Positions 1 to 64,000 of a stretch of DNA of 64,000 nt are shown piece by piece. The notes under the pieces were generated by a model. The model worked only from the letters and a program-made list of their open reading frames with translations, had not been told where the DNA came from and made no database searches. The DNA comes from Deroplatys truncata (lineage: Eukaryota > Arthropoda > Insecta > Mantodea > Mantidae): the NCBI GenBank assembly GCA_030765065.1, contig CM060990.1, forward strand, positions 497,788,190 to 497,852,189, in the 5' to 3' direction. Position 1 is the first letter of the stretch, and every line of letters starts with the position of its first letter. Position numbers and translations under genes: made by a program.

Positions 1-239
1 TTAATCCTATGCTGGAGATGGTATAGTACCTATGGCCAACAGCTTTAATGTTATTTACGACGGCAGTTCAAAAGTTCTTGGCCTAATACAGAAATGATGC
101 TGGCAGTATAAAATAGCAAGAATAGTTCTTAAGTATGATCCTTTAGATGGTGCAGCATGCAGTTTTATACATGTACTTTCATTTGTGTAGTTAGTGCTGA
201 AAAATAAACAAGTTGAAATTTATTCTGAAAATTGATAAA

Positions 240-1221
240 GTTGAATGCTTTGCAGTGATTAAATATTTTATATTAAAAGTTTCGATGCCACTTTAGAAGA
301 TTTTTCACTACAATTTTCTATGGTGAAAAACTGGGCTGCAGTGTTTAAACAGTACAGTTCTTCACTTTTTGATGAAGGCTCAAGACACCCAATTTCTCCT
401 ATGACTGAAGAGAACATTACAAAAATCCATAACACTGTGTTAAATGACAAACAAATTAAGGTGTGAGAGTTTGCTAACATTGCTCTCATTAGATTGTTGC
501 ATGAGCATTTGCACATTAGCAAACTTTTAGTGTGATGGGAGTCAAGTTTGTTAACCACCAATCAGAAGCACCACTGTTGACAAAACAGATTCACCAACAC
601 CAGAGATGAAGCAGCAGTCCAAACAATGGGTGCAAGAGGGTGAAAGAACTCCATAAGAAAAAAAAAAGTATGTCCCTTCAGCAAGAAAGGTGATGATGAC
701 CAGTGTTTTTTGGGATGCTCAGTGTGTGGTGTTGGTAGCTACCCGGAAAGCCATTAATGGAGAACACCATGCAGCTTTGCTGGAGCAGTTGAAGGGTGCT
801 ATGAAGGCCAAACGTCAACATTTATTAAAAAAAAGTTTTTTTTACACCAAGAAAATGCACTCGTGCACACTTTAATTATGATTGCCAAGATATATTACTT
901 GCACTTTGAACTGCTGACACAAGCACCATTTTGCCTGATTTGGCTCCCATTGACATTTTTCTCTTCCCAAATCTGAAGAAATGGCTTGTTGGAAAAAGAT
1001 ATACCTCAGATGCAAGAATTATAAGTCACATATACTTTATTTTGCAGAGTTGGACACATCATTTTATACTGAAGGTATAAAGAACTTAGGAGCATCATTG
1101 GTCCAAGTGGATGGAGTTAAAAGCTATGTTGAAGACGGAAAGAAAATAAATAAAAAAAAGTTGGGTTAAAAATCTTCTTTTATTTTCCCTCAGACTAAGA
1201 AATTACTGAACAACCCTAGTA
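240..1221 (+). pseudogene. mariner transposase relic (mellifera-like)
   Basis: Decayed Tc1/mariner transposase. Fragments in shifting plus-strand frames match the family in order: an N-terminal helix-turn-helix segment (VIKYFILK, then VKNWAAVFKQ, 255-350), a linker, the catalytic-core stretch around VMMTSVFWDAQCVV (690-730), the INGEHHAALLEQLKGAMK block (750-810), the region where family members carry HQDNAP (about 850), the block before DFFLFPNLKKWL (900-985) and the C-terminal EGIKNL motif (1070-1090). Many stops and indels and a lost catalytic aspartate show it is dead. The right end reads TTACTGAACAACCCTAG followed by TA (1203-1221), like a mariner terminal repeat with its TA target. I found no matching left terminus, so the 5' end is lost or too diverged. 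The mellifera subfamily call rests on remembered similarity of the N-terminal and linker blocks. Confidence 0.8.
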
Positions 1222-2039
1222 CAAACCAACAAAATGTATCAACTGTTCTTCTATTTACCTTCTGCATTCATAAATGCTCTGTACAGCAATATTGTTGATA
1301 TGGAGTCAAAATGTATTACATCTGGTAATTCAGAGCTGTGGTTACAGTGTGATATTTTGTATTTCTGTGATTTATTATTTTGCAGGAGTACAACAGGTGA
1401 AGACTTTCTTATAAATGTAAAATAGTTTAAAAGTTTCTTGTGGAGGGAATAAAAATAATAAGCCTATTTGTTGTGGATAATATTAGCATTTTTAGTATTC
1501 AAATATGATTGTAACCTAGAATGATAAAAATGTACCTATGATATTTTTTTTTTCTTCGAAATACTGATAAATCTTGATGTTAACCATAATTATACTATCA
1601 TGGTCTAAAAATTTGCTGCCACACTAACCATGCTATAAAAATTCACTACACTGACAGAGAGTTCAATATATCAGGAACACATAAAATAGTAGATTTTTAG
1701 TTAAACAGAATCAACTGTACTTGCACTGCTCTTACATCCTTAAGATCAATCTCTATCTCTATCAATAACAAGAATCAACAATTTCAATTTCCTTTAATGA
1801 CTGTCTTCATTCTTAAAACAGCTTATAACAATTAGCAGTCTTTCCACCTTAATGTTATATAACCATTTGTAATTTGATAATACACGAAAAGCTTACTAAA
1901 TTAAGAGGAAAGCTATAACGTTCTGAAACATGGTCTGTTGAGTTTATAGGGATATCCACTTCCAAATGCTAGTATAGTGTGGTTTTCAAAATGACCCTTA
2001 AGCTTAAGATATTAATTCACTTTTCATCCCATATTTGAA
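1222..2039. other. AT-rich intronic DNA, nothing recognised
   Basis: No coding similarity, terminal repeats or RNA gene seen on either strand. It lies between the mariner relic and the start of the LINE relic. Confidence 0.5.
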
Positions 2040-2960
2040 ACCACATATTTAAAGATTACCTGAACTAATTGACAATCCACGAGTGCTAAGTGACCAGTGG
2101 AGGAAGAAGGTGCTGTCTGAAGGGAGCTCCAGCAGTGAGATAAAAGTGAAATACGTAGCAATAGGATGAGAACTTGCAGTATACAGAATTTGGATAGGAT
2201 TATTTATGAAAAAGAACTTTATCAAAAGCAAAACTGGCATAACATGTTGATGAATTTTTGTTTTGTCAATATTAGGAAGTGAAATATTCATGCTGTTAAC
2301 AATACGTGGGACAGAACTAAAATCCAAAATCTATGGATATTCAAACAATGCTCCAGAACCTGGTAGGAAAGATGAACAAAATTGATGGAATGGAACAATG
2401 CATAAAAGACAGCCAGAATAAAATACCTGAAGAAATAAAAAGAAGATTTCAGAAAAGATGTGCAAGTAATAAAAAGAGAAGTAGACAGAATCAAAGAGAG
2501 AATGGAAAGACTGGATGAGAGGAGGAGGTGGTTCAATGTAGCACTCATAGAAGTGGAGGAATTTAAACAGAAGATGAATAATGAAATTTTAATAGATAAA
2601 GTGGAAATTGGTTTGGAAGAGGGAGATTGTGGAAGCATACCATAATAGAAAGGCAAAGCGGAAAAAGGCCAATCATAAATACAATTCTCAAGATCAAGCC
2701 TACCTACTCTATGACATCTTAAGAAGAACAATGATGCTAAAAGGTAACAATATATTTATAAACAAGGACCTACCAGCTCAGAGGAATTTGAAAAGAAGTT
2801 TAGTTAAGAGAATGATGGAAGCAGGATCATATGCAAGCGAGCATTTATTCAAAATCTACATCTCTGGATAAATGGAGAATATGTAACATGTATGAGCAAG
2901 AATGACATATGGAGGAAATAACCAGAATGGAAGGAAATAAGTAAAAAAAAAAAGCAATGA
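2040..2960 (+). pseudogene. LINE ORF1 relic (coiled-coil RNA-binding protein)
   Basis: Broken plus-strand frames (2333-2518, 2460-2645, 2608-2871) are rich in Lys/Glu/Arg with heptad-like spacing (for example MQVIKREVDRIKERMERLDE), as in the coiled coil of L1-type ORF1 proteins, which bind LINE RNA as a chaperone. Around 2745-2850 the text IFINKDLPAQ followed by LVKRMMEAGSYAS resembles the conserved C-terminal part of ORF1p. At least two frameshifts separate the pieces. The element continues on the same strand with endonuclease (4640-5565) and reverse transcriptase (6690-8140) remnants. A minus-strand copy of the same kind of element lies at 38990-43800. The 2040-2330 part is assigned only by position and may be 5' UTR. 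Confidence 0.6.
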
Positions 2961-3289
2961 ACAAAGTGATTTTCAACATACACAGCTGGGAGACATAGTG
3001 CAAAGTCTGGTACAGATGTAAGTCCTAAAAAGATGACAGATTCAACACAAAAGAAATATTACATGAATACAACAGGTGATGGTCTGTCTCAGCTTTCACA
3101 TGAGTCAGAAACACGTTCTCTGAGAGAAAAGAGAGATATGACAGAAACAGAGATGTTGCAAGATATGTCATTACTGAAAAAGATGGTATCACCGCCCAGA
3201 TAGGGGAGAGGCAGCAGCACATAAGTATTTTATCATCTCCTCACAGAAGCATTTTGGTATTACAAAAAGATAAAGCATAACAGATGGTA

Positions 3290-4626
3290 TACGAGGTGTG
3301 ATCAAAAAGTTTCCAGAATGACGTCATAAATACTACACAACAGTTTCTTTTGTCTAATCCGCACTGTCACCCTCGAAGTAGTCTCCTTGGGAGTTTATAC
3401 ACTTGTTCCAGTGCTTCTGCCACTGCTGGAAGCACATCTGGAAGTCCTCTTCTTTCAACATGTTCAGAGTCATCTGCAATTCGTGATGGATGACAATCAA
3501 TGTCCTCAAAACGGTGTCCTCAGAGCCGCATTTTAAGTCACGGAAAAAGAAAAAAGTCCATTGGTGCCAAATCTAGAGAATAGGCAGGATGGAGAACAGT
3601 ATTCATGCTATTTTTATCCAAAAATTGGCGAACAGAAAGGGCTTTGTGTGCGGGCGCATTGTCATGATGCAGGAACCAGTCACCACTCCTCCATTTCTCC
3701 AGCCATTTGCGTCGCACATTCTCCCTTAATCCTTGCAGCACTTGTTTATAGAACACTTGATTCACTGTTTGACCCTGTGGCACAATTTCTTATGTACAAT
3801 GCCTTTAATGTCAAAAAACACAATCATCATTGACTTCACTTTGGATCGAACTTGTCTGGCCTTTTTCGGGTGTGGAGATGAAGGACTTTTCCATTGTGAA
3901 GATTGTTGCTTCGTTTCTGGATCGTACCCATAAATCCATGTTTCATCACCAGTAATAATTTTCTCCATAAACTGTGGGTCATTTTGTAGCTGTTCTTTAA
4001 GATCTGTGTGGGCAATCACAAGGCTTTCGTTTTGGTCATTTGAAAGCAGGCGGGGCACGAACTTGGCAGCAATTCTTCTCATGTCCAAATTGACTTTCAA
4101 AATGCTTTGAACACTTCCAAAGGAGAGTCCGAATGAGTCAGAAAGTTCTCTTATTGTAATGCGCCTATCATTTAAGATAGGCGCCCTCACCTGATTGATA
4201 TTTTCATCAGTTTTGCTGGAACAGGGTTGCCCAAATGATCTGCATCTTTAACTGATGTCACACCACTTTTAAATTTTGAAAACCACTCAAATGCTTGAGT
4301 TTTGCCCATAACGTCCTCCCCATAAGCTGTTCTTAACATTTCATAGGCTTCTGTTGCAGTTTTACCAAGTTTAAAGCAAAATTTTATTTCGTTCTTTGTT
4401 CTTCGTAATCCAACATTTTTGCTACGCGAAAAAATCTCAGCACATGCAAAACACGTGTTCACTTCAGAGCGTCTACCTCGTCACTGCATGGTCACAGGAA
4501 GTCACGTGGCCTCTCATTTTTATCGGGAAGGAACGCTGCATGTACAGTCTGGGTAAGAATTAAAAGAAATCTCAGCATCAGCATTGTTGTGAAGCCATTC
4601 CGGAAACTTTTTGATCACACCTCGTA
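3290..4626 (-). mobile_element. mariner element with both inverted ends and TA target
   Basis: A 1333-bp element at 3292-4624, flanked by TA on each side (3290-3291 and 4625-4626). The left end reads CGAGGTGTGATCAAAAAGTT (3292 onward); the right end is its reverse complement, CTTTTTGATCACACCTCG (to 4624). The ends agree over about 30 bp with two mismatches. It carries one transposase pseudogene on the minus strand. It sits inside the LINE relic, between its ORF1 and endonuclease parts, so it inserted later. Confidence 0.95.
3354..4462 (-). pseudogene. mariner transposase, DD34D, inactivated
   Basis: Cut-and-paste transposase filling the mariner at 3292-4624. It reads from an ATG at 4462 to a stop at 3354-3356, about 350 codons with breaks, close to normal mariner length. 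N-terminal helix-turn-helix blocks include EAYEMLRTAYGED and RRITIRELSDSFG. Catalytic residues are visible: Asp in TGDETWIYGYDPET, Asp in HHDNAPAH and, 34 residues later, Asp in LDLAPMDFFLFP, the DD34D signature. The C-terminus ends GDYFEGDSAD. Breaks are a one-base frameshift near 4205-4225, a second near 3785-3795, and a TGA right after the FFLFP block at 3538-3540 that looks like a CGA-to-TGA change. It is probably irritans-like. The high coding identity and near-perfect ends suggest a moderately young but dead copy. Confidence 0.92.
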
Positions 4627-4639
4627 CAGCTGAGAAGCA

Positions 4640-5565
4640 AAAGAACATTAGAAAAAGTTTAGATCTTTCAAAGGCAGAACAGGATCACAGTAGCAGACAG
4701 TAAGGAGATTAGGGATTTGGAGCTGTGAAGGTTTAAAAAGTAAAATCTTTACAGGAACTTCACAGCATTTACTGGGGATGGTAGACTATTTAGCACTTGT
4801 AGAAACATGGTTAAAAGAGCAAGATATTGCAATAAAGGATTTTAGCTAAGTATAAAGAAAGGGAAATACACTAGCATAGAAAAGGAGATCATCAGCAGGG
4901 CTAGGATTTTTTGTTAACATCCTGAGTAAAACCAACTTGGTCCAGGCGTAAGGAAGTATTGTGGGTCACAATGGAATTATGATATTAATATATACACAGG
5001 AATAGCATACAACTGTGGTCCAGGTGCAAGGAAGTATTATGGGTCATAACAACAGATAAACAGCTAGATGATGTTAATATATGCATAGGAATAGTATACA
5101 CTATTCCTATCCAGAATCATGCCATTTCCTAGATAAAAATTAGAGTAGTTAAGGGATAAGTATCTGAAAGCAGTGGTTATAATAATGAGTGATTTCATAT
5201 TAGAATAGGAGAAAGTGATGCGAATTTAATGGATGGTTGGGAGAATAATAATGTAACAGAAAAAGAGATAATCCCAGGCATAGTAAAAGTTGTAGATACA
5301 GGAAGTGAAAAATGTATAACTTCTGTGAATTAAATGCACTGGATATTCTAAATGGGAAACTTGGAGAGGACGAAAATGGTGAGTTCACCTTCATTACAAC
5401 AATGGGCAAAGTGTAATTAATTATGTATTATGCTCAATCAATATTAGCTTCATGGTAAGCACTTTTAAACTTTTAAATGAAAGTACTAACAGTGGCCATT
5501 TCCCACTACTAATAGATATTCAAATTAAAACAGAGAATTTCATAATTATAGTAGTTACAAAAGTT
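4640..5565 (+). pseudogene. LINE endonuclease (APE type) relic
   Basis: Continuation of the LINE interrupted by the mariner. Plus-strand fragments read MVDYLALVETWLKEQDIAIKD (about 4785-4840) and SAGLGFFVN (4890-4920), the same arrangement as the endonuclease of the minus-strand copy at 42.7-43.1 kb (VVDVLAIMETWINKE, then GGGVGILVKK). Further on come VIIMSDFIIRIGESDANL (5180-5230), the APE active-site GDFN-type block, and a C-terminal stretch with TFITTMGKSV and the Asp-His motif region near 5490-5510. This enzyme nicks target DNA to prime reverse transcription. Several frameshifts and an internal tandem duplication (4939-5100) show it is dead. Confidence 0.72.
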
Positions 5566-6680
5566 AAAGACATATGAACGCTGGACAAAGCTTGCACGGA
5601 GCACTGTTGCCAAGCATAGTAGGCGTTTACCGGCAGTAACTCTGAACATTAGAACACAGTTTACATGTCAGCAAAAGTGCCGTCCATTGTTTCCGTAATT
5701 AAACAACACACTAAATATCCTTAAAACCTTAAAATCTAACCTTGACACACGTTACAGCAATGGAACAGCAAGCACAGTGTCCTCTTCATCCTTGTGGGTT
5801 TTCCTGGAGATTTAAATACAGGTACATTCCCTTTTTGTTTGGATGAAGCTGCTTTACTACAAAGTTGTGACACTGTGCTTATGCTACCTACACCACAAGC
5901 TTCTAGTTACTTCCTGGGTTTATGACAAATCTACAGTTGTCCTATACTCTGGATTGGAGACTTTTTTTTTAAAAAAAGTTGTATACATTAAATACAATTT
6001 TTCTGCCCTCAGAATGCATCACTTCATGTTTGTTAATTGAAAAATCACTTGTCCCAGCTTTGATGGACATGTTCACACACTCTTAACACAAACATTGGGG
6101 AAAAGAGATACATAATAATTTCATTTATATATTAACAATATTTCAGCTCCAGTTTGAAACACAATTTAATAATGTTCATTCACTTTAATAATAAAATAAC
6201 ACACCACTACTCTGAAAGCAAACTGAACATTCACTCATTCGGTTTCAAACTGCATTGGTTTGTATTTTCATAGTGCACTGTATGTTTATATTTGAGATAA
6301 GTGTTGTGAGGAAGGAATGGTGTTATTTTTCAGGTTTGTCTATGTTGAGTGACGATAACCATGTGAAGATAAAAGGTGTATAGCTTGCATTCTAAGTATC
6401 AGATTTTTGTACAGCCATGATCAGAAAACAAAATTCTCTCTAATTATAAGATTAGCGTTTATTCTTTTCAAACATTTATCCAAACGTAATTAATGAAGAT
6501 AATGTTCTCAGTTCAGGTGTCTAAGATGCATGTACCACATTCAGCAGCACTTGTAGGAAGGGCATGCATAGAATTTGCTACAGTCTTCAGTACAGCCCGC
6601 TTTCATTTGTCTTAACTTTTGCAAAGCATATAACCAACTAGGGGAACAGAACACATGTAACAGGAAATATGTTAGATTTA
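5566..6680. other. unexplained interruption of the LINE relic
   Basis: The endonuclease similarity stops near 5565 and the linker and reverse-transcriptase similarity resumes near 6690. The stretch between has no recognisable coding or terminal repeats; short ORFs here show nothing familiar. It may be another insertion, or diverged LINE linker plus host DNA. Confidence 0.4.
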
Positions 6681-6689
6681 AATGTAAGA

Positions 6690-8140
6690 AGATTACAAAA
6701 CAAATTTGAATATGTCTTAGATTCCGAAATCAGAAATGCTTGTCAGAATGGGATACCAAACAATTAAAAAAACTATGACATTGAAAACGCAATTAATATT
6801 TTAAATTTATTATGGGTTGGGGTGGTGAGGAGATGAAAGTAAAATTTTGAAGAAATATTAAGAGTGATGACCGGTTTGATGATTGTAAAGTGAACAAAAG
6901 GGCAGTAAAGGCAAAGTTGGTCAAAAGGAGGGAAACAGGAGATATAAAATCTAAAGAGGACCATTTGCAAAGTAAACATTTCCATAATGAATCACTGGAA
7001 GGTAAAAGATATCTTGGAAAAAGAAAAATGCTAAAAAATGAATTAACATTAGTGAAAATAATGTTAGCAAAATATGGAAGGACATAAAATCACTATTAAG
7101 ATAAGTGGTTAAAACTAATGTAAGAAAGAAGAATTGTAAGAATACTTTTCAACTTTAAATGCCTGTGAAGGTTCTATCAAGGATAGGGTAATTCTAGAAA
7201 TAGAAAATAATTTCATGCAGATTTTGGATGGAGTCATAATAGAGAAAGAGGTAATGAATCAGATCAAAACAATGAAAAGAAACAAAGCACCAGGATACAT
7301 CGTACACCAAGAGGATTTCTTAAGGAATGTTGCGGAGATATGAACTGAGGTAAGCTATTAACATCTTTAATTAATTCAATGAAAACCATAGGATACACAC
7401 CAGAAAGCTGGAGACAACCAATATATAAAGGTAAAGGGAACATGGACAAACCTAAAAATTATTGGGGCATAGTTCTATTATCCAATGTGGGGAAAATTTA
7501 TACTGGGATTTTAGCAGATAGATTGTAAGAATGGACAGAGGAATATAATGTTCTTTCAATATTTTAAATGTGCTTTAGGAAAGGAAGATGAACTGTTGAC
7601 AATGTATTGGTTATGAAAACATTAGTGGATAAGTATCTAAAGAATAAAAGAGGAAAACTGTCGTAAAATTTATCAACTTGCAGAAAGCCTTGGACTGAAC
7701 AGAGCTCAATCTACTGTGGTATAAATTATAAAGAAAGGTGTAAGTAATAAAATGATGTCTATCTTAAAGTTTCTATACAAAGACAATACCTTTTGCGTAA
7801 CATACAAGGAAGGGGCAATAACTAGAGAAATATGTCAAGAAAAATTCTAACACAAGGACACAAGTTAAGTGTAATCTTATTAATTTATTGACCACATACC
7901 ACAAAATATATACAGGAGTAATCTCCTCTTGCCTGTAATAAATAATGTGAAGATCCCTGGTCTGCTTTCCACAGATGATTTGGTAGCAGGTTGTATTGCT
8001 GTAAATGGCTTACAAATTTCTTTACAAGAAATAGGTAACTACTGTTCAGAATGGGGATTAAAGGTAAATAGGGGAAAAGCAGAGACAACAAATTGTAGTT
8101 TATAGAGAGGAGGTAAGTTCAGTAAACACGAGAAGTGGTA
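6690..8140 (+). pseudogene. LINE reverse transcriptase relic
   Basis: Third part of the plus-strand LINE. A Lys-rich pre-RT linker is open from 6890 to 7087. From 7180 the frames show the N-terminal RT block (EIENNFMQILDGVI, then NQIKTMKRNKAPG), a degraded palm and fingers with LLYK-type and GFRKGR-like text near 7560-7590, a SILKFLYKDNTF block near 7760, and the catalytic region LLSTDDLVAG (7955-7995), where FADD is now STDD. It ends with ISLQEIGNYCSEWGLKVN near 8010-8070. Stops and indels occur throughout. Similarity ends near 8140, before the C-terminal zinc-knuckle domain that the 39-43.8 kb copy retains, so the 3' part is missing. Confidence 0.75.
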
Positions 8141-8416
8141 TAAAGTATGAGTACTTTATGAGTATATGAATAACATATAATGTACATTTTAACCCAAGAT
8201 GGGTTGCCCACATCCCAATGGCCAGGGCCAATTTCAGTGGGCAGTCCAATACATGTAATGTCTTAGTAACTTCAATACATTATTACTGTTATTAACAATC
8301 TATGTTTAATAATTTACAGTTAAAGCAAGGTAATTACTGAAATCTTGGAATGACATTACAAATAATACCTTTTAACACTTAAAACTTAAAAACCAAATAA
8401 AGGTATTAACACTTAC

Positions 8417-8546
8417 TTCTGTAGTTTCCTTTTTGCACCTGGCAGTATCTCCAAAATAGTTTGGTCCACTATTTCCTTCACCTTTTGGACACTGATTGAT
8501 GTCTATTCGATCAAAGTCCATCTCCAGGACAGAAATTGCAGTATAC
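8417..8546 (-). CDS. host exon, GPR158-like class C receptor ectodomain
   Basis: A 130-nt exon on the minus strand, preceded by an AG acceptor (8547-8548, TTATCATCAG) and followed by a consensus donor GTAAGTG (from 8416 leftward). It starts with one base that completes a Thr codon from the previous exon, then 43 codons, and ends in phase 0. It encodes VLEMDFDRIDINQCPKGEG followed by PNYFGDTARCKKETTE. The paired Cys spacing and DINQC text resemble the segment after the Cache domain of GPR158/GPR179 and Drosophila CG31760, orphan class C receptors at the neuronal plasma membrane. The previous exon is 59035-58891. Unlike the TE frames around it, it has no stop or indel. The exon call is firm; the family name is from memory and less so. 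Confidence 0.75.
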
Positions 8547-9289
8547 CTGATGATAAAATGATTGCACCACATTCTTTACTACATGAAAAAAATGTTCTAC
8601 AAAGCTATTCCTTAACCTTAACATTGCTGTGTTATCTACAAGCCATGCTGCATGTCCATGCTAAACTAGCTTTATTACATATGAATTTAAAAAGTTAATG
8701 CTGTAACAGTATCTTGTAATTTGTTAATCCTTTGAAGCAAGTACTGAAGGCTAACTTGAAGCTACTCTATACCCAAATAAGTTATTAAAATAAAGCACAA
8801 ATTTGGAAACTCTCTCTTTAGTTTTCTATCTTTCTGGCTCAACATTCCATGTGATGCAAAATTTTTTTCTAAGTCCAACGTGAGTAGCATATTTTTTCCA
8901 AGTACAGTTTGACATTTTTAGGTCGAATATGCATGTTGAATTACTTTTTAGAGTAATTTGATGCTGGAGAACACATTTTTCTTAACATAACTTAAGGCTT
9001 ATAATTTTTTATTTGTTTACCTACTGCACATAGTCATATTGAAGAGACTAAATTCTCGTTTTAGCTTCACTTAAAACAATGCAGCCAACAGTCCTTTTTG
9101 TCTCTAAATCATACTGACTAGATAACTTTGTACACCATTTGTCCCTGAATCACACTGATCAGCTATGTACACTAACTAATTAACTTAAACACTGCTTGCT
9201 TAAACTTTAAATATAATCTTAACACTACAGGATAGACTTGCCTAATATCTTCCGTAAGTTCTTTGAAAGGGCCTGCTGAGCAGTTTTGG
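8547..9289. other. intron DNA next to the host exon
   Basis: The acceptor-proximal end of the ~50-kb intron (minus-strand gene). AT-rich, with no coding similarity or repeats recognised. Confidence 0.5.
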
Positions 9290-10070
9290 TAGTCAGCATG
9301 CCCCAAAAATACTCACAAATGCTAGCATTATATTTTCAAGTTGCCGCCCCTGGATAGTCAATGCTGTAGAGCTTCCAGCAAGATTCAATGCTATTTGTAT
9401 CTACATTTATCACTGGGCCTACAAGTGCTTACAATGATTGAATGTGAAGTGGACAGCAAATCCTCCAGCCATCAGCCCCAAGTATCCCCTGCAGGCATGG
9501 GTGTGTATGGTGCTGATGAACTCTACGTGCTCTGCAATTAAATTGTAGAGCATGTTTGCATCCCTATTGTTATTAGGTCATATCATCACCTACATCTCAT
9601 TTGTTTCCATGTGTATCATTCTATGGATCCATCATAGTCTTATCTTATATGTCGATTTGAAGGACATGGCCGAGACCACCAATTTTCCCTCTTGCAATAT
9701 ACTTGGTGTTATTAGAGATCATACATACTTCACGACAGTAACTGTACCAGTCACATACCGTCTGCAAGCGCACATATTGATCTCCTACCAAAGCTCCATT
9801 ACACATCGCATGACTGTTTGTATGCAAAGCAGTAGACGAACAATAGGATTTGACAGAGCAATAACTTTTTCCCCACTCAAACCACATTAGTTTGCATACA
9901 AACATGGTCAGGACTTTCCAAAAATGACCTGCCGCTAATTGCTTGCACATGTTACCTTCTACAGAATTCTTGTGCACATGTCCGGCGATTTTTTGCAAAA
10001 GTTGGCTACAATTGTTACAAATGTTGTGCAGGTTGGCTGCAATACAAGAAGCAACAGGGCTAGTTGACAT
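9290..10070 (-). pseudogene. Merlin transposase relic
   Basis: Minus-strand frame 10070-9645 and its frameshifted continuation resemble Merlin (IS1016-type) transposases. Recognisable in order are DWYSYCREVC (about 9745-9775), IGGLGHVLQID (about 9660-9700, where family members have GGPG..VEID with the first catalytic Asp), NRDA plus LYNLIAEHV (about 9530-9575), and a block near 9430-9450 reading GGFAVHFTFNHC like the family G(Y/F).H.TVNH. A stop follows directly after the first Asp block and more stops occur downstream. The N-terminal third (10070-9800) is open but less recognisable. Terminal repeats and the 8-9 bp target duplication were not found. Merlin moves by cut and paste using a DDE nuclease. 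Confidence 0.68.
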
Positions 10071-11139
10071 CTGCCATTTCAGTCTGCTTGTGCATGTGCA
10101 TTGGTGAACAATCGGACTTAGAAAAATGTCTCATGTCACAGGTTCGAAGGTTTCTCCTTTTTTTTTTTTTCAACTTATTATACAAATTAATTGTATGAGT
10201 TCTGTTTAAGGCATAAACATAGCTACATTTTTAAAACTTAATCAGTTTGTTAGTATGCAAATTCATAGAAGAAATGGTAGGAGAAGAAATGCTGATGAGC
10301 ACTTATAACAGAAAATGGTATTAAATAAACAGATATATATATAATTGTTTTCTTTCTTTCTTTTCAAAATTACAAACTTACTTTATTTGAAAATAGCCCA
10401 GTTTCTCAGCACATTTCAGGACTGCTTTCACTTACACAAATAAACAACAATTTGTTTTCACAATATCCTTAGAATGTTCTAGACTGTGCAACTCCTTTCT
10501 AATGAGAGAGAGGAAGAGGGAGAGGAAAGGAGGGAGTGAGGGAAGGAAGAAATGGCGGGGACACCACCTTAAGTTTTCCAGATTAAAGACAGCAAAATAT
10601 ACTTTTAGACTGTCACAATGACAGATTACATATTTCTCACTAAAACGTTTAATGTTGGTGTTATCACATTTAATGCAGCAATGCCAGCAAATGCAGCAGC
10701 CACTGTCAATAGCATGCCCTGTGACGTAATCGCTCAGGGCAAGTTAGCCTGGAACGAAAGACAACAGTAGTGCAGACACTAGCATATCTGAGTCTCAGCA
10801 CTACTGCTTAGCACAACAGTACAGCAGATCTTCACAGTGGCAGGACTCGCATCTCAGCAACACATTCTTTATTACAGATCATCTTGTTTTATAAATCACT
10901 AAATATTTGTTGTAACTATAGTATATAGAGACAAAGGAGGATGTTCAATTATTAATCTGAATTTCAAGGAAATGAACTTTATTGCACATACACAAAGTAG
11001 TTGTGCTACTGCTTATCATACAAATAAACTTCACTTACAAAACATGAAAAACAATCCAAAAACTAAAGTTCTGTATTATACTTCTTATAAATTATAAGGA
11101 TATTAAACAAACTATCCTTTTTCCTTTGAAAGTGAGATT
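10071..11139. other. AT-rich intron DNA with a purine tract
   Basis: No gene seen. It contains a T-run (10158-10171) and an almost pure purine tract (10503-10560, GAGAGAGGAAGAGGGAG and similar). Nothing else is supported. Confidence 0.5.
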
Positions 11140-11998
11140 TTTATTTTACAATGCATACATTGTTGATTTAATTAAGAGTATAAATTTACTGTGAGCCTGT
11201 CCTACTTTAATGAGATTTTTCAATCCTTTTTCAATATTGGAGGTCATGTTCCAAACAATACATTTTAAGTTATGGTCTGATATTAGGATTCTATATGGTG
11301 GCTTACAATTCATCATTGAAAACAATTTTTCACAAAAATATGCAGATGAAAACATGCTAAGGATATGGCAGCAAAACAATGCTGTTGTGGGAATCGTGAT
11401 CAGGAGAAATGAACACATTCAGATGCTTTCTATTTTGGAATTGATCTCCAAGTTCTATGTTATTCAGCAAATGACAACTGATGATGATTCAAACATTTCA
11501 ATTGTACAGTATTTGTGGTTTTCCCTAATACAGACATAATACCACTTAGCTGGATCCATTTAGCACATAAATGTTGTCGAATCATACAATGCAGAGCAAC
11601 AATATGATTAACTCAAGACATTTTGTCCTTAATTCGTTCAACAATTTCACTCTTAGTCCCTACAATGGAAGGTGCTCTATCCATTGCCAAAGGTACAAGA
11701 TTGCGCCACTGTAATTCAGCATTTTCTATGATCATTGTAGAGCAGTAAAAATGTACATAGCTGTTGTTTCTCCACGAATTGGAATGAGATCTAGTAACTC
11801 CTCCCACCTGGAGATTAGCATCAACACTTCTTAAAAAAATTATAATTAAGTGGTGTCAGAAACGTTAATGCTTTCATCTAAGGCCAATGAAAATGCTATG
11901 AAGTTATTAGACACACTTACAAGTTGTTCATGAACATTAATCATATCCTAAATGAGGTGCATTACTCTACTTGGAGACAAACTAACTGTCTAGTGACA

Positions 11999-14430
11999 AG
12001 TGGATTTCAAATACACTAATACCAAACCTACAAGGGTGTCTGCCTGCCTGGATAACATATTTACCAATATACAATTAACACGAGTAAACTGTGACACTGC
12101 TACCTTCCCACACTCAGACCATGACTCAGTCTGGCTTTCAATAAAAGAGCTCCTGTTAACCAACCAATCGTTATTGGAGACCAAAACCAAAACCAAAACC
12201 ATAATTTCAAGGCCAATAACTGGTACCAATCTTTCAAACTTCAGAATATCCTTATGTAACATTGAATGGAGTAACCTACTATATAAATCGCAACTCTCAT
12301 ATTTACTGTCAGCAAATGAAATCTTTGAAAGATTTTTCTTAACTCTAAAGAATACATTCGAACTGTGTATACCAGAGAGAAGGTGCACCGTCAAAATTAA
12401 CTTAACGCGTAAGAAAGGTAGAAATAAATCATCAAACACCTGGTATACTCCCCAACTAGCCGACCTGAAAAGAAGAACAATGACATATTCAGGCTTATTT
12501 AGGAGAGAAAAAACGGACAGGGCCAAGCAACTCTATGTTACAGCAAGAAATGAATATAAAGCTGCCATAGATGAAGCGAAAAGACTTCATAACTTGAAAA
12601 GTATAGAATTATCAAATAACAAATGTAGGAAAGCATGGAATCTGATCAATTCTGTTGCTAAATATCCCGAACACGACGAAATAGAAATCACCCCTGATGA
12701 CTTTAATAACTTCTTCATAAAATCAGTCGAAGAAATTAGAACCAATATTGTGCTTCCTGATAAAACAGCAATTGATTTAATAAAAGAAAATAAGAATAGT
12801 CAACACCCTGAATTTACCTTCTTGCAAGTAACTCCAGAAACAGTACTAAGGACAGTGATTAAACTCAAACCATCTGATAGCACCGACATCTATGGTTTCT
12901 CTAATAATTTACTAAAAAAGGTTATAGACTGCATAAATGAACCCCTCACATTCTGTTTAAACAAATGCTTGGCTCAGGGAGTTTTCCCTGAAGTATTGAA
13001 ACTGTCCAGAGTCATTCCAATTTATAAAAACGGAGATAAACGTCTAACAGCTAGCTACCGTCCAATATCTCTTGTTCCCATTTTCTCAAAAGTACTAGAA
13101 TCGATTATGTATACTCAATTATATAATTATTTTGAATTGAACAACATTATTACCAAATCGCAATATGGATTCAGGAAAGGGAAATCTACCTGTGATGCAA
13201 TAGTTTCATTAACAAGAGAAGTACTCACAGCATTTGAAAACACAAATTGTGCGCAGGCCTCTTTCTGTGACTTAAGCAAGGCTTTTGATTGCGTGGACCA
13301 CAATTATCTACTTAACAAATTAATATTCTATGGATTAAAAAACCCAGCAATTGAACTACTTAGATCATACCTAGTAAAGCGAAAACAGAAAGTTTGCATA
13401 GGCAGTAAGAAGTCAAAAATAGCAGAAACTAAATATGGTGTCCCACAAGGTTCAATTCTGGGACCTTTATTATTTTTAGTAATGATTAATGATCTACCAT
13501 CTTTTGTAGACTCTCACTCTACTTTGTATGCAGATGACACTACATTTTTTAATATGAGTAAAGATTTACAGACACTCAAATCCACAACAGAAATCACACT
13601 GACCCAAGCAGACAAATGGTTCAGAGCTAATGGCTTTCTACTTAATAAACAAAAGACACAACACATGATTTTTAACTGTAGAGATACACATAGTACAAAT
13701 TACACGGATAAAGTAAAATTCTTAGGCGTTATAATAGATAATAAATTAACCTGGGCACCGCATATAGAGTTTATAACTAAACTCTCTAGAGTAATACATT
13801 TGATTAGGAAATTGAAAATGCATGTTCCTGAAGTATACATTAGATCTGCATATTTCGCCTTCTTCCACAGCATTATTTCTTATGGCATTTTACTTTGGGG
13901 CAACAGTACTCACATTCATGATATTCTTGTATTACAGAAAAAAGCTATTCGCATAATGTCTTATGAATCAAAATTAGCTCATTGTAAACCATTATTTAAG
14001 AAATTAAAAATTTTGACAGTAATTAATTTGTACATCTACACAGTGATATTGTTTATAAAACAACACATATCAGAATTACAAAACAGACAAGATATTCATT
14101 CTTATAATACTAGATCATGTCAACTGATTGATATACCATATTGTAGATTGACTACAACACAGAAGAGTTTCGAAATACTTGGCTCTAAATTGTATAATAA
14201 GCTACCAGTAAAGTTAAAACAAAGTCCCATACCTAGTTTTAAGAATAAATTGTATGACTGGCTTGTTACTAAACCTTTTTATTCACTACAAGAATTTTTT
14301 GATGAATAGGTACATCTTAGTACCAATAATAATGTAAATATAATTTTGTAAATAGCCTATACTAGCATTATACTATCTGACGTCTATTACTGTAAAAGTT
14401 CAATGACAATAAAATTATTCTTATTCTTAT
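11999..14430 (+). mobile_element. 5'-truncated CR1/L2/Daphne-type LINE
   Basis: A 2.43-kb non-LTR retrotransposon inserted into the minus-strand hAT relic. It starts inside the endonuclease domain, has one long open frame, then about 120 bp of 3' UTR ending in AATAAAATTATTCTTATTCT (14408-14427), a short TTATTC-type repeat tail typical of this LINE group. The hAT sequence resumes at 14431; flanks share only CA, so the insertion looks nearly blunt. The 5' truncation is the usual result of incomplete target-primed reverse transcription. Confidence 0.9.
12000..14309 (+). CDS. LINE endonuclease tail plus reverse transcriptase, intact frame
   Basis: An uninterrupted 769-codon frame to the stop at 14307-14309. 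It opens at a GTG because the real start is lost by 5' truncation. Residues about 12-45 are the end of an APE endonuclease (RVSACLDNIFTN, then SDHDSVWLSI). The reverse transcriptase follows: SRVIPIYKNGDK and YRPISLVPIFSKVLE (about 335-370), SFCDLSKAFDCVDH, GVPQGSILGPLLF, and the catalytic YADD at residues 510-513 (13527-13538). The thumb and C-terminal domain end with HSYNTRSCQL and KLYNKLP, text typical of CR1/L2/Daphne-type elements. All visible catalytic residues are kept, so this is one of the youngest insertions in the window. It lacks the endonuclease active site and cannot be autonomous. Confidence 0.92.
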   Translation: MDFKYTNTKPTRVSACLDNIFTNIQLTRVNCDTATFPHSDHDSVWLSIKELLLTNQSLLETKTKTKTIISRPITGTNLSNFRISLCNIEWSNLLYKSQLSYLLSANEIFERFFLTLKNTFELCIPERRCTVKINLTRKKGRNKSSNTWYTPQLADLKRRTMTYSGLFRREKTDRAKQLYVTARNEYKAAIDEAKRLHNLKSIELSNNKCRKAWNLINSVAKYPEHDEIEITPDDFNNFFIKSVEEIRTNIVLPDKTAIDLIKENKNSQHPEFTFLQVTPETVLRTVIKLKPSDSTDIYGFSNNLLKKVIDCINEPLTFCLNKCLAQGVFPEVLKLSRVIPIYKNGDKRLTASYRPISLVPIFSKVLESIMYTQLYNYFELNNIITKSQYGFRKGKSTCDAIVSLTREVLTAFENTNCAQASFCDLSKAFDCVDHNYLLNKLIFYGLKNPAIELLRSYLVKRKQKVCIGSKKSKIAETKYGVPQGSILGPLLFLVMINDLPSFVDSHSTLYADDTTFFNMSKDLQTLKSTTEITLTQADKWFRANGFLLNKQKTQHMIFNCRDTHSTNYTDKVKFLGVIIDNKLTWAPHIEFITKLSRVIHLIRKLKMHVPEVYIRSAYFAFFHSIISYGILLWGNSTHIHDILVLQKKAIRIMSYESKLAHCKPLFKKLKILTVINLYIYTVILFIKQHISELQNRQDIHSYNTRSCQLIDIPYCRLTTTQKSFEILGSKLYNKLPVKLKQSPIPSFKNKLYDWLVTKPFYSLQEFFDE

Positions 14431-14625
14431 CATTCAAGCAACTGATTTGGAAATAATTCTGCAGCTGTTATCATTAAACAGACATTGATAAATTGTCTGT
14501 CACTATATAGATGCAGTTGTTCTACAATTTCTAGTGAAAGTTTGATGCTAAAGCACACTACTGATTCACTGACAGAATGCTCTTCTATTTCACTTAAATT
14601 GGTTTTTCATTTTTCTAGGAGTTTA

Positions 14626-15250
14626 CTCAGTCCTCTCCTTCATATCTGTCGTAATCACTAGCATGTCATGTTGAATAATGATGCAAGTTATACAATTTTA
14701 CTTGAACATTTTACAATGAATTAACACTTTGCCATGCTACCATAATCAGTACACAGACACAGTTCTTCCAAACCTTGCAAAAATGTTGTTGTTCCCATTG
14801 AATGTACAAATATAGTTTAAGACAGCTATTATCTTGCAGTGATGTATACGTCAAACATGGCAGTCATGCATGAAAACGACATTTCAATTTCTTTACATAT
14901 GGCAATATATCCAGAATACATTTCGTTAAAACCTTATTTCATTTACGTAATGTTCCCTATGATGCCAAATCTTCTGTTAACCTAGAGAGTATAGAATTCT
15001 CTGGCCAAATCATACAACTGGCAAAATTTGTCATTCATCTATCCAATGACTTTCAAAATATGTACAGATGGCAGCAAGATGCAACCACTGCCACCAAAAG
15101 TTACCTTGACCAGCATACGTTTTGCTTTGCTGCATCTGCATACGTGTTCTGATTTTTCTTGCATTTGCTTTGAAGCTTTAAAGGTTGAAATAGAATTGCT
15201 GCAAATCTTTCTGAATCCATGTAATCAGTATCAATGAAGATTGATTTTCA
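14626..15250. other. AT-rich DNA between hAT and Tigger relics
   Basis: No coding similarity recognised on either strand; the missing hAT N-terminus or its terminal repeat may lie here undetected. Confidence 0.4.
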
Positions 15251-15266
15251 AGTTGTATATTGAAAA

Positions 15267-17790
15267 ATGGAAGGAAATAAGGCAAAAAAGCGGAAAGTGC
15301 TTTTGCTTAACGAGAAATGGAAATTTTAAATCAGATTGATGCAAATTTTGTAACACATGTGGACTTGGCTTTGCGACTTGACATACCAGTATCTACATTG
15401 AATACAATTGTTAAAATCCTGTCAAAATTGAAGAGGCATACATGCACAGAGGTGATTTTACAAAATGCAAATCATTAAAGCAGTCTCCTCTGCAAGAACT
15501 ATAATCAGCTCTTGGATCACGGTTCAAACAAGCCCACGCTAGCAACATATCTATGGATGGAAGTGTGCTCCAGGAGAAAGCATTGTACTTGGCAGCTTGA
15601 ATGGATAGATCAATTTAAAAAGTTCCACAACCTAATGCACAAAAGTCTATTGGGGGAGAGTGCAAGTGAGAGCATTGATACTGTGGAAGAACGGAAAGCT
15701 GGAGCTCTCCTTAAGGAAATATGAGGGCTATGAAATAAAAGACATTTATAATACTGATGAAATGGGGTTGTTTCATAATTTGCAACCTCCGAAGACTGGC
15801 ATAAAAAGGGGAAAGTTGCCAAGGTGGAGTAAAAGCTAAGCTAAAGGATTACAGTTCTGTTATGCTATAATGCTGATGGAAATGACAAATTATCACCATT
15901 GGTAACTGGAAGATTCCAGAAATCACTCAGGTTTCAAAAATATTAAGACATGCAAACTTCCTACAAAGCTAACTGCAACTCTTGGATGATGACAGCCATT
16001 TTTTAAAATTATCTGTTGCAGCTTGACAGAAAGATGGGGTCACAAAACTAAAATCATTTTGTTCGACCAGTGTGTGGCACTGGTCGATGAATGTTGCTCA
16101 ACATTAAAAAATGTGAAACTTGTAATTTTTTCCTGCAAATTGTACCAGTAGATTGTATTGTACTGCAAATTGTACCAATTGTACCTTTAGATTTGGGTAT
16201 AATTGCCAACTTAAAGTATTTTTACCAGACGCAGGTTGAGTGCAAACCAATTGCAATGGTTGACAATGAAGTGATGAATGCAACAATAATCAAAATAAGT
16301 GTTCTCCAAGCAATGAATTTAATTTCTGAAGCATGGTATGCTGTGACTCTACTCACCATCCAGAACTGCTTCAGCAAAGCTGGTTTCCCTGTAGGAGGGA
16401 GGGGGTCATCTTGATTTGGAGGAACCCGTGCCAACTGGACTGGATGAGTAGGAGGAATTGGCAAGGAAAATGGTAAACTCTACTGAAGTGGACTTCAGTG
16501 ATTATGTCAACTGTGATAATGAACTATCAATGTGTGAAGTATGTAACGGTATTACTTACAAATGTTTGTTTACATCACGCGTTGAAGCCATCTTATGACG
16601 TCATTCATTTGTTTGGTTTGTAGCTCCATCTGGCGTTAGCAATTTGCGTTTCCTAGTATCAGTTTTTGAAATAATTCATTTCAAATGTCCTCCGGCTAGC
16701 TATTATCCTGTTGGCTTGGGTCGAACATGTGTCTCAATACAGGTTGTGAAACGGAAAGGAATCTTTTATCCAAAAATTACACTGATGAAGAAATTTGTTT
16801 TATAATTTTTATTTTCGAACACGTTCATTATCACTTTTACATATTGATCTAGATACTCGCCAAACTGAAACTGTTATAATACTTCTTACTGATCACTTTT
16901 AATTCGCATATTTCAACTTTGTGTATAATTAACTTTATAATACTTTAGATTTTTGTAACTTGTGAATCTATAGCCGACGTATCTCATACAAATATTTTGA
17001 CGAACTGACGAACTTAAGACGACGTGTATTGCACTAAGAATTTTGATGAACTGCCTAAATACGACGTGTAATGTATGAATGCTTTCGGCGAACTGAAGGA
17101 CTGACTGACGTTACCTCTAACCTAGCCTATTTATACGCCTGCATCAAGATACGCCTAAAGATTATAACTGAGCTGCAATTGGCTAATAAAACGCGCCAAC
17201 ATTAGCGTCTATTTTAATATCCAATGAAAACCACGAATACATATTGCTTTTAGGGAGAAAATATTCCAGAAGTTTCTACCGAAAACGCATCAACATTACG
17301 TAACTTCCTTGTTTCCAATAATGATAAACAGCTCACCCCCCTCTCTGCATTATTGCGCTATTATTGACAGTTTCAGTAAGGCCGTATAAACTTACTTATC
17401 AATAATAATTACAATTAATAAACATCTGAAATCAATATCGCATAAAAATGCATATTCATATTACAATCATTATTTACATTTAAGTAATTTGTGATACAAA
17501 TTACTGCATCAAGTACAAACCTTAGACCAAGTTCTGGGGCAGCAGGTGTCTACCTAGAGGAAAATAGTGATGAGGAAGAGGAACCAGAGCAACCAAAACC
17601 TACATTCCATGAGGCATTAGCTTGGATGCAGTAAGAAGATACCTGCATTCTTTTGACATTGATAGTGAACATTTAGTGATGTGTAACAAGCTTTAAAATA
17701 AACTTTACAGACTTAAATCAACACAGAAAATTAAACAGGTTTTTGTAATGGATTGGTTGAGAAAGTAATGTTTTGTAAGTCCTGATTAGC
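15267..17790 (+). pseudogene. pogo/Tigger transposase relic, split by a solo LTR
   Basis: Plus-strand relic of a Tigger-type (pogo group of Tc1/mariner) transposase. The start reads MEGNKAKKRKVLLLNEKW (15267), the usual N-terminal CENP-B-like DNA-binding region. The DDE core is visible as DIYNTDEMGLFHNLQP (about 15745-15790; first Asp), CYAIMLMEMTN-like text with its shifted partner NADGNDKLSPL (about 15860-15900), and LGIIANLKYFYQ (about 16195-16225), the family QGII..LK..Y block. TIQNCFSKAGF follows at 16350-16385. The acidic C-terminal tail (DEEEEPEQPKPTFHEAL, about 17570-17625) and DIDSEHLVMCNKL lie beyond a 970-bp LTR at 16542-17511. Removing that LTR and one copy of its AGTA duplication rejoins the frame. 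Many other stops exist. Confidence 0.85.
16542..17511. mobile_element. solo LTR with 4-bp target duplication
   Basis: A 970-bp insertion in the Tigger relic begins TGTAACGG and ends CTGCATCA, so it has TG...CA ends, and is flanked by AGTA on both sides (16538-16541 and 17512-17515). Deleting the insert plus one AGTA restores the Tigger frame, which fixes the boundaries. It has no coding region, fitting a solo LTR left by recombination between the two LTRs of a gypsy-type element. A possible promoter (CTATTTATAC near 17127) and a polyadenylation-like AATAAA (17186) lie inside. It differs from the three gypsy LTR pairs in this window. Orientation cannot be fixed. Confidence 0.82.
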
Positions 17791-17814
17791 TGTTATTCCA
17801 TATTTATTCAGTAT

Positions 17815-19010
17815 TCATTATTTATTCAGTTCTTTGCATATAGTATCATGTAGTATGTTAATTTGAATAAAACTGTATGTGTGAAACTTTTCATTGGTTT
17901 CCCTGACTTTACAAAATTTTTCAGCGGTCTGCAGACAAGTGTAAAATACGGGTTTCATTGTATCCTCAGATAGGAAATAAGACTGAAGAGCTGAATGAAT
18001 TTCACAAATTCCTTTTACGATGGTGACAGCCACTCACATTACTGTAACCAAGAATATCTTTATATTCCTGGTCAACAAAATCAAAGCTCTTTCAGTCGTT
18101 CAACTCGTACCAAGTAGATATGGAAATATCCAAACATCTTCACAACAAAACAGTCTTTGTCAAGTGAAATTGTGTCTATTGCAGAATGAGTACAACTGTG
18201 TATCATATGAGCCACACATCCCTAACCAATAGCTTTTCTGTTTAAACTTTCTTTTATTTTACAAAACATACTGTTCATACCTTTTCGTTTCAAACCTCCA
18301 AAGTTAGTGTTTGTATTGTCCCCAGATATGGCTATCACTTTATTTTCAATTCTTAGTTTCCTCACTACATGCAGAATATTACGTGAAAGAATTTCAGCTG
18401 TTTCACCCTGAATTTCAAGTAAATGAAATATTTTGTCCGTGCTTTAACATGTTTCATTTAAACTACATATCTAACCACAATTGGTAATAATTTCATATAA
18501 CTGATTAGATGCATAAATCAGTAGTCACAAATGAAGTTTTCATCAGTTCATTTAATTTGTCAACACCCATGGAGATGTAACACCACACACAACTGTTTCC
18601 ACTTTTGTCCTGGAACATGTAAACTTTGGCTCGCAGAATTTCTTCACCAGTACACATGTACAGTCCATGGATTTGAAACTTTGATAATGGATTATGGTAT
18701 GGAACACAAAAATACCTTATTGCAGTGTAATATCCATACAATTCTTGTCTGGGACAGCACTTTTGAAATAATTAGTCAATTTTGTTTTACAGGAACCACT
18801 GTGCGTGATCGCAGAATTTTTATGTCTCTTTGTGGCCACGTTCAGTAACAGAAGTTCTCCCACCACTATTAATGACAAAGTTTTGCACAATGAGCAGAAG
18901 ACTGTATGATCATTAATTCCACGCTTCAGAAAATTAAATTAATTTAACAATGCATCACTAGCTATGCATTTGTATTTTTTACATTTCTGCTCAGACATTT
19001 TTCAAATTAC
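17815..19010 (-). pseudogene. hAT transposase relic with BED finger
   Basis: Minus-strand relic of a second hAT lineage. The N-terminal part (about 19000-18830) reads MSEQKCKKYKC, then DHTVFCSLCAKLCH, resembling a BED zinc finger that binds transposon ends. The catalytic part (about 18360-18090) reads ISGDNTNTNFGGLKRKGMN, then GCVAHMIH and CFVVKMFGYFHIYLVRVE, the block common to many insect hAT proteins. The last recognisable text is EIHSALQSYFLSED (about 17955-18000). The C-terminal dimerisation domain is missing: the sequence runs into the Tigger tail near 17800. Multiple stops and frameshifts make it nonfunctional. No terminal repeats found. Confidence 0.75.
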
Positions 19011-19326
19011 ACAAAGGACATCCTTCTTAGCATAGACATAAGCTACATACTATTTCCGCTATAAGAATTTTGTTTCCAGAAGGAAGCAATGATAAATCAA
19101 ATGCGCAGAAATACTATGCACGCGATCTCGCCATCTAGTGGAGAAACTGTCAACTATGTCTGCTGGCACCAATGTATTAATTGATATACACAATTTTCAC
19201 TTTAACATCTATCTAGCACAGCAATTAATGAAGTCACATTCAAAACCAGACATTTTTGGAAGTTTATTAAGAATCAGGGAAATTCTGAGACAGAAGTAAG
19301 AATTCGGGGACCGACCCTGGAAACTG
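19011..19326. other. short spacer between hAT and piggyBac relics
   Basis: No clear feature; the 19230-19326 part may hold poorly preserved piggyBac coding sequence. Confidence 0.35.
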
Positions 19327-20165
19327 GTGACATCTGGTAACCTTAGCATAAAAGTCTTGTTTTGCAACTGTGAGACTGGATATATAGTGGACTTCATTTT
19401 GTATACGCGGGCAACAACAGACATTGTTGAGGACCATGAATTAGGAATTTCTGGTGTTGTATTACAAACCCTTATGACTAAATATCTAAATAATGGACCC
19501 ATTGTGGGTTGACAACTGATATTTTAGTCCTCTTCATAACTAGCTACATGCACATGGAGTAAATGCATGTGGCACGGTAAGAATGAACAGGAAAGAAATG
19601 CCTAAAATGACTGAAAAACTAAAGAAGGGACAAACAGAATCTAGACATACGGATAACATGCAGTACTACTAAGGTGGATGGGCAGTTGAGAGGTTTGTAT
19701 GTTGACCACTTTACATAGTGACACAATGAGACAGATAGGAAAGACTGACAAAGACACTGATAATCAAACCTGTGTCACTGACTATGAATATGGATGTGGT
19801 GGACAGGTCTGATACGATGTTTACTTCTGTTGAATGTGTTCACAAGTTACTGAAAAGAGAGAAAAAGTTTCTCTTTCACCTTTTAAATATCACCCTTCTG
19901 AATTCACATGATCTATACAATGTGAAAACTGGGGAAAAATATTACTCTGGCCCATTTTCAACCTTCTCTCATCAGTGAAATATTTCAGAAGTTTCATACA
20001 CTAAGAACTAGCAAATGCCTGCTAGAAAATGCTATGTGTGTTCAAGTAACACAAAGATAGCCCAAAAAATGGAAAGATACAAAATTTATGTGTGAAAAAT
20101 GCAATGTCAGTTTATATCTTCACCCCTGTTTTGAAATATACCACACAGAGTCCAAATTCTAAATT
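19327..20165 (+). pseudogene. piggyBac transposase relic
   Basis: Plus-strand relic of a PGBD-type transposase. The frame 19327-19512 reads CETGYIVDFILYTRATTDI and ELGISGVVLQTLMTKYL, the middle of the catalytic domain. After a frameshift, KNEQERNA, LTTLHSDTMRQTGK-like text and the Asp block VVDRSDTMFTSVECVHK (about 19790-19850) follow, then LFHLLNITLLNSHDLY (about 19870-19920). The end, KFMCEKCNVSLYLHPCFEIYH (20075-20145), is the Cys-rich C-terminal finger seen in piggyBac proteins. The N-terminal half is absent. These enzymes cut at TTAA and excise precisely. Neither TTAA-flanked terminus was found. Frameshifts and stops make it inactive. Confidence 0.85.
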
Positions 20166-21250
20166 CTGCAAAGTGGTAGCTTCAAAGAATATGTTTCTAT
20201 TGTTTCATTAAAATTTTCTTAGATATTGTATAGTTATAAGACAAATATTATAATTTGAAATCAATTTAATAAAACAAACTTTGGATAACCCTAATTATAA
20301 TTACTTACATTTTCACTGTGATACTTCTAGTTTTTAGTAGAAACAGTGCTAACAGCCATTAGCGAGTGATAATTTTACACATACAATAAATATTTATATA
20401 TCTAAATTACAAATAGTGATGCAGATTCGAAAAAGTATATAAAAATCTATTTTTTAACTTTATGTTAGAAACACAAATCAACTTTCCCAGTAAAGCATGT
20501 TTATCAGCATACATTAATTTCACTTTTTCTTTGAAAATTGCATCTGCGTTCCTCAATATAATACTGCTAAAATGGCATCTCTACATTTCTGAACTCCTCG
20601 TTTTTTAAAGTAAACTTTGAAATATCTTTCTTACTTCAAAATGAAACTCAGGTTCTACAATATTGTATCTGTATATACTTTATGACCTTATCCATTTATT
20701 CAAGCATGATTAATTTTTAATTTGGTTCACTTATAAGGACTGTTCTACTGATTTTCATAGCACCTGATTTCCTTAAAGAAAAATAAATTTCACTTGATTT
20801 ATGAAAAAATGTTCAAGTTTCATGCCATACATGTGTGTACAAGTTCTAAAGTGAAGCCTGGACAATATGTCCTTAAATGTTTCATCGCCAGAACACGCCA
20901 GATGTGTGAATGATAAGGGAGAGAATCTCAATGTATGTGCCCTGAGAATAAACACTTGTGTGAGATAAGGGCCTGTTCAGAGATTTGTTTATGCTAATCA
21001 AGGAAGGTCTAGTGGCCAGTAAACCAAAATAATCTTCAGGTGTGAGAAGGAACTGTTAGTGGTGGTTGTGTGTGTTTTGAAAAGTGGCAAATGAGTTCAT
21101 TGTTAATTGCAGTGAACTTCATAAGCAGATTCAAGAAAACAAAAATGTATCTTGGATGCAGCAAGAAAAGTTTGTGGTAACGTATATCATTAATAAATTC
21201 GAATTAAATGCTGACAAGTGTCAAGAATACAATTTATAATGGTATTACAA
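20166..21250. other. AT-rich intron DNA
   Basis: Nothing recognised. The Transib 5' end should lie in the last few hundred bases, but no CACWRTG-type terminus was found. Confidence 0.4.
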
Positions 21251-21259
21251 ACTGTTTTT

Positions 21260-23095
21260 TCTTCTGCCTTATTTTGACCGGTGGAGAAAGTGTCATTTCT
21301 TAGAAAATGCTTTTTTGAAGAAACACTCAGGCTGGTTGAAAAAAGAAATTGTGATTTCAATTCCCAACATGCCAGTCTCCTGAAAATTAGAAGGTCGAGG
21401 GCATCCTTCAAAAGAATTTGGAAAGCTAATGGAGAGAAGCAAAAGAAGAAAAATTTTAAAGACCTAAAGGAGAGTGCTACTTAATCAGAGCTTGCCTATG
21501 TGACCGCTATAAATTTAAGGGCAGCAGGAAACGATTCATCATCCAAACTATTAAAAGAAGCCACTGCCGCCACCACCACACCAACAACAATGAGCAAAAC
21601 AATATGTGATGCAAGGAGAAAGAAGGGGCAAATAATCCACAAAAATGTCAGTGGAAGAACCTTATTATTCATAATTAAAGCAAAGTTGTCCAAAAACCAG
21701 TATGTCACAATAAGAAGATTAGCTAAAAAACATAACCACGACTTGCAATTTTGAATGTTAAAAAGGCTACTTACCTCCAGAATGTAATAATTAAAGAAGA
21801 CGAATGTTAAGTGAAAGTACAGGACATGCTGGACCACAGTGTCACCAGATGAAAGTTATAAAAACTATACATTGTAAACGAGGTTTTGATGGAAGCTCCA
21901 ACCATTCCCAATATAAACAAACCTGATCAGAAGGTGGAAGGAATGACCAGAGCCTATTTATGTCATCTCTCATACCTCTACATCATGTTGACAATAAAAC
22001 AGGAATTATTATATGGAAAAATCCAAGGACCTCACTACACAATTCTGCTGGCCTATTCAAACACAGTGGGTTCATGAAACATCAGAAATTACCCAGGCAG
22101 AAAGAGCTTATGTAAATCATCAAATTGAGAATTCACACAATTTGATCACAAATAACACTGAAGTGCAGTATTCCTTAATACAATCAATAATAGATGGAAA
22201 AGTATGCAATGCCTTAGCACAGTCTTCAAGCATGAAGTGCAATATTTGTGGTGCCAAAATTTCAGAAATGAACAATCTACAACAAATGGCACTAAAGCCT
22301 TTCGACAATTTACAACTTGAGTTTGGATTTTCAGTTCTGCATGCCCACAACAGATTTTTTTGAAATCTCCTCCATATTGCATACCGTCTCGATTTTAAAA
22401 AGTGGACAGTCAGAGTGAAAGATGGTAATCAAGGCTTATTTGAAAGAAAGAAGAAAATAGTGCAAGACTCATTCAAAACCAGATTAGGTCCTCTAGCTGA
22501 TATTCCGAAACCTGGACATGGAACCATCAATGATGGCAACACTGCCCGAGGGTTTTTTGAAAATCCTCAGATAGCTTCCAAAATAACTAGGGTGGACTGT
22601 GAGCTAATAACTCACTTTGAGATAATTTTAAAAGCAATTTCATCTGGTCATGAAATAATGCTTCCGGGTACAACCCCTATTGCAGTAAAACAGCAAGTTT
22701 ATATGTATGCCTATATCCCTGGTATACATGCCACCAACACTCCACAAAATACTTATCCATGAATCTTCCATTATAGAAGCTGCTATTTTGTGGATTAGGG
22801 ACTTTCAGAGGCAGCCTTAAGAGTTGGGAAACAAAGACATAAAAAAATATAAGGAACATGATAACAGAAAATCCCTAAGAATTTCTAATCATTTTGACTT
22901 GTTCCATAGACTATTGGCAAGCTCTAATCCAATAATTTCTAGCAGACGTCTGCCAGAGAATAATAGAAGACAGTTGCTTCAGGAAGTGTGTAATTTATTA
23001 TCAATACCCAAGGACGAAATGGAGCAGGAAGGTGCAGAAGCTTACAGTGACATGTTCGAATCAGAGGATAAACAAATATTTAACTGTAAGTAATT
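21260..23095 (+). pseudogene. Transib (RAG1-like) transposase relic
   Basis: Plus-strand relic in several frames. In order: a basic N-terminal region (21281-21484), SELAYVTAINLRAAG (21487 onward), a zinc-binding block CNICGAKISEMNN (22235-22270) followed by EFGFSVLHAHNRF, then LADIPKPGHGTINDGNTARG (22495-22550), FEIILKAISSGHEIMLPGT (22615-22675), MPPTLHKILIH-like text (22725-22760), LSEAA (about 22802) and GNKDIKKYKEHDNRKSL (22827-22880). The order C..C, GNTAR, HK.L.H, SE.A..GNK, RK matches the Transib family and the RAG1 core, where the Glu of the SEG/SEEA block is the third catalytic acidic residue. The frame is broken near 22380, 22760 and 22805. Terminal repeats were not found. Family assignment is from motif order by eye. 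Confidence 0.7.
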
Positions 23096-23752
23096 TTATC
23101 AACTAAAACAACAAATTTATGGACTAAAAACCACAAATTAACTTCATATTAACATTTAATTAAGTTTTGCACAATATTATTTGAATTTTTGAGGGAAAAT
23201 ATTTTTGTCTGCTTCTTTCCAATTTCGGATTACTGTGCCACTGGCCCCTGTGGTCAACTCTAACTTATGTGTGTTGCATGTGCCCTAATTAAAACTTTTG
23301 AAATTGAAGTTCTTTGAGAAAACGATCATCTACATTAGCGTGCAACCCCTTTGGTGAGTAGTTTATTATATGACATTTCTATTGTGTTTTTATATGTTAT
23401 TGTATACTGGAAAGCATTTTAAAATTGAAAAATTTATTTCAGCAAAAAGGGGGTCAGAAAGTTGCAAATATCTCAGCAGTGAAAGGTTTAAGATATATCA
23501 AGTAACTATAAGCTCTATTGACTCCGACTCATTTGGGCAATTTTTTTATATATTCCTCCACTTCCCCATATGACATGCCCAGTTAGGGCAATGCATCTGT
23601 AAAATTTGCTTAAAAATAAAAAAACAGAAATGAGCTTTTAAAACTTTTTGAAATTGCATTATTTTTACTTATAGTTTCATTACTGTCTTTGTTATTAACT
23701 ATTCAAGTATTTACAGCCTATTTCCAATAGTTAAATGCCTATGCATAAATAC
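23096..23752. other. AT-rich spacer before the first gypsy element
   Basis: No coding or repeat structure recognised. Confidence 0.45.
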
Positions 23753-24220
23753 TATAACAAGTGAGAACACCAGTTACTACAAAAACAAACTTTATTTATC
23801 ACTAAGCACTCAACGTAACACAATCGTTACGCTTGAGTCACTTTGGCATGCACTCAGAATACAACACAACTGATCCTCAAATCAAATGGCAACTGAATTG
23901 CTGAACTGCACAGCTCACAACTGACTGCTGAGTTATAACTCACAAACTACACTGTCCAATTGTCACTTCTAATAGCACGCAACTCCACTGAACTCATAAC
24001 TGTGCGAATTCAACACTGACTCGGTGTGAGCAGCCTCCCTTATATTGGCCCTGCATACAAAGCATAACCAGCTAGAAAAGAAGCCCACAAGAATGCGGAA
24101 ACGAATGCTCCAGAACAGGTAAGTGGCAAACAATAACTTTTTTTATCTACACTCGCTATTGTTCCGATGACCTATTGCAGGACCCGCCAGGAGGCACTGC
24201 CAGCTGCAGGTAGTGCAGTG
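23753..24220 (-). repeat. 3' LTR of the first gypsy element
   Basis: About 468 bp, starting TATAACAAGTG (the partner starts TGTAACAAATG). It shares ordered blocks with the right LTR (GAGAACACCAGTTACT, ACACAATCGTTAC, CTCACAACTGACT, CTATTGTTC.GA) but holds about 65 extra bases near 23975-24040. Visible divergence is well above 10 percent. Confidence 0.88.
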
Positions 24221-24243
24221 TCCATGGCTACTCTGCTCCCTCC

Positions 24244-25200
24244 TCAGGACTGGTCGTCCTGACCAGCACTGCCGTAGTGGGCTAGATGGTCTAGGTATAC
24301 CACCAGCATCTTCCCTCGGGGCAGCCTCTGGATGCGGTAGACTACATCATTGATCCTCTTCACCATGCGGCATGGTCCTTCCCATGGTTTATGGAACTTC
24401 AAACATCCCTTGGTCCGGGTAGCGTGATACAGCCACACCAAATCACCTTGCTGGAAACTTTGGCTGCTAGCCTGGTGGTTGTAATGGGTCTTCATCCAGT
24501 CGCTCGCTATCTGGATGTGTTAACAGGCCATGTCATGCAGACGATCTATGAGGTTCTCCAAATGGTTGATTGCTGGCTGTTTCGCCTCAGTGGGGTTCCC
24601 AAATATCAGGTCACATGGAAGACGCAGCTTCCTGCCAAAGACTAAGCTGGCAGGTGTCAATCCATTGGTATCATGAGTCGACGAGTGGTAGGCCAGCAAG
24701 AAAAGCGGCACCCTAACACCCCAGTCTCTCTGGTGATGGTCCACGCCCTTTCTCACGTGCTCTTCTAGGGTCTTGATGTGCTCAACCATCTGACTGCAGG
24801 TGGAGAAGTGTAAGCATTTTGTGCATTCCAAGTCTCCCCAGTGCTTCCCTCATCAGGTTCGACTTGAAGTTTGTGCCCTGATCACTGTGTAGCTTTAGCA
24901 GTACCCCAAATTGGCAGAACACTTCTTCCACTAGGTAGTCCGCAATCATCTTTACCTCCTGGTTAGGAATGGCATACACCTTGTTACCCGTCAGGCACAC
25001 GGAAGGGTCCCGCTAAATCGATGGTAATGCATTTTAATGGTGCTTCCACGTTGTACTGCTGCATGCGACCCTGGCTCGCAGTCTATAGGCCATGACTTCC
25101 GCACACACGTGACATTGCCAGCACAACCTCTCAGCGTCCATCCATAGTCTCAACCAGTAATGACTTTGTCAGAGCTTGTCAATTGTCCAAGGCGTCCTCC
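24244..25200 (-). pseudogene. gypsy integrase relic
   Basis: Minus-strand remains of integrase, the enzyme that inserts the cDNA. A degraded zinc-binding region with CWQCHVC lies near 25105-25125. The catalytic core is seen as KLHSDQGTNFKSNL (about 24850-24895, second Asp) and, after a frameshift, in 24831-24520 as DWGVRVPLFLLAYHSSTHDT and GLTPASLVFGRKLRLP, the segments that follow the catalytic Glu. The C-terminal domain (24495-24244) reads FQQGDLVWLYHATRTKG and WEGPCRMVKRINDVVYRI, the usual GDLVWL and GP..V blocks. The region around the expected Glu is broken, so the enzyme is inactive. Confidence 0.82.
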
Positions 25201-25689
25201 TGAAGTCCCCGCATGTACTTCCTCCAGGACTTCCGGCACCTTACTTTGAGGAAGGACCAATTGTTCTCTTCTAGTCTTCCCGTAAGGTGACTCCCATACT
25301 CTGAACAACACATCTTCCTTGGTCTTCAGTGAGTCCCATTGAGCCCAGTAGAACTTATAAACACTACTCCTGGGTGCGATGTCCTACCAGCTCAGCCTAG
25401 TACCTGCCTCTGCTTCTCTCAGGAGCTGTCCCAAGTCAGCATTCACCAGTTGCTTCCTCCTCAGGCCTGCACTATCCCATCCATCTGCAGGTACCGCCGA
25501 AGTCACATGGATAGCTACAGCACACATTTTTTCCTCCACCCTAGTGCACTGGCCGCACTCTTCCAGGCAGGGTCTTCTTGAATGGCATCCGCATTGAAGT
25601 GACTCCTACCCCTCCAATGTTCTGATGTAAAGTTGTGTTCCTGAAGCCTCTGGACCCAACGTGCTGTCTGGCCCTCCAGGTTCTTAAAG

Positions 25690-27340
25690 CTCAATACCAG
25701 GTGAGGACGGAGTGGTCAGTCCTCAGATAGAATGGCTGACCATACAGGTACTTATGGAAGTGTTCCAGCGCCTTCACAACTGCCAGGAGCTCCCATTGTG
25801 TAATCCAGTAGTTCTTTTTCGCCTTGAAGAGTGTATTGCTGTAGTATGCTATTACTCGCTCCTGCCCTCTTGGACCTGGAGTAGTACACCTCCAATACCA
25901 CTGTCGAGTAGTAGCTACAAAGGTCCAGAAGACTGCGCAACTCTCGTTTATCTTTTGGGCGAGGCCAATCACTCACAGCCCGAGCCTTCTCCGGGTCCGT
26001 GGCCACCCCAGCTGGTGACACTGTATCACCCAAGTAGTTAAACTTCTTGCAGAAGAGTTGGCACCTCCTCGCATTTAGTTTCAGGTTAACTGCTTGCAGT
26101 CTCTGTAATACATTGTTCAGGTTCTCTTGATAATCTTCAAAAGTGCTGCCAATGATGTCCAAGTACAGCAGGCAGGCATGGTAAGTCAATCCCCTCATCA
26201 CTGTTTCCATCTGGTGCTGGAAAGTGGCTGGCGCATTGCAGAAGCCAAAGGACATCACTGTAAACTCCCAAAGTCCTTGGCCTGTCGAGAATGCAGTCTT
26301 TTCCTTGTCTCTGGAGTCCAGGGCCACTTGCTAATATCTCAATTTCAGTCAAGGTCGAGATCCACTGGACACCAGGAAGTGTGTCCAGAGTACCGTCAAT
26401 TGGGGGTAAGGGAAAAGTACTTTTGGGTGACAGCGTTCAACTTCCTATAGTCCACGCAAAAGTGTAGTTCGCTGTTCTTCAAGACCACAGGGGAACACCA
26501 TGGGCTGACAGACTCTTCGATGATGCCCCTAGATAACGTTCTCCAGCAAGTCTCCTACCTCCACTTGCTTCGCCAGAGGAACGTCTTGGTGGATGCCGGA
26601 TAGGCCTGGTGTCTCCGGTGCCGACGTGGAGTACTCAGTCGATGCGGCCATAATCGCCGTCCCCTTGGCTGAAAGCGAACTGGCATTGCCTAAGGATGTG
26701 TCGGACCTTCTTCAGTTGTGCCGCGGTCAGATGGTCGGCCGCCCTCTTCAACAACTCCTCCAGCCGGGGCCCCAGATCTTGAGACGGTGCTGGTACCTCG
26801 TGTCCGAAGCACGGCGATACCTGATCGGTGTTCAATGGATTCAGCAGACTGGTACTCCTTCCCGTCAAGGCAACAACGCTCTCGCGACGTATAAGCCATC
26901 CAATGGTGTCTTCCGCTCCAAAACCAGGATCCTTGAGCACTGGCCTTCCAGACGGGCCTTCGCCACCACCTCGCTCCTTGCGGGCACAACATCTGCTGTC
27001 AGGATCACCCTGCATATCCCCGGATGTGTTAGGGCTCCGAAGCACCACCTCGTCTCGGCCGAGTTTCAAGACCCTCCTGCCGATATCGACCGTCGCCTCG
27101 TGGCTTCCGAGGGCATCCAATCCCAGTATCACATCTTCAGCCACATCTGCGACGAACAGCCACAGCCTTACGATGCTCCTCCCTAGGGTCAACTCGAGCA
27201 GAACCTCCTCCACAGGCATGGTATCCCGATGCCATCACTAGTTGGTAGAGCCGATTCGGTTTCCTCGACGGCAAGCCCTTCGCCACGTCAGGCTACTGAA
27301 TACAGTCACGGCTGTACCTGTGTCGAACTAGTATCCGGCA
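25690..27340 (-). pseudogene. gypsy protease, reverse transcriptase and RNase H relic
   Basis: Minus-strand pol remains. A retropepsin motif FDTGTAVTVFS is visible near 27300-27335, followed by DVILGLDALGSHEATVD (27130-27080) in a 194-codon open piece. Reverse transcriptase is clearest at 26327-25985: TGQGLWEFTVMSFGFCNAPATF, then LLYLDIIGSTFEDY, where the catalytic YLDD has become YLDI, and FNYLGDTVSPAGVATDPEK. RNase H and its connection follow at 25972-25691 with VIAYYSNTLFKAKKNYWI, ELLAVVKALEHFHKYLYG and LRTDHSVLTW. Frameshifts lie between the pieces. Loss of the second catalytic Asp shows this copy cannot reverse-transcribe. Confidence 0.88.
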
Positions 27341-27469
27341 AGCTTCCCTTGTATCCATCCGACCGCGACGAGGCTGTCATCCATTCTGCTCAAGGCACGC
27401 AGCGTCACTCAGGGGTGTTGAAGACGGCCCCGACGTGCCCTTCGCCACGCGGTGCTTATTCGTTTCCCG

Positions 27470-28507
27470 CCTACTCGTCGGCTTGGTGTGGAGTGTCATT
27501 TACCAGGTGTCCTGGCTGGCGACATGCCCAACACACACCGCTTGAAAATCTTCGACATCCTTGGGCTGATCCTCTGTCCCCGTCGTATCGAATACTCCTG
27601 GTCTTCGATGTAGGTGCCATCTCCACCCTTAACGCGGCCGTTAGCGCCTCGTGGATGGTCTTATAATAGCAAAGCATCAGATGCTCTCGTATCTCGGAGT
27701 TACGCACCCCGTCGACAAAGCAATATGCAGCTTCCTAGGACACGAAACTGGGCGGGAGATCCACAAAAGCTTTATTCACTAACTGTTCAACTGTCAGAGC
27801 GAACTCCTACAGCGTCTCCCCTGGCTGTTGCAGCTTAGACTTGAGTCGACTACGATAAGCTGAGGTCAAGCGATGGTTCCCGAACCTGTTTTCGAGGGCC
27901 TCCCAGATGTGTCCGGACTTCGCCGACTTTGGAATCGTATTCAGAACTTCTGCTGCCCGTCCCTGGAGGCTGGCTATTAATTGTGTGGCTTCCTCTGCTG
28001 ACATCGGTTGTGGACGGAAACGGCGGCGAACTGTTGGCGGAAGAATTCGAAAGTTGACGTCCCGTCGTATTTGGGTGTCTTGACGCGCGTAGACGTAGTG
28101 TCGCGGACTGACGTCTCGACCTTCAAGTCCTTTAGTCTTCCGCTAAGCATTTCTTCCACCATGGCGTTCAGTTCCTTGGCGCTGCCGTCGACTCTTCCTT
28201 CCAGGGCGCTAAACCGTTCCCATAAGTCCTCCAGGCGTTAAGGCGTTGGCCATGATCTTTCACCTTTCCGCTGAAGCGTTCCATCTCTTTCTTCACGCCG
28301 GTCAGCTGTTCGTCAAGTTTGGTCGATAGCTCCGTCTTCATCTTGGACATTTCTGAATTCAGTTCCGCCTGCATCTTCTCCATTGCGGAAGTCACTCGTT
28401 ATTTCACTTTCCATCTTGTCCATCCCGGATTCCATTTTCGTCTCCAACTTCTCCATTCCAGATTTCATGATCTGCACTTCACTTAATTTTTGAAGTAGCT
28501 GCTCCAT
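27470..28507 (-). pseudogene. gypsy gag relic
   Basis: The minus-strand frame opens at ATG 28507 with a Met/Lys/Glu-rich coiled coil (MEKLETKMESGMDKMES, then ELNSEMSKMKTELSTKL, 28507-28170). Capsid-like text follows (TPKYDGTSTFEFFRQQF, about 28050-28100; LIASLQGRAAEVLNTIP, 27975-27920; WEALENRFGN) and a zinc knuckle CWACRQPGHLVNDT (27540-27500) whose last Cys is replaced by Thr. Gag forms the particle that packages element RNA. At least three frameshifts break it. The N-terminal coiled coil is reminiscent of, though not the same as, that of the gypsy element at 59.7-64 kb. Confidence 0.85.
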
Positions 28508-28519
28508 TACGGCATTTGT

Positions 28520-28537
28520 ATCCCACTCCCGACATCA
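28520..28537 (-). promoter_or_regulatory. primer-binding site (tRNA-Leu-like)
   Basis: On the minus strand, one base after the 5' LTR, TGATGTCGGGAGTGGGAT matches the complement of a tRNA-Leu 3' end at about 15 of 18 positions (from memory). This is the first-strand priming site. Confidence 0.6.
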
Positions 28538-28538
28538 A

Positions 28539-28938
28539 TGTAACAAATGAGAACACCAGTTACTGCGGAAACACTTTATTTATCACTAGACACTCAACAA
28601 TAACACAATCGTTACACTTGAGTCACTTTGGCACGCACTCAGGACACAACACAACTGATCTGTGGAATCAAATGACAACTGAACTGAACTGCACGACTCA
28701 CAACTGACTCCTGAGTTACAACTCACAATTAAACTACACCGTCCACCTGTCACTTCTAACACCTCTCTTATATACTCGTAGGTCCCGCATAGGAAGCCTC
28801 TAGAAAAGGAATGCAAGCTAACATGCCGGAATGAAGCTCCAGCACAGGTAAGCGGCAAACAAAGGGCTTTTTATTCTGCACTCACTATTGTTCTGACGAC
28901 CCATCGCAGGCACCGCAGGCATCATGCGTGCAGTCACA
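28539..28938 (-). repeat. 5' LTR of the first gypsy element
   Basis: About 400 bp with TG...CA ends in plus orientation (TGTAACAAATGAG to GTGCAGTCACA). Paired with 23753-24220. Confidence 0.88.
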
Positions 28939-29456
28939 ATATATTAAATGGTTGAATGTTTAAACTGCCTATTCTCAAGTAAGCAGCTTACAGTATTTTG
29001 TAATACTAAAAATGCTCTTTAGAATACAATTCTCAAGCAATTTTACTTAAAATTTTACCATTAGTATATTAATGGTGAATTCGAAAATGATTAATTTAAT
29101 ATTTTCTAAGCCACTTAATTTAAACAGTGAAGAAAAAGTTATACTCATGTATACAGATAAGGTTGTATCTTTTGTTCTTAAAATCAATTTTTGAATGAGA
29201 AATGCCCAGAGGCTCAGCACAAGGAGCATGTTGATAACACACAAAATTTATATTCACAAAACCCAATAAAATATCAACTTTGAAATAGTTATCAATCCAA
29301 ATATGGTTTACAAGGTTTGTTAATTTCACATTAATTTTGATAGTTATCAATTTGCATGAACTATTTAAAATGTTACCTGGAACAAGTGCTATCTTTTTAT
29401 ATTCTCTGTTTGGTAGGATCATCCCTCTAAAGTAGTCAGAACTGAGCAGATGCTGA
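28939..29456. other. AT-rich intron DNA
   Basis: No coding or repeat structure recognised between the gypsy element and the LINE tail. Confidence 0.45.
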
Positions 29457-29704
29457 CTGGTACATCCCAAACGCAGACATCCACCATGACCTTAAAATCC
29501 CCGCCCTAAAAGACTTCATCCTCTCCCTATCCCAAAGGTTTTACGACTCCCTTCCTCACAGCTTTAACTCCCTCATCCGCGGCCTCGGGGAATATGATAT
29601 TGACCCCGGGGAATGCTACAAACGCCCCAGACTTGCTCTTGGCAGGCAGTAACAAAAAAAAAAAATAATATTAACAAATCTATAGGAAATCATGAATATC
29701 CATC

Positions 29705-29750
<46 letters not shown>

Positions 29751-29970
29751 ACCCCACACCTAAGACCACCTAATCCAAAAAAAAAAAACCACCGCCAAAC
29801 CACCACCCTTTAGCCTAATCCCATCATCCTACCAGCATAGGACAACTGTCCTGGAATGGCCCCAGTCGGGAGACACCACCTTTCAGGTGGTTCGCTCTCC
29901 CAACGACACCCTCCTGAAGTGCATGCAGTGATGGAGGGACCAACGGGGTCAGTATCCCCCCCCCTCAAAA
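29457..29970 (+). mobile_element. 3' end of a Jockey-like LINE
   Basis: A severely 5'-truncated LINE. The first 195 bases (29458-29652) are an open frame ending in TAA: WYIPNADIHHDLKIPALKDF, then LSQRFYDSLPHSFNSLIRGL, matching the extreme C-terminus of Jockey-group ORF2. The 3' UTR contains an A-run of about 41 (29707-29747) and, further on, a strong hairpin: GGGAGACACCACCT, TTC, AGGTGGTTCGCTCTCCC (about 29867-29900). The fragment ends near a C-run and AAAAAAA at 29950-29970. Its GC-rich text contrasts with the surrounding AT-rich DNA. Confidence 0.82.
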
Positions 29971-30059
29971 AAATCTTTGAAGTTGAAAGCTTTAATCAGT
30001 ATTGTAAAATATAAAATACATTAGTTAACTTGGATTTAGAATTCTGTAAATGGGTAACA

Positions 30060-30310
30060 CAAATTGCCCATTTACAGGGAGAGCCAAAAAGCTACGAACC
30101 GGCTGCGCGGTGTTTTTCCTGTCTGCGTCCAAGGCGCTCATTGCCGTCTGTCGCTATCATAGAAAGGCGCGGATGAAACCATACAACATTTTTAAAACTA
30201 CTTTTAAAAGCTTTACTTACCAACTTTATGAAAGGATATGCTGAAACTGGCCACCGTCTTTGTCAATACATTTTTGGCACCTCTTTAGGAAGCCAGTGAG
30301 TATATGAATC
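30060..30310 (-). pseudogene. C-terminus of a Tc1/mariner-type transposase
   Basis: The minus-strand frame 30304-30226 reads FLKRCQKCIDKDGGQFQHIL then stop, matching the conserved last residues of a group of insect Tc1/mariner-type transposases (RRCQ.CI..NG.HFQHLL by memory). About 150 bases beyond the stop is GGGAGAGCCAAAAAGCTACG (30077-30096), a plausible terminal repeat. Only the 3' end of the element is present; all catalytic parts are missing. Confidence 0.5.
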
Positions 30311-31076
30311 TTAGGATAAAACAGGACTAGTGGCTTAAGACCCTAACTCTTTTTGGGATTTATTATATTCACTCATTATTCAATATCTGACATAACTGGT
30401 TAAAAAATGAAAAAAAGAAGACAGTTGACAGGTAAAACTAGCAACTATTATTTCTTTGAAACTTACTGACAGTATTCAGTGCCAGTTTTGACTTTGAGAC
30501 ACAAAACACGTCTATAAGGCTATGTTCAGACAAATCAGTCCCAAACTTGCTTTTTGTGCATTACTGTTCCAGTGTTCTTGCTTTTATTGCTCTAACATGA
30601 AGTACTGAGATTTAGAAAGGAAGATTGGGTATTTCTTTAAAAGTTAAAAGAAATCCCCATGATAGATGTGTTTTCCTCCTCTTCTGTAATTGATCATGTA
30701 AAATTCTAACAGTTTCATATGCACAAACACAATAACAACAAGCAGACATGCCAATACCTGAAACCTGCTCTTTTCTGCAGAGTATGTATGGCAATTAACA
30801 CGTATAAAGTAGAAGCTATGCTTTTCTGAGAAGCATCTGATGTGCAGTGTTTTTATGTATACGAGTTACGAGAGATTTTCCCTTCTTTAGGTAGTAATAA
30901 GGTACTAAGGCAAAAACCCACATTTTATGCACATTTACCATTAGTTTCAATTAGACAGGCCACAACAACAGCTTTGCTTTCTGGAACTATAGAGCAGATT
31001 AGCATGCATGAGCAAGCCAATGCAATCAGGCTACTTCTTTCTTGGTTTCATAGCCAGGCATATTGGCTAAAGCTAA
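30311..31076. other. AT-rich intron DNA
   Basis: Short ORFs here (for example 30842-31111) do not resemble any family I know. No repeats seen. Confidence 0.4.
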
Positions 31077-31084
31077 TATACTAT

Positions 31085-32686
31085 CAGTGGTGGCTAGTAA
31101 TGGAGGACTAATGGGCGGTGCCCTTCCCATAAATAAATGCCCCGTAAATAAGAAATAAAAACAGGAAAGGAAGGATAACATCACATATCATTGCAGTATT
31201 CATTTCTCCACTCCCCAATTTAGTTTATAGATTAAGTTTTGTTTTAAATGGTTTTGCAACGCTTATAGAGTAACGCAAATGTTTTCATTACAGAGTAATG
31301 TCTGTCCAGGAAACCTTACATTTGTAGATACTGCTAGAGGTGAGACATGCGGAGGGGAATGCTTCGAATAAGGGCAAGGGTGCAGAGAGGTAATAACAGC
31401 TTGGCAGCAGAGTCCAAGACACTTCGCTATTGGTTCTTTCTCCATGCTGTCTTTTCCATGTGGAGTCATTCAATTTCACTGCTGCCACCATTTGAAAAAA
31501 AAATGTACTCGGCCCTATCTAAAATTGTATTGTTATATGAATTGATTAAAAATTTAATTAAATTCCAAGTTATACTACGATTTAAAGTATAGAATTGTAG
31601 AGATAAAATGATTCAAAGTAAAAATTAAATAATTCCTTTATACTACAATTTATGTTGGTGGCTTTTGTTTGCATGTCACATAATCACAGTACACATGCCC
31701 TCACATAGTGCTGTGATTCACACACATACAGGTTTTAGAAGTATATGCTGTATAAAACACCGGTTAACTCAGCGCAAGTGAAGTAAAATTAATTAGTTAA
31801 GAAATTATATTGAAGTGTAAATAGCAAAAAGGCAGACTTAATACTTTAGCTGCATGTTATATTGAGAAGGCCCTGATTTCAACATTTTTGCTGAACAAAC
31901 GGAGAGGAGAATGAACTGCATCTACAAGAATATTAATCAGGCTAGTTTAGTTATAGTCAGGGTTTGTTTTATTTTATTTGAAGGCAAGTAGATGAATAAT
32001 ATATTTCTTATGGCTCACTTTATACTCCTGAACATTTTTCCAATGTGTGTTGTTGATTGCTTGCATCACACATATGTTTAGATACATTTAGATAAGATTG
32101 ACCAACCAGCAAAAATAAACTCTACGCATTCCCCCTTAAGAATTTATGTTCTTACTCTGACATCTGAATAAATATTATTATAGAAGGTAGAAACTTAGAA
32201 GAAATATGTTCACGAAACACACTCTCATCAATGTGCAAATATGTGAGATTAAGATTTGTGAATCATTTATTTTGTGAAAACAAAGCGCTGAATAGCCATT
32301 TCTTATAAAACCGTGTATTCTTCACTGAAATTTTAACCAATATTCATTAATGCATGGGTGCTCCATACAATATAAATAACAAAGGGCATTTTGTTACTGA
32401 AGGGAATAATACAATAATTATTAATATAGTTTAATTTATGCTCGCTTTGATACATGTGTTTTATTTCTGAATTGCACTAATGCATAGGATTTGGTACATG
32501 CTGAAAAATACATGCAGTAAACTGAATCGAGAAATTATATGCCGAATATTTCGGTTTATATGGTTGTTTTGTTTACATATTTTTGTTTTTTGGTAAATTG
32601 TAAAATAAAGCTTGTTGTATAAAGGTGTTTAATGCAAAAACATCACCTGCCACCCTCCCAAACTTGCAAATCATGAGCTGCCACTG
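31085..32686. mobile_element. non-autonomous hAT element with 8-bp target duplication
   Basis: A 1602-bp element starting CAGTGGTGGCTAGTAAT and ending as the complement of CAGTGGCAGCTCATGAT, typical hAT-type CAGTGG ends (about 12 of 17 matching). It is flanked by an exact 8-bp duplication TATACTAT (31077-31084 and 32687-32694), the hAT hallmark. The interior is AT-rich and has no transposase similarity on either strand, so it must have been moved by a transposase encoded elsewhere. Confidence 0.9.
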
Positions 32687-32694
32687 TATACTAT

Positions 32695-33524
32695 CTCATA
32701 GCATATTAGCTTTAGGCAATTCAAAACCACCATTGTTATCACCAAAGAGTGAACAATATTTTGTGAAAAAGAGATGGGCAACTATATGCAGGCAAATCCC
32801 AAAGAATGCCCAACAAATACTGTTAACCATTATACCCGTGGTGCAGATGATATATGCTTAAAATTAGAAAGGATCACCTTAGAAGGTGTGCAAATACAAA
32901 ATGTACTAATTGTGCAGTTTTCTCAGTATCTTCGCAAATTGCGCATTTAAACAGTGCAATGAAACAAAATGTAATAAACTAAAATGCAATAGAATAAAAA
33001 CTTTTTGTAGTCAAACATTGCTGCAATTCTTTGTATAATTCACATTTAACATAATTTTCTTTGCAGGTACCTGTTGCAATATGTACTAATTATTACCCAG
33101 CCTTCAACTATATGAGAAAGAGGTGTACTTTGTGGTGTTCGAGACTGATGTTAAAGTACACTCTGCAATCCATTCTTCAAGTTTGCTTAGGTAATACTCG
33201 AAGTTTATGGCAGCATTTACTGCAGCTGCTTTATTTTTACACAGTATAAACACTATGCTGGACAAGCTAAGGTTTTCACTTCTTGGTTCTATAATTCTTT
33301 TTCCTGCAAATGTCCAAATATTTCTTTTCACATGCTTCCTTTTTAAATATTATACTGTCATGTTTGCATAAAGAATTGGTTTAGGTGGGTTGGACTGACA
33401 GCGGCAGCTGAAGTTCCTTTGATCCTAATCACATTTAATAATTTCTTACACCAATCAATGGTTGATAGTTGATAGTTTCATTTTCACCATTGTAAATACA
33501 TTTTACAAAGATCGTTCAAGATCT
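32695..33524. other. AT-rich intron DNA
   Basis: No gene or repeat recognised. Next to the LINE tail at 33455-33480 the plus strand reads TTGATAGTTGATAGTTTC, probably the LINE 3' repeat tail in reverse. Confidence 0.4.
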
Positions 33525-34205
33525 ATATACATTAACATTTATACAAAAATTTAGCATAAAACCAACGAGAAGTGCAACACGACCATATTTTACAAAGCAT
33601 TTATATTCAATTCTTTGCACTCATCTATTGTGTAGAACGAATTTTGTACTAAATATGACTTAGTTGCCTTTAGTTTTGTCTTTTCATTTGTTAGCTGTTT
33701 TATTTGTAGTGGTAGGTGATTATATATATCTTTAATACTCTGTTCTATGCATTTGTTGTTTAAAGTACCTCTGTATCTATTTCTGAAGTAGTTATCTTTA
33801 GTCCTAGTGTTGTGCTCGTGAATGTGGCAATTTTTGTTTTGTTTATTACAGCTTTTTATGGTAAGTTTAATACATACAATACATACATACAATATATATA
33901 TATTGAGGGTAGTGCTAGGATCTTTAGCATTTTAAATGCACTTCTGCATGTTTCTGTTCTTTGAATTCCTGATATTAATCGTATTGCTTTTTTTTGTAAT
34001 CTGAATAGCCTTAGAAACAATGTTTTTTGCGCTGAGCCCCATAATACGACTCCATAACTTAGATGTGAGTGTATGAATGCATAATATACTTGTATAGCAC
34101 TTTTTTTTATCCAAAATTTGATTTGTTTGCCTTAATACATATATACCTGACAACTGAGAGAGCTGCAATATTGGTGTCTTTTTATCTTTACTTTAGAATA
34201 AAAAA
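33525..34205 (-). pseudogene. C-terminal fragment of a CR1/L2/Daphne-type LINE
   Basis: 5'-truncated minus-strand LINE. Broken frames read ILDKKKCYTSILCIHTL, then in a shifted frame HSHLSYGVVLWGSAQKTLFL and RLFRLQKKAIRLISGI (about 34100-33960), and EHNTRTKDNYF plus YNHLPLQIKQL, ending SFYTIDECKEL (33810-33600). The WG, QKKAIR, HNTR and (Y/F)YS..E. landmarks line up with the C-terminus of the intact LINE at 12000-14309, so it is the same broad group but not the same family. It lies on the opposite strand and is dead. Confidence 0.78.
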
Positions 34206-34649
34206 TTAAGAGGTATAATATTGCTCTAGAAAAACTCTTACAGCTTCATTTAAATCCTAACTAATAAAGTTCAAGGACTTGTCATTACATATTCACTTAA
34301 CATACTCTATGAAATACCACAATAAGAACAATATCAAGTACATTACAATAAAACATTCATTGCTACAACGAATAATACTCCCAAAAATGATGACCCAGGT
34401 TACTCAAGAATGGATAACACTATCCAATCTACCCCACGAGTTTAAACTCAAGTTTTTCTAATCGCTATAAGAAGTCTTATAGAATCCAAGAAAATTTTTG
34501 AGTTAAATGAAATGCAACTGTCCTGATTGTATAAATGCAAAACTAGTTAAATATGGGGAATGCTTTTTAACTTGCAAGAATATCAATTTTTATGAATAGA
34601 TTACGGCATAGTGTGCAAATCCCAGATGACCAGAGGTATTCACATTATC
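34206..34649. other. AT-rich intron DNA
   Basis: Nothing recognised between two LINE relics. Confidence 0.4.
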
Positions 34650-35640
34650 AGCATTAAGGCAGGTTATTGAACATGATGCAATAATTACAGGGGTATTAGT
34701 TTATTAGATGTATGGTATAAAGTATACACCATAATAAACAATGCATTACCTTGAATCTCAAGAATGCATTTTACCAGAGCAGCAACAGGTTGAGGAAAGT
34801 CCGATCAACAACTGATCTCATTTTCAGTTTAAAACCAGCATTTAAACTGAAGCTGAGTTAGCATTCACAGATAAGCACTTGATAAACTTTCAGAACACCC
34901 TTGAGGGTAATTTGAACCTATATAAGCAGGAAAAAACTATAAAATATAATGAAAACATAGGCAAACATGAAGTAATAAATCAAATTGTGAGAATTGCAGG
35001 CTATTTATTATCCACAGTTAACATTTATACAGTTTTAAATATATAGCAAATGCCTTTAACTGCCATCCAAGATAATGAAGATCCGTTAACTTCCAATTCA
35101 TAAATGTTATAATTTTAAAATATCTTTAACACCAAAATAATGGCTTTCAAATGGAAATATCCTATCAGATCTATAACAGTTTTAGAAAAATAAAATTTCG
35201 GAATGGTTAGCATACTTTAGGTTCTTAAACAACAAACCAAATTAGCAGGGAGATCACAAACAAGATCCACAAATTTTAGAGTGATGTGTGACAGTTTAAG
35301 GAGAATTAGTAAAGTAGAATACACACACTAACAGGTTTTATAGTGTAATGGTTTTTCCAGAATTAGTGTATGGCAGCAAAATATGGACCCATAGGGCAAA
35401 TAAAATCCTAAAGTAGGTTGACAATGTTGCAGAGTCCATCTCCAAGCATCACAATAGTGGAAAAGCAATATCCATGGTCTACCTTATCATCTGTCCAGCA
35501 AATAAATAGGTGTCTTAAAACATTTTTGCCCTTTTATTTGTTCTGTGACAATAACAGAGGGTTGGTGGAGCAGGTTAATTCATTTCTCCTCTTTCTTCAT
35601 AAGCTAATGTGTCACTAGAACACAAACATGTGTGTGTCTG
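34650..35640 (+). pseudogene. highly decayed LINE reverse-transcriptase relic
   Basis: Plus-strand remains with NYRGISLLDVWYKVYTIIN (about 34680-34740), the RT block that usually reads YR.ISLL....K, and 500 bases later EITNKIHKF..D (about 35250-35290) followed by IHTLTGFIV and the MAAKYGP-like counterpart of the LLYGSE block (35365-35395). These landmarks are typical of insect L1-like or similar LINE ORF2 after the catalytic core. The YADD block itself is not readable. Nearly every frame is broken, so this is among the oldest coding relics here. Confidence 0.5.
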
Positions 35641-35819
35641 ATGCCATGCTAATTGGTTGTTGGAGCATTCAAAACTCAGTTAACAAACATGACCAATGAA
35701 CTAAACCCATGTAAGCCATCAAGTACCTGTTAAACAAGAAATACTACTTGATCAAGAAATCAATGGCTATTTTAATTGCCTGCTTTGTTAACCGGACATG
35801 GAAACAGAACCTTTGAAAT

Positions 35820-35925
35820 GTAAGAGCTAATAGCTCAAAGGTTAAGCATGTACTTTGTGCACTGGCAACCTGTATTCAAATCTCGGCGCTTGCCTATTTC
35901 CCCCTTTTTATATTTTCCTGCTTTT
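35820..35925 (+). repeat. tRNA-derived SINE relic
   Basis: TAGCTCAAAGGTTAAGCATG (35834-35853) resembles an RNA polymerase III A box and TATTCAAATCTCGG (35872-35885) a B box, at tRNA-like spacing. The body downstream is short and unrecognised. Confidence 0.5.
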
Positions 35926-36419
35926 CATCTTGACACCATATATTGTATTCTTAATTAAACTTTCATAAAATTTCTGTAACAATAATGTTATAAAATGTGT
36001 ATCACTTATACATTTTATACTGTGCAGTTGTATATCACAGTCAATGCTGCCACAAGGCCTAGTAATTTTGTCATTCTTTAGTTCACTTTCTTTCTCTCAT
36101 GTTTACACATTTGTACTTAGTTCCTACATTATCAAAAGAGGCCATGTATTTGTTTTATACAGCAACTATTCTTGCCCTACAATGGTGCATTGGTTTAATT
36201 TCTAGCTATAGCAGGGGCAGTTGATAAATGTACTGCTTTTTTCACACTTATTTCACAGGGGAGGTAGCATTTGTAGTGATTCCATCTAGTGTGAGGAGGA
36301 GGGCAAAATTTCATCAAGAAAGGCTGCAAGAAAGAGTGCAGGTTGTCTGTGTCTCTACAGAGGTTGAAGATGGGTCTCTTGGCAGAAGTGGAAAAGAACC
36401 CCCTTTGAACCATCACTGA
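35926..36419. other. AT-rich DNA before the Tc1-like relic
   Basis: Nothing firm. The last 150 bases may hold the diverged N-terminal helix-turn-helix of the Tc1-like transposase. Confidence 0.35.
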
Positions 36420-37170
36420 ATATAAAGCTTTATTTCATTCGCTGATAGTGCAAAGACTGTTAGTAACCATTGCAAGGATACTGAAATTCAACATGGACAT
36501 GCTGCAATTAAAGAAGAATTAACCAATGCTCGCATGATTGACAGATTGTCATTTGCAGAATTGTATGACAACTTCAATTGGAGAAAAACAATTTTCTCAG
36601 ATGAAGTTACATTCACTACAGCAAGTAGTGCTACTACAGTGTTTGTAAAAAGCCAGTGGGACTTGCTCTCTGGCCACTCCTTCAAGAAGTGGTAGAATGA
36701 GCATTACAGTTTGGGTGTGGATATTGCAGGATGAAGTAGGTATGCTGGAACACATTCATAGGAACCTGAATGGCAAAATGTATATTGAAATACACCAATC
36801 TGTTCTCCTCCCATCTGCCCAAGAGCATTATTGTAAAGGAATTATCATATTCTAGCAGGATAACCATTCGGTCCATAGGGTGGCCAAAGTTCAAAACTGG
36901 TCTTCAGGGCACATGGACATTTTTGAGCAGATTCCAGTCTGCTAGTCTAAAGTCACCCAGTTAGAATCTCATAGAACGTGCTTGGGCAAAAAGGAAGAGG
37001 TTTTCTCAGTGTACCCAGGTTCATTAACGTTGCACAGGTCTGCATGCCATAGAAGATACTTGAGAATTGCTAGCAGAGAATACCAATTACTTCAGGAACC
37101 TGCTGGGTTCCATGCCCTGAAGACTGAGGGCAGCGATATAAAAGAACAGGGGCACACTAACTATTAGACG
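36420..37170 (+). pseudogene. Tc1-like transposase relic
   Basis: Plus-strand relic of a Tc1-group transposase. NFNWRKTIFSDEVTFTTA (36572-36625) is the block around the first catalytic Asp. GSTRSGRMSITVW-type text follows near 36690-36720, then QDNHSVHRVAKVQNWSSGH (about 36855-36915) around the second Asp, and an LNLIERAWAKRK-like region near 36950-36990, where the third acidic residue sits. Several frameshifts and stops separate the pieces. The DNA-binding N-terminus and terminal repeats were not identified. It is distinct from both mariner copies. Confidence 0.72.
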
Positions 37171-37568
37171 TTTTGAAGCAACTGAAGTTCAGATTGCTAT
37201 GTAGAATTAAGGGAATTAAGTTTTATACTTTTTTTTAAAAACAGCAGACAAATACCCCTGAATCACAGAATGAATGTAGACTTAAAACATAATTTCCATA
37301 AATACACAAAGTGACAATTTGAAAAGTGTATGAATAAAAAATAAATGTCGATTACAGGGTTCAAATCATCTCTTCAGATAGAGCACTAAACTTCAACCTA
37401 AAAACACTGGCATAGAGTCACTTCTACCACAGAAAATGCTATTGCTTCTTTATAGTGTCATGTAACCAAAGGTTCAAATCAAAAGGTTTGGGCTTGTATT
37501 TGATCATTTGCAAAGAACCATTCTTTGTATTACTTCCCTGGTTGCTATGCGATAGAATAATGCAATAC
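37171..37568. other. AT-rich spacer
   Basis: Nothing recognised between the Tc1-like relic and the short hAT element. Confidence 0.4.
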
Positions 37569-37576
37569 ATTATTAT

Positions 37577-38635
37577 TAGGGTCTGGATTTTTAGGTTTTA
37601 ACCTATATTTTTCCTCGGTATTTAATATAACACATTTCAACATATATACTCGTTTCACACTTCCTGGAGCAGAATATGCAAATTTCATTACACCTAAAAA
37701 AACCTAAATGAGGAGTTGACACCTAAAATAACCTAAATAGCTGTTTTTCCTTTTTCGAAATGAAGAATGTTATTTTCGGATTGAAACTCATTGTAAAATT
37801 ATTTCCACCACTTATAGTCAGTAGACAGTTCAAGTTACTACAGTTAAAGGCAGCACATGTGACGTGGTGACACCTGGATGCAGCTGATAGAAGGTCAGGA
37901 GGAGCGTACTTGGTTGTCTGCTGCCATTTACTATGCTGAGCATTTAAAAGACGTTAAAAATGTCAATGAATTGGATGAAACAGAAGCTTCCTCCATTGCC
38001 AAGGCTAAGAAATCACCCGAAGGCCTCACTCTTGCCGCTTACCTTCTATACATCAAGACACATTTTTGTTTTATACCAGAAGCTACAACTTTGCCACTGA
38101 AAGATGCTCTAGACATCATTGGCAATGTTTCCAGTAAAGAAATACATGGACCAGTGGGAATTGCATGTTCTTCGAAATTGCAGAAGATTCCTCAACGAAA
38201 TTCTGCTTTTGAAGATACGAAAATCATTAATTCAGTATTGCAGCGAGAAAAGTACACAGGAGAACTACCTCTAGAACCTGCTGCACTGGCTCTATGTTCT
38301 ACGCTCCAATGACGTCATGTTCCATTGAAAGAACCTTTTCTTCATACAAGAATGTGTTACGTGATAATAGGAAATGTATACGCCAGAAAATTTCAGAATG
38401 TATGTAGTATCTACTGCAATGCCAAAACACAAATCTTACAACTAAGTACCAGAAAATCAAAATTATTGATACCTGTATTGACCCACGAAGCAAAACATAA
38501 AAAAAAAATTAAAAAAATAATAAAAAAAATAAATAAAAAAACATATTTTAATCAAGAAAAACCTAAAAAAAAACCTATTTTAAGCATATAAGAAACCTAA
38601 ATGAAGGTTTATTCCAACTACAAATCCGGGCCCTA
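37577..38635 (+). mobile_element. short hAT element with 8-bp target duplication
   Basis: A 1059-bp element with ends TAGGGTCTGGATTTTTAG (37577) and the complement of TAGGGCCCGGATTTGTAG (38635), 15 of 18 matching. It is flanked by an exact 8-bp duplication ATTATTAT (37569-37576 and 38636-38643). Both subterminal regions carry many copies of ACCTAAA/AACCTA motifs, probable transposase-binding repeats. It holds the C-terminal half of a transposase only, so it is an internal-deletion derivative. Confidence 0.92.
37878..38430 (+). pseudogene. hAT transposase C-terminal half
   Basis: An open frame of 144 codons (37878-38312), then a frame change, then MTSCSIERTFSSYKNVLRD (about 38310-38370) followed by NRKCIRQKISEC. 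The second piece is the hAT C-terminal dimerisation block, which in relatives reads SCDVERSFS.YK.IL.DNR. The first piece (EERTWLSAAIYYAEHL, then SVLQREKYTGELPLEPA) is the region that usually precedes it. The catalytic Asp residues and the DNA-binding finger lie in the deleted part, so it has no transposase activity. It sits inside the element bounded by TAGGG ends and 8-bp duplications, which supports the hAT call independently. Confidence 0.82.
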
Positions 38636-38643
38636 ATTATTAT

Positions 38644-38989
38644 ATATACACTAAGTCTGATTTGTAGTGTAACACTGCATGGGTGAACCAAGCTCTGTTA
38701 ACTTCATGTATTTTAATGAGGCTGTAGCAATACTTTGAAGTTTTACAGCACTCAATCTTTTTTTGCAGCACTGTACAAGAAATTAATAAACTCAGAAGTA
38801 GTGTTATCTGGACAGAATCAAACATCACAAAATTAGCAATAGGAAGTAATTAAGCAAGAATAGTTGAATGAATGATTTATTGTCTGCTTTAAACTTTATA
38901 TACAACTTATACAATGTATAAAATTGAGTTGCTTATTATTTATCTTCACCTTATATTTAACATTCTGTTGTACATATAATGGGGAAGTA
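38644..38989. other. AT-rich DNA, perhaps 3' UTR of the next LINE
   Basis: No feature seen; the 3' end of the minus-strand LINE must lie within or near this stretch. Confidence 0.35.
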
Positions 38990-41900
38990 TAATGTATCTA
39001 CTATTTACTTTTTTGCCTTGTTACCCCTTTTCCGTATTTTCTCCAATTTGCTTCACATTTCTTTTAACCTTAGTTTTTCCTAAATGTTTTCCCGCTTTCT
39101 CCATATATTCATTTGATCTTGTATTAAAAATCTTCCTAACTTTTAGCTCTATTGGTAAATTTTTCCATTTCTCTAGTATTAAATTCTCTCTTCCTTTATC
39201 CGTATCATCGCATTCTAGAACATGCCAGTTGTCATGTATTCCATTACATTTAGTACATCTCCTTTTCTTCTTCCTGGGCCACTTAAATTCAATATACCTG
39301 TCCTTGCCCATGCATACCCCATTCTGGCTCTCTTTGTTGCATACTTCGATGTAATTTTCTTTTCCCCATTCCATTTTAAAATATCTGTAATCTATTAATA
39401 ACCTTTTTTTCTTGAAACTACTTATAATTTCTTGCTTTTCAATATCCTCCAGAAACCCTTACTTTCGTTGTTTCTTTCTGCCTTTCCCCCATTCCTGTGC
39501 CTTCCAATGTTGTCTGTATCTTGTGCATCTAAGTTTCTTTTCCCCATTTTCTCCTGTATAACCAAGCATTCATTTTCCTCTAGTAGCTTTATTCTGAACC
39601 AGTATTTGATTGCCCTTTCTATCATTTTGCCTTTTGTTCACACCCTCCCTAGTTCTGCTTGTGCTACTCCATTCGGTAAACCTCTTGGTAATCCCATGGA
39701 TATTTTGCAAAAATTCCTATGTATAGCGTCTACATTTTCCACATCCTTTTACCAGCCTCCAATCTCTGCTGGGTATAACATCCTTGCTTCCACCACCATG
39801 CTATATATCCTTTCTAGCCACCTAATTTGCATTTCAAGATTTTGATTTTCAATTTCGTTTTGTTTATTCTCAGCCCCAATCTTTACAGTATTTGCCATTG
39901 CTTTAATAGCTTTACTTAGCCTCACAACTGTAATGGAACCTGTCACTAGATCATTTGCAAACAATAATCCTGGTAAAATAAAATGTTAAAAAACATTAGT
40001 CAACATTTGAAAAACGCTAATTGCTCCACTTAAAATTGAAGAGCTTCAAAGAGGTGTGCTCTCCATCCTCAGTGAGTCAACTGACTGAAGCCCATGTCAG
40101 GTAATTGTCTCCCCTTCCCTTGTTGCCTGGTCTACCACTCTTCCCATTGGTCAATCACAAGACATCGTCTATTGCTGGTATTTCTAAGTTCATAACTTGA
40201 TTTATGTTCTTAATGATATAAACATTTCCCACAGTTAATTCTCAATGGTTCTTAGCTGGTTTAAAAGGTTTGATTTCTTGGCTAATATTTATGATTGCAT
40301 GACCAAAAGTAATAAGCTATGGCTGATTTATCTGCCTGATTGTATTTTATATTTCTGAGATGTTCCTTCAATCTGGTTTCTAAGTTTCTCTTTGTCCTTC
40401 CAATATATATATTCTAATCTAACCATATATATATATATTGGAAAGACAAAGAGAAACTTAGAAACCAGATTGAAGGAACATCTCAGAAATATAAAATATA
40501 TACAGACAGATAAATCAAAATCAACCATAGCCCACGACTTTTGGTCATGTAATCATAATATTAGCCAATAAATCAAACTTTTAAAACCAGCCAAGAACCA
40601 TTGGGGATTAACAGTGTGGGAAAATATTTATATCATTAAGAACATAAAGAGTGTCATAACTTCAAGATACTGGCAACAGACAATGGTTTGTAATTGACCA
40701 ATGCGAAGAATGGTAAACCAGGCAACGAGGGAAGGGGGAGACAGTTACTTGACATGGACTTCAGTTGGCCAACCCGCTGATGGAGAGCACACCTCTTTGA
40801 AATGTGTCCGATTCAGTTTTAAGTAAGTGGAGCAATTAGTGTTTTTAAATGTCAACTAGTGTTTAATATTTCATTAACATGCCCCACTTTTTAAACGCTT
40901 CATTTTAATTATCAATTTTATAATCATCCTGGTGTTTCCTTATTATTAATAACTGGTGAATGCTTATTACACTTTTTTTCTCTCTTCTATAATATCATCT
41001 ATAAATAGGTTAAATAGCACTGGTCTAAGTTTGCACCCTAGTGTAAGCCCTGAATTATTTGTGTTCTCTTCAGTAATTCTTGTCCTGGCTATTTTCACAC
41101 AGTACTCATTATTTGCACAATAGTTGCTTTGTATTCTTTATAAATGATTCACTCACCCCTTTCTTAATTAGTTTATAACCATAGTGCATCCTTGTTGATA
41201 GTGCTGAATGCTTTTTCTAAATAAATAATAATAATAATAAAAAAAAAGCATGTATACCCTACTCTTTTTTTTATGCTTAAGTATTTATCCACCACTGTCT
41301 TTATGATGTGTTATCTGTTCCCCTTCCTTTTCTAAATCCTGCTTGGAATTCTGATAGCTTCCCCTCTTTCTCCGCCCATCTCTGCATTCTGTCAGCTAGT
41401 ATCCCTGTATACACTTTACCTATCACTACTAGGAGGGTAATACCTCTTTTATTTGTAGGATCCTCTGCATCTGCTTTGCCTTTATATATTGGTACTACGA
41501 TTCCCTTTTTCCAGTTCTCTGGGACTCTATCCCTTTCACGTAATGAGTTAAACAGTTTCACTATTAACCTCAGCCTATCATTTTCGCACCATGCTTTCCA
41601 GAATTCACCTGTTAACCCGTTGATTCCACAGGCCTTATTTTTTAACTTTAACATTTGTGTTTTTGCTTAATTTATCTTAATTTCTTTATCTAAATCGTCA
41701 ATATGCTGTATTTGTACTTTTAAACTCTTGAACTTTTGACTAATATTTGCACCCATATAAACCTTTAAAGCAATTGCACCGTATTTCCACCTGTATGTTG
41801 TTCTCCGTACTTTTGTACTTATATATCTGAATCACCATCTTCTATATTGCCTTCGTATCCTGCTTTTTGCTGCTTCATTCATTTTATGACTTAATTTATC

Positions 41901-43800
41901 CCCCCATTCTTTCATTTTCGCCTCCATTAGACATTTATACTGCCATCTTTGTATTAAAAACTTTTCTTTATCTTCTTGTTCTCCTGTCTGCCCCCATTTA
42001 TTTAGTTCTCTTTCCATTTTTTCTTTGTCTCATAACATTCATGATCCTACCATCCTTATCCATTTTTTGAAAGTACTATTCTCCTTTATTTTCCAGCCTG
42101 CCTTTTTTATTACCAGCCTCACTCTCAACATAGCTCCCTCTATCTTACTCTTTAGTATCAGCCTTTCCAGATATGCTAACCCTGTTATTTCCACCCCTTC
42201 TCTAGCGCTTTGCAAAATATTTCCCTATCTTTATCCCTCCATCTATATGCTCTGAATTCCTGCTTTTATCTGATTCTATTCTTTTCATCTAACTTTTAAT
42301 GTTAAAGTTTACTTTTAATGGGAAGTGACAACTAGTAAAAACATTGTTCATGACTTCAAAATCTGCACAGTATGCATCTAACTCTGTTGTGTATAGTATC
42401 TAATATAATTTATCACACTCTGTCCATTCTTATTTGTAAATGTGAACTCCCCTTCTTTTTAATCCCTTACATACAATAATATTAATTTCACAAAAGTCAA
42501 TCAACTTCATTCCCTCGCAATTGCATATTTTATCTCTACTCTTCCTAGTTTCTGTATCTGCTGTATTCTTTATATTGTTTTGTACTTCACATATTCTGAT
42601 TTGCTCTTCTCCTATCCTTGCATTAAAATCTCCTACAACTATTATATCTATTTCTACATACCCTGTATTTCTTCTACGTCCTGTTGCACTTTCTTGAACA
42701 CATTTTGATCAAGAATTTTAAAACACTCAGTGGGTTGTACACCATTCCTAAGCACACCTTTCTTTTGTTTACCTCTCCTACTTCCATTATGCACCACAAT
42801 ACCATTCCCCTTCCTATTCCATTTAGTGCTTTCACTTTTATTTTCTTATTCTTCTTCACAAGTATACCTACTCCCCCCCCCCCCGACATCCACCCTTTCT
42901 CTTTCTCCCTCACTCCTCCTTTGCCATAGAAATCATAATCACTAATAGCCACTTTTGCCTCCTTATTTATCCAAGTTTCCATTATTGCCAACACATCAAC
43001 CACTTTTAACACTTGAAATATTTCACTGTTACCAATTTTGTTCTGCAGCCCCTCCACATTCCAGACACCCACCGAGAACACTGTTCCCTATACAGCCCTG
43101 ATCTATCATATCTTAGTTGGTCTGTTCTTCCTCTTTGTCTTGTCCTCTGTGAATCTTTGCCTTCTCTCAGCTGATCTTCTAGTTGTAATATACTTCCAAT
43201 TGATGATGACATGATACTTAATTCAGTTGCCTCGTCATGAATTCTTAGTCCTGCTGATGCTATTACCGTCAACTTCTTTGCATCATCCTTTACCTCATTG
43301 CTAGGAATGACGTCCTTCCTTGGTGACGTCACATGCCATTGCCCCTCCTCCTCCTCCTTTTGACGTTTCTCCTCTTCTGCCGCCCTGCCTGATTCTCGTT
43401 CTGCTGAATGCTGACGTAAAATTTTTTGCCTGTCAATGTCCTCACTTTGCTGAGTCGTGACACATTTTCCTCCGTCGATCCAAAGCGTTAGTCCTCTAAC
43501 ATGTGCTTTTTTTTCCTTCTTCTTTGGTCTTCCTCATTTCCTTTAACAAAATCTGTTTTCTTTCCTTTTTCCCACAGTCCTGCTCTATAAACATTCTGGT
43601 ACCCTTAAGTCTAACATTTGACAGCACTTACATTTTAAACTTCATGGTGCTAAGTTTTACCAATATCAGTCTGTTGTTCAAATTTCTTCTGCCTAATCGA
43701 AATGGATTGATTTCAAACCTTGTATCTTCAACTCTAATTTCCTTTCTATAATTTCTTCTACTTGCTATCATGTTCTTTTTCCTTGTTCTTCCACTACTCC
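38990..43800 (-). pseudogene. LINE (ORF1 + ORF2) copy, split by a Penelope pair
   Basis: Minus-strand non-LTR retrotransposon, second copy of the family at 2-8 kb. From 5' to 3': ORF1 C-terminus (about 43760-43340, with GTRMFIEQDCGKKER); endonuclease starting VGVWNVEGLQNKIGN (43075 leftward) with VVDVLAIMETWINKE and GGGVGILVKK; linker 42017-41832; reverse transcriptase 41654-41301 (NWKKGIVVPIYKGKADAED, GFRKGRGTD) and about 41220-40985 (LTLGCKLRPVLFNLFIDDI); the Penelope pair; then LLFANDLVTGSIT (39970-39930, FADD changed to FAND); thumb; and a C-terminal zinc motif CTKCNGIHDNWHVLEC (about 39265-39218). Frameshifts are many, and the catalytic Asp change alone would inactivate it. The clade is uncertain (L1-like). 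Confidence 0.85.
39975..40925. mobile_element. head-to-head pair of Penelope 3' ends
   Basis: A long inverted repeat with arms 39976-40412 and 40425-40880 and a 12-base AT-rich centre. Each arm, read outward, starts with YIYIGKTKRNLETRLKEHL (right arm about 40430-40485), the GIY-YIG endonuclease of Penelope-like elements, then the C-terminal tail (NHWGLTVWENIYIIKNI, about 40597-40650). Both copies are truncated at the centre and have their 3' ends outward. The pair interrupts the minus-strand LINE between its FIDDI and FAND reverse-transcriptase blocks. ATCCTGGT repeats at both edges (39967-39974 and 40926-40933) look like the target duplication, so the pair integrated as a unit. Arms differ at many positions; neither can encode a complete enzyme. 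Confidence 0.88.
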
Positions 43801-44756
43801 AAAAATTATATTTAGGATTCCAGTCTTTTCTTCATTTTTCTGATCTCAGCAACAATAGTTTGGAAATTGCACATAAAAAGAATGTCAGAAATTTCTATTT
43901 CATAAAGAACATTTCAGTATGCAACTTTATGAGAGAAGAAATGAATTAAAGTTGGAATAGGCTTTAGCTGATAAAGAAGAAAACTAGATATTTCTCACAA
44001 TAAAATTACTGCAAATTTATTTATCTTGAGCTGAAGAGGCAGCATATAAATAAATTTTAAACAAAAAGTACAAAATATGCTGTAAGAAATGAGAAAAAAC
44101 ATTACTAAATCCAAATGTGTTATGAAATTACAATTTTGCAAACTTTCCAACACTTATGCTGCTAGCTGCTTTCCTGTTTACTCTGAGAAACCTTAGCATG
44201 CCTTACCTCTTGCTTCAGCCTTGCTTTGCAACTGGAAATGAGAAATAATTCACTCACAAAACTGCTAGTCTTCAATGTCACACAGTTTGGCATTTCAAAA
44301 GAAGTGGAAACAATAGTTTGTCCAACTCTAGTACTCATTAGACTTTCTATGTGAGCAAATGCACACATGTAGAATTGAATGAGAACTTGCTGTTCTTACA
44401 GGAAACACCTTAAATGTCTTCAAGCAGTGATCTCATCCATATTTCAAATGGCCTATTTATCGGTTTCTTACCTTTTTTCTGTTATTTACCCATCTATAAC
44501 AGGAAAAACCATTGCATACTTACCAACATTTTGAAACTGAAACCTGCAACATTTTCCCTCATCCAGCAAAGGGTACTAATTTTGCAATTACATAAACTTA
44601 GAATGTATAAAATGTTCACTGCAGTAAATTACATGCAATATAAGCCACAACATTGAAATAATAAAACATATTCACTAACATTATGTACAGAAAAATTAAA
44701 AATTGAGTTTTATTTATGGATGCTCTTTTAACTACTATGGTCCTTAGTGTCCCATT
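43801..44756. other. AT-rich intron DNA
   Basis: No gene or repeat recognised between the LINE 5' end and the SINE. Confidence 0.4.
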
Positions 44757-44995
44757 CTATATTGGGCATGAAAGACCAGTAATTTTGATCAGAGGTCTCT
44801 TTATCACACTTGAGGTTCTTTTACGTGCCATAAATCTATGACACGGGACCACCGGCTTTACTTCCCTTCCAAAGGAAGCCACACTAAGGATTTTTACACC
44901 CGAAAAAAATTCATCGCCCTCCGCTGGGTTTGAAATCACAATCTTGGGAACTAGAGGCTGGCATGATAACCACTACACCACGGAGGACAACTTAT
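44757..44995 (-). repeat. tRNA-derived SINE
   Basis: On the minus strand it begins TCCTCCGTGGTGTAGTGGTT (about 44989-44970), an A box in tRNA-like context, and has TGATTTCAAACCC as a diverged B box (about 44938-44926). The body contains GGCACGTAAAAGAACC (about 44828-44813), a block I associate with several invertebrate SINEs. SINEs are copied by LINE machinery and transcribed by RNA polymerase III. Confidence 0.75.
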
Positions 44996-46380
44996 GCACA
45001 GAAGGCAACTGTAGTACACATAAATGCTGCAGATTGTGGACATCGGGTTCATTGAGACAGCAGTATTCACAAAACTAAACTATTAATCCGGAGATGATGT
45101 TTGCCGATATCATCTTACATCGCAGCACAAAGAGTTGCATTTAAGGCTACAGCAGTAGATGCAGAACCTTTTAAGCTTTCTGCTGTAGCCTTGTTATCTC
45201 ATTTCAAAAAGTCTTTACTGAAATGTTGTTTATAGCATACAGTAGTGCTGCTGCATTTGAGGCAGTATTTTAATGCCTAAATGATACTGTGTTTTATTAT
45301 AATTAAATTCAATAACAGCCCACCTTGAAAACAGTATGTATATGATTATTATTTATATTGTATGTAAAGTTATTGTAAATACTTATTTTTATTGTAAATG
45401 TATTTATTAATGTCATGTAAATGTTTATATACTCTAATAGTGCTAAAACTGTGAGAATAATATGTTTTAGGTTGTTAATAATGAGGTAATAATGTAATTT
45501 TTGTGACAATGTGTCTGGAGTTTCAAAAAATACTGGTTATGAAAAGATCGGTAATAACATAATTTTGCTTACAGTTTGGAATTAGTCAACCAACAGCAAA
45601 GAAAAGTTTTAGTTTTGAATACTTAAATTCTATTGGACTAGAATTAGCCAATAAGAGACTGGCATTACCGAAGCTAGAAGACTTTTACAGTTGAATTTAG
45701 TCAGTCACGGGTAAGATGTTGTAGAGTACGGATGGTAAAAATTGTGTTCTCCACTAGAATGTATAAAGTGCTCACAGTTTTTCTTTTATAAAGTGTTGTG
45801 TTTATAAAATGTGCAAGTATAAAGAGAAATAAAAAGAAGTGAAATTAAAAAGTAAATTCTGTGACGTCTTTTAATTTTTGTCTTATCACAACCTAAAAAG
45901 AACTTGTGTTTCTATAGTGCGACTGAAGCAGCTAAGGCAAATAACTTTAATAATATTACGTAAAACAAGCATCATCTTCACTATAAAGTTTGGTGTCCCA
46001 AGCATCAAACATCAAAGTGTATCTTAAAAACGGGTTAAATACTTCTTCAAAGTGACGCATATACATGGGGATTCTCACACCTCATATCCAGCATACAGCT
46101 AAATAATTTTTTTTTAAAGTTGGCAACAAACATACTTCTTCAAATTACAATTGTGGGGCAAACTCCTCCAAACAACCACCATCATCATAATTTCCGCAAA
46201 TTGGCGTCCCTCAACGTGGAGCTAAATAATTACATAACAGCACACTTTTTCAAATATACGTAATAATATTTACGAAAGCCAAAAATCTATCTCAAATTTC
46301 AACTACGAAATTGATCCCAATGTCTTATTATACATCAATGATGTAAAGTCAGTACTATTCTTTCTCACTACCTGCAAACA
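44996..46380. other. AT-rich DNA with a hairpin and a possible LTR remnant
   Basis: Holds a perfect 13-bp inverted repeat (AAGGCTACAGCAG at 45143-45155, CTGCTGTAGCCTT at 45180-45192). From about 45300 to 45900 the text resembles a degraded LTR (TATAAAG, AATAAA), and TGGCGTCCCTCAACGTGGAG (46202-46221) resembles a tRNA-Lys primer-binding site. No coding sequence follows. Weak support. Confidence 0.3.
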
Positions 46381-46560
46381 GTCAGTAGAGCAACTGCCTG
46401 CTGTGTAAGGGGTCCAGGGTTCGATTCCCAGCTGGGGAGTGAGAATTTTAATTTTCCTCTAGCCAAGATTATTTTCTATCCTCCCCAGAGTCTGGAAGTA
46501 TGAATGAGAGTGTGAATGTGTGAGCAATCTAATGTAAAAAACCCAAACTAATCTAAAAAT
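46381..46560 (+). repeat. tRNA-derived SINE
   Basis: CAGTAGAGCAACTGCCTG (46383-46400) acts as an A box and GGGTTCGATTCCC (46417-46429) is a near-perfect B box. The body (GTGAGAATTTTAATTTTCC and on) continues to about 46560. The tRNA-like part does not fold with a sensible anticodon loop, so it is not a tRNA gene. Confidence 0.72.
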
Positions 46561-46676
46561 CCAACACAACAAATTAACACAATTGCTGATAAGGCAATAT
46601 GTTCCAAAAGTGAAAGGCTGCCGATATAACTATTGCAGTTAAAGGTGAGATATAAATGGCACACACCCAAAATAAA

Positions 46677-46764
46677 AAAGCAAGCAAGCAAGCAAGCAAA
46701 AGAAGAAGAAGAAGAAGAAGAAGAAGAAGAAGAAGAAGAAGAAGAAGAAGAAGAAGAAGAAGAA
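46677..46764 (+). repeat. compound microsatellite (AAGC)n-(AAG)n
   Basis: About five AAGC units (46679-46699) run directly into about 21 uninterrupted AAG units to 46764. Confidence 0.97.
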
Positions 46765-46941
46765 AGACTGGAAACGCATTCACACTCTGCATCACTATGA
46801 GGAATAGCTAAAATTACCAATATAATTGATGCCACAAATACAAGCTATTTTACCCATTTATAATCTTCCTCACCAAGTGCAATGGTTCAAGCGGCAGTAT
46901 CTGAGGCTCAAATTCTGGAGGTTCCTGTCCTCCATTTCCTC

Positions 46942-46979
46942 TCATTTCATTTCATTTCATTTCATTTCATTTCATTTCA
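46942..46979 (+). repeat. (TTTCA)n microsatellite
   Basis: Seven perfect ATTTC/TTTCA pentamers in a row. Confidence 0.95.
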
Positions 46980-48204
46980 GGGGTTGCAAGGTCTAGCACA
47001 ATGGATGATGGTATGTGGCACATGCTTTAAGGAGAGGTTTCTTTCCTGGCATGTAACCTTCCGTGCATACTTCTTCTGGAAGGAGGGGGTGGACATAGGA
47101 GCATCCGGGGACACACTGTATGAAACAATAGGGACCCCACTGTGCCACCCTTCATACTTTCTCGCATTATCCCTTCTTCTGGGACATTCAAGGAAATTAA
47201 ATGGGAAATAAGCAATGTTAGAAGTGAAGTCAAAGAAAATAACAGAACTCAGGACAGAAAAGAGAAAGTAAGTTCACATTTCTTCAGGCAAGGAGCACAG
47301 TCGCCTAGATATAGAAACCATTATGTCATTAGGAATAGATACAGAGGTCCAGTTCCTAGATCAGAAACACAGTGAGAAATACTTAAGAATTTAGATGCAA
47401 ATAAAGTTATATTAAGTGAGTAAGATAGGACTAGAATTGCTTTCAAAAGAGTTAAGACAAAGGCAGAAAAATGTAGGTCCAAAAGGAAAGAAAGAAAGCA
47501 TAAGTGGGAACCTGGGATAGATAATAAGTTCAAAACTGTAAAAATTTAGTCAAGCAGAAAGCAGTGAAAGAGAAATGCAGCGAACTTAACAAAATTAGAA
47601 TCAGTGCTTCCTAGATTCAGGTGAGCCATAGCATAGCAACAAGGGAAGGTACAGCATTATAATAATAATCAGAGAGACATATTTTGGAGTTTTGAGATTG
47701 CTCCATGCCAAAGTAAGGTTGGTAGGAGTAGTAATATGTAGGTGGAGCTTGAGTTAACATAAGGGCGTACAATTCTAATCAGACACACATTTGTGACACT
47801 CTCTCTTGAGAATTAGTCACTTAATCTGGTGATTATTTGTGTGTTATTTTAAGCGCTCAGTAATGTGCTAGTGTGAATAAGATTTAGTGGCCATCGTGAG
47901 GGTTTTGCCAGAAAGCATTTTAAAGACTCATGGCAAGTTACACTTCTAGTTTCCTTATTGCGGAAAGAGTTATTTGAAACCATAAAGTTGATACTGCAGA
48001 AGTTAACAGGTTTAATAAGTATTGTAGTTTCGAGTGCTATGATTCATAATCAGTTTCATTCTTTATTTTCAAACAGTCGGCAACTCGCTTCAATAGCAAT
48101 ATTCGTTCACATAAATTTCTCAGTCAATTTAAATTGGTGTTATTCTTCACATTACATTACGAATTCTGAGAAAGTACTCATAGCTCTAACACTGGAGCAG
48201 TTGG
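46980..48204. other. intron DNA, unrecognised
   Basis: No supported gene. Around 47400-47530 the plus strand reads KRVKTKAEKCRSKRKERKHK, which could be a scrap of a gypsy integrase C-terminus, but I cannot support that. Confidence 0.3.
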
Positions 48205-48450
48205 CACACGAGACAACAGAACGAGCTACAAGATAATGAAAACAGCATCAGAAGCAGGTAAAGTATACTGCTTCAAAATTGTCGTACCATCACATGAGAC
48301 AGCAGAACGAGCTACGAGATAACAGCATCAGAAGCAGGTGAAGAATACTGCTTCACAATTGTCGTACCATCACACGAGACAACAGAACAAACTACAAGAT
48401 AATGACATCAAAAGCAGGTAAAGCATACTGCTTCAAAATTGTTGCACCAT
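48205..48450 (+). repeat. three tandem ~80-bp repeats
   Basis: Units at 48205-48290 (86 bp), 48291-48370 (80 bp) and 48371-48450 (80 bp). Each begins CACA(C/T)GAGACA(A/G)CAGAAC and ends with a CTGCTTCA(A/C)AATTGT block and a final CACCAT or TACCAT. They are about 90 percent identical. Confidence 0.95.
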
Positions 48451-49010
48451 AGCACGGCTATAAAAATTCAGATAATATAGTACGTTATTAGTCTGTAGCT
48501 CACTATTCCATGCATTTTAAAGAAACTGTTCTGGAAAGAAGCTCAACAATAACAGCAAGTTTATTGAATAAAAAGTGATTTCTAAAACCACTTCCCTACT
48601 TTCAGTAAACAATCCTAAATTAATCATTGTAAATGTTCGGACCATATTTTTACCCCCAGATTTATGTTCTCTTAATTTTCAATGGAGCTTTCACAGTAAG
48701 ACATACAGTTTTAACATTATCACTGTCATTGTCATGTATGATAACTGTGTAGAGGAAAAAGGGCTGTCAGAACTTCTGCAGTGACAAATGCAAAGTTACT
48801 CCATAATCAAAATGTGTTTGCATGATGAAGAAAGAACTAAATGTTGGCTAAGCAGGTAGTTGCGAATAAACATACTTATCGTTTACTAAGGTCAAGTTAT
48901 CTCTACATCACATATGCAAGCATTTGAAATCTGTCTTACTTAACAAAAATGTACCTGGTACACAGAGAAATCAATATTACTTGGAAGTAATGAAGTACTA
49001 AAGCCCATGA
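48451..49010. other. AT-rich intron DNA left of the second gypsy element
   Basis: Nothing recognised. Confidence 0.4.
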
Positions 49011-49494
49011 TGTGGCATGTGCACAGATAATATTGATAAGACGCTCTCTGGGCACCGAAGGACGGCAGTTTGTCTGTGAGTAGGGGTGAGTCAGGGGAAA
49101 CAGTGTCAAGGTGGGGATAGCGTTACTGACGCCCGAGTTGGCGTGGCTTTTTGTAACAGTCAGTAAGTAAGCTTCGAGTGAGACAGACGGGAAACTGCTA
49201 AAGCACGATGTCCTCGTCGGCAGGCAATGGGCAAAGGTATGTGAGTATTTAATTTCATTTAATAAACGGTGTTCCATCCACGTTTGGAAGTCTTAATTAT
49301 GGTAGAATAGAATCTTTCCTCTCCCTTAAGCCAGGCATTGTGTTGGTGTAGCAATTATTTTGGAATTTAACTTTAGCTGCGTCCCTCGTCGTTAGCTCGT
49401 AATTTGAAGTTCTTTGTTTGATTTAACGATCCCTCTCGCAAGCGAGTAGCTCCCCTCTGTAGTTGAAAAATAATATAAAGAGAGGCATACGACA
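49011..49494 (+). repeat. 5' LTR of the second gypsy element
   Basis: 484 bp, TGTGGCATGTGCACAG to GGCATACGACA, TG...CA ends. Directly after it comes ATTGGTGTGAGGCACCAGG; the TGGTGT start may be part of a primer-binding site, but I cannot name the tRNA. Confidence 0.95.
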
Positions 49495-50616
49495 ATTGGT
49501 GTGAGGCACCAGGCAGAGTTTGGTTTGTTGTGAGATTTTCAAGTGTAAATTTTTTTTTCCCTCTGAAATGTAACGGTTTGTGGTCCTCCACGTGGTCGCG
49601 AAAAATCTAAATTTGTTTCTGGCTTAAGGGTAAGGATTTTTATGCTTTAATTTGTGATTCTCTTATTCTAAATTTTGTCACTATAATATCTGAAAGTCTG
49701 GTTTCTAAATTTTAATTTTGAGTTCATTTTTGCATTTTTCCCATTGTCTGCCGGCGTGACGCTAAAACTTCTGACTCCATTTTCCTCCTATTTTGGCTTC
49801 ATTTCCTTTAAATTGTATTGCTGTGCTAAGTGGTTCGTGCTGGTTATTTTCAAATATATTTTTGTGGAAGTTGAGTTGTGAAACGAGTGAGATAACGAGC
49901 GAGATATTTGTATCTTTGAAAATGTGCTCGTCACGTGTTGGCCATCTAGGTGAAAATCTTGTTTTCTGTGCTTATTAGCAGTGGTTCTGGAAACTTATAA
50001 CTTTATATTCCAGTGATTGTGATTTCTAGCTGTTTACTATACTTTTGTGGGACATTTTTCGTGTAACTTTTATGTACGCACGTGTGTTATGTAATTCCCG
50101 CGTGGTCATGCATTTCAGCAATAATTTTAGCTTGTGAAACCAGTCTTCCTCAGCACGTGTTTTGGCGCGTTTATTTGCGTGTGTATATCAGGTCAGATAC
50201 ATTTGTTTTAAGAAAAAAAAGAGAAGGAATTTTTTTTTTGTGCTACGTCTAAATTGCAAGTCTGTATTCTGCTCCTTTTGAGATAATGTTAGCGGTGGTC
50301 ACAGTAGGTGTGACGTGGTTTTTTAACTTTCAGTTCGAGGTTTCTCACTGAAGCTATCATTTTGTTTTCTTCCATGTGTTCATTCTGATTAAAAATCTTG
50401 GTATTGTGTCCAAGTGGCTTGTGTAGTTCGTATGTTGGTATAATTTTCTGATATTTCGCCGCGGGCGCTTAATTGTATTCTTTCTGGAACTGTTTTATTT
50501 GGCTATGTTCTGATCTTGCTACTTACATTCATGTGACGCTATAAGTGTTTAGTTTGGTGTAATCTGTATCGCTTTGTCATACTGTTTATTTACTGGTTAT
50601 CTTTTGTGCTGCAATC

Positions 50617-51670
50617 ATGCCTAAGCGACGTACTGGCCAGAAATCTGATATAGCAATTGCTCCAGTTAGCGAGCACAGTGAAGTAGAATCTATGTCCAGT
50701 GTTAGTACGCCTGTTGTTACTCGGTTACTAGCGATGTCTAATCTGCCTGTCGTGGCCAGTGCAACGCAGTCAGCTGTCTGTCGCCTGGTCATTGACCCCT
50801 CTTACTTTGAGAATTCCAGCAGGTTGTCGGCGCATGAATTTCTGCAGAACTTTGAAATGGTCGCTGCTGCTAATGTCTGGTCAGAAGAAATGAAATTGAA
50901 ATGCTTTCCATGCTATTTACGAGATACTGCTGCATCATGGTTTCAAACTTTTCGCCATCGGCACCCTCACCATGATTGGGTTTTCTTGTCTACACAATTT
51001 CTAAATGCATTTCATAACAAACCAGAGTGATATTCTGGAAATGAAACTCAGACAGCGGGTACAGTTGGATGATGAACCTGTTATTAGTTACATCTATGAC
51101 GTGCTATCTTTATGTGACCAAGTCAACCCAGCTATGTTGCAGTTGGAACAAATTAAACACTTGCTTAAAGGTCTTAGACCTCTGTATGTACAATCTTTAT
51201 TGCCATTAAATCCTCAAACTGTTGATGAGGTAATACAAATCATTCGACGAGTGGACAAAGCACAGTTTTACATGCAGAACCGTGAACATCTAGTGTCTGC
51301 TCAATCTCAGGCTGCAGTGGTTACGCCACCCTCTGTTCTATTCAATAATGCATCTGTTCCTGCTGTTACTTTACCAGCCTCTCCTCAGCCTTCTCAGGCT
51401 TCTTCTCTTGTGGGCGTACCTATCGATCCTATGCATCAGCTGATTGATCGTGTGGAACAGTTATGTAACAGAGTTAACCAGTTTCAGTTACCATCTCCGG
51501 AGAGAACTTCACAGCATTCACAGCTTCCACGGTCATCTGACTTCAACCGGAGGGATCCACCCGTCACCTGCTATAGATGCAACAGGCAGGGCCACCTGGC
51601 TCGCTTTTGCCGGAGCCGCCTCCCGCAGTCAAAAAACGACTCGCGCCGAGCCTCATACGACGAGACGTAG
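50617..51670 (+). pseudogene. gypsy gag, one frameshift
   Basis: Structural polyprotein that forms the particle. It starts at ATG 50617 (MPKRRTGQKSDIAIAPVSEH) after a 1.1-kb leader. Capsid landmarks include PSYFENSSRLSAHEFLQNFE and AASWFQTFRHRHPHHDW, then the frame breaks: the first part stops at 51028-51030 and the rest continues from about 51005 in another frame (SDILEMKLRQRVQLDDEPV), consistent with a single-base indel near 51025. The C-terminus carries a CCHC zinc knuckle, CYRCNRQGHLARFCR (51570-51614), which binds element RNA. Gag ends at 51668-51670 and overlaps pol, which lies in the -1 frame. Confidence 0.92.
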
Positions 51671-53529
51671 CAGCACCACCACCGCCCACCAACATGGCTG
51701 CACCTCAACGGGATGTGTCTGCATTATCAGGTCAGATCTTGCAAGTTACTGGTCGTATTGCCCAGACAGAGCTCTCCATCTTGCTCGATACAGGAAGCGC
51801 AGTGAGTATTGTGAATGCTGTACATGTTCTTGACCATTCTACATTAAAACCTATAGAGATGATGCTCCGCACTGCAGGAAACAAGTTACTTGATGCGCCT
51901 TACCACACTGTGTTAGATTTCCATATTAATGATGTTCTTTTTCAGGAGGATGTGCTAGTTGTGAAAGATTTGTCCCATGATTTAATTTTAGGCAATGACT
52001 TTTTGCAGACCCATGATGTTATAATTGACTATGCACATAATCTGATAACCCTGAAATCTTCTAAGAATGATGCGTTCAGTATACCAATAACCCTAACACA
52101 AGGACCTTTTGTTGATATGGCAGTAAACCCTCTTCAAGATAATGATTGTGCAGATTCTGGTGTTAAAATGGCAGTTATGAATGATGTTAAAATTCCACCC
52201 CTGTCTACATGCTATATATCAGTTAAGCCTTTGTCAGCCATTAGCAATGAGGTTATGTTTGAACCTGCTCTTAACATAATGCAAAAGAAGAATCTTTCCA
52301 TTCCACCGTTATTGTGTCATTCTGCCTCTGAACTTACTATTCCAGTGCATAATAATACTTCAGTTCCACAAACATTGTTTGCAAATACAGTCTTAGCCAA
52401 AGCTTATGATGTTGCACTCGTTCAGAGTAATTCTGTTTTATCATCTGATGTTACTCCTCTGCCAGCTCCAAATTGTAATTTTAATGTTAATGGTAAACTC
52501 CTGGAAAGCCAAAAGGCTGACTTACATGCTTTGTTATTGAAATATAGTGATCTTTTTGCCACAACATTACAAGAACTTGGTACTACGGATGTTGCAGAAT
52601 TTGATATCAAAGTAAATGACCCTAAGCCAATTAAGCAAAGACCATATAGAGTTCCCCATAAACAAAAGGAAATTATTGCTGAGCAAGTTAAAGAGATGCA
52701 AGATGCTGGTATTATCAAGGAATCACAGTCCTCCTGGGCTTCTCCTGTAGTACTTGTCAAAAAGAAAGATGGCTCCATGAGATTTTGTGTCGACTATAGA
52801 AAATTGAATGCTGTTACAGAGACCACCTCTTTCCCTTTACCATTGATAGATGATTTGTTAAGTTATTTGGGGGAGGCTAAATGGTTTGTCTCATTAGATT
52901 TACTGTCAGCATACTTTCAGGTACCTATTGCAGAGGATAGCCAGAAGTACACCTCTTTTGTTACTTTTCAGGGTCAATATCAATTTACACGCTTGAGTTT
53001 TGGGTTGGCAAATGCCCCTAGGTTTTTCAGTTACATCGCAGACAAGTTGTTAGGCGATTTGAATTTTAAAAAGGCTATTGCATATCTGGATGACATTGTT
53101 GTCTTTGCTAAAACCTTTGAGGAGTTGTTACAAAATCTTGAGGCTGTTTTTCAACGTCTGGATCACCACAAGTTTAAACTCAAACCAGAAAAATGTTTCT
53201 TCGCCATGCAAAAGATCAAACTCTTAGGCTTTGAAGTTTCTAAAGATGGCATTTCACCTGATTCTGACAAAGTTGTTTCCATTCAAAATTTGCCTCATCC
53301 TAAAAATGTTCGAGATGTGAGAAAAGTTTTGGGATTGTTTAATTTTTACAGGAAATTCATCAAGGACTATGCTAATATTGCTCAACCACTAATTCAGTTG
53401 ACTAGGAAGAATCAAAGTTTTATTTGGGGATCTGATCAGCAAACTGCATTTCAAAATTTGAAAGACTTATTAGTTTCGGCCCGTCTTAGCTCACTATACT
53501 CCTGGTGCTTATACCGAACTACACTCTGA
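51577..53529 (+). pseudogene. gypsy pol, first part (protease, reverse transcriptase)
   Basis: A 650-codon open frame in -1 register to gag; the in-frame ATG at 51577 is probably not a real start, since translation would enter at 51631-51637. Protease: LLDTGSAVS with the catalytic Asp at residue 71 (51787), flap and LILGNDFLQTHDVI downstream. Reverse transcriptase: KQRPYRVPHKQKEII, FCVDYRKLNAVTETTSFPLP, SLDLLSAYFQVPIAED, FGLANAPRFF, and the catalytic YLDD at 503-506 (53083). The thumb and connection reach VRDVRKVLGLFNFYRKFIKD. The frame ends at 53529 because of a single-base indel near 53495-53510, just before the RNase H HSDAS motif. Otherwise catalytic residues are intact. Confidence 0.95.
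51631..51637 (+). promoter_or_regulatory. -1 ribosomal frameshift heptamer A AAA AAC
   Basis: In the gag frame the codons read TCA AAA AAC, placing A_AAA_AAC exactly in X_XXY_YYZ register, 31 bases before the gag stop and inside the gag/pol overlap. Pol is in the -1 frame and open through this point. CTCGCGCCGAG (51641-51651) just downstream could form a short stem. Confidence 0.82.
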
Positions 53530-55201
53530 TGCCAGTGGACTAGGGGTTGCCTCAGTGTTGTATCAGAAGATTGATAATGTGTTGAAACCAGTGGGCTATG
53601 CTTCGAGGACACTATCTAAATGTGAACGTAATTACAGTGTTCCTGAGTTGGAATTGTTGGCCATCCTGTTTGGACTTACCCACTTCCGCAGTTTTGTTTA
53701 TGGCTACAAGGTTCATATTGTATCTGATCATCACTCCCTTTGTTATTTAAATAATTTGAAAGATTTGACTGGGCGTTTGGCACGATGGAGTTTGAAATTG
53801 CAAGAGTTTGATTACACCATTTCTTATAAATCTGGCAAGAAACATCATGATGCTGATACTCTATCGAGATTTCCTGTGTTACAACCTACAGAAAGTGATC
53901 TTGAACAGCTTGAAGAACTTCCCACATGTTTGCTGTCATCAGTTGAAGTTGCTGACCACCAGAAGAAAGATACTGGGTTACTTGAGCTTATTAATGCTCT
54001 CCATGATCCTCCGTCGGCCCCTGCTAAGCTTCAGAGACAAGTTTCCAACTACACACTCAAACCAGGTGTTCTTTATCGTAAAAATGCTGGCTCCACTGGC
54101 CCTCTCCATCTGCTGGTTATTCCAGAAGCTCTAAAACATGAAATTCTTTCTTCATGTCACGATGATCCTCTTTCAGGCCACTTAGGATTCTCAAAAACAT
54201 TTGCCAAAATTCACTCCAGGTATTACTGGATTGGGATGAAGAAAGATATTGAACATTTTGTACGAACCTGTCCCAGCTGTCAAACAAGAAAAGGACCGAA
54301 GAATCAGAAACCAGCAGGCTTATTACAACCAATTCCGGTTACATCTGTAGGCGAGCGGTGGGGTATTGATTTGCTTGGGCCTCTCCCACGCTCAAATTCT
54401 GGACACAAGTATGTTGTCGTTGTGACCGAGTATGCTTCTCGCTGGGTCGAGTCTGCGTCGCTTTCTTCAGCAACAATCCCTCAAGTTGCTAAATTTATTT
54501 TGCATAACATCATCTGTAAGCATGGAGCCCCTGCTGCCTTGTTATCTGATCGTGGCTCAGTTTTCTTAAGTGAGGTGACACAAGAATTGTTGAGATCTTT
54601 ATCAGTGTCCTCCAATTTCACCAGTGCTTATCATCCAGCTTGCAACGGACTTACTGAAAGATTTAACCAAACCCTCTTAAATATGCTCAGCCATTTTGTG
54701 GACAATAATCAGAAGAATTGGGACTCAATTTTGCCCTATGTCATCTTTTCGTATAACTCAAGTGTCCAAGAGTCTACTAAATTTTCACCCTTTTTCTTGA
54801 TATATGGTCGAGAACCTTCTTTACCTAACCAGGTTCAGCTACAAGCTATGTCTAATGACCTTTTTGTGAGACAGACGTTGCAAGAGATTCAGAAGGCACG
54901 GGAGGTTGCTGTTGCTAACATTACAAAGCAGCAGGTGAAGCAAAAAGAAGCATTTGATGCTAAACACAGGGATGTGGTTTATAATGTAGGTCAATTAGTT
55001 AAATTTTTCACTCCCATTAGGAAGAAAGGTAAATGTACAAAGTTGCTACATAGATATTTTGGCCCTTTTGAAATTATCCGACAGATCACTCCCGTTACCT
55101 ACCTTGTTGGTCGACCTCATGCTCCCCGTACCAAACATCAGAGTGTTCATGTGTCACGCCTTTACCCTTACTATGATCCTGTGGGTCCTTATAAACTGTG
55201 A
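53510..55201 (+). pseudogene. gypsy pol, second part (RNase H, integrase)
   Basis: Continues pol in the next frame to the stop at 55199-55201. RNase H: LHSDASGLGVASVLYQK (about 53520-53570), PELELLAILFGLTHFRSF, and VSDHHSLCYLNN. Integrase: the zinc-binding HDDPLSGH...CPSCQTRKG (54160-54295), then the DD35E core with Asp in WGIDLLGPLP (about 54367), Asp in LLSDRGSVFL (54548) and Glu in NGLTERFNQTL (about 54655), 35 residues after the second Asp. The C-terminal domain reads VVYNVGQLVKFFTPIRKKG and FGPFEIIRQITPVTYLVG and ends near VSRLYPYYDP. All integrase catalytic residues are present. Only the upstream frameshift separates it from the first part. Confidence 0.95.
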
Positions 55202-57457
55202 AGTCTGAGGTTGTGATGCTTAATTAAGCTTTGCTTTTAGGAATGTGTGATATTAATGTCTCTGCTAAATTAAAAGTGTATTATTATTGTGGGTGTAACT
55301 TAAATTTTGAATTATGTTTTGGGAATTGCAAATTATTTGGTTTGTTTTGTTGTGTTATGCTGCAGGAATGTGTTTCATGTGTACTATGTGCTTAATTGAG
55401 CTTTCATTTTCAGGAATGTTCTGTGACAATATTGTTTTGAGTAATGATGTGATGTTTTGTTGCATTCGATTTGATTTGATATGATGTGATTTGATTTGAC
55501 TCGATTTGATTTTGGGTTTCATAATGATGCTGTGATTTTTATTTGCAGAAAATTGTTGCATGAATAGTGTGTGTATTTGAGGTTATGTGATATATGTGAG
55601 ATTTGCCTCGGTGGGAGTGCCAAAGAATAACCCCGATGGCGTAGTGTGAGGTTATGTGAGAAATATTAGTTGAGATTTGCCTCGGTGGATGTGCGTAAGA
55701 GTAACCCCGACGGTGCTAATGTGAGAGATGAGATGAGGAGAGATGAGAAGAGATGAGAGGATGTCAGCTTCGGTGGAAGTGCCACAGTGTAACCCCGACA
55801 GTTGTTGTATGAATGTGTTGATTTTTCAGGAGGGCTACATGTACCTGGAAAGTTGATGTGATGTGATGATTTCAGAGATTTTGGCTTATTGGTGTTGCTG
55901 TAACGTGCCCAGTATAGCGTGTGTGATGAATTCACACGAGAGATTAAATGGATGGAAAAGATTGTAATGTGAATAATTTTTTTTTCTGTTTATGCAACAA
56001 GTTTATTACCATCTTAGATAGCAAATTTTAATACCAACTGTTTTCCAGCTTAATTTTCATTTGGAGGATGTGGATGCAACAGTATAATGTCATGTTATTT
56101 GTGCCATTCCTGAAATTTTAATGTGATTTCTTGAAGGTTATGCCTATGTTAGATGTTTTGAATTTGCAGCATGGTAAATGAGACACGTCAGTGAAGATGT
56201 TTTGTTTTGAAGAGAAAATTGAAAGTTGAGATAAAGATGTTAATGACTGCAGTAATGATGCTGATGATGATGATGATTATGATTGAGTTGATGATAATAA
56301 TGAGATGAGGAAGATAGTACTGTGGACGAGAAACTGTATTAGTGACAAGAGTATGACAATAGTAGTTGAAAGCATGTCACGTGGCGTAGTTTGGAGATGT
56401 ATTGTGGATGTATTTTGAGGTTTGTAGTAATGCATACAGTAGTTTGAGTAGCTAGCTAAGTGAGTGTTGTGTGTAATTTGGACCATGGTCAGTGTGAATG
56501 AGTTCATTTCATTGTCATGTGTGATTGTCTTGTAAGTGCACTTATTTTCTTTTGTTAGTGATACCAGCTGGTTATTAAGATTTAATATTGGGATCCCAAA
56601 TAAGGTTATGTTTTTCTGTCATGTTAATGTATTCTGAGTCTGTTTTACTGTTTTATTTGGATTGTGAAGCATTGTGAGTTAAATTTTGGATGGCAATTCT
56701 CTATAAAATTTAGTTCTTATGCCAATTTGTACTTATTTTTTTTCTCTTTCTTTGCCCATGTCAAAAGAATGTTAGTGCAAACTTTTCAACCTTTCAAATA
56801 TTTAATTGTACATGACATACCGTTCTTTTTATGTGTGATTGTTTGTTGGAGCACCCTTTTTATTGTTTGGTGGTTTTGTTCTAGTATTTTGCTGTGGCGG
56901 AGCTCGAGAGCATCCAGGAGTACCCCCGTGGCACACCAGAAGTCAAGAAACACCACAGGGACGCTGTCGGGCAGCCACTACACTGCCGTGGCATAAGGAG
57001 CCACTATTTTGGGGGGGCAGTCCAAGCCAGCGACTGCCCACCCTGTTGTCATCACCAGAGACCTGCAGTGATGATTCTACACCAGGACAAATCGTCGTTG
57101 TGGGCACATTAAAATCACCCACAAACAGTTCCAGCAGACCATCGATATTTTTCGCAGTGTAGTGTGCGTGTGAACTGAGGCAGCGTGGTGTGTGTGCGTG
57201 TGCGGGGTGCTCAAGTATAAGTGCAGTAACAATATTAGTCGATAAGCACTTAAGTTTCTCGAGACTCCACATCGCCCAGTAACATTGTGTCGTCGTCTGG
57301 GTGCTTATCACACATGTATATTATTCTGTTATATTTTGGTGCATCACACATGTTTAATTCTTTTTATTATGTATGTCATTTGTGTTATTTAATATCTCTT
57401 ATTGTATTTATTTTCCTTGTGTCGACGAGGGCGTCGACTTCGGTGGCCAGGGGGAGA
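55202..57457 (+). other. long 3' noncoding region of the gypsy element
   Basis: 2.26 kb between the pol stop and the 3' LTR with no env-like or other credible coding sequence. The first 800 bases are T/G-rich (GATTTGATTTGA-type text at 55465-55510) and hold three spaced copies of a CTCGGTGG...AACCCCGA motif (55600-55641, 55673-55717, 55765-55801) with self-complementary ends. The last 500 bases are GC-richer. Confidence 0.7.
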
Positions 57458-57939
57458 TGTGGCATGTGCACAGATAATATTGATAAGACGCTCTCTGGGC
57501 ACCGAAGCACGGCAGCTTGTCTGTGAGTAGGGGTGAGTCAGGGGAAAGTGTCAAGGTGGGGATAGCGTTACTGATGCCCGAGTTGGCGTGGCTTTTTGTA
57601 ACAGTCAGTAAGTAAGCTTCGAGTGAGACAGACGGGAAACTGCTAAAGCACAATGTCCTCGTCGGCAAGCAATGGGCAAAGGTATGCGAGTATTTAATTT
57701 CATTTAATAAACGGTGTTCCATCCACGTTTGGAAGTCTTAATTATGGTAGAATAGAATCTTTCCTCTCCCTTAAGCCAGGCATTGTGTTGGTGTAGCAAT
57801 TATTTTGGAATTTAACTTTAGCTGCGTCCTTCGTCGTTGCCTCGTAATTTGAAGTTCTTTGTTTGATTTAACGATCCCTCTCGCAAGCGAGTAGCTCCCC
57901 CCTGTAGTTGAAAAATAATATAAAGAGAGGCATACGACA
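57458..57939 (+). repeat. 3' LTR of the second gypsy element
   Basis: 482 bp; same ends as 49011-49494, about 2 percent divergent with a 2-bp deletion near 57546. Host sequence resumes at about 57940. Confidence 0.95.
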
Positions 57940-58890
57940 ATATTTGTACCCCTGGTTCTCAATGTGTTAAAAGAACTATAAATCTGGAACAGGCAAATAT
58001 TTATGCAGTGCCCATCAACAATGTCATTGTTACTTTTGCGGGTTGCATTTTATGTTACCCAAGATGTTGTATTGCTGTGTGCCTATTGTGATTGAATTAT
58101 CATGTGAATCTTACTGTCATTGTGTTTGCTGACAGCCTTATAATCCTGCTAAATAGTGATCTTGTGATATTTTGCAACATGTGTCTGAACAGTTGAAATG
58201 AACAATTAATATAATTAAAGAAAAGATGGTTAGTAAAGTTTGAGAAGCTTTAGTAAGAACAACAACTTAATTTGTTACCAACTTCTTTTTAGAATTCAAC
58301 TAATGCAAAACTTGTTTCTTGTATTTTCTTATAGTACCTCTAAAGAACACATAAAAGGAAGATCAACATTTTTGGAAACTGTAATGTACAAGTAGGAATC
58401 CATTTAAAACAAAATTTGTTATGTAAAGCACACACACATTGCCAACTGATACTTGCTTTCACCATTCTAAGAGTGATACACTGCTTTCATCTAAATGGGA
58501 AGGAAGATATACAACAGATGGCAATGGAATTGGAATCCAGAAAATTTCTGGATTATCATCCAAATGTGCTAACAAGATATTGGAGGTAGTTAAGCTGCTG
58601 TTTGGCCAATTTTGCTTCTCTTGCACATGAATACAGTAATATTATGATGCTTTTTATACTTGCACAACTACAAAAGAGCATAAGCAGTTGTAAGGGCATG
58701 CAATAATAAGAGGAAAACAAAAAGACATTTATACCAAATTATTTCTTATTCTACAAGGCTCAACTGTAATTTTGCTATAATAAATTACTGCAGTAGTTAG
58801 GTGTTTTAATTAATTAGCAAGCAGTATAAATATATGTAGTCTGAAGCTTTCTGCATTCTTCCATAAATATGTACCCATTATCATACTCAC
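57940..58890. other. intron DNA between gypsy element and host exon
   Basis: AT-rich; begins the ~50-kb intron right after the host donor site (58890 leftward). No feature recognised. Confidence 0.45.
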
Positions 58891-59035
58891 GTTGGATATT
58901 CAATATGTCTGAATCCTGTATGACGAGGATAAATATCTGCAATTGGAACAACTGCACTTACAAGCCACTTATTTGAACGGCCACAGTCAAAATAAGGGCG
59001 TGTCCATTTTACAGGACCAGGAACTTCATCAGCAC
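58891..59035 (-). CDS. host exon, GPR158-like class C receptor (Cache-type region)
   Basis: A 145-nt exon on the minus strand. Acceptor: TTTTTCTTCAATAG ending at 59036; donor: GTGAGTATG from 58890. It begins with two bases completing a Gly codon, then 47 codons, and ends with two bases (AC) that the next exon completes as ACG (Thr). It encodes DEVPGPVKWTRPYFDCGRS, then KWLVSAVVPIADIYPRHTGF. The W..PYFDCG....W.VS...P pattern fits a Cache-like extracellular ligand-binding domain, as in GPR158/GPR179 and the Drosophila CG31760 product (from memory). It is free of stops and indels, unlike the TE relics. The partner exon at 8546-8417 continues the protein in frame after a 50.3-kb intron. Other exons lie outside the window. 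Confidence 0.78.
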
Positions 59036-59036
59036 C

Positions 59037-59564
59037 TATTGAAGAAAAATATTTAATAAACTTCCAAATGCACATTATGTGTCCATTTATGCTTTATGTA
59101 TTTAAAAATTGTTAAAGAATTGTAAGACATGGGTCTTTAAATTTTAGCTAATTCAATAAAATATGAAATGCATGCAACACCAGACAGCATCAAGCAGGAA
59201 AGAACCATCAAAAACAGGTGCAAAAAATGAGTTCCGGCATCAGTCATAAACATATCAGTTTAATGTAATATTCTTGTTAACAGGTTTTCTGGTAAAGAAT
59301 GTCTGTTTCACGATAAGGGAACTAGGTGGTTGTCACTTTCAGCTTTATAAAAAAATGCAAACATTTATATTCAGCACAAAAGAACTATTAGCCAGTGCTC
59401 TTTTACAAAAACTATCTTTATCAAGCTTACTTCAGTAGAAGAGATCATGCTTGCATTGTTGAGTACTGTTAATAGCAATATTGTTGCTAGCAGCTGGCTG
59501 CCAAACTAATCAATGTCTATTTGTGATGAGAGCATGTATAAATATGCATATTAACAGGTCTGTG
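59037..59564. other. AT-rich intron DNA upstream of the host exon
   Basis: No feature recognised. Confidence 0.45.
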
Positions 59565-59745
59565 TTAACCCTGCAATGCGGGTATATTTTTATTTTCTCT
59601 ACTGCATACTTACAGTAAGTAGAGGAAGTATTGCATTTCACCCCAAAATCTGATGTTAAAGTTTCACATAAAATACATATTTCAAGGGGCCCTGAATAAA
59701 AAACAAAAAAGGCATTTTTAGAAATAGGCGCGCACGCATTGCGGC
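59565..59745. repeat. possible piggyBac-type MITE, interrupted by a gypsy element
   Basis: TTAA (59565-59568) is followed by CCCTGCAATGCGGG, a piggyBac-like terminus. Just left of the gypsy LTR, CGCATTGCGG (59735-59744) contains the inverted core of the same motif. The true right end may lie beyond the window. Tentative. Confidence 0.35.
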
Positions 59746-60775
59746 TGTCACCCCCTTCGTCCGTGCTGCAGGCTTACCTTGATGCTTCTCCCGTTGGTTC
59801 CAGAAGTTCACAGTGTGTTGGTTCTCTTCAATTTTATCCTCGGCTAGCTGCAGTAGTTTTCTTTAAACTATATAGGAGCATGGACTTATCCTCGGTAAAG
59901 GAAAACGTAGATCTCGGGTGGTGATATAGGAAGACATAGACTTGCTTTGTTTATGAAAAGATGACACTGCCGCTTCTTTTTATTTAACACTCGTAGTATA
60001 CAAAACTGGTATTGCCGCTGAAAAATACTGTCCACCGCTGTTAAACTATGGCGCGGATACGACACGAAGTTTAAATATGCTTATTAACTCTTTACGAGTA
60101 GCGGATCTTAGGTGTGTTTCTAAAACTGTCTTGATTCCCTTTTTGGCGCGATATCTCACACATCCTACAGCATCTCTCCCGGACCACACATGACAAAAAC
60201 TGTCGAACAAACTGCAATGCTAAAACTCCCTGACAAACTGTCTTGCTAAAACTGCCTTGACAAAACTGTCTTGCTAAAACTGCCTCACTGCAATGCTAAA
60301 ATTCCATGACAAACTGCCTTGACCAAAACTGTTGACAAACTGCCTCGAATTTGCTCCAAACAGATCCATTTATAGTCTCAGGCTTCTGAGGCTGCTTCCT
60401 TTCCTATTGGTCCATTTTTAGCGCCACTCGTCGCGTCTAACTATTTCGAATACACTTCCAGGGATCTCATTGGTCCAAATTTAATATAAATCGCGGCTTT
60501 TCCTACATTTACCGTTAAGCTATCTTTCTCGCTCACTTGGTCACGGCGAATTATCAAATAAAGGGACAAAGGCGTTACACCCTCGCTGTAGGAATAATGG
60601 CACTGCGACCGAAGAGATGTCATAAACCTAGGTTTTCTGCCTTCAAAAGCACTATTCCTGTAGCTAAAACATTTCGTCGTGGACAGTATTTTAACACAGC
60701 GCTTAGATTATTTACATTAAACCATTTATAATTCTACTAATATTAGTAACCTAGATAGATACATAACGTTAAATC
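59746..60775 (-). repeat. 3' LTR of the gypsy derivative
   Basis: 1030 bp, TGTCACCCCC to GTTAAATC in plus orientation. Contains a local run of short imperfect repeats around AAAACTGCCTTGACAAAACT (about 60190-60350), also present in the partner LTR. Confidence 0.92.
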
Positions 60776-61322
60776 CCCTTCTTAAAATATACAAGCAGTA
60801 TGAGAAAAAGATATTTACATAGTATGATTTAACATCAATAAAAGTTAATTAATAAATTACCTATAATTACAGTTCTCGGGCTCGGCCTAGAGTTGCCGTT
60901 TCAAATTGCCCTGTTCTGGAAAAGAATAAATTTTTCAGCACTTGATACAATTTTCTTTTCCAGAATAATTCCTCTGATTATGGCCTTTGTTGGTTTGTTT
61001 TGTTGACAGAGACCCTTCGCTATACCTGTTCCTTCACAAGGGTTCTGACAAACCAGTGGTGTTTACACTTGGGTCATTCACTCTTACACTTTGCTATGGT
61101 CGATCCCCCACTCCATTTAAAAACAGGTTTTCCGAGAGGCATTCTTACGCACCATACACTACACGCACACGGATAACTTGTAACGCAAACAAATACGCTA
61201 ATACTGAAATTAAGTTCTAAAAATTAAATCTATTTACATACATTTTGGTACATAATAATTATTATGCATTTATTTATTTCCTTATGTCCTTATTTATCGG
61301 GTGTATTACCTTTACTATTTGT

Positions 61323-61720
61323 TCATAGGGTTGCTACCTCATTTCTAGTAAAACTAACCTGATTATTTTCATTACATTCTTCAAACTTCTCATTCTCTAA
61401 ACATTTGTACGGTTTGAGCAACTGTTTATGATATCTCCCTACGATCTTGGAATTCTTTATTTCTTGTAACTCAAATGTATCCGAGCCAAAAATGTTAATC
61501 ACCCGGTATGGACCTTTAAATAAATTTTCCATTCTATGATATCTCTCTCTTTTTTTTTTTTTTTTTTTTTTTGAATGCTAGACTTTTTTTTTTTTATATA
61601 TATATATACCAATACTAATTCTCCAAGTTCGATCAACCATTTCTTTCGCTTCTTTGTTTTAAATTCCTCCTTTCTTTTCTGCGCCCTCTTTGACATTCTT
61701 TCAAAAGCTTTCTTAAACGT
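61323..61720 (-). pseudogene. integrase C-terminal remnant
   Basis: The minus-strand frame 61532-61323 reads ENLFKGPYRVINIFGSDTFE and VGRYHKQLLKPY, the GP.RV and H...LKPY blocks that end gypsy integrases. Upstream (about 61690-61620) AQKRKEEFKTKKRKKW and LIELGELVLVY correspond to the GD.VLV region. A run of A/T near 61550-61600 (poly-Lys codons) separates the pieces. The catalytic core, reverse transcriptase and protease are absent, so this is what is left after the internal pol deletion. No enzymatic role is possible. Confidence 0.82.
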
Positions 61721-61844
61721 TTCTTCTCCCATTAGTGTTTTCGGATCTTTAGTTTCTAGTGTCTGTGGTAATTTCCCTTCAAGTGTTTCTATTAACTTCC
61801 CCTTCATCAGCTCAACTAATTTCCCCTCTAAACTCTTATTTTGC

Positions 61845-62693
61845 TTACTTACGAATCTTTGAGTCCTTACTCTGCTCATTTGATTTCCCTTCGAAATTCT
61901 TATTCTTTTCACTCAGTTTTCTTTCTAAGTCCTTACTCTGCTTACTTACGATTCTTTCTAAGTCCTTATTATGCTCATTTGATTCCCCTTCTAAATTCTT
62001 ATCTTGTTCACTTACGATTCTTTCTAAGCCCTTACTCTGCTTACTTATGATTCTTTCTAAGTTCTTATTATGCTCATTTGATTCCCCTTCTAAATTCTTA
62101 TCTTGTTCACTTACGATTCTTTCTAAGTCCTTACTCTGCTTACTTACGATTCTTTCTAAGTCCTGATTATGCTCATTTGATTCCCCTTCTAAATTCTTAT
62201 CTGGTTGACTTACGATTCTTTCTAAGCCCTTACTCTGCTCCTTTAATTTCCCTTCGAAATTCTTATCTTGTTCACTTACGATTCTTTCTAAGTTCTTACT
62301 ATGTTCACTTAAGATCTTATCCCGCTCATCTAAGATTCTTTCTAAGTTTTTATTTTGTTCACTTAATTTTTCTAAGTTTTTACTCTGCTCATCTAATTTC
62401 CCCTCTAACATCTGACTTCGTTCGTCTATCTTTGTGCTCAAGTGTTGAAGGAATACCATCAGCTGATTCTGACCTGCGTCAATGACCTGCTCAATCGGTG
62501 GTTGCCTTTCCAGCCTAACTTCTACCTCTGCTGCACCCATATTTTCTCCATCTGTTGTTACGCTGACAATAGACTCCCCATTCAGTTCTTTCAAATCTTC
62601 CCTTGACCTACCCATGGTTCCGTTAGCAAGTTCTACCTCCCTAGTAATGACTTTACACCCTCTCAATAACATGTGTTCACAAAACTGAGTCAC
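61845..62693 (-). CDS. gag-like protein with 11-residue coiled-coil repeats
   Basis: A 282-codon open frame on the minus strand starting at ATG 62693, about 280 bases after the 5' LTR. Residues 1-85 have no clear motif but include GQNQLMVFLQHLSTKIDERS. From about residue 90 to the end the protein is built of an 11-residue repeat (LERIVSEQDKN, LEGESNEHNKD, LERIVSKQSKD and variants), grouped in a 33-residue higher repeat, mirrored in the DNA by 33- and 99-bp repeats (about 61880-62330). Hendecad spacing predicts a long coiled coil. No capsid or zinc knuckle follows; the frame stops at 61845 and runs into the integrase remnant. Likely the N-terminal coiled coil of a gypsy gag whose capsid was deleted, perhaps with repeat expansion. 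Confidence 0.75.
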   Translation of the reverse strand: MTQFCEHMLLRGCKVITREVELANGTMGRSREDLKELNGESIVSVTTDGENMGAAEVEVRLERQPPIEQVIDAGQNQLMVFLQHLSTKIDERSQMLEGKLDEQSKNLEKLSEQNKNLERILDERDKILSEHSKNLERIVSEQDKNFEGKLKEQSKGLERIVSQPDKNLEGESNEHNQDLERIVSKQSKDLERIVSEQDKNLEGESNEHNKNLERIISKQSKGLERIVSEQDKNLEGESNEHNKDLERIVSKQSKDLERKLSEKNKNFEGKSNEQSKDSKIRK

Positions 62694-62942
62694 TACTCTG
62701 CATGCCTTTTTGTTTGTTTTTGTATAAATGTTCTAACCTGTATTTTCTCCTACGTTAATTGATGGTTCCGGGTTCGAATCCTGGTGAATTTCTAGAAGCG
62801 ATGTTCTCAGCTGTTTTGTTGTCCCACGTAGGTAGACTAGAAGTTCGCGTTGTAATTTTGTACTGCTGTGCCCCTTTCCTCTGAAGATTCTTCGTCTATT
62901 CGTTGTTTCCTAGTCCTCCGTTTGTGCTGGTCTTCCCTTCGA

Positions 62943-62960
62943 GCCCCACGTTGGGCGCCA
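62943..62960 (-). promoter_or_regulatory. primer-binding site (tRNA-Lys)
   Basis: Minus-strand TGGCGCCCAACGTGGGGC, nine bases after the 5' LTR end at 62970, matches the classic tRNA-Lys1,2 primer-binding sequence exactly as I remember it. Confidence 0.85.
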
Positions 62961-62969
62961 GTTTGCAGC

Positions 62970-64000
62970 TGTCACCCCCTTCGTCCGTGCTGCAGGCTTA
63001 CCTTGATGCTTCTCCCGTTGGTTCCAGAAGTTCACAGTGTGTTGGTTCTCTTCAATTTTATCCTCGGCTAGCTGCAGTAGTTTTCTTTAAACTATATAGG
63101 AGCATGGACTTATCCTCGGTAAAGGAAAACGTAGATCTCGGGTGGTGATATAGGAAGACATAGACTTGCTTTGTTTATGAAAAGATGACACTGCCGCTTC
63201 TTTTTATTTAACACTCGTAGTATACAAAACTGGTATTGCCGCTGTAAAATACTGTCCACCGCTGTTAAACTACGGCGCAGATATGACACGAAGTTTAAAT
63301 ATGCTTATTATCTCTTTACGAGTAGCGGATCTTAGGTGTGTTTCTAAAACTGTCTTGATTCCCTTTTTGGCGCGATATCTCACACATCCTACAGCATCTC
63401 TCCCGGACCACACATGACAAAAACTGTCGAACAAACTGCAATGCTAAAACTCCCTGACAAACTGTCTTGCTAAAACTGCCTTGACAAAACTGTCTTGCTA
63501 AAACTGCCTCACTGCAATGCTAAAATTCCATGACAAACTGCCTTGACCAAAACTGTTGACAAACTGCCTCGAATTTGCTCCAAACAGATCCATTTATAGT
63601 CTCAGGCTTCTGAGGCTGCTTCCTTTCCTATTAGTCCATTTTTAGCGCCACTCATCGCGTCTAACTATTTCGAATACACTTCCAGGGATCTCATTGGTCC
63701 AAATTTAATATAAATCGCGGCTTTTCCTACATTTACCGTTAAGCTATCTTTCTCGCTCACTTGGTCACGGCGAATTATCAAATAAAGGGACAAAGGCGTT
63801 ACACCCTCGCTGTAGGAATAATGGCACTGCGACCGAAGAGATGTCATAAACCTAGGTTTTCTGCCTTCAAAAGCACTATTCCTGTAGCTAAAACATTTCG
63901 TCGTGGACAGTATTTTAACACAGCGCTTAGATTATTTACATTAAACCATTTATAATTCTACTAATATTAGTAACCTAGATAGATACATAACGTTAAATCA
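62970..64000 (-). repeat. 5' LTR of the gypsy derivative
   Basis: 1031 bp to the last base of the window; the final CA (TG on the element strand) suggests that the LTR ends exactly at or very near 64000. Nearly identical to 59746-60775. Confidence 0.9.

Follow-up and report, generated by a model that had tools for sequence, protein, structure and literature searches.

A predicted GPR158/GPR179-family receptor gene of the mantis Deroplatys truncata with a 50.3-kb, transposon-rich intron

Exons and introns of the gene

The window, the whole 64,000-bp stretch of DNA that was analysed (C16:497788190-497852189), comes from the 4.29-Gb genome of the mantis Deroplatys truncata (4,289,915,091 bases in 818 contigs) and carries two exons on its minus strand. 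Exon E1 (59035-58891, 145 nt) corresponds to the distal part of an extracellular sensor domain, from ADEVPG to EYP plus the first two bases of a Thr codon. It is flanked by TTCAATAG upstream and GTGAGTAT downstream, with the ends AG|...|GTGAGT. Exon E2 (8546-8417, 130 nt) carries the last part of the sensor domain with the beginning of an EGF-like linker (DINQC). It terminates in phase 0 and is flanked by ATCATCAG upstream and GTAAGTGT downstream, with the ends AG|...|GTAAGT. The intron between them (8547-58890, minus strand) is 50,344 bp long, in phase 2, and of the ordinary spliceosomal type, as both GT-AG ends and phase-compatible exons are present. Joining E1 to E2 completes the split codon AC|G (Thr) and leaves one of the three frames open, which yields a 91-aa peptide. 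These coordinates, splice sites and phase are those of the original prediction, whose reader had correctly paired the two exons across 50 kb of raw sequence without tools.

Under a simple score built on the textbook consensus, the two donors rank 82 and 38 among the 3,613 GTs of the minus strand and the two acceptors 169 and 268 among its 4,088 AGs; the splice signals of E1 and E2 are good, not unique. When the exon peptides of relatives were searched against the window with tblastn, E1 and E2 received one strong match each (E = 6.4e-30 and 4.9e-25), the next-best matches having E values of 1.0 and 1.1, and the peptides used gave no further GPR158 match in the window. The pairing of the two exons is beyond chance because of homology and collinearity, and not because of the splice signals.

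The addition of 100 kb of flanking sequence on each side produced a 264-kb stretch without N, in which tblastn of relatives located four more exons that share the strand of E1 and E2 and are collinear with them. Their positions, counted in window coordinates with 0 allowed, are E-2 (163080-162943), E-1 (104746-104628), E3 (-23758 to -23923) and E4 (about -44726 to -44906). The six exons span about 208 kb, and their five junctions are in phase 2, 1, 2, 0 and 1. The introns from E-2 to E3 measure 58,196, 45,592, 50,344 and 32,174 bp, while that between E3 and E4 is 20,802 bp by subtraction. Exons E-2 to E3 join into an open protein of 232 aa, and the E3-E4 junction reads KIGWKHKLPVQW, which was matched visually against KIGWIQKMPVQW and KIGWVRKVPIQW from relatives. 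The 50.3-kb intron is typical of its own gene, being the second longest of the five found. A view of it as exceptional within that gene was rejected, as its neighbours measure 20.8-58.2 kb.

Other coding content of the window was surveyed by a Pfam scan (E up to 0.005) of the two exons and the 146 ORFs of at least 75 aa, from a total of 286 ORFs of at least 60 aa. At this level and among the pieces scanned, E1 and E2 are indeed the only coding pieces unrelated to transposons, as had been proposed: besides GPR158_179_EC and PF22673, the scan returned domains of transposon type, a helix-turn-helix domain matched weakly in the mariner element described below, and weak, isolated matches to two families (Apolipoprotein, 7.5e-4; InvE_AD, 3.4e-3). 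Searches for tRNA genes and Rfam families in the window found nothing at the gathering threshold.

Transposons in the intron and its neighbours

The E1-E2 intron holds a Ty3/gypsy-type LTR retrotransposon on the plus strand, antisense to the gene (49009..57941), with LTRs (49009-49496 and 57456-57941) that are 97.5% identical. Its ORFs between 50563 and 55201 match gag, protease, RT, RNase H and integrase. A degenerate gypsy-type LTR element on the minus strand, sense to the gene (23755..28759), is GC-rich (GC 0.51), has LTR-like repeats that are 85% identical, and holds 48-66 stops per frame in all three frames of its inner part. Two non-LTR retrotransposons were recognised. That at 11997..14309 (plus strand, antisense to the gene) retains a 770-aa open frame with an RVT_1 match (E = 3e-34). 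The other, at 39021..43533 (minus strand), is degenerate, with an endonuclease piece at 42674-43087 and a weak RT piece at 41301-41666; its outer limits are guessed, the end pieces 39021-39458 and 43006-43533 being without a Pfam match. Inside the latter span lies a long palindromic element, fold-back or MITE-like, of no assigned strand (40007..40849; inverted repeats I1, I2, I4, I5 and I6). A transposase remnant on the plus strand (37863..38309) has two homologs and no Pfam match, and is presumably hAT-like, judged by its motif.

The adjoining introns contain two further clear elements of the window. A mariner-type DNA transposon on the minus strand of the E2-E3 intron (3290..4626) has 40-bp terminal inverted repeats that are 90% complementary. 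A young LTR element on the minus strand of the E-1 to E1 intron (59739..64000) continues past the window end, has LTRs (59739-60903 and 62963-64128) that are 99% identical, and contains a repetitive 295-aa ORF; no pol domain was detected in it.

Transposon spans make up 21,573 of the 50,344 bp of the E1-E2 intron (42.9%), the spans being drawn by the authors; they take in inner stretches without a match, and one of them (15479-15840) is based on a DDE match that was not pinned to an ORF. The intron had been described as having absorbed most of the transposons, but the mariner and the 99% identical LTR pair are found in neighbouring introns. Transposon proteins of the window have 10 matches within the 50.3-kb intron. 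The introns of 58.2, 45.6 and 32.2 kb have 8, 4 and 6, respectively, and the stretch beyond E3 has 12, a comparison that favours the window, from which the queries were drawn.

Assignment to the GPR158/GPR179 family

The joined 91-aa peptide matches the Pfam family GPR158_179_EC (PF22572) with E = 2.4e-12 and 47.7 bits, against a cut-off of 28.1 bits. Separately, E1 (E = 0.001) and E2 (1.1e-5) each fall below that cut-off; the far better joint match is as expected if the exons encode adjacent parts of one domain. E1 is also a weak match to the sensor-domain family PF22673. The 232-aa peptide covers positions 1-95 of the 96 in the PF22572 profile (E = 3.5e-24, 85.7 bits) and matches PDB chains of GPR179 and GPR158 at E = 3.5e-10 to 3.4e-9. 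With the 91 aa as a single sequence, the PDB search gave one unrelated match (E = 0.7), while a 12-sequence profile, built from the joined peptide together with 11 relatives, reached five chains of human GPR179 and GPR158 (E = 7.3e-6 to 1e-4). An EGF-like cysteine-rich linker follows the sensor domain: DINQC (E2) and CEPL...GGYQCRCRPGF (E3) align with the GPR179/GPR158 chains, and the separate EGF models of Pfam gave E values no better than 0.03-0.09 on the five-exon peptide. The predicted structures of two relatives were of poor quality (mean pLDDT 52 and 43).

In human GPR158 and GPR179, an EGF-like linker comes after the sensor domain (PMC8611064; PMC12716839). The mantis gene has this order in common with the human receptors, at low sequence identity. 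Drosophila CG31760 appears in the class C table of PMC1192796. Glycine recognition by the Cache domain of human GPR158 is described in passages of PMC12834959, which do not name the residues of the glycine pocket. The qualifier "orphan", applied to the gene in the original prediction, is outdated for the human relative, whose name in the PDB is metabotropic glycine receptor. In the alignment, human D314 of the presumed calcium site corresponds to Asp in the mantis protein and D316 to Asn. Residues E271 and D307 of human GPR158 are those that we take to bind glycine. If this is right, their counterparts, Asp and Glu, would flank the 50-kb intron, one on each side. A literature search combining GPR158, introns and insects found nothing pertinent.

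Relatives at the E1-E2 junction

A first homolog search found 138 proteins, of which 120 were examined, and a second, with the 232-aa peptide, found 150 at E <= 1e-10, of which 120 were listed; 219 relatives were compared in all, comprising the 120 of the first search and 99 new ones from the second. Identity to the 232-aa peptide reaches 88% among the 120 listed of 150, and these also include proteins of ticks, a tardigrade and a rotifer. Among the arthropod proteins, that of Notodromas monacha (71% identical over 83% of the peptide), named in UniRef as "GPR158/179 extracellular domain-containing", crosses the E1-E2 junction, as does that of Trichonephila clavata (65% over 77%). The matches to proteins of Orchesella cincta (83% identical) and Brassicogethes aeneus (81%), each over 60% of the peptide, stop just past the junction, and the Timema podura model (66% over 80%) is without exon E2.

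By local alignment, the 120 homologs examined of 138 include 41 that span both exons, 24 with E1 only, 50 with E2 only and 5 others; two of the 41 carry an insert at the junction. Among the 219 relatives, 74 span E1|E2 in local alignment. Of the 74, 58 align without a gap and share 9 or more identical residues no further than 8 from the junction, the corresponding counts being 54 of 68 at E-2|E-1, 71 of 84 at E-1|E1 and 39 of 55 at E2|E3. One relative of 307 aa (P0123, from a 1,133-bp contig) crosses all four of the tested junctions without a gap, with an identity of 76%. A derivation of E1 and E2 from different genes was rejected in view of the collinear same-strand exons and the relatives that read across the junction.

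Several homologs break off at the junction. Among the 120 examined of 138, all 21 donor-side breaks fall at the same base and are followed by Tyr (15) or the end of the protein (6), the outcome required by a phase-2 GTA donor. All 35 acceptor-side breaks likewise fall at one base, and the residue before YT is Arg in 29 and Ser in 6, as an AG|N acceptor requires. In the same set, straight read-through is seen in 38 of the 59 homologs with the donor-side motif and in 37 of the 72 with the acceptor-side motif. The two best matches (P0001 and P0002) read through the donor side, the intron being absent or spliced in their contigs. Two others (P0004 and P0039) have 21 and 20 extra residues at the junction, as would result from translation through an intron of 63 or 60 bp. 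Judged by these peptides, the two relatives seem to have the same intron at a length of just 60-63 bp, compared with 50,344 bp here, which would offer a clean case of an intron at a fixed base that seemingly ranges from about 60 bp to 50,344 bp. Pattern matches to the relatives in viral and prokaryote contigs numbered 97 and 74, none of them confirmed.

Intron position and paralogs

Two alternative intron positions occur among the relatives, EYPT|YT (phase 2, as in the mantis) and DINQ|C, 55 nt further on. In the 120 proteins examined of 138, 48 could not be scored at one or both sites; the other 72 comprise 35 with EYPT|YT only, 28 with DINQ|C only, 9 with neither and none with both, pieces without E1 being scored at the first site by the Arg/Ser rule. 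In 27 of the 28, the DINQ|C break is followed by Val, the residue expected from a phase-0 GTR. A single move of one intron by loss and regain, the intron at the first place then ranging from about 60 bp to more than 50 kb without known splicing helper sites, is an unlikely reading of these counts, and the pattern could also come from shared ancestry alone.

Further PF22572-domain matches in the genome (C8:126543786, C8:126454133 and C16:550110565) look like two other loci, as the two on C8, about 89.6 kb apart, were counted as one; the match at C8:126454133 has one TAG inside the matched stretch. Compared by eye, a paralog on the same contig as the gene (L003) has a phase-2 acceptor, AG|A, at the same residue, 19 residues from the conserved cysteine, and the C8 copy has the same acceptor phase with two residues fewer. 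As the split codon lies at the same distance in L003, the position of the E1-E2 intron is probably older than that duplication.

For the transmembrane (7TM) part, 23 PF00003 matches were found genome-wide (E <= 0.01), all of them more than about 3.4 Mb away from the window, and no 7TM exons of the window gene were found. Weak 7tm_3 matches occur downstream of the other two loci, at a distance of about 107 kb on C16 and of 340-477 kb on C8. As no such match lies near the window gene, the membrane part of its receptor is presumed. A split, divergent 7TM domain may fall below detection by PF00003.

Gene model

The PF22572 match, the relatives that read across the junction and the four further collinear exons all bear out the assignment to a GPR158-like gene and the joining of the two exons, both proposed from the window alone. 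E1 and E2 are almost certainly consecutive exons of a GPR158/GPR179-family receptor gene, judged from sequence, with one whole phase-2 intron between them. Spliced together, they would code for the last part of the ligand-sensing domain and the first part of the EGF-like linker; that splicing crosses the 50 kb is itself deduced from homology. The intron occupies an old, fixed place and has most likely expanded through transposon insertion, like the neighbouring introns of the gene.

Additional exons, whether constitutive or alternative, might be hidden between E1 and E2, since the intron is large and the Pfam scan covered ORFs of 75 aa or more, 146 of the 286. This is very unlikely, however, as most spanning relatives pass from E1 to E2 without a gap and the window has no other GPR158 match. 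A dead paralog at this locus, or an assembly artefact behind the join, as the additional GPR158-like loci and the unseen 7TM exons might suggest, is scarcely credible in the face of six intact, collinear, in-phase exons with GT-AG ends, their close identity to relatives and a 264-kb stretch free of N.

Removal of the intron

The gene combines exons of about 119-181 nt with introns of tens of kb, an architecture that fits exon definition, which is suggested for the locust in a passage of PMC8011201. The E1-E2 intron of this gene is quite likely removed as one ordinary GT-AG intron, with its sites recognised across the short exons. Recursive, stepwise removal at ratchet points is rather unlikely here, although most fly introns over 40 kb have recursive sites (PMC6110457). 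The strict ratchet motif (pyrimidine tract plus YAG|GTRAG) occurs 0 times on the sense strand of the intron, with a mean of 0.28 in simulations (n = 40), and on a crude score the best lenient AG|GT site was matched or beaten in 80% of 60 simulations, the opposite strand scoring higher. Splicing by exon definition is inferred here because no ratchet point was found. The crude score may miss a weak site, and few strict motifs are expected by chance anyway. The locus is useful for asking how splicing tolerates intron growth without an evident ratchet point.

Long, transposon-rich introns are already known from large insect genomes. The locust has a mean intron of 11.12 kb and upper quartiles of 34.6 and 46.4 kb for leader introns (PMC8011201), the American cockroach P. 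americana has a median intron of 3 kb (PMC5861062), and intron expansion is reported for the stick insect Clitarchus (PMC5691397). The introns of the mantis gene do not differ in kind from the long introns of these insects and stand at the long end.

Transposable elements and base composition

The LTR element at 59739-64000, which lies in the intron preceding exon E1 of the GPR158-like gene and extends to position 64128 past the end of the window, is very young, with LTRs that are 99% identical. Its longest ORF encodes a repeat-rich, coiled-coil-like protein of 295 amino acids and overlaps a tandem array of ~99-bp units. No pol domain was found among the ORFs of the element that were scanned. 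The LTR-adjacent sequence resembles a tRNA-Lys primer site.

In the 50,344-bp intron between E1 and E2 (8547-58890), the part outside transposon spans has a CpG observed/expected ratio of 0.35, and DNA methylation might be the source of this low value. The gypsy-type element at 23755-28759 has a higher CpG ratio (0.68) and a GC content of 0.51, compared with 0.34 for the same unassigned part of the intron; either a foreign origin or a differing age is possible. The nested inverted repeats at 40007-40849 (~840 bp) look like a single fold-back element, which falls between the limits assigned to a degenerate non-LTR element.

Putative GPR158-like exons elsewhere

The published Timema podura protein P0136 contains no residues matching exon E2 (8546-8417, minus strand), and this exon may have been overlooked in the annotation. 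The contig that carries the window has a second GPR158-like gene, and a stretch at C16:550217225 reads like one of that gene's 7TM exons; it is located ~107 kb downstream of the gene's extracellular match (C16:550110565).
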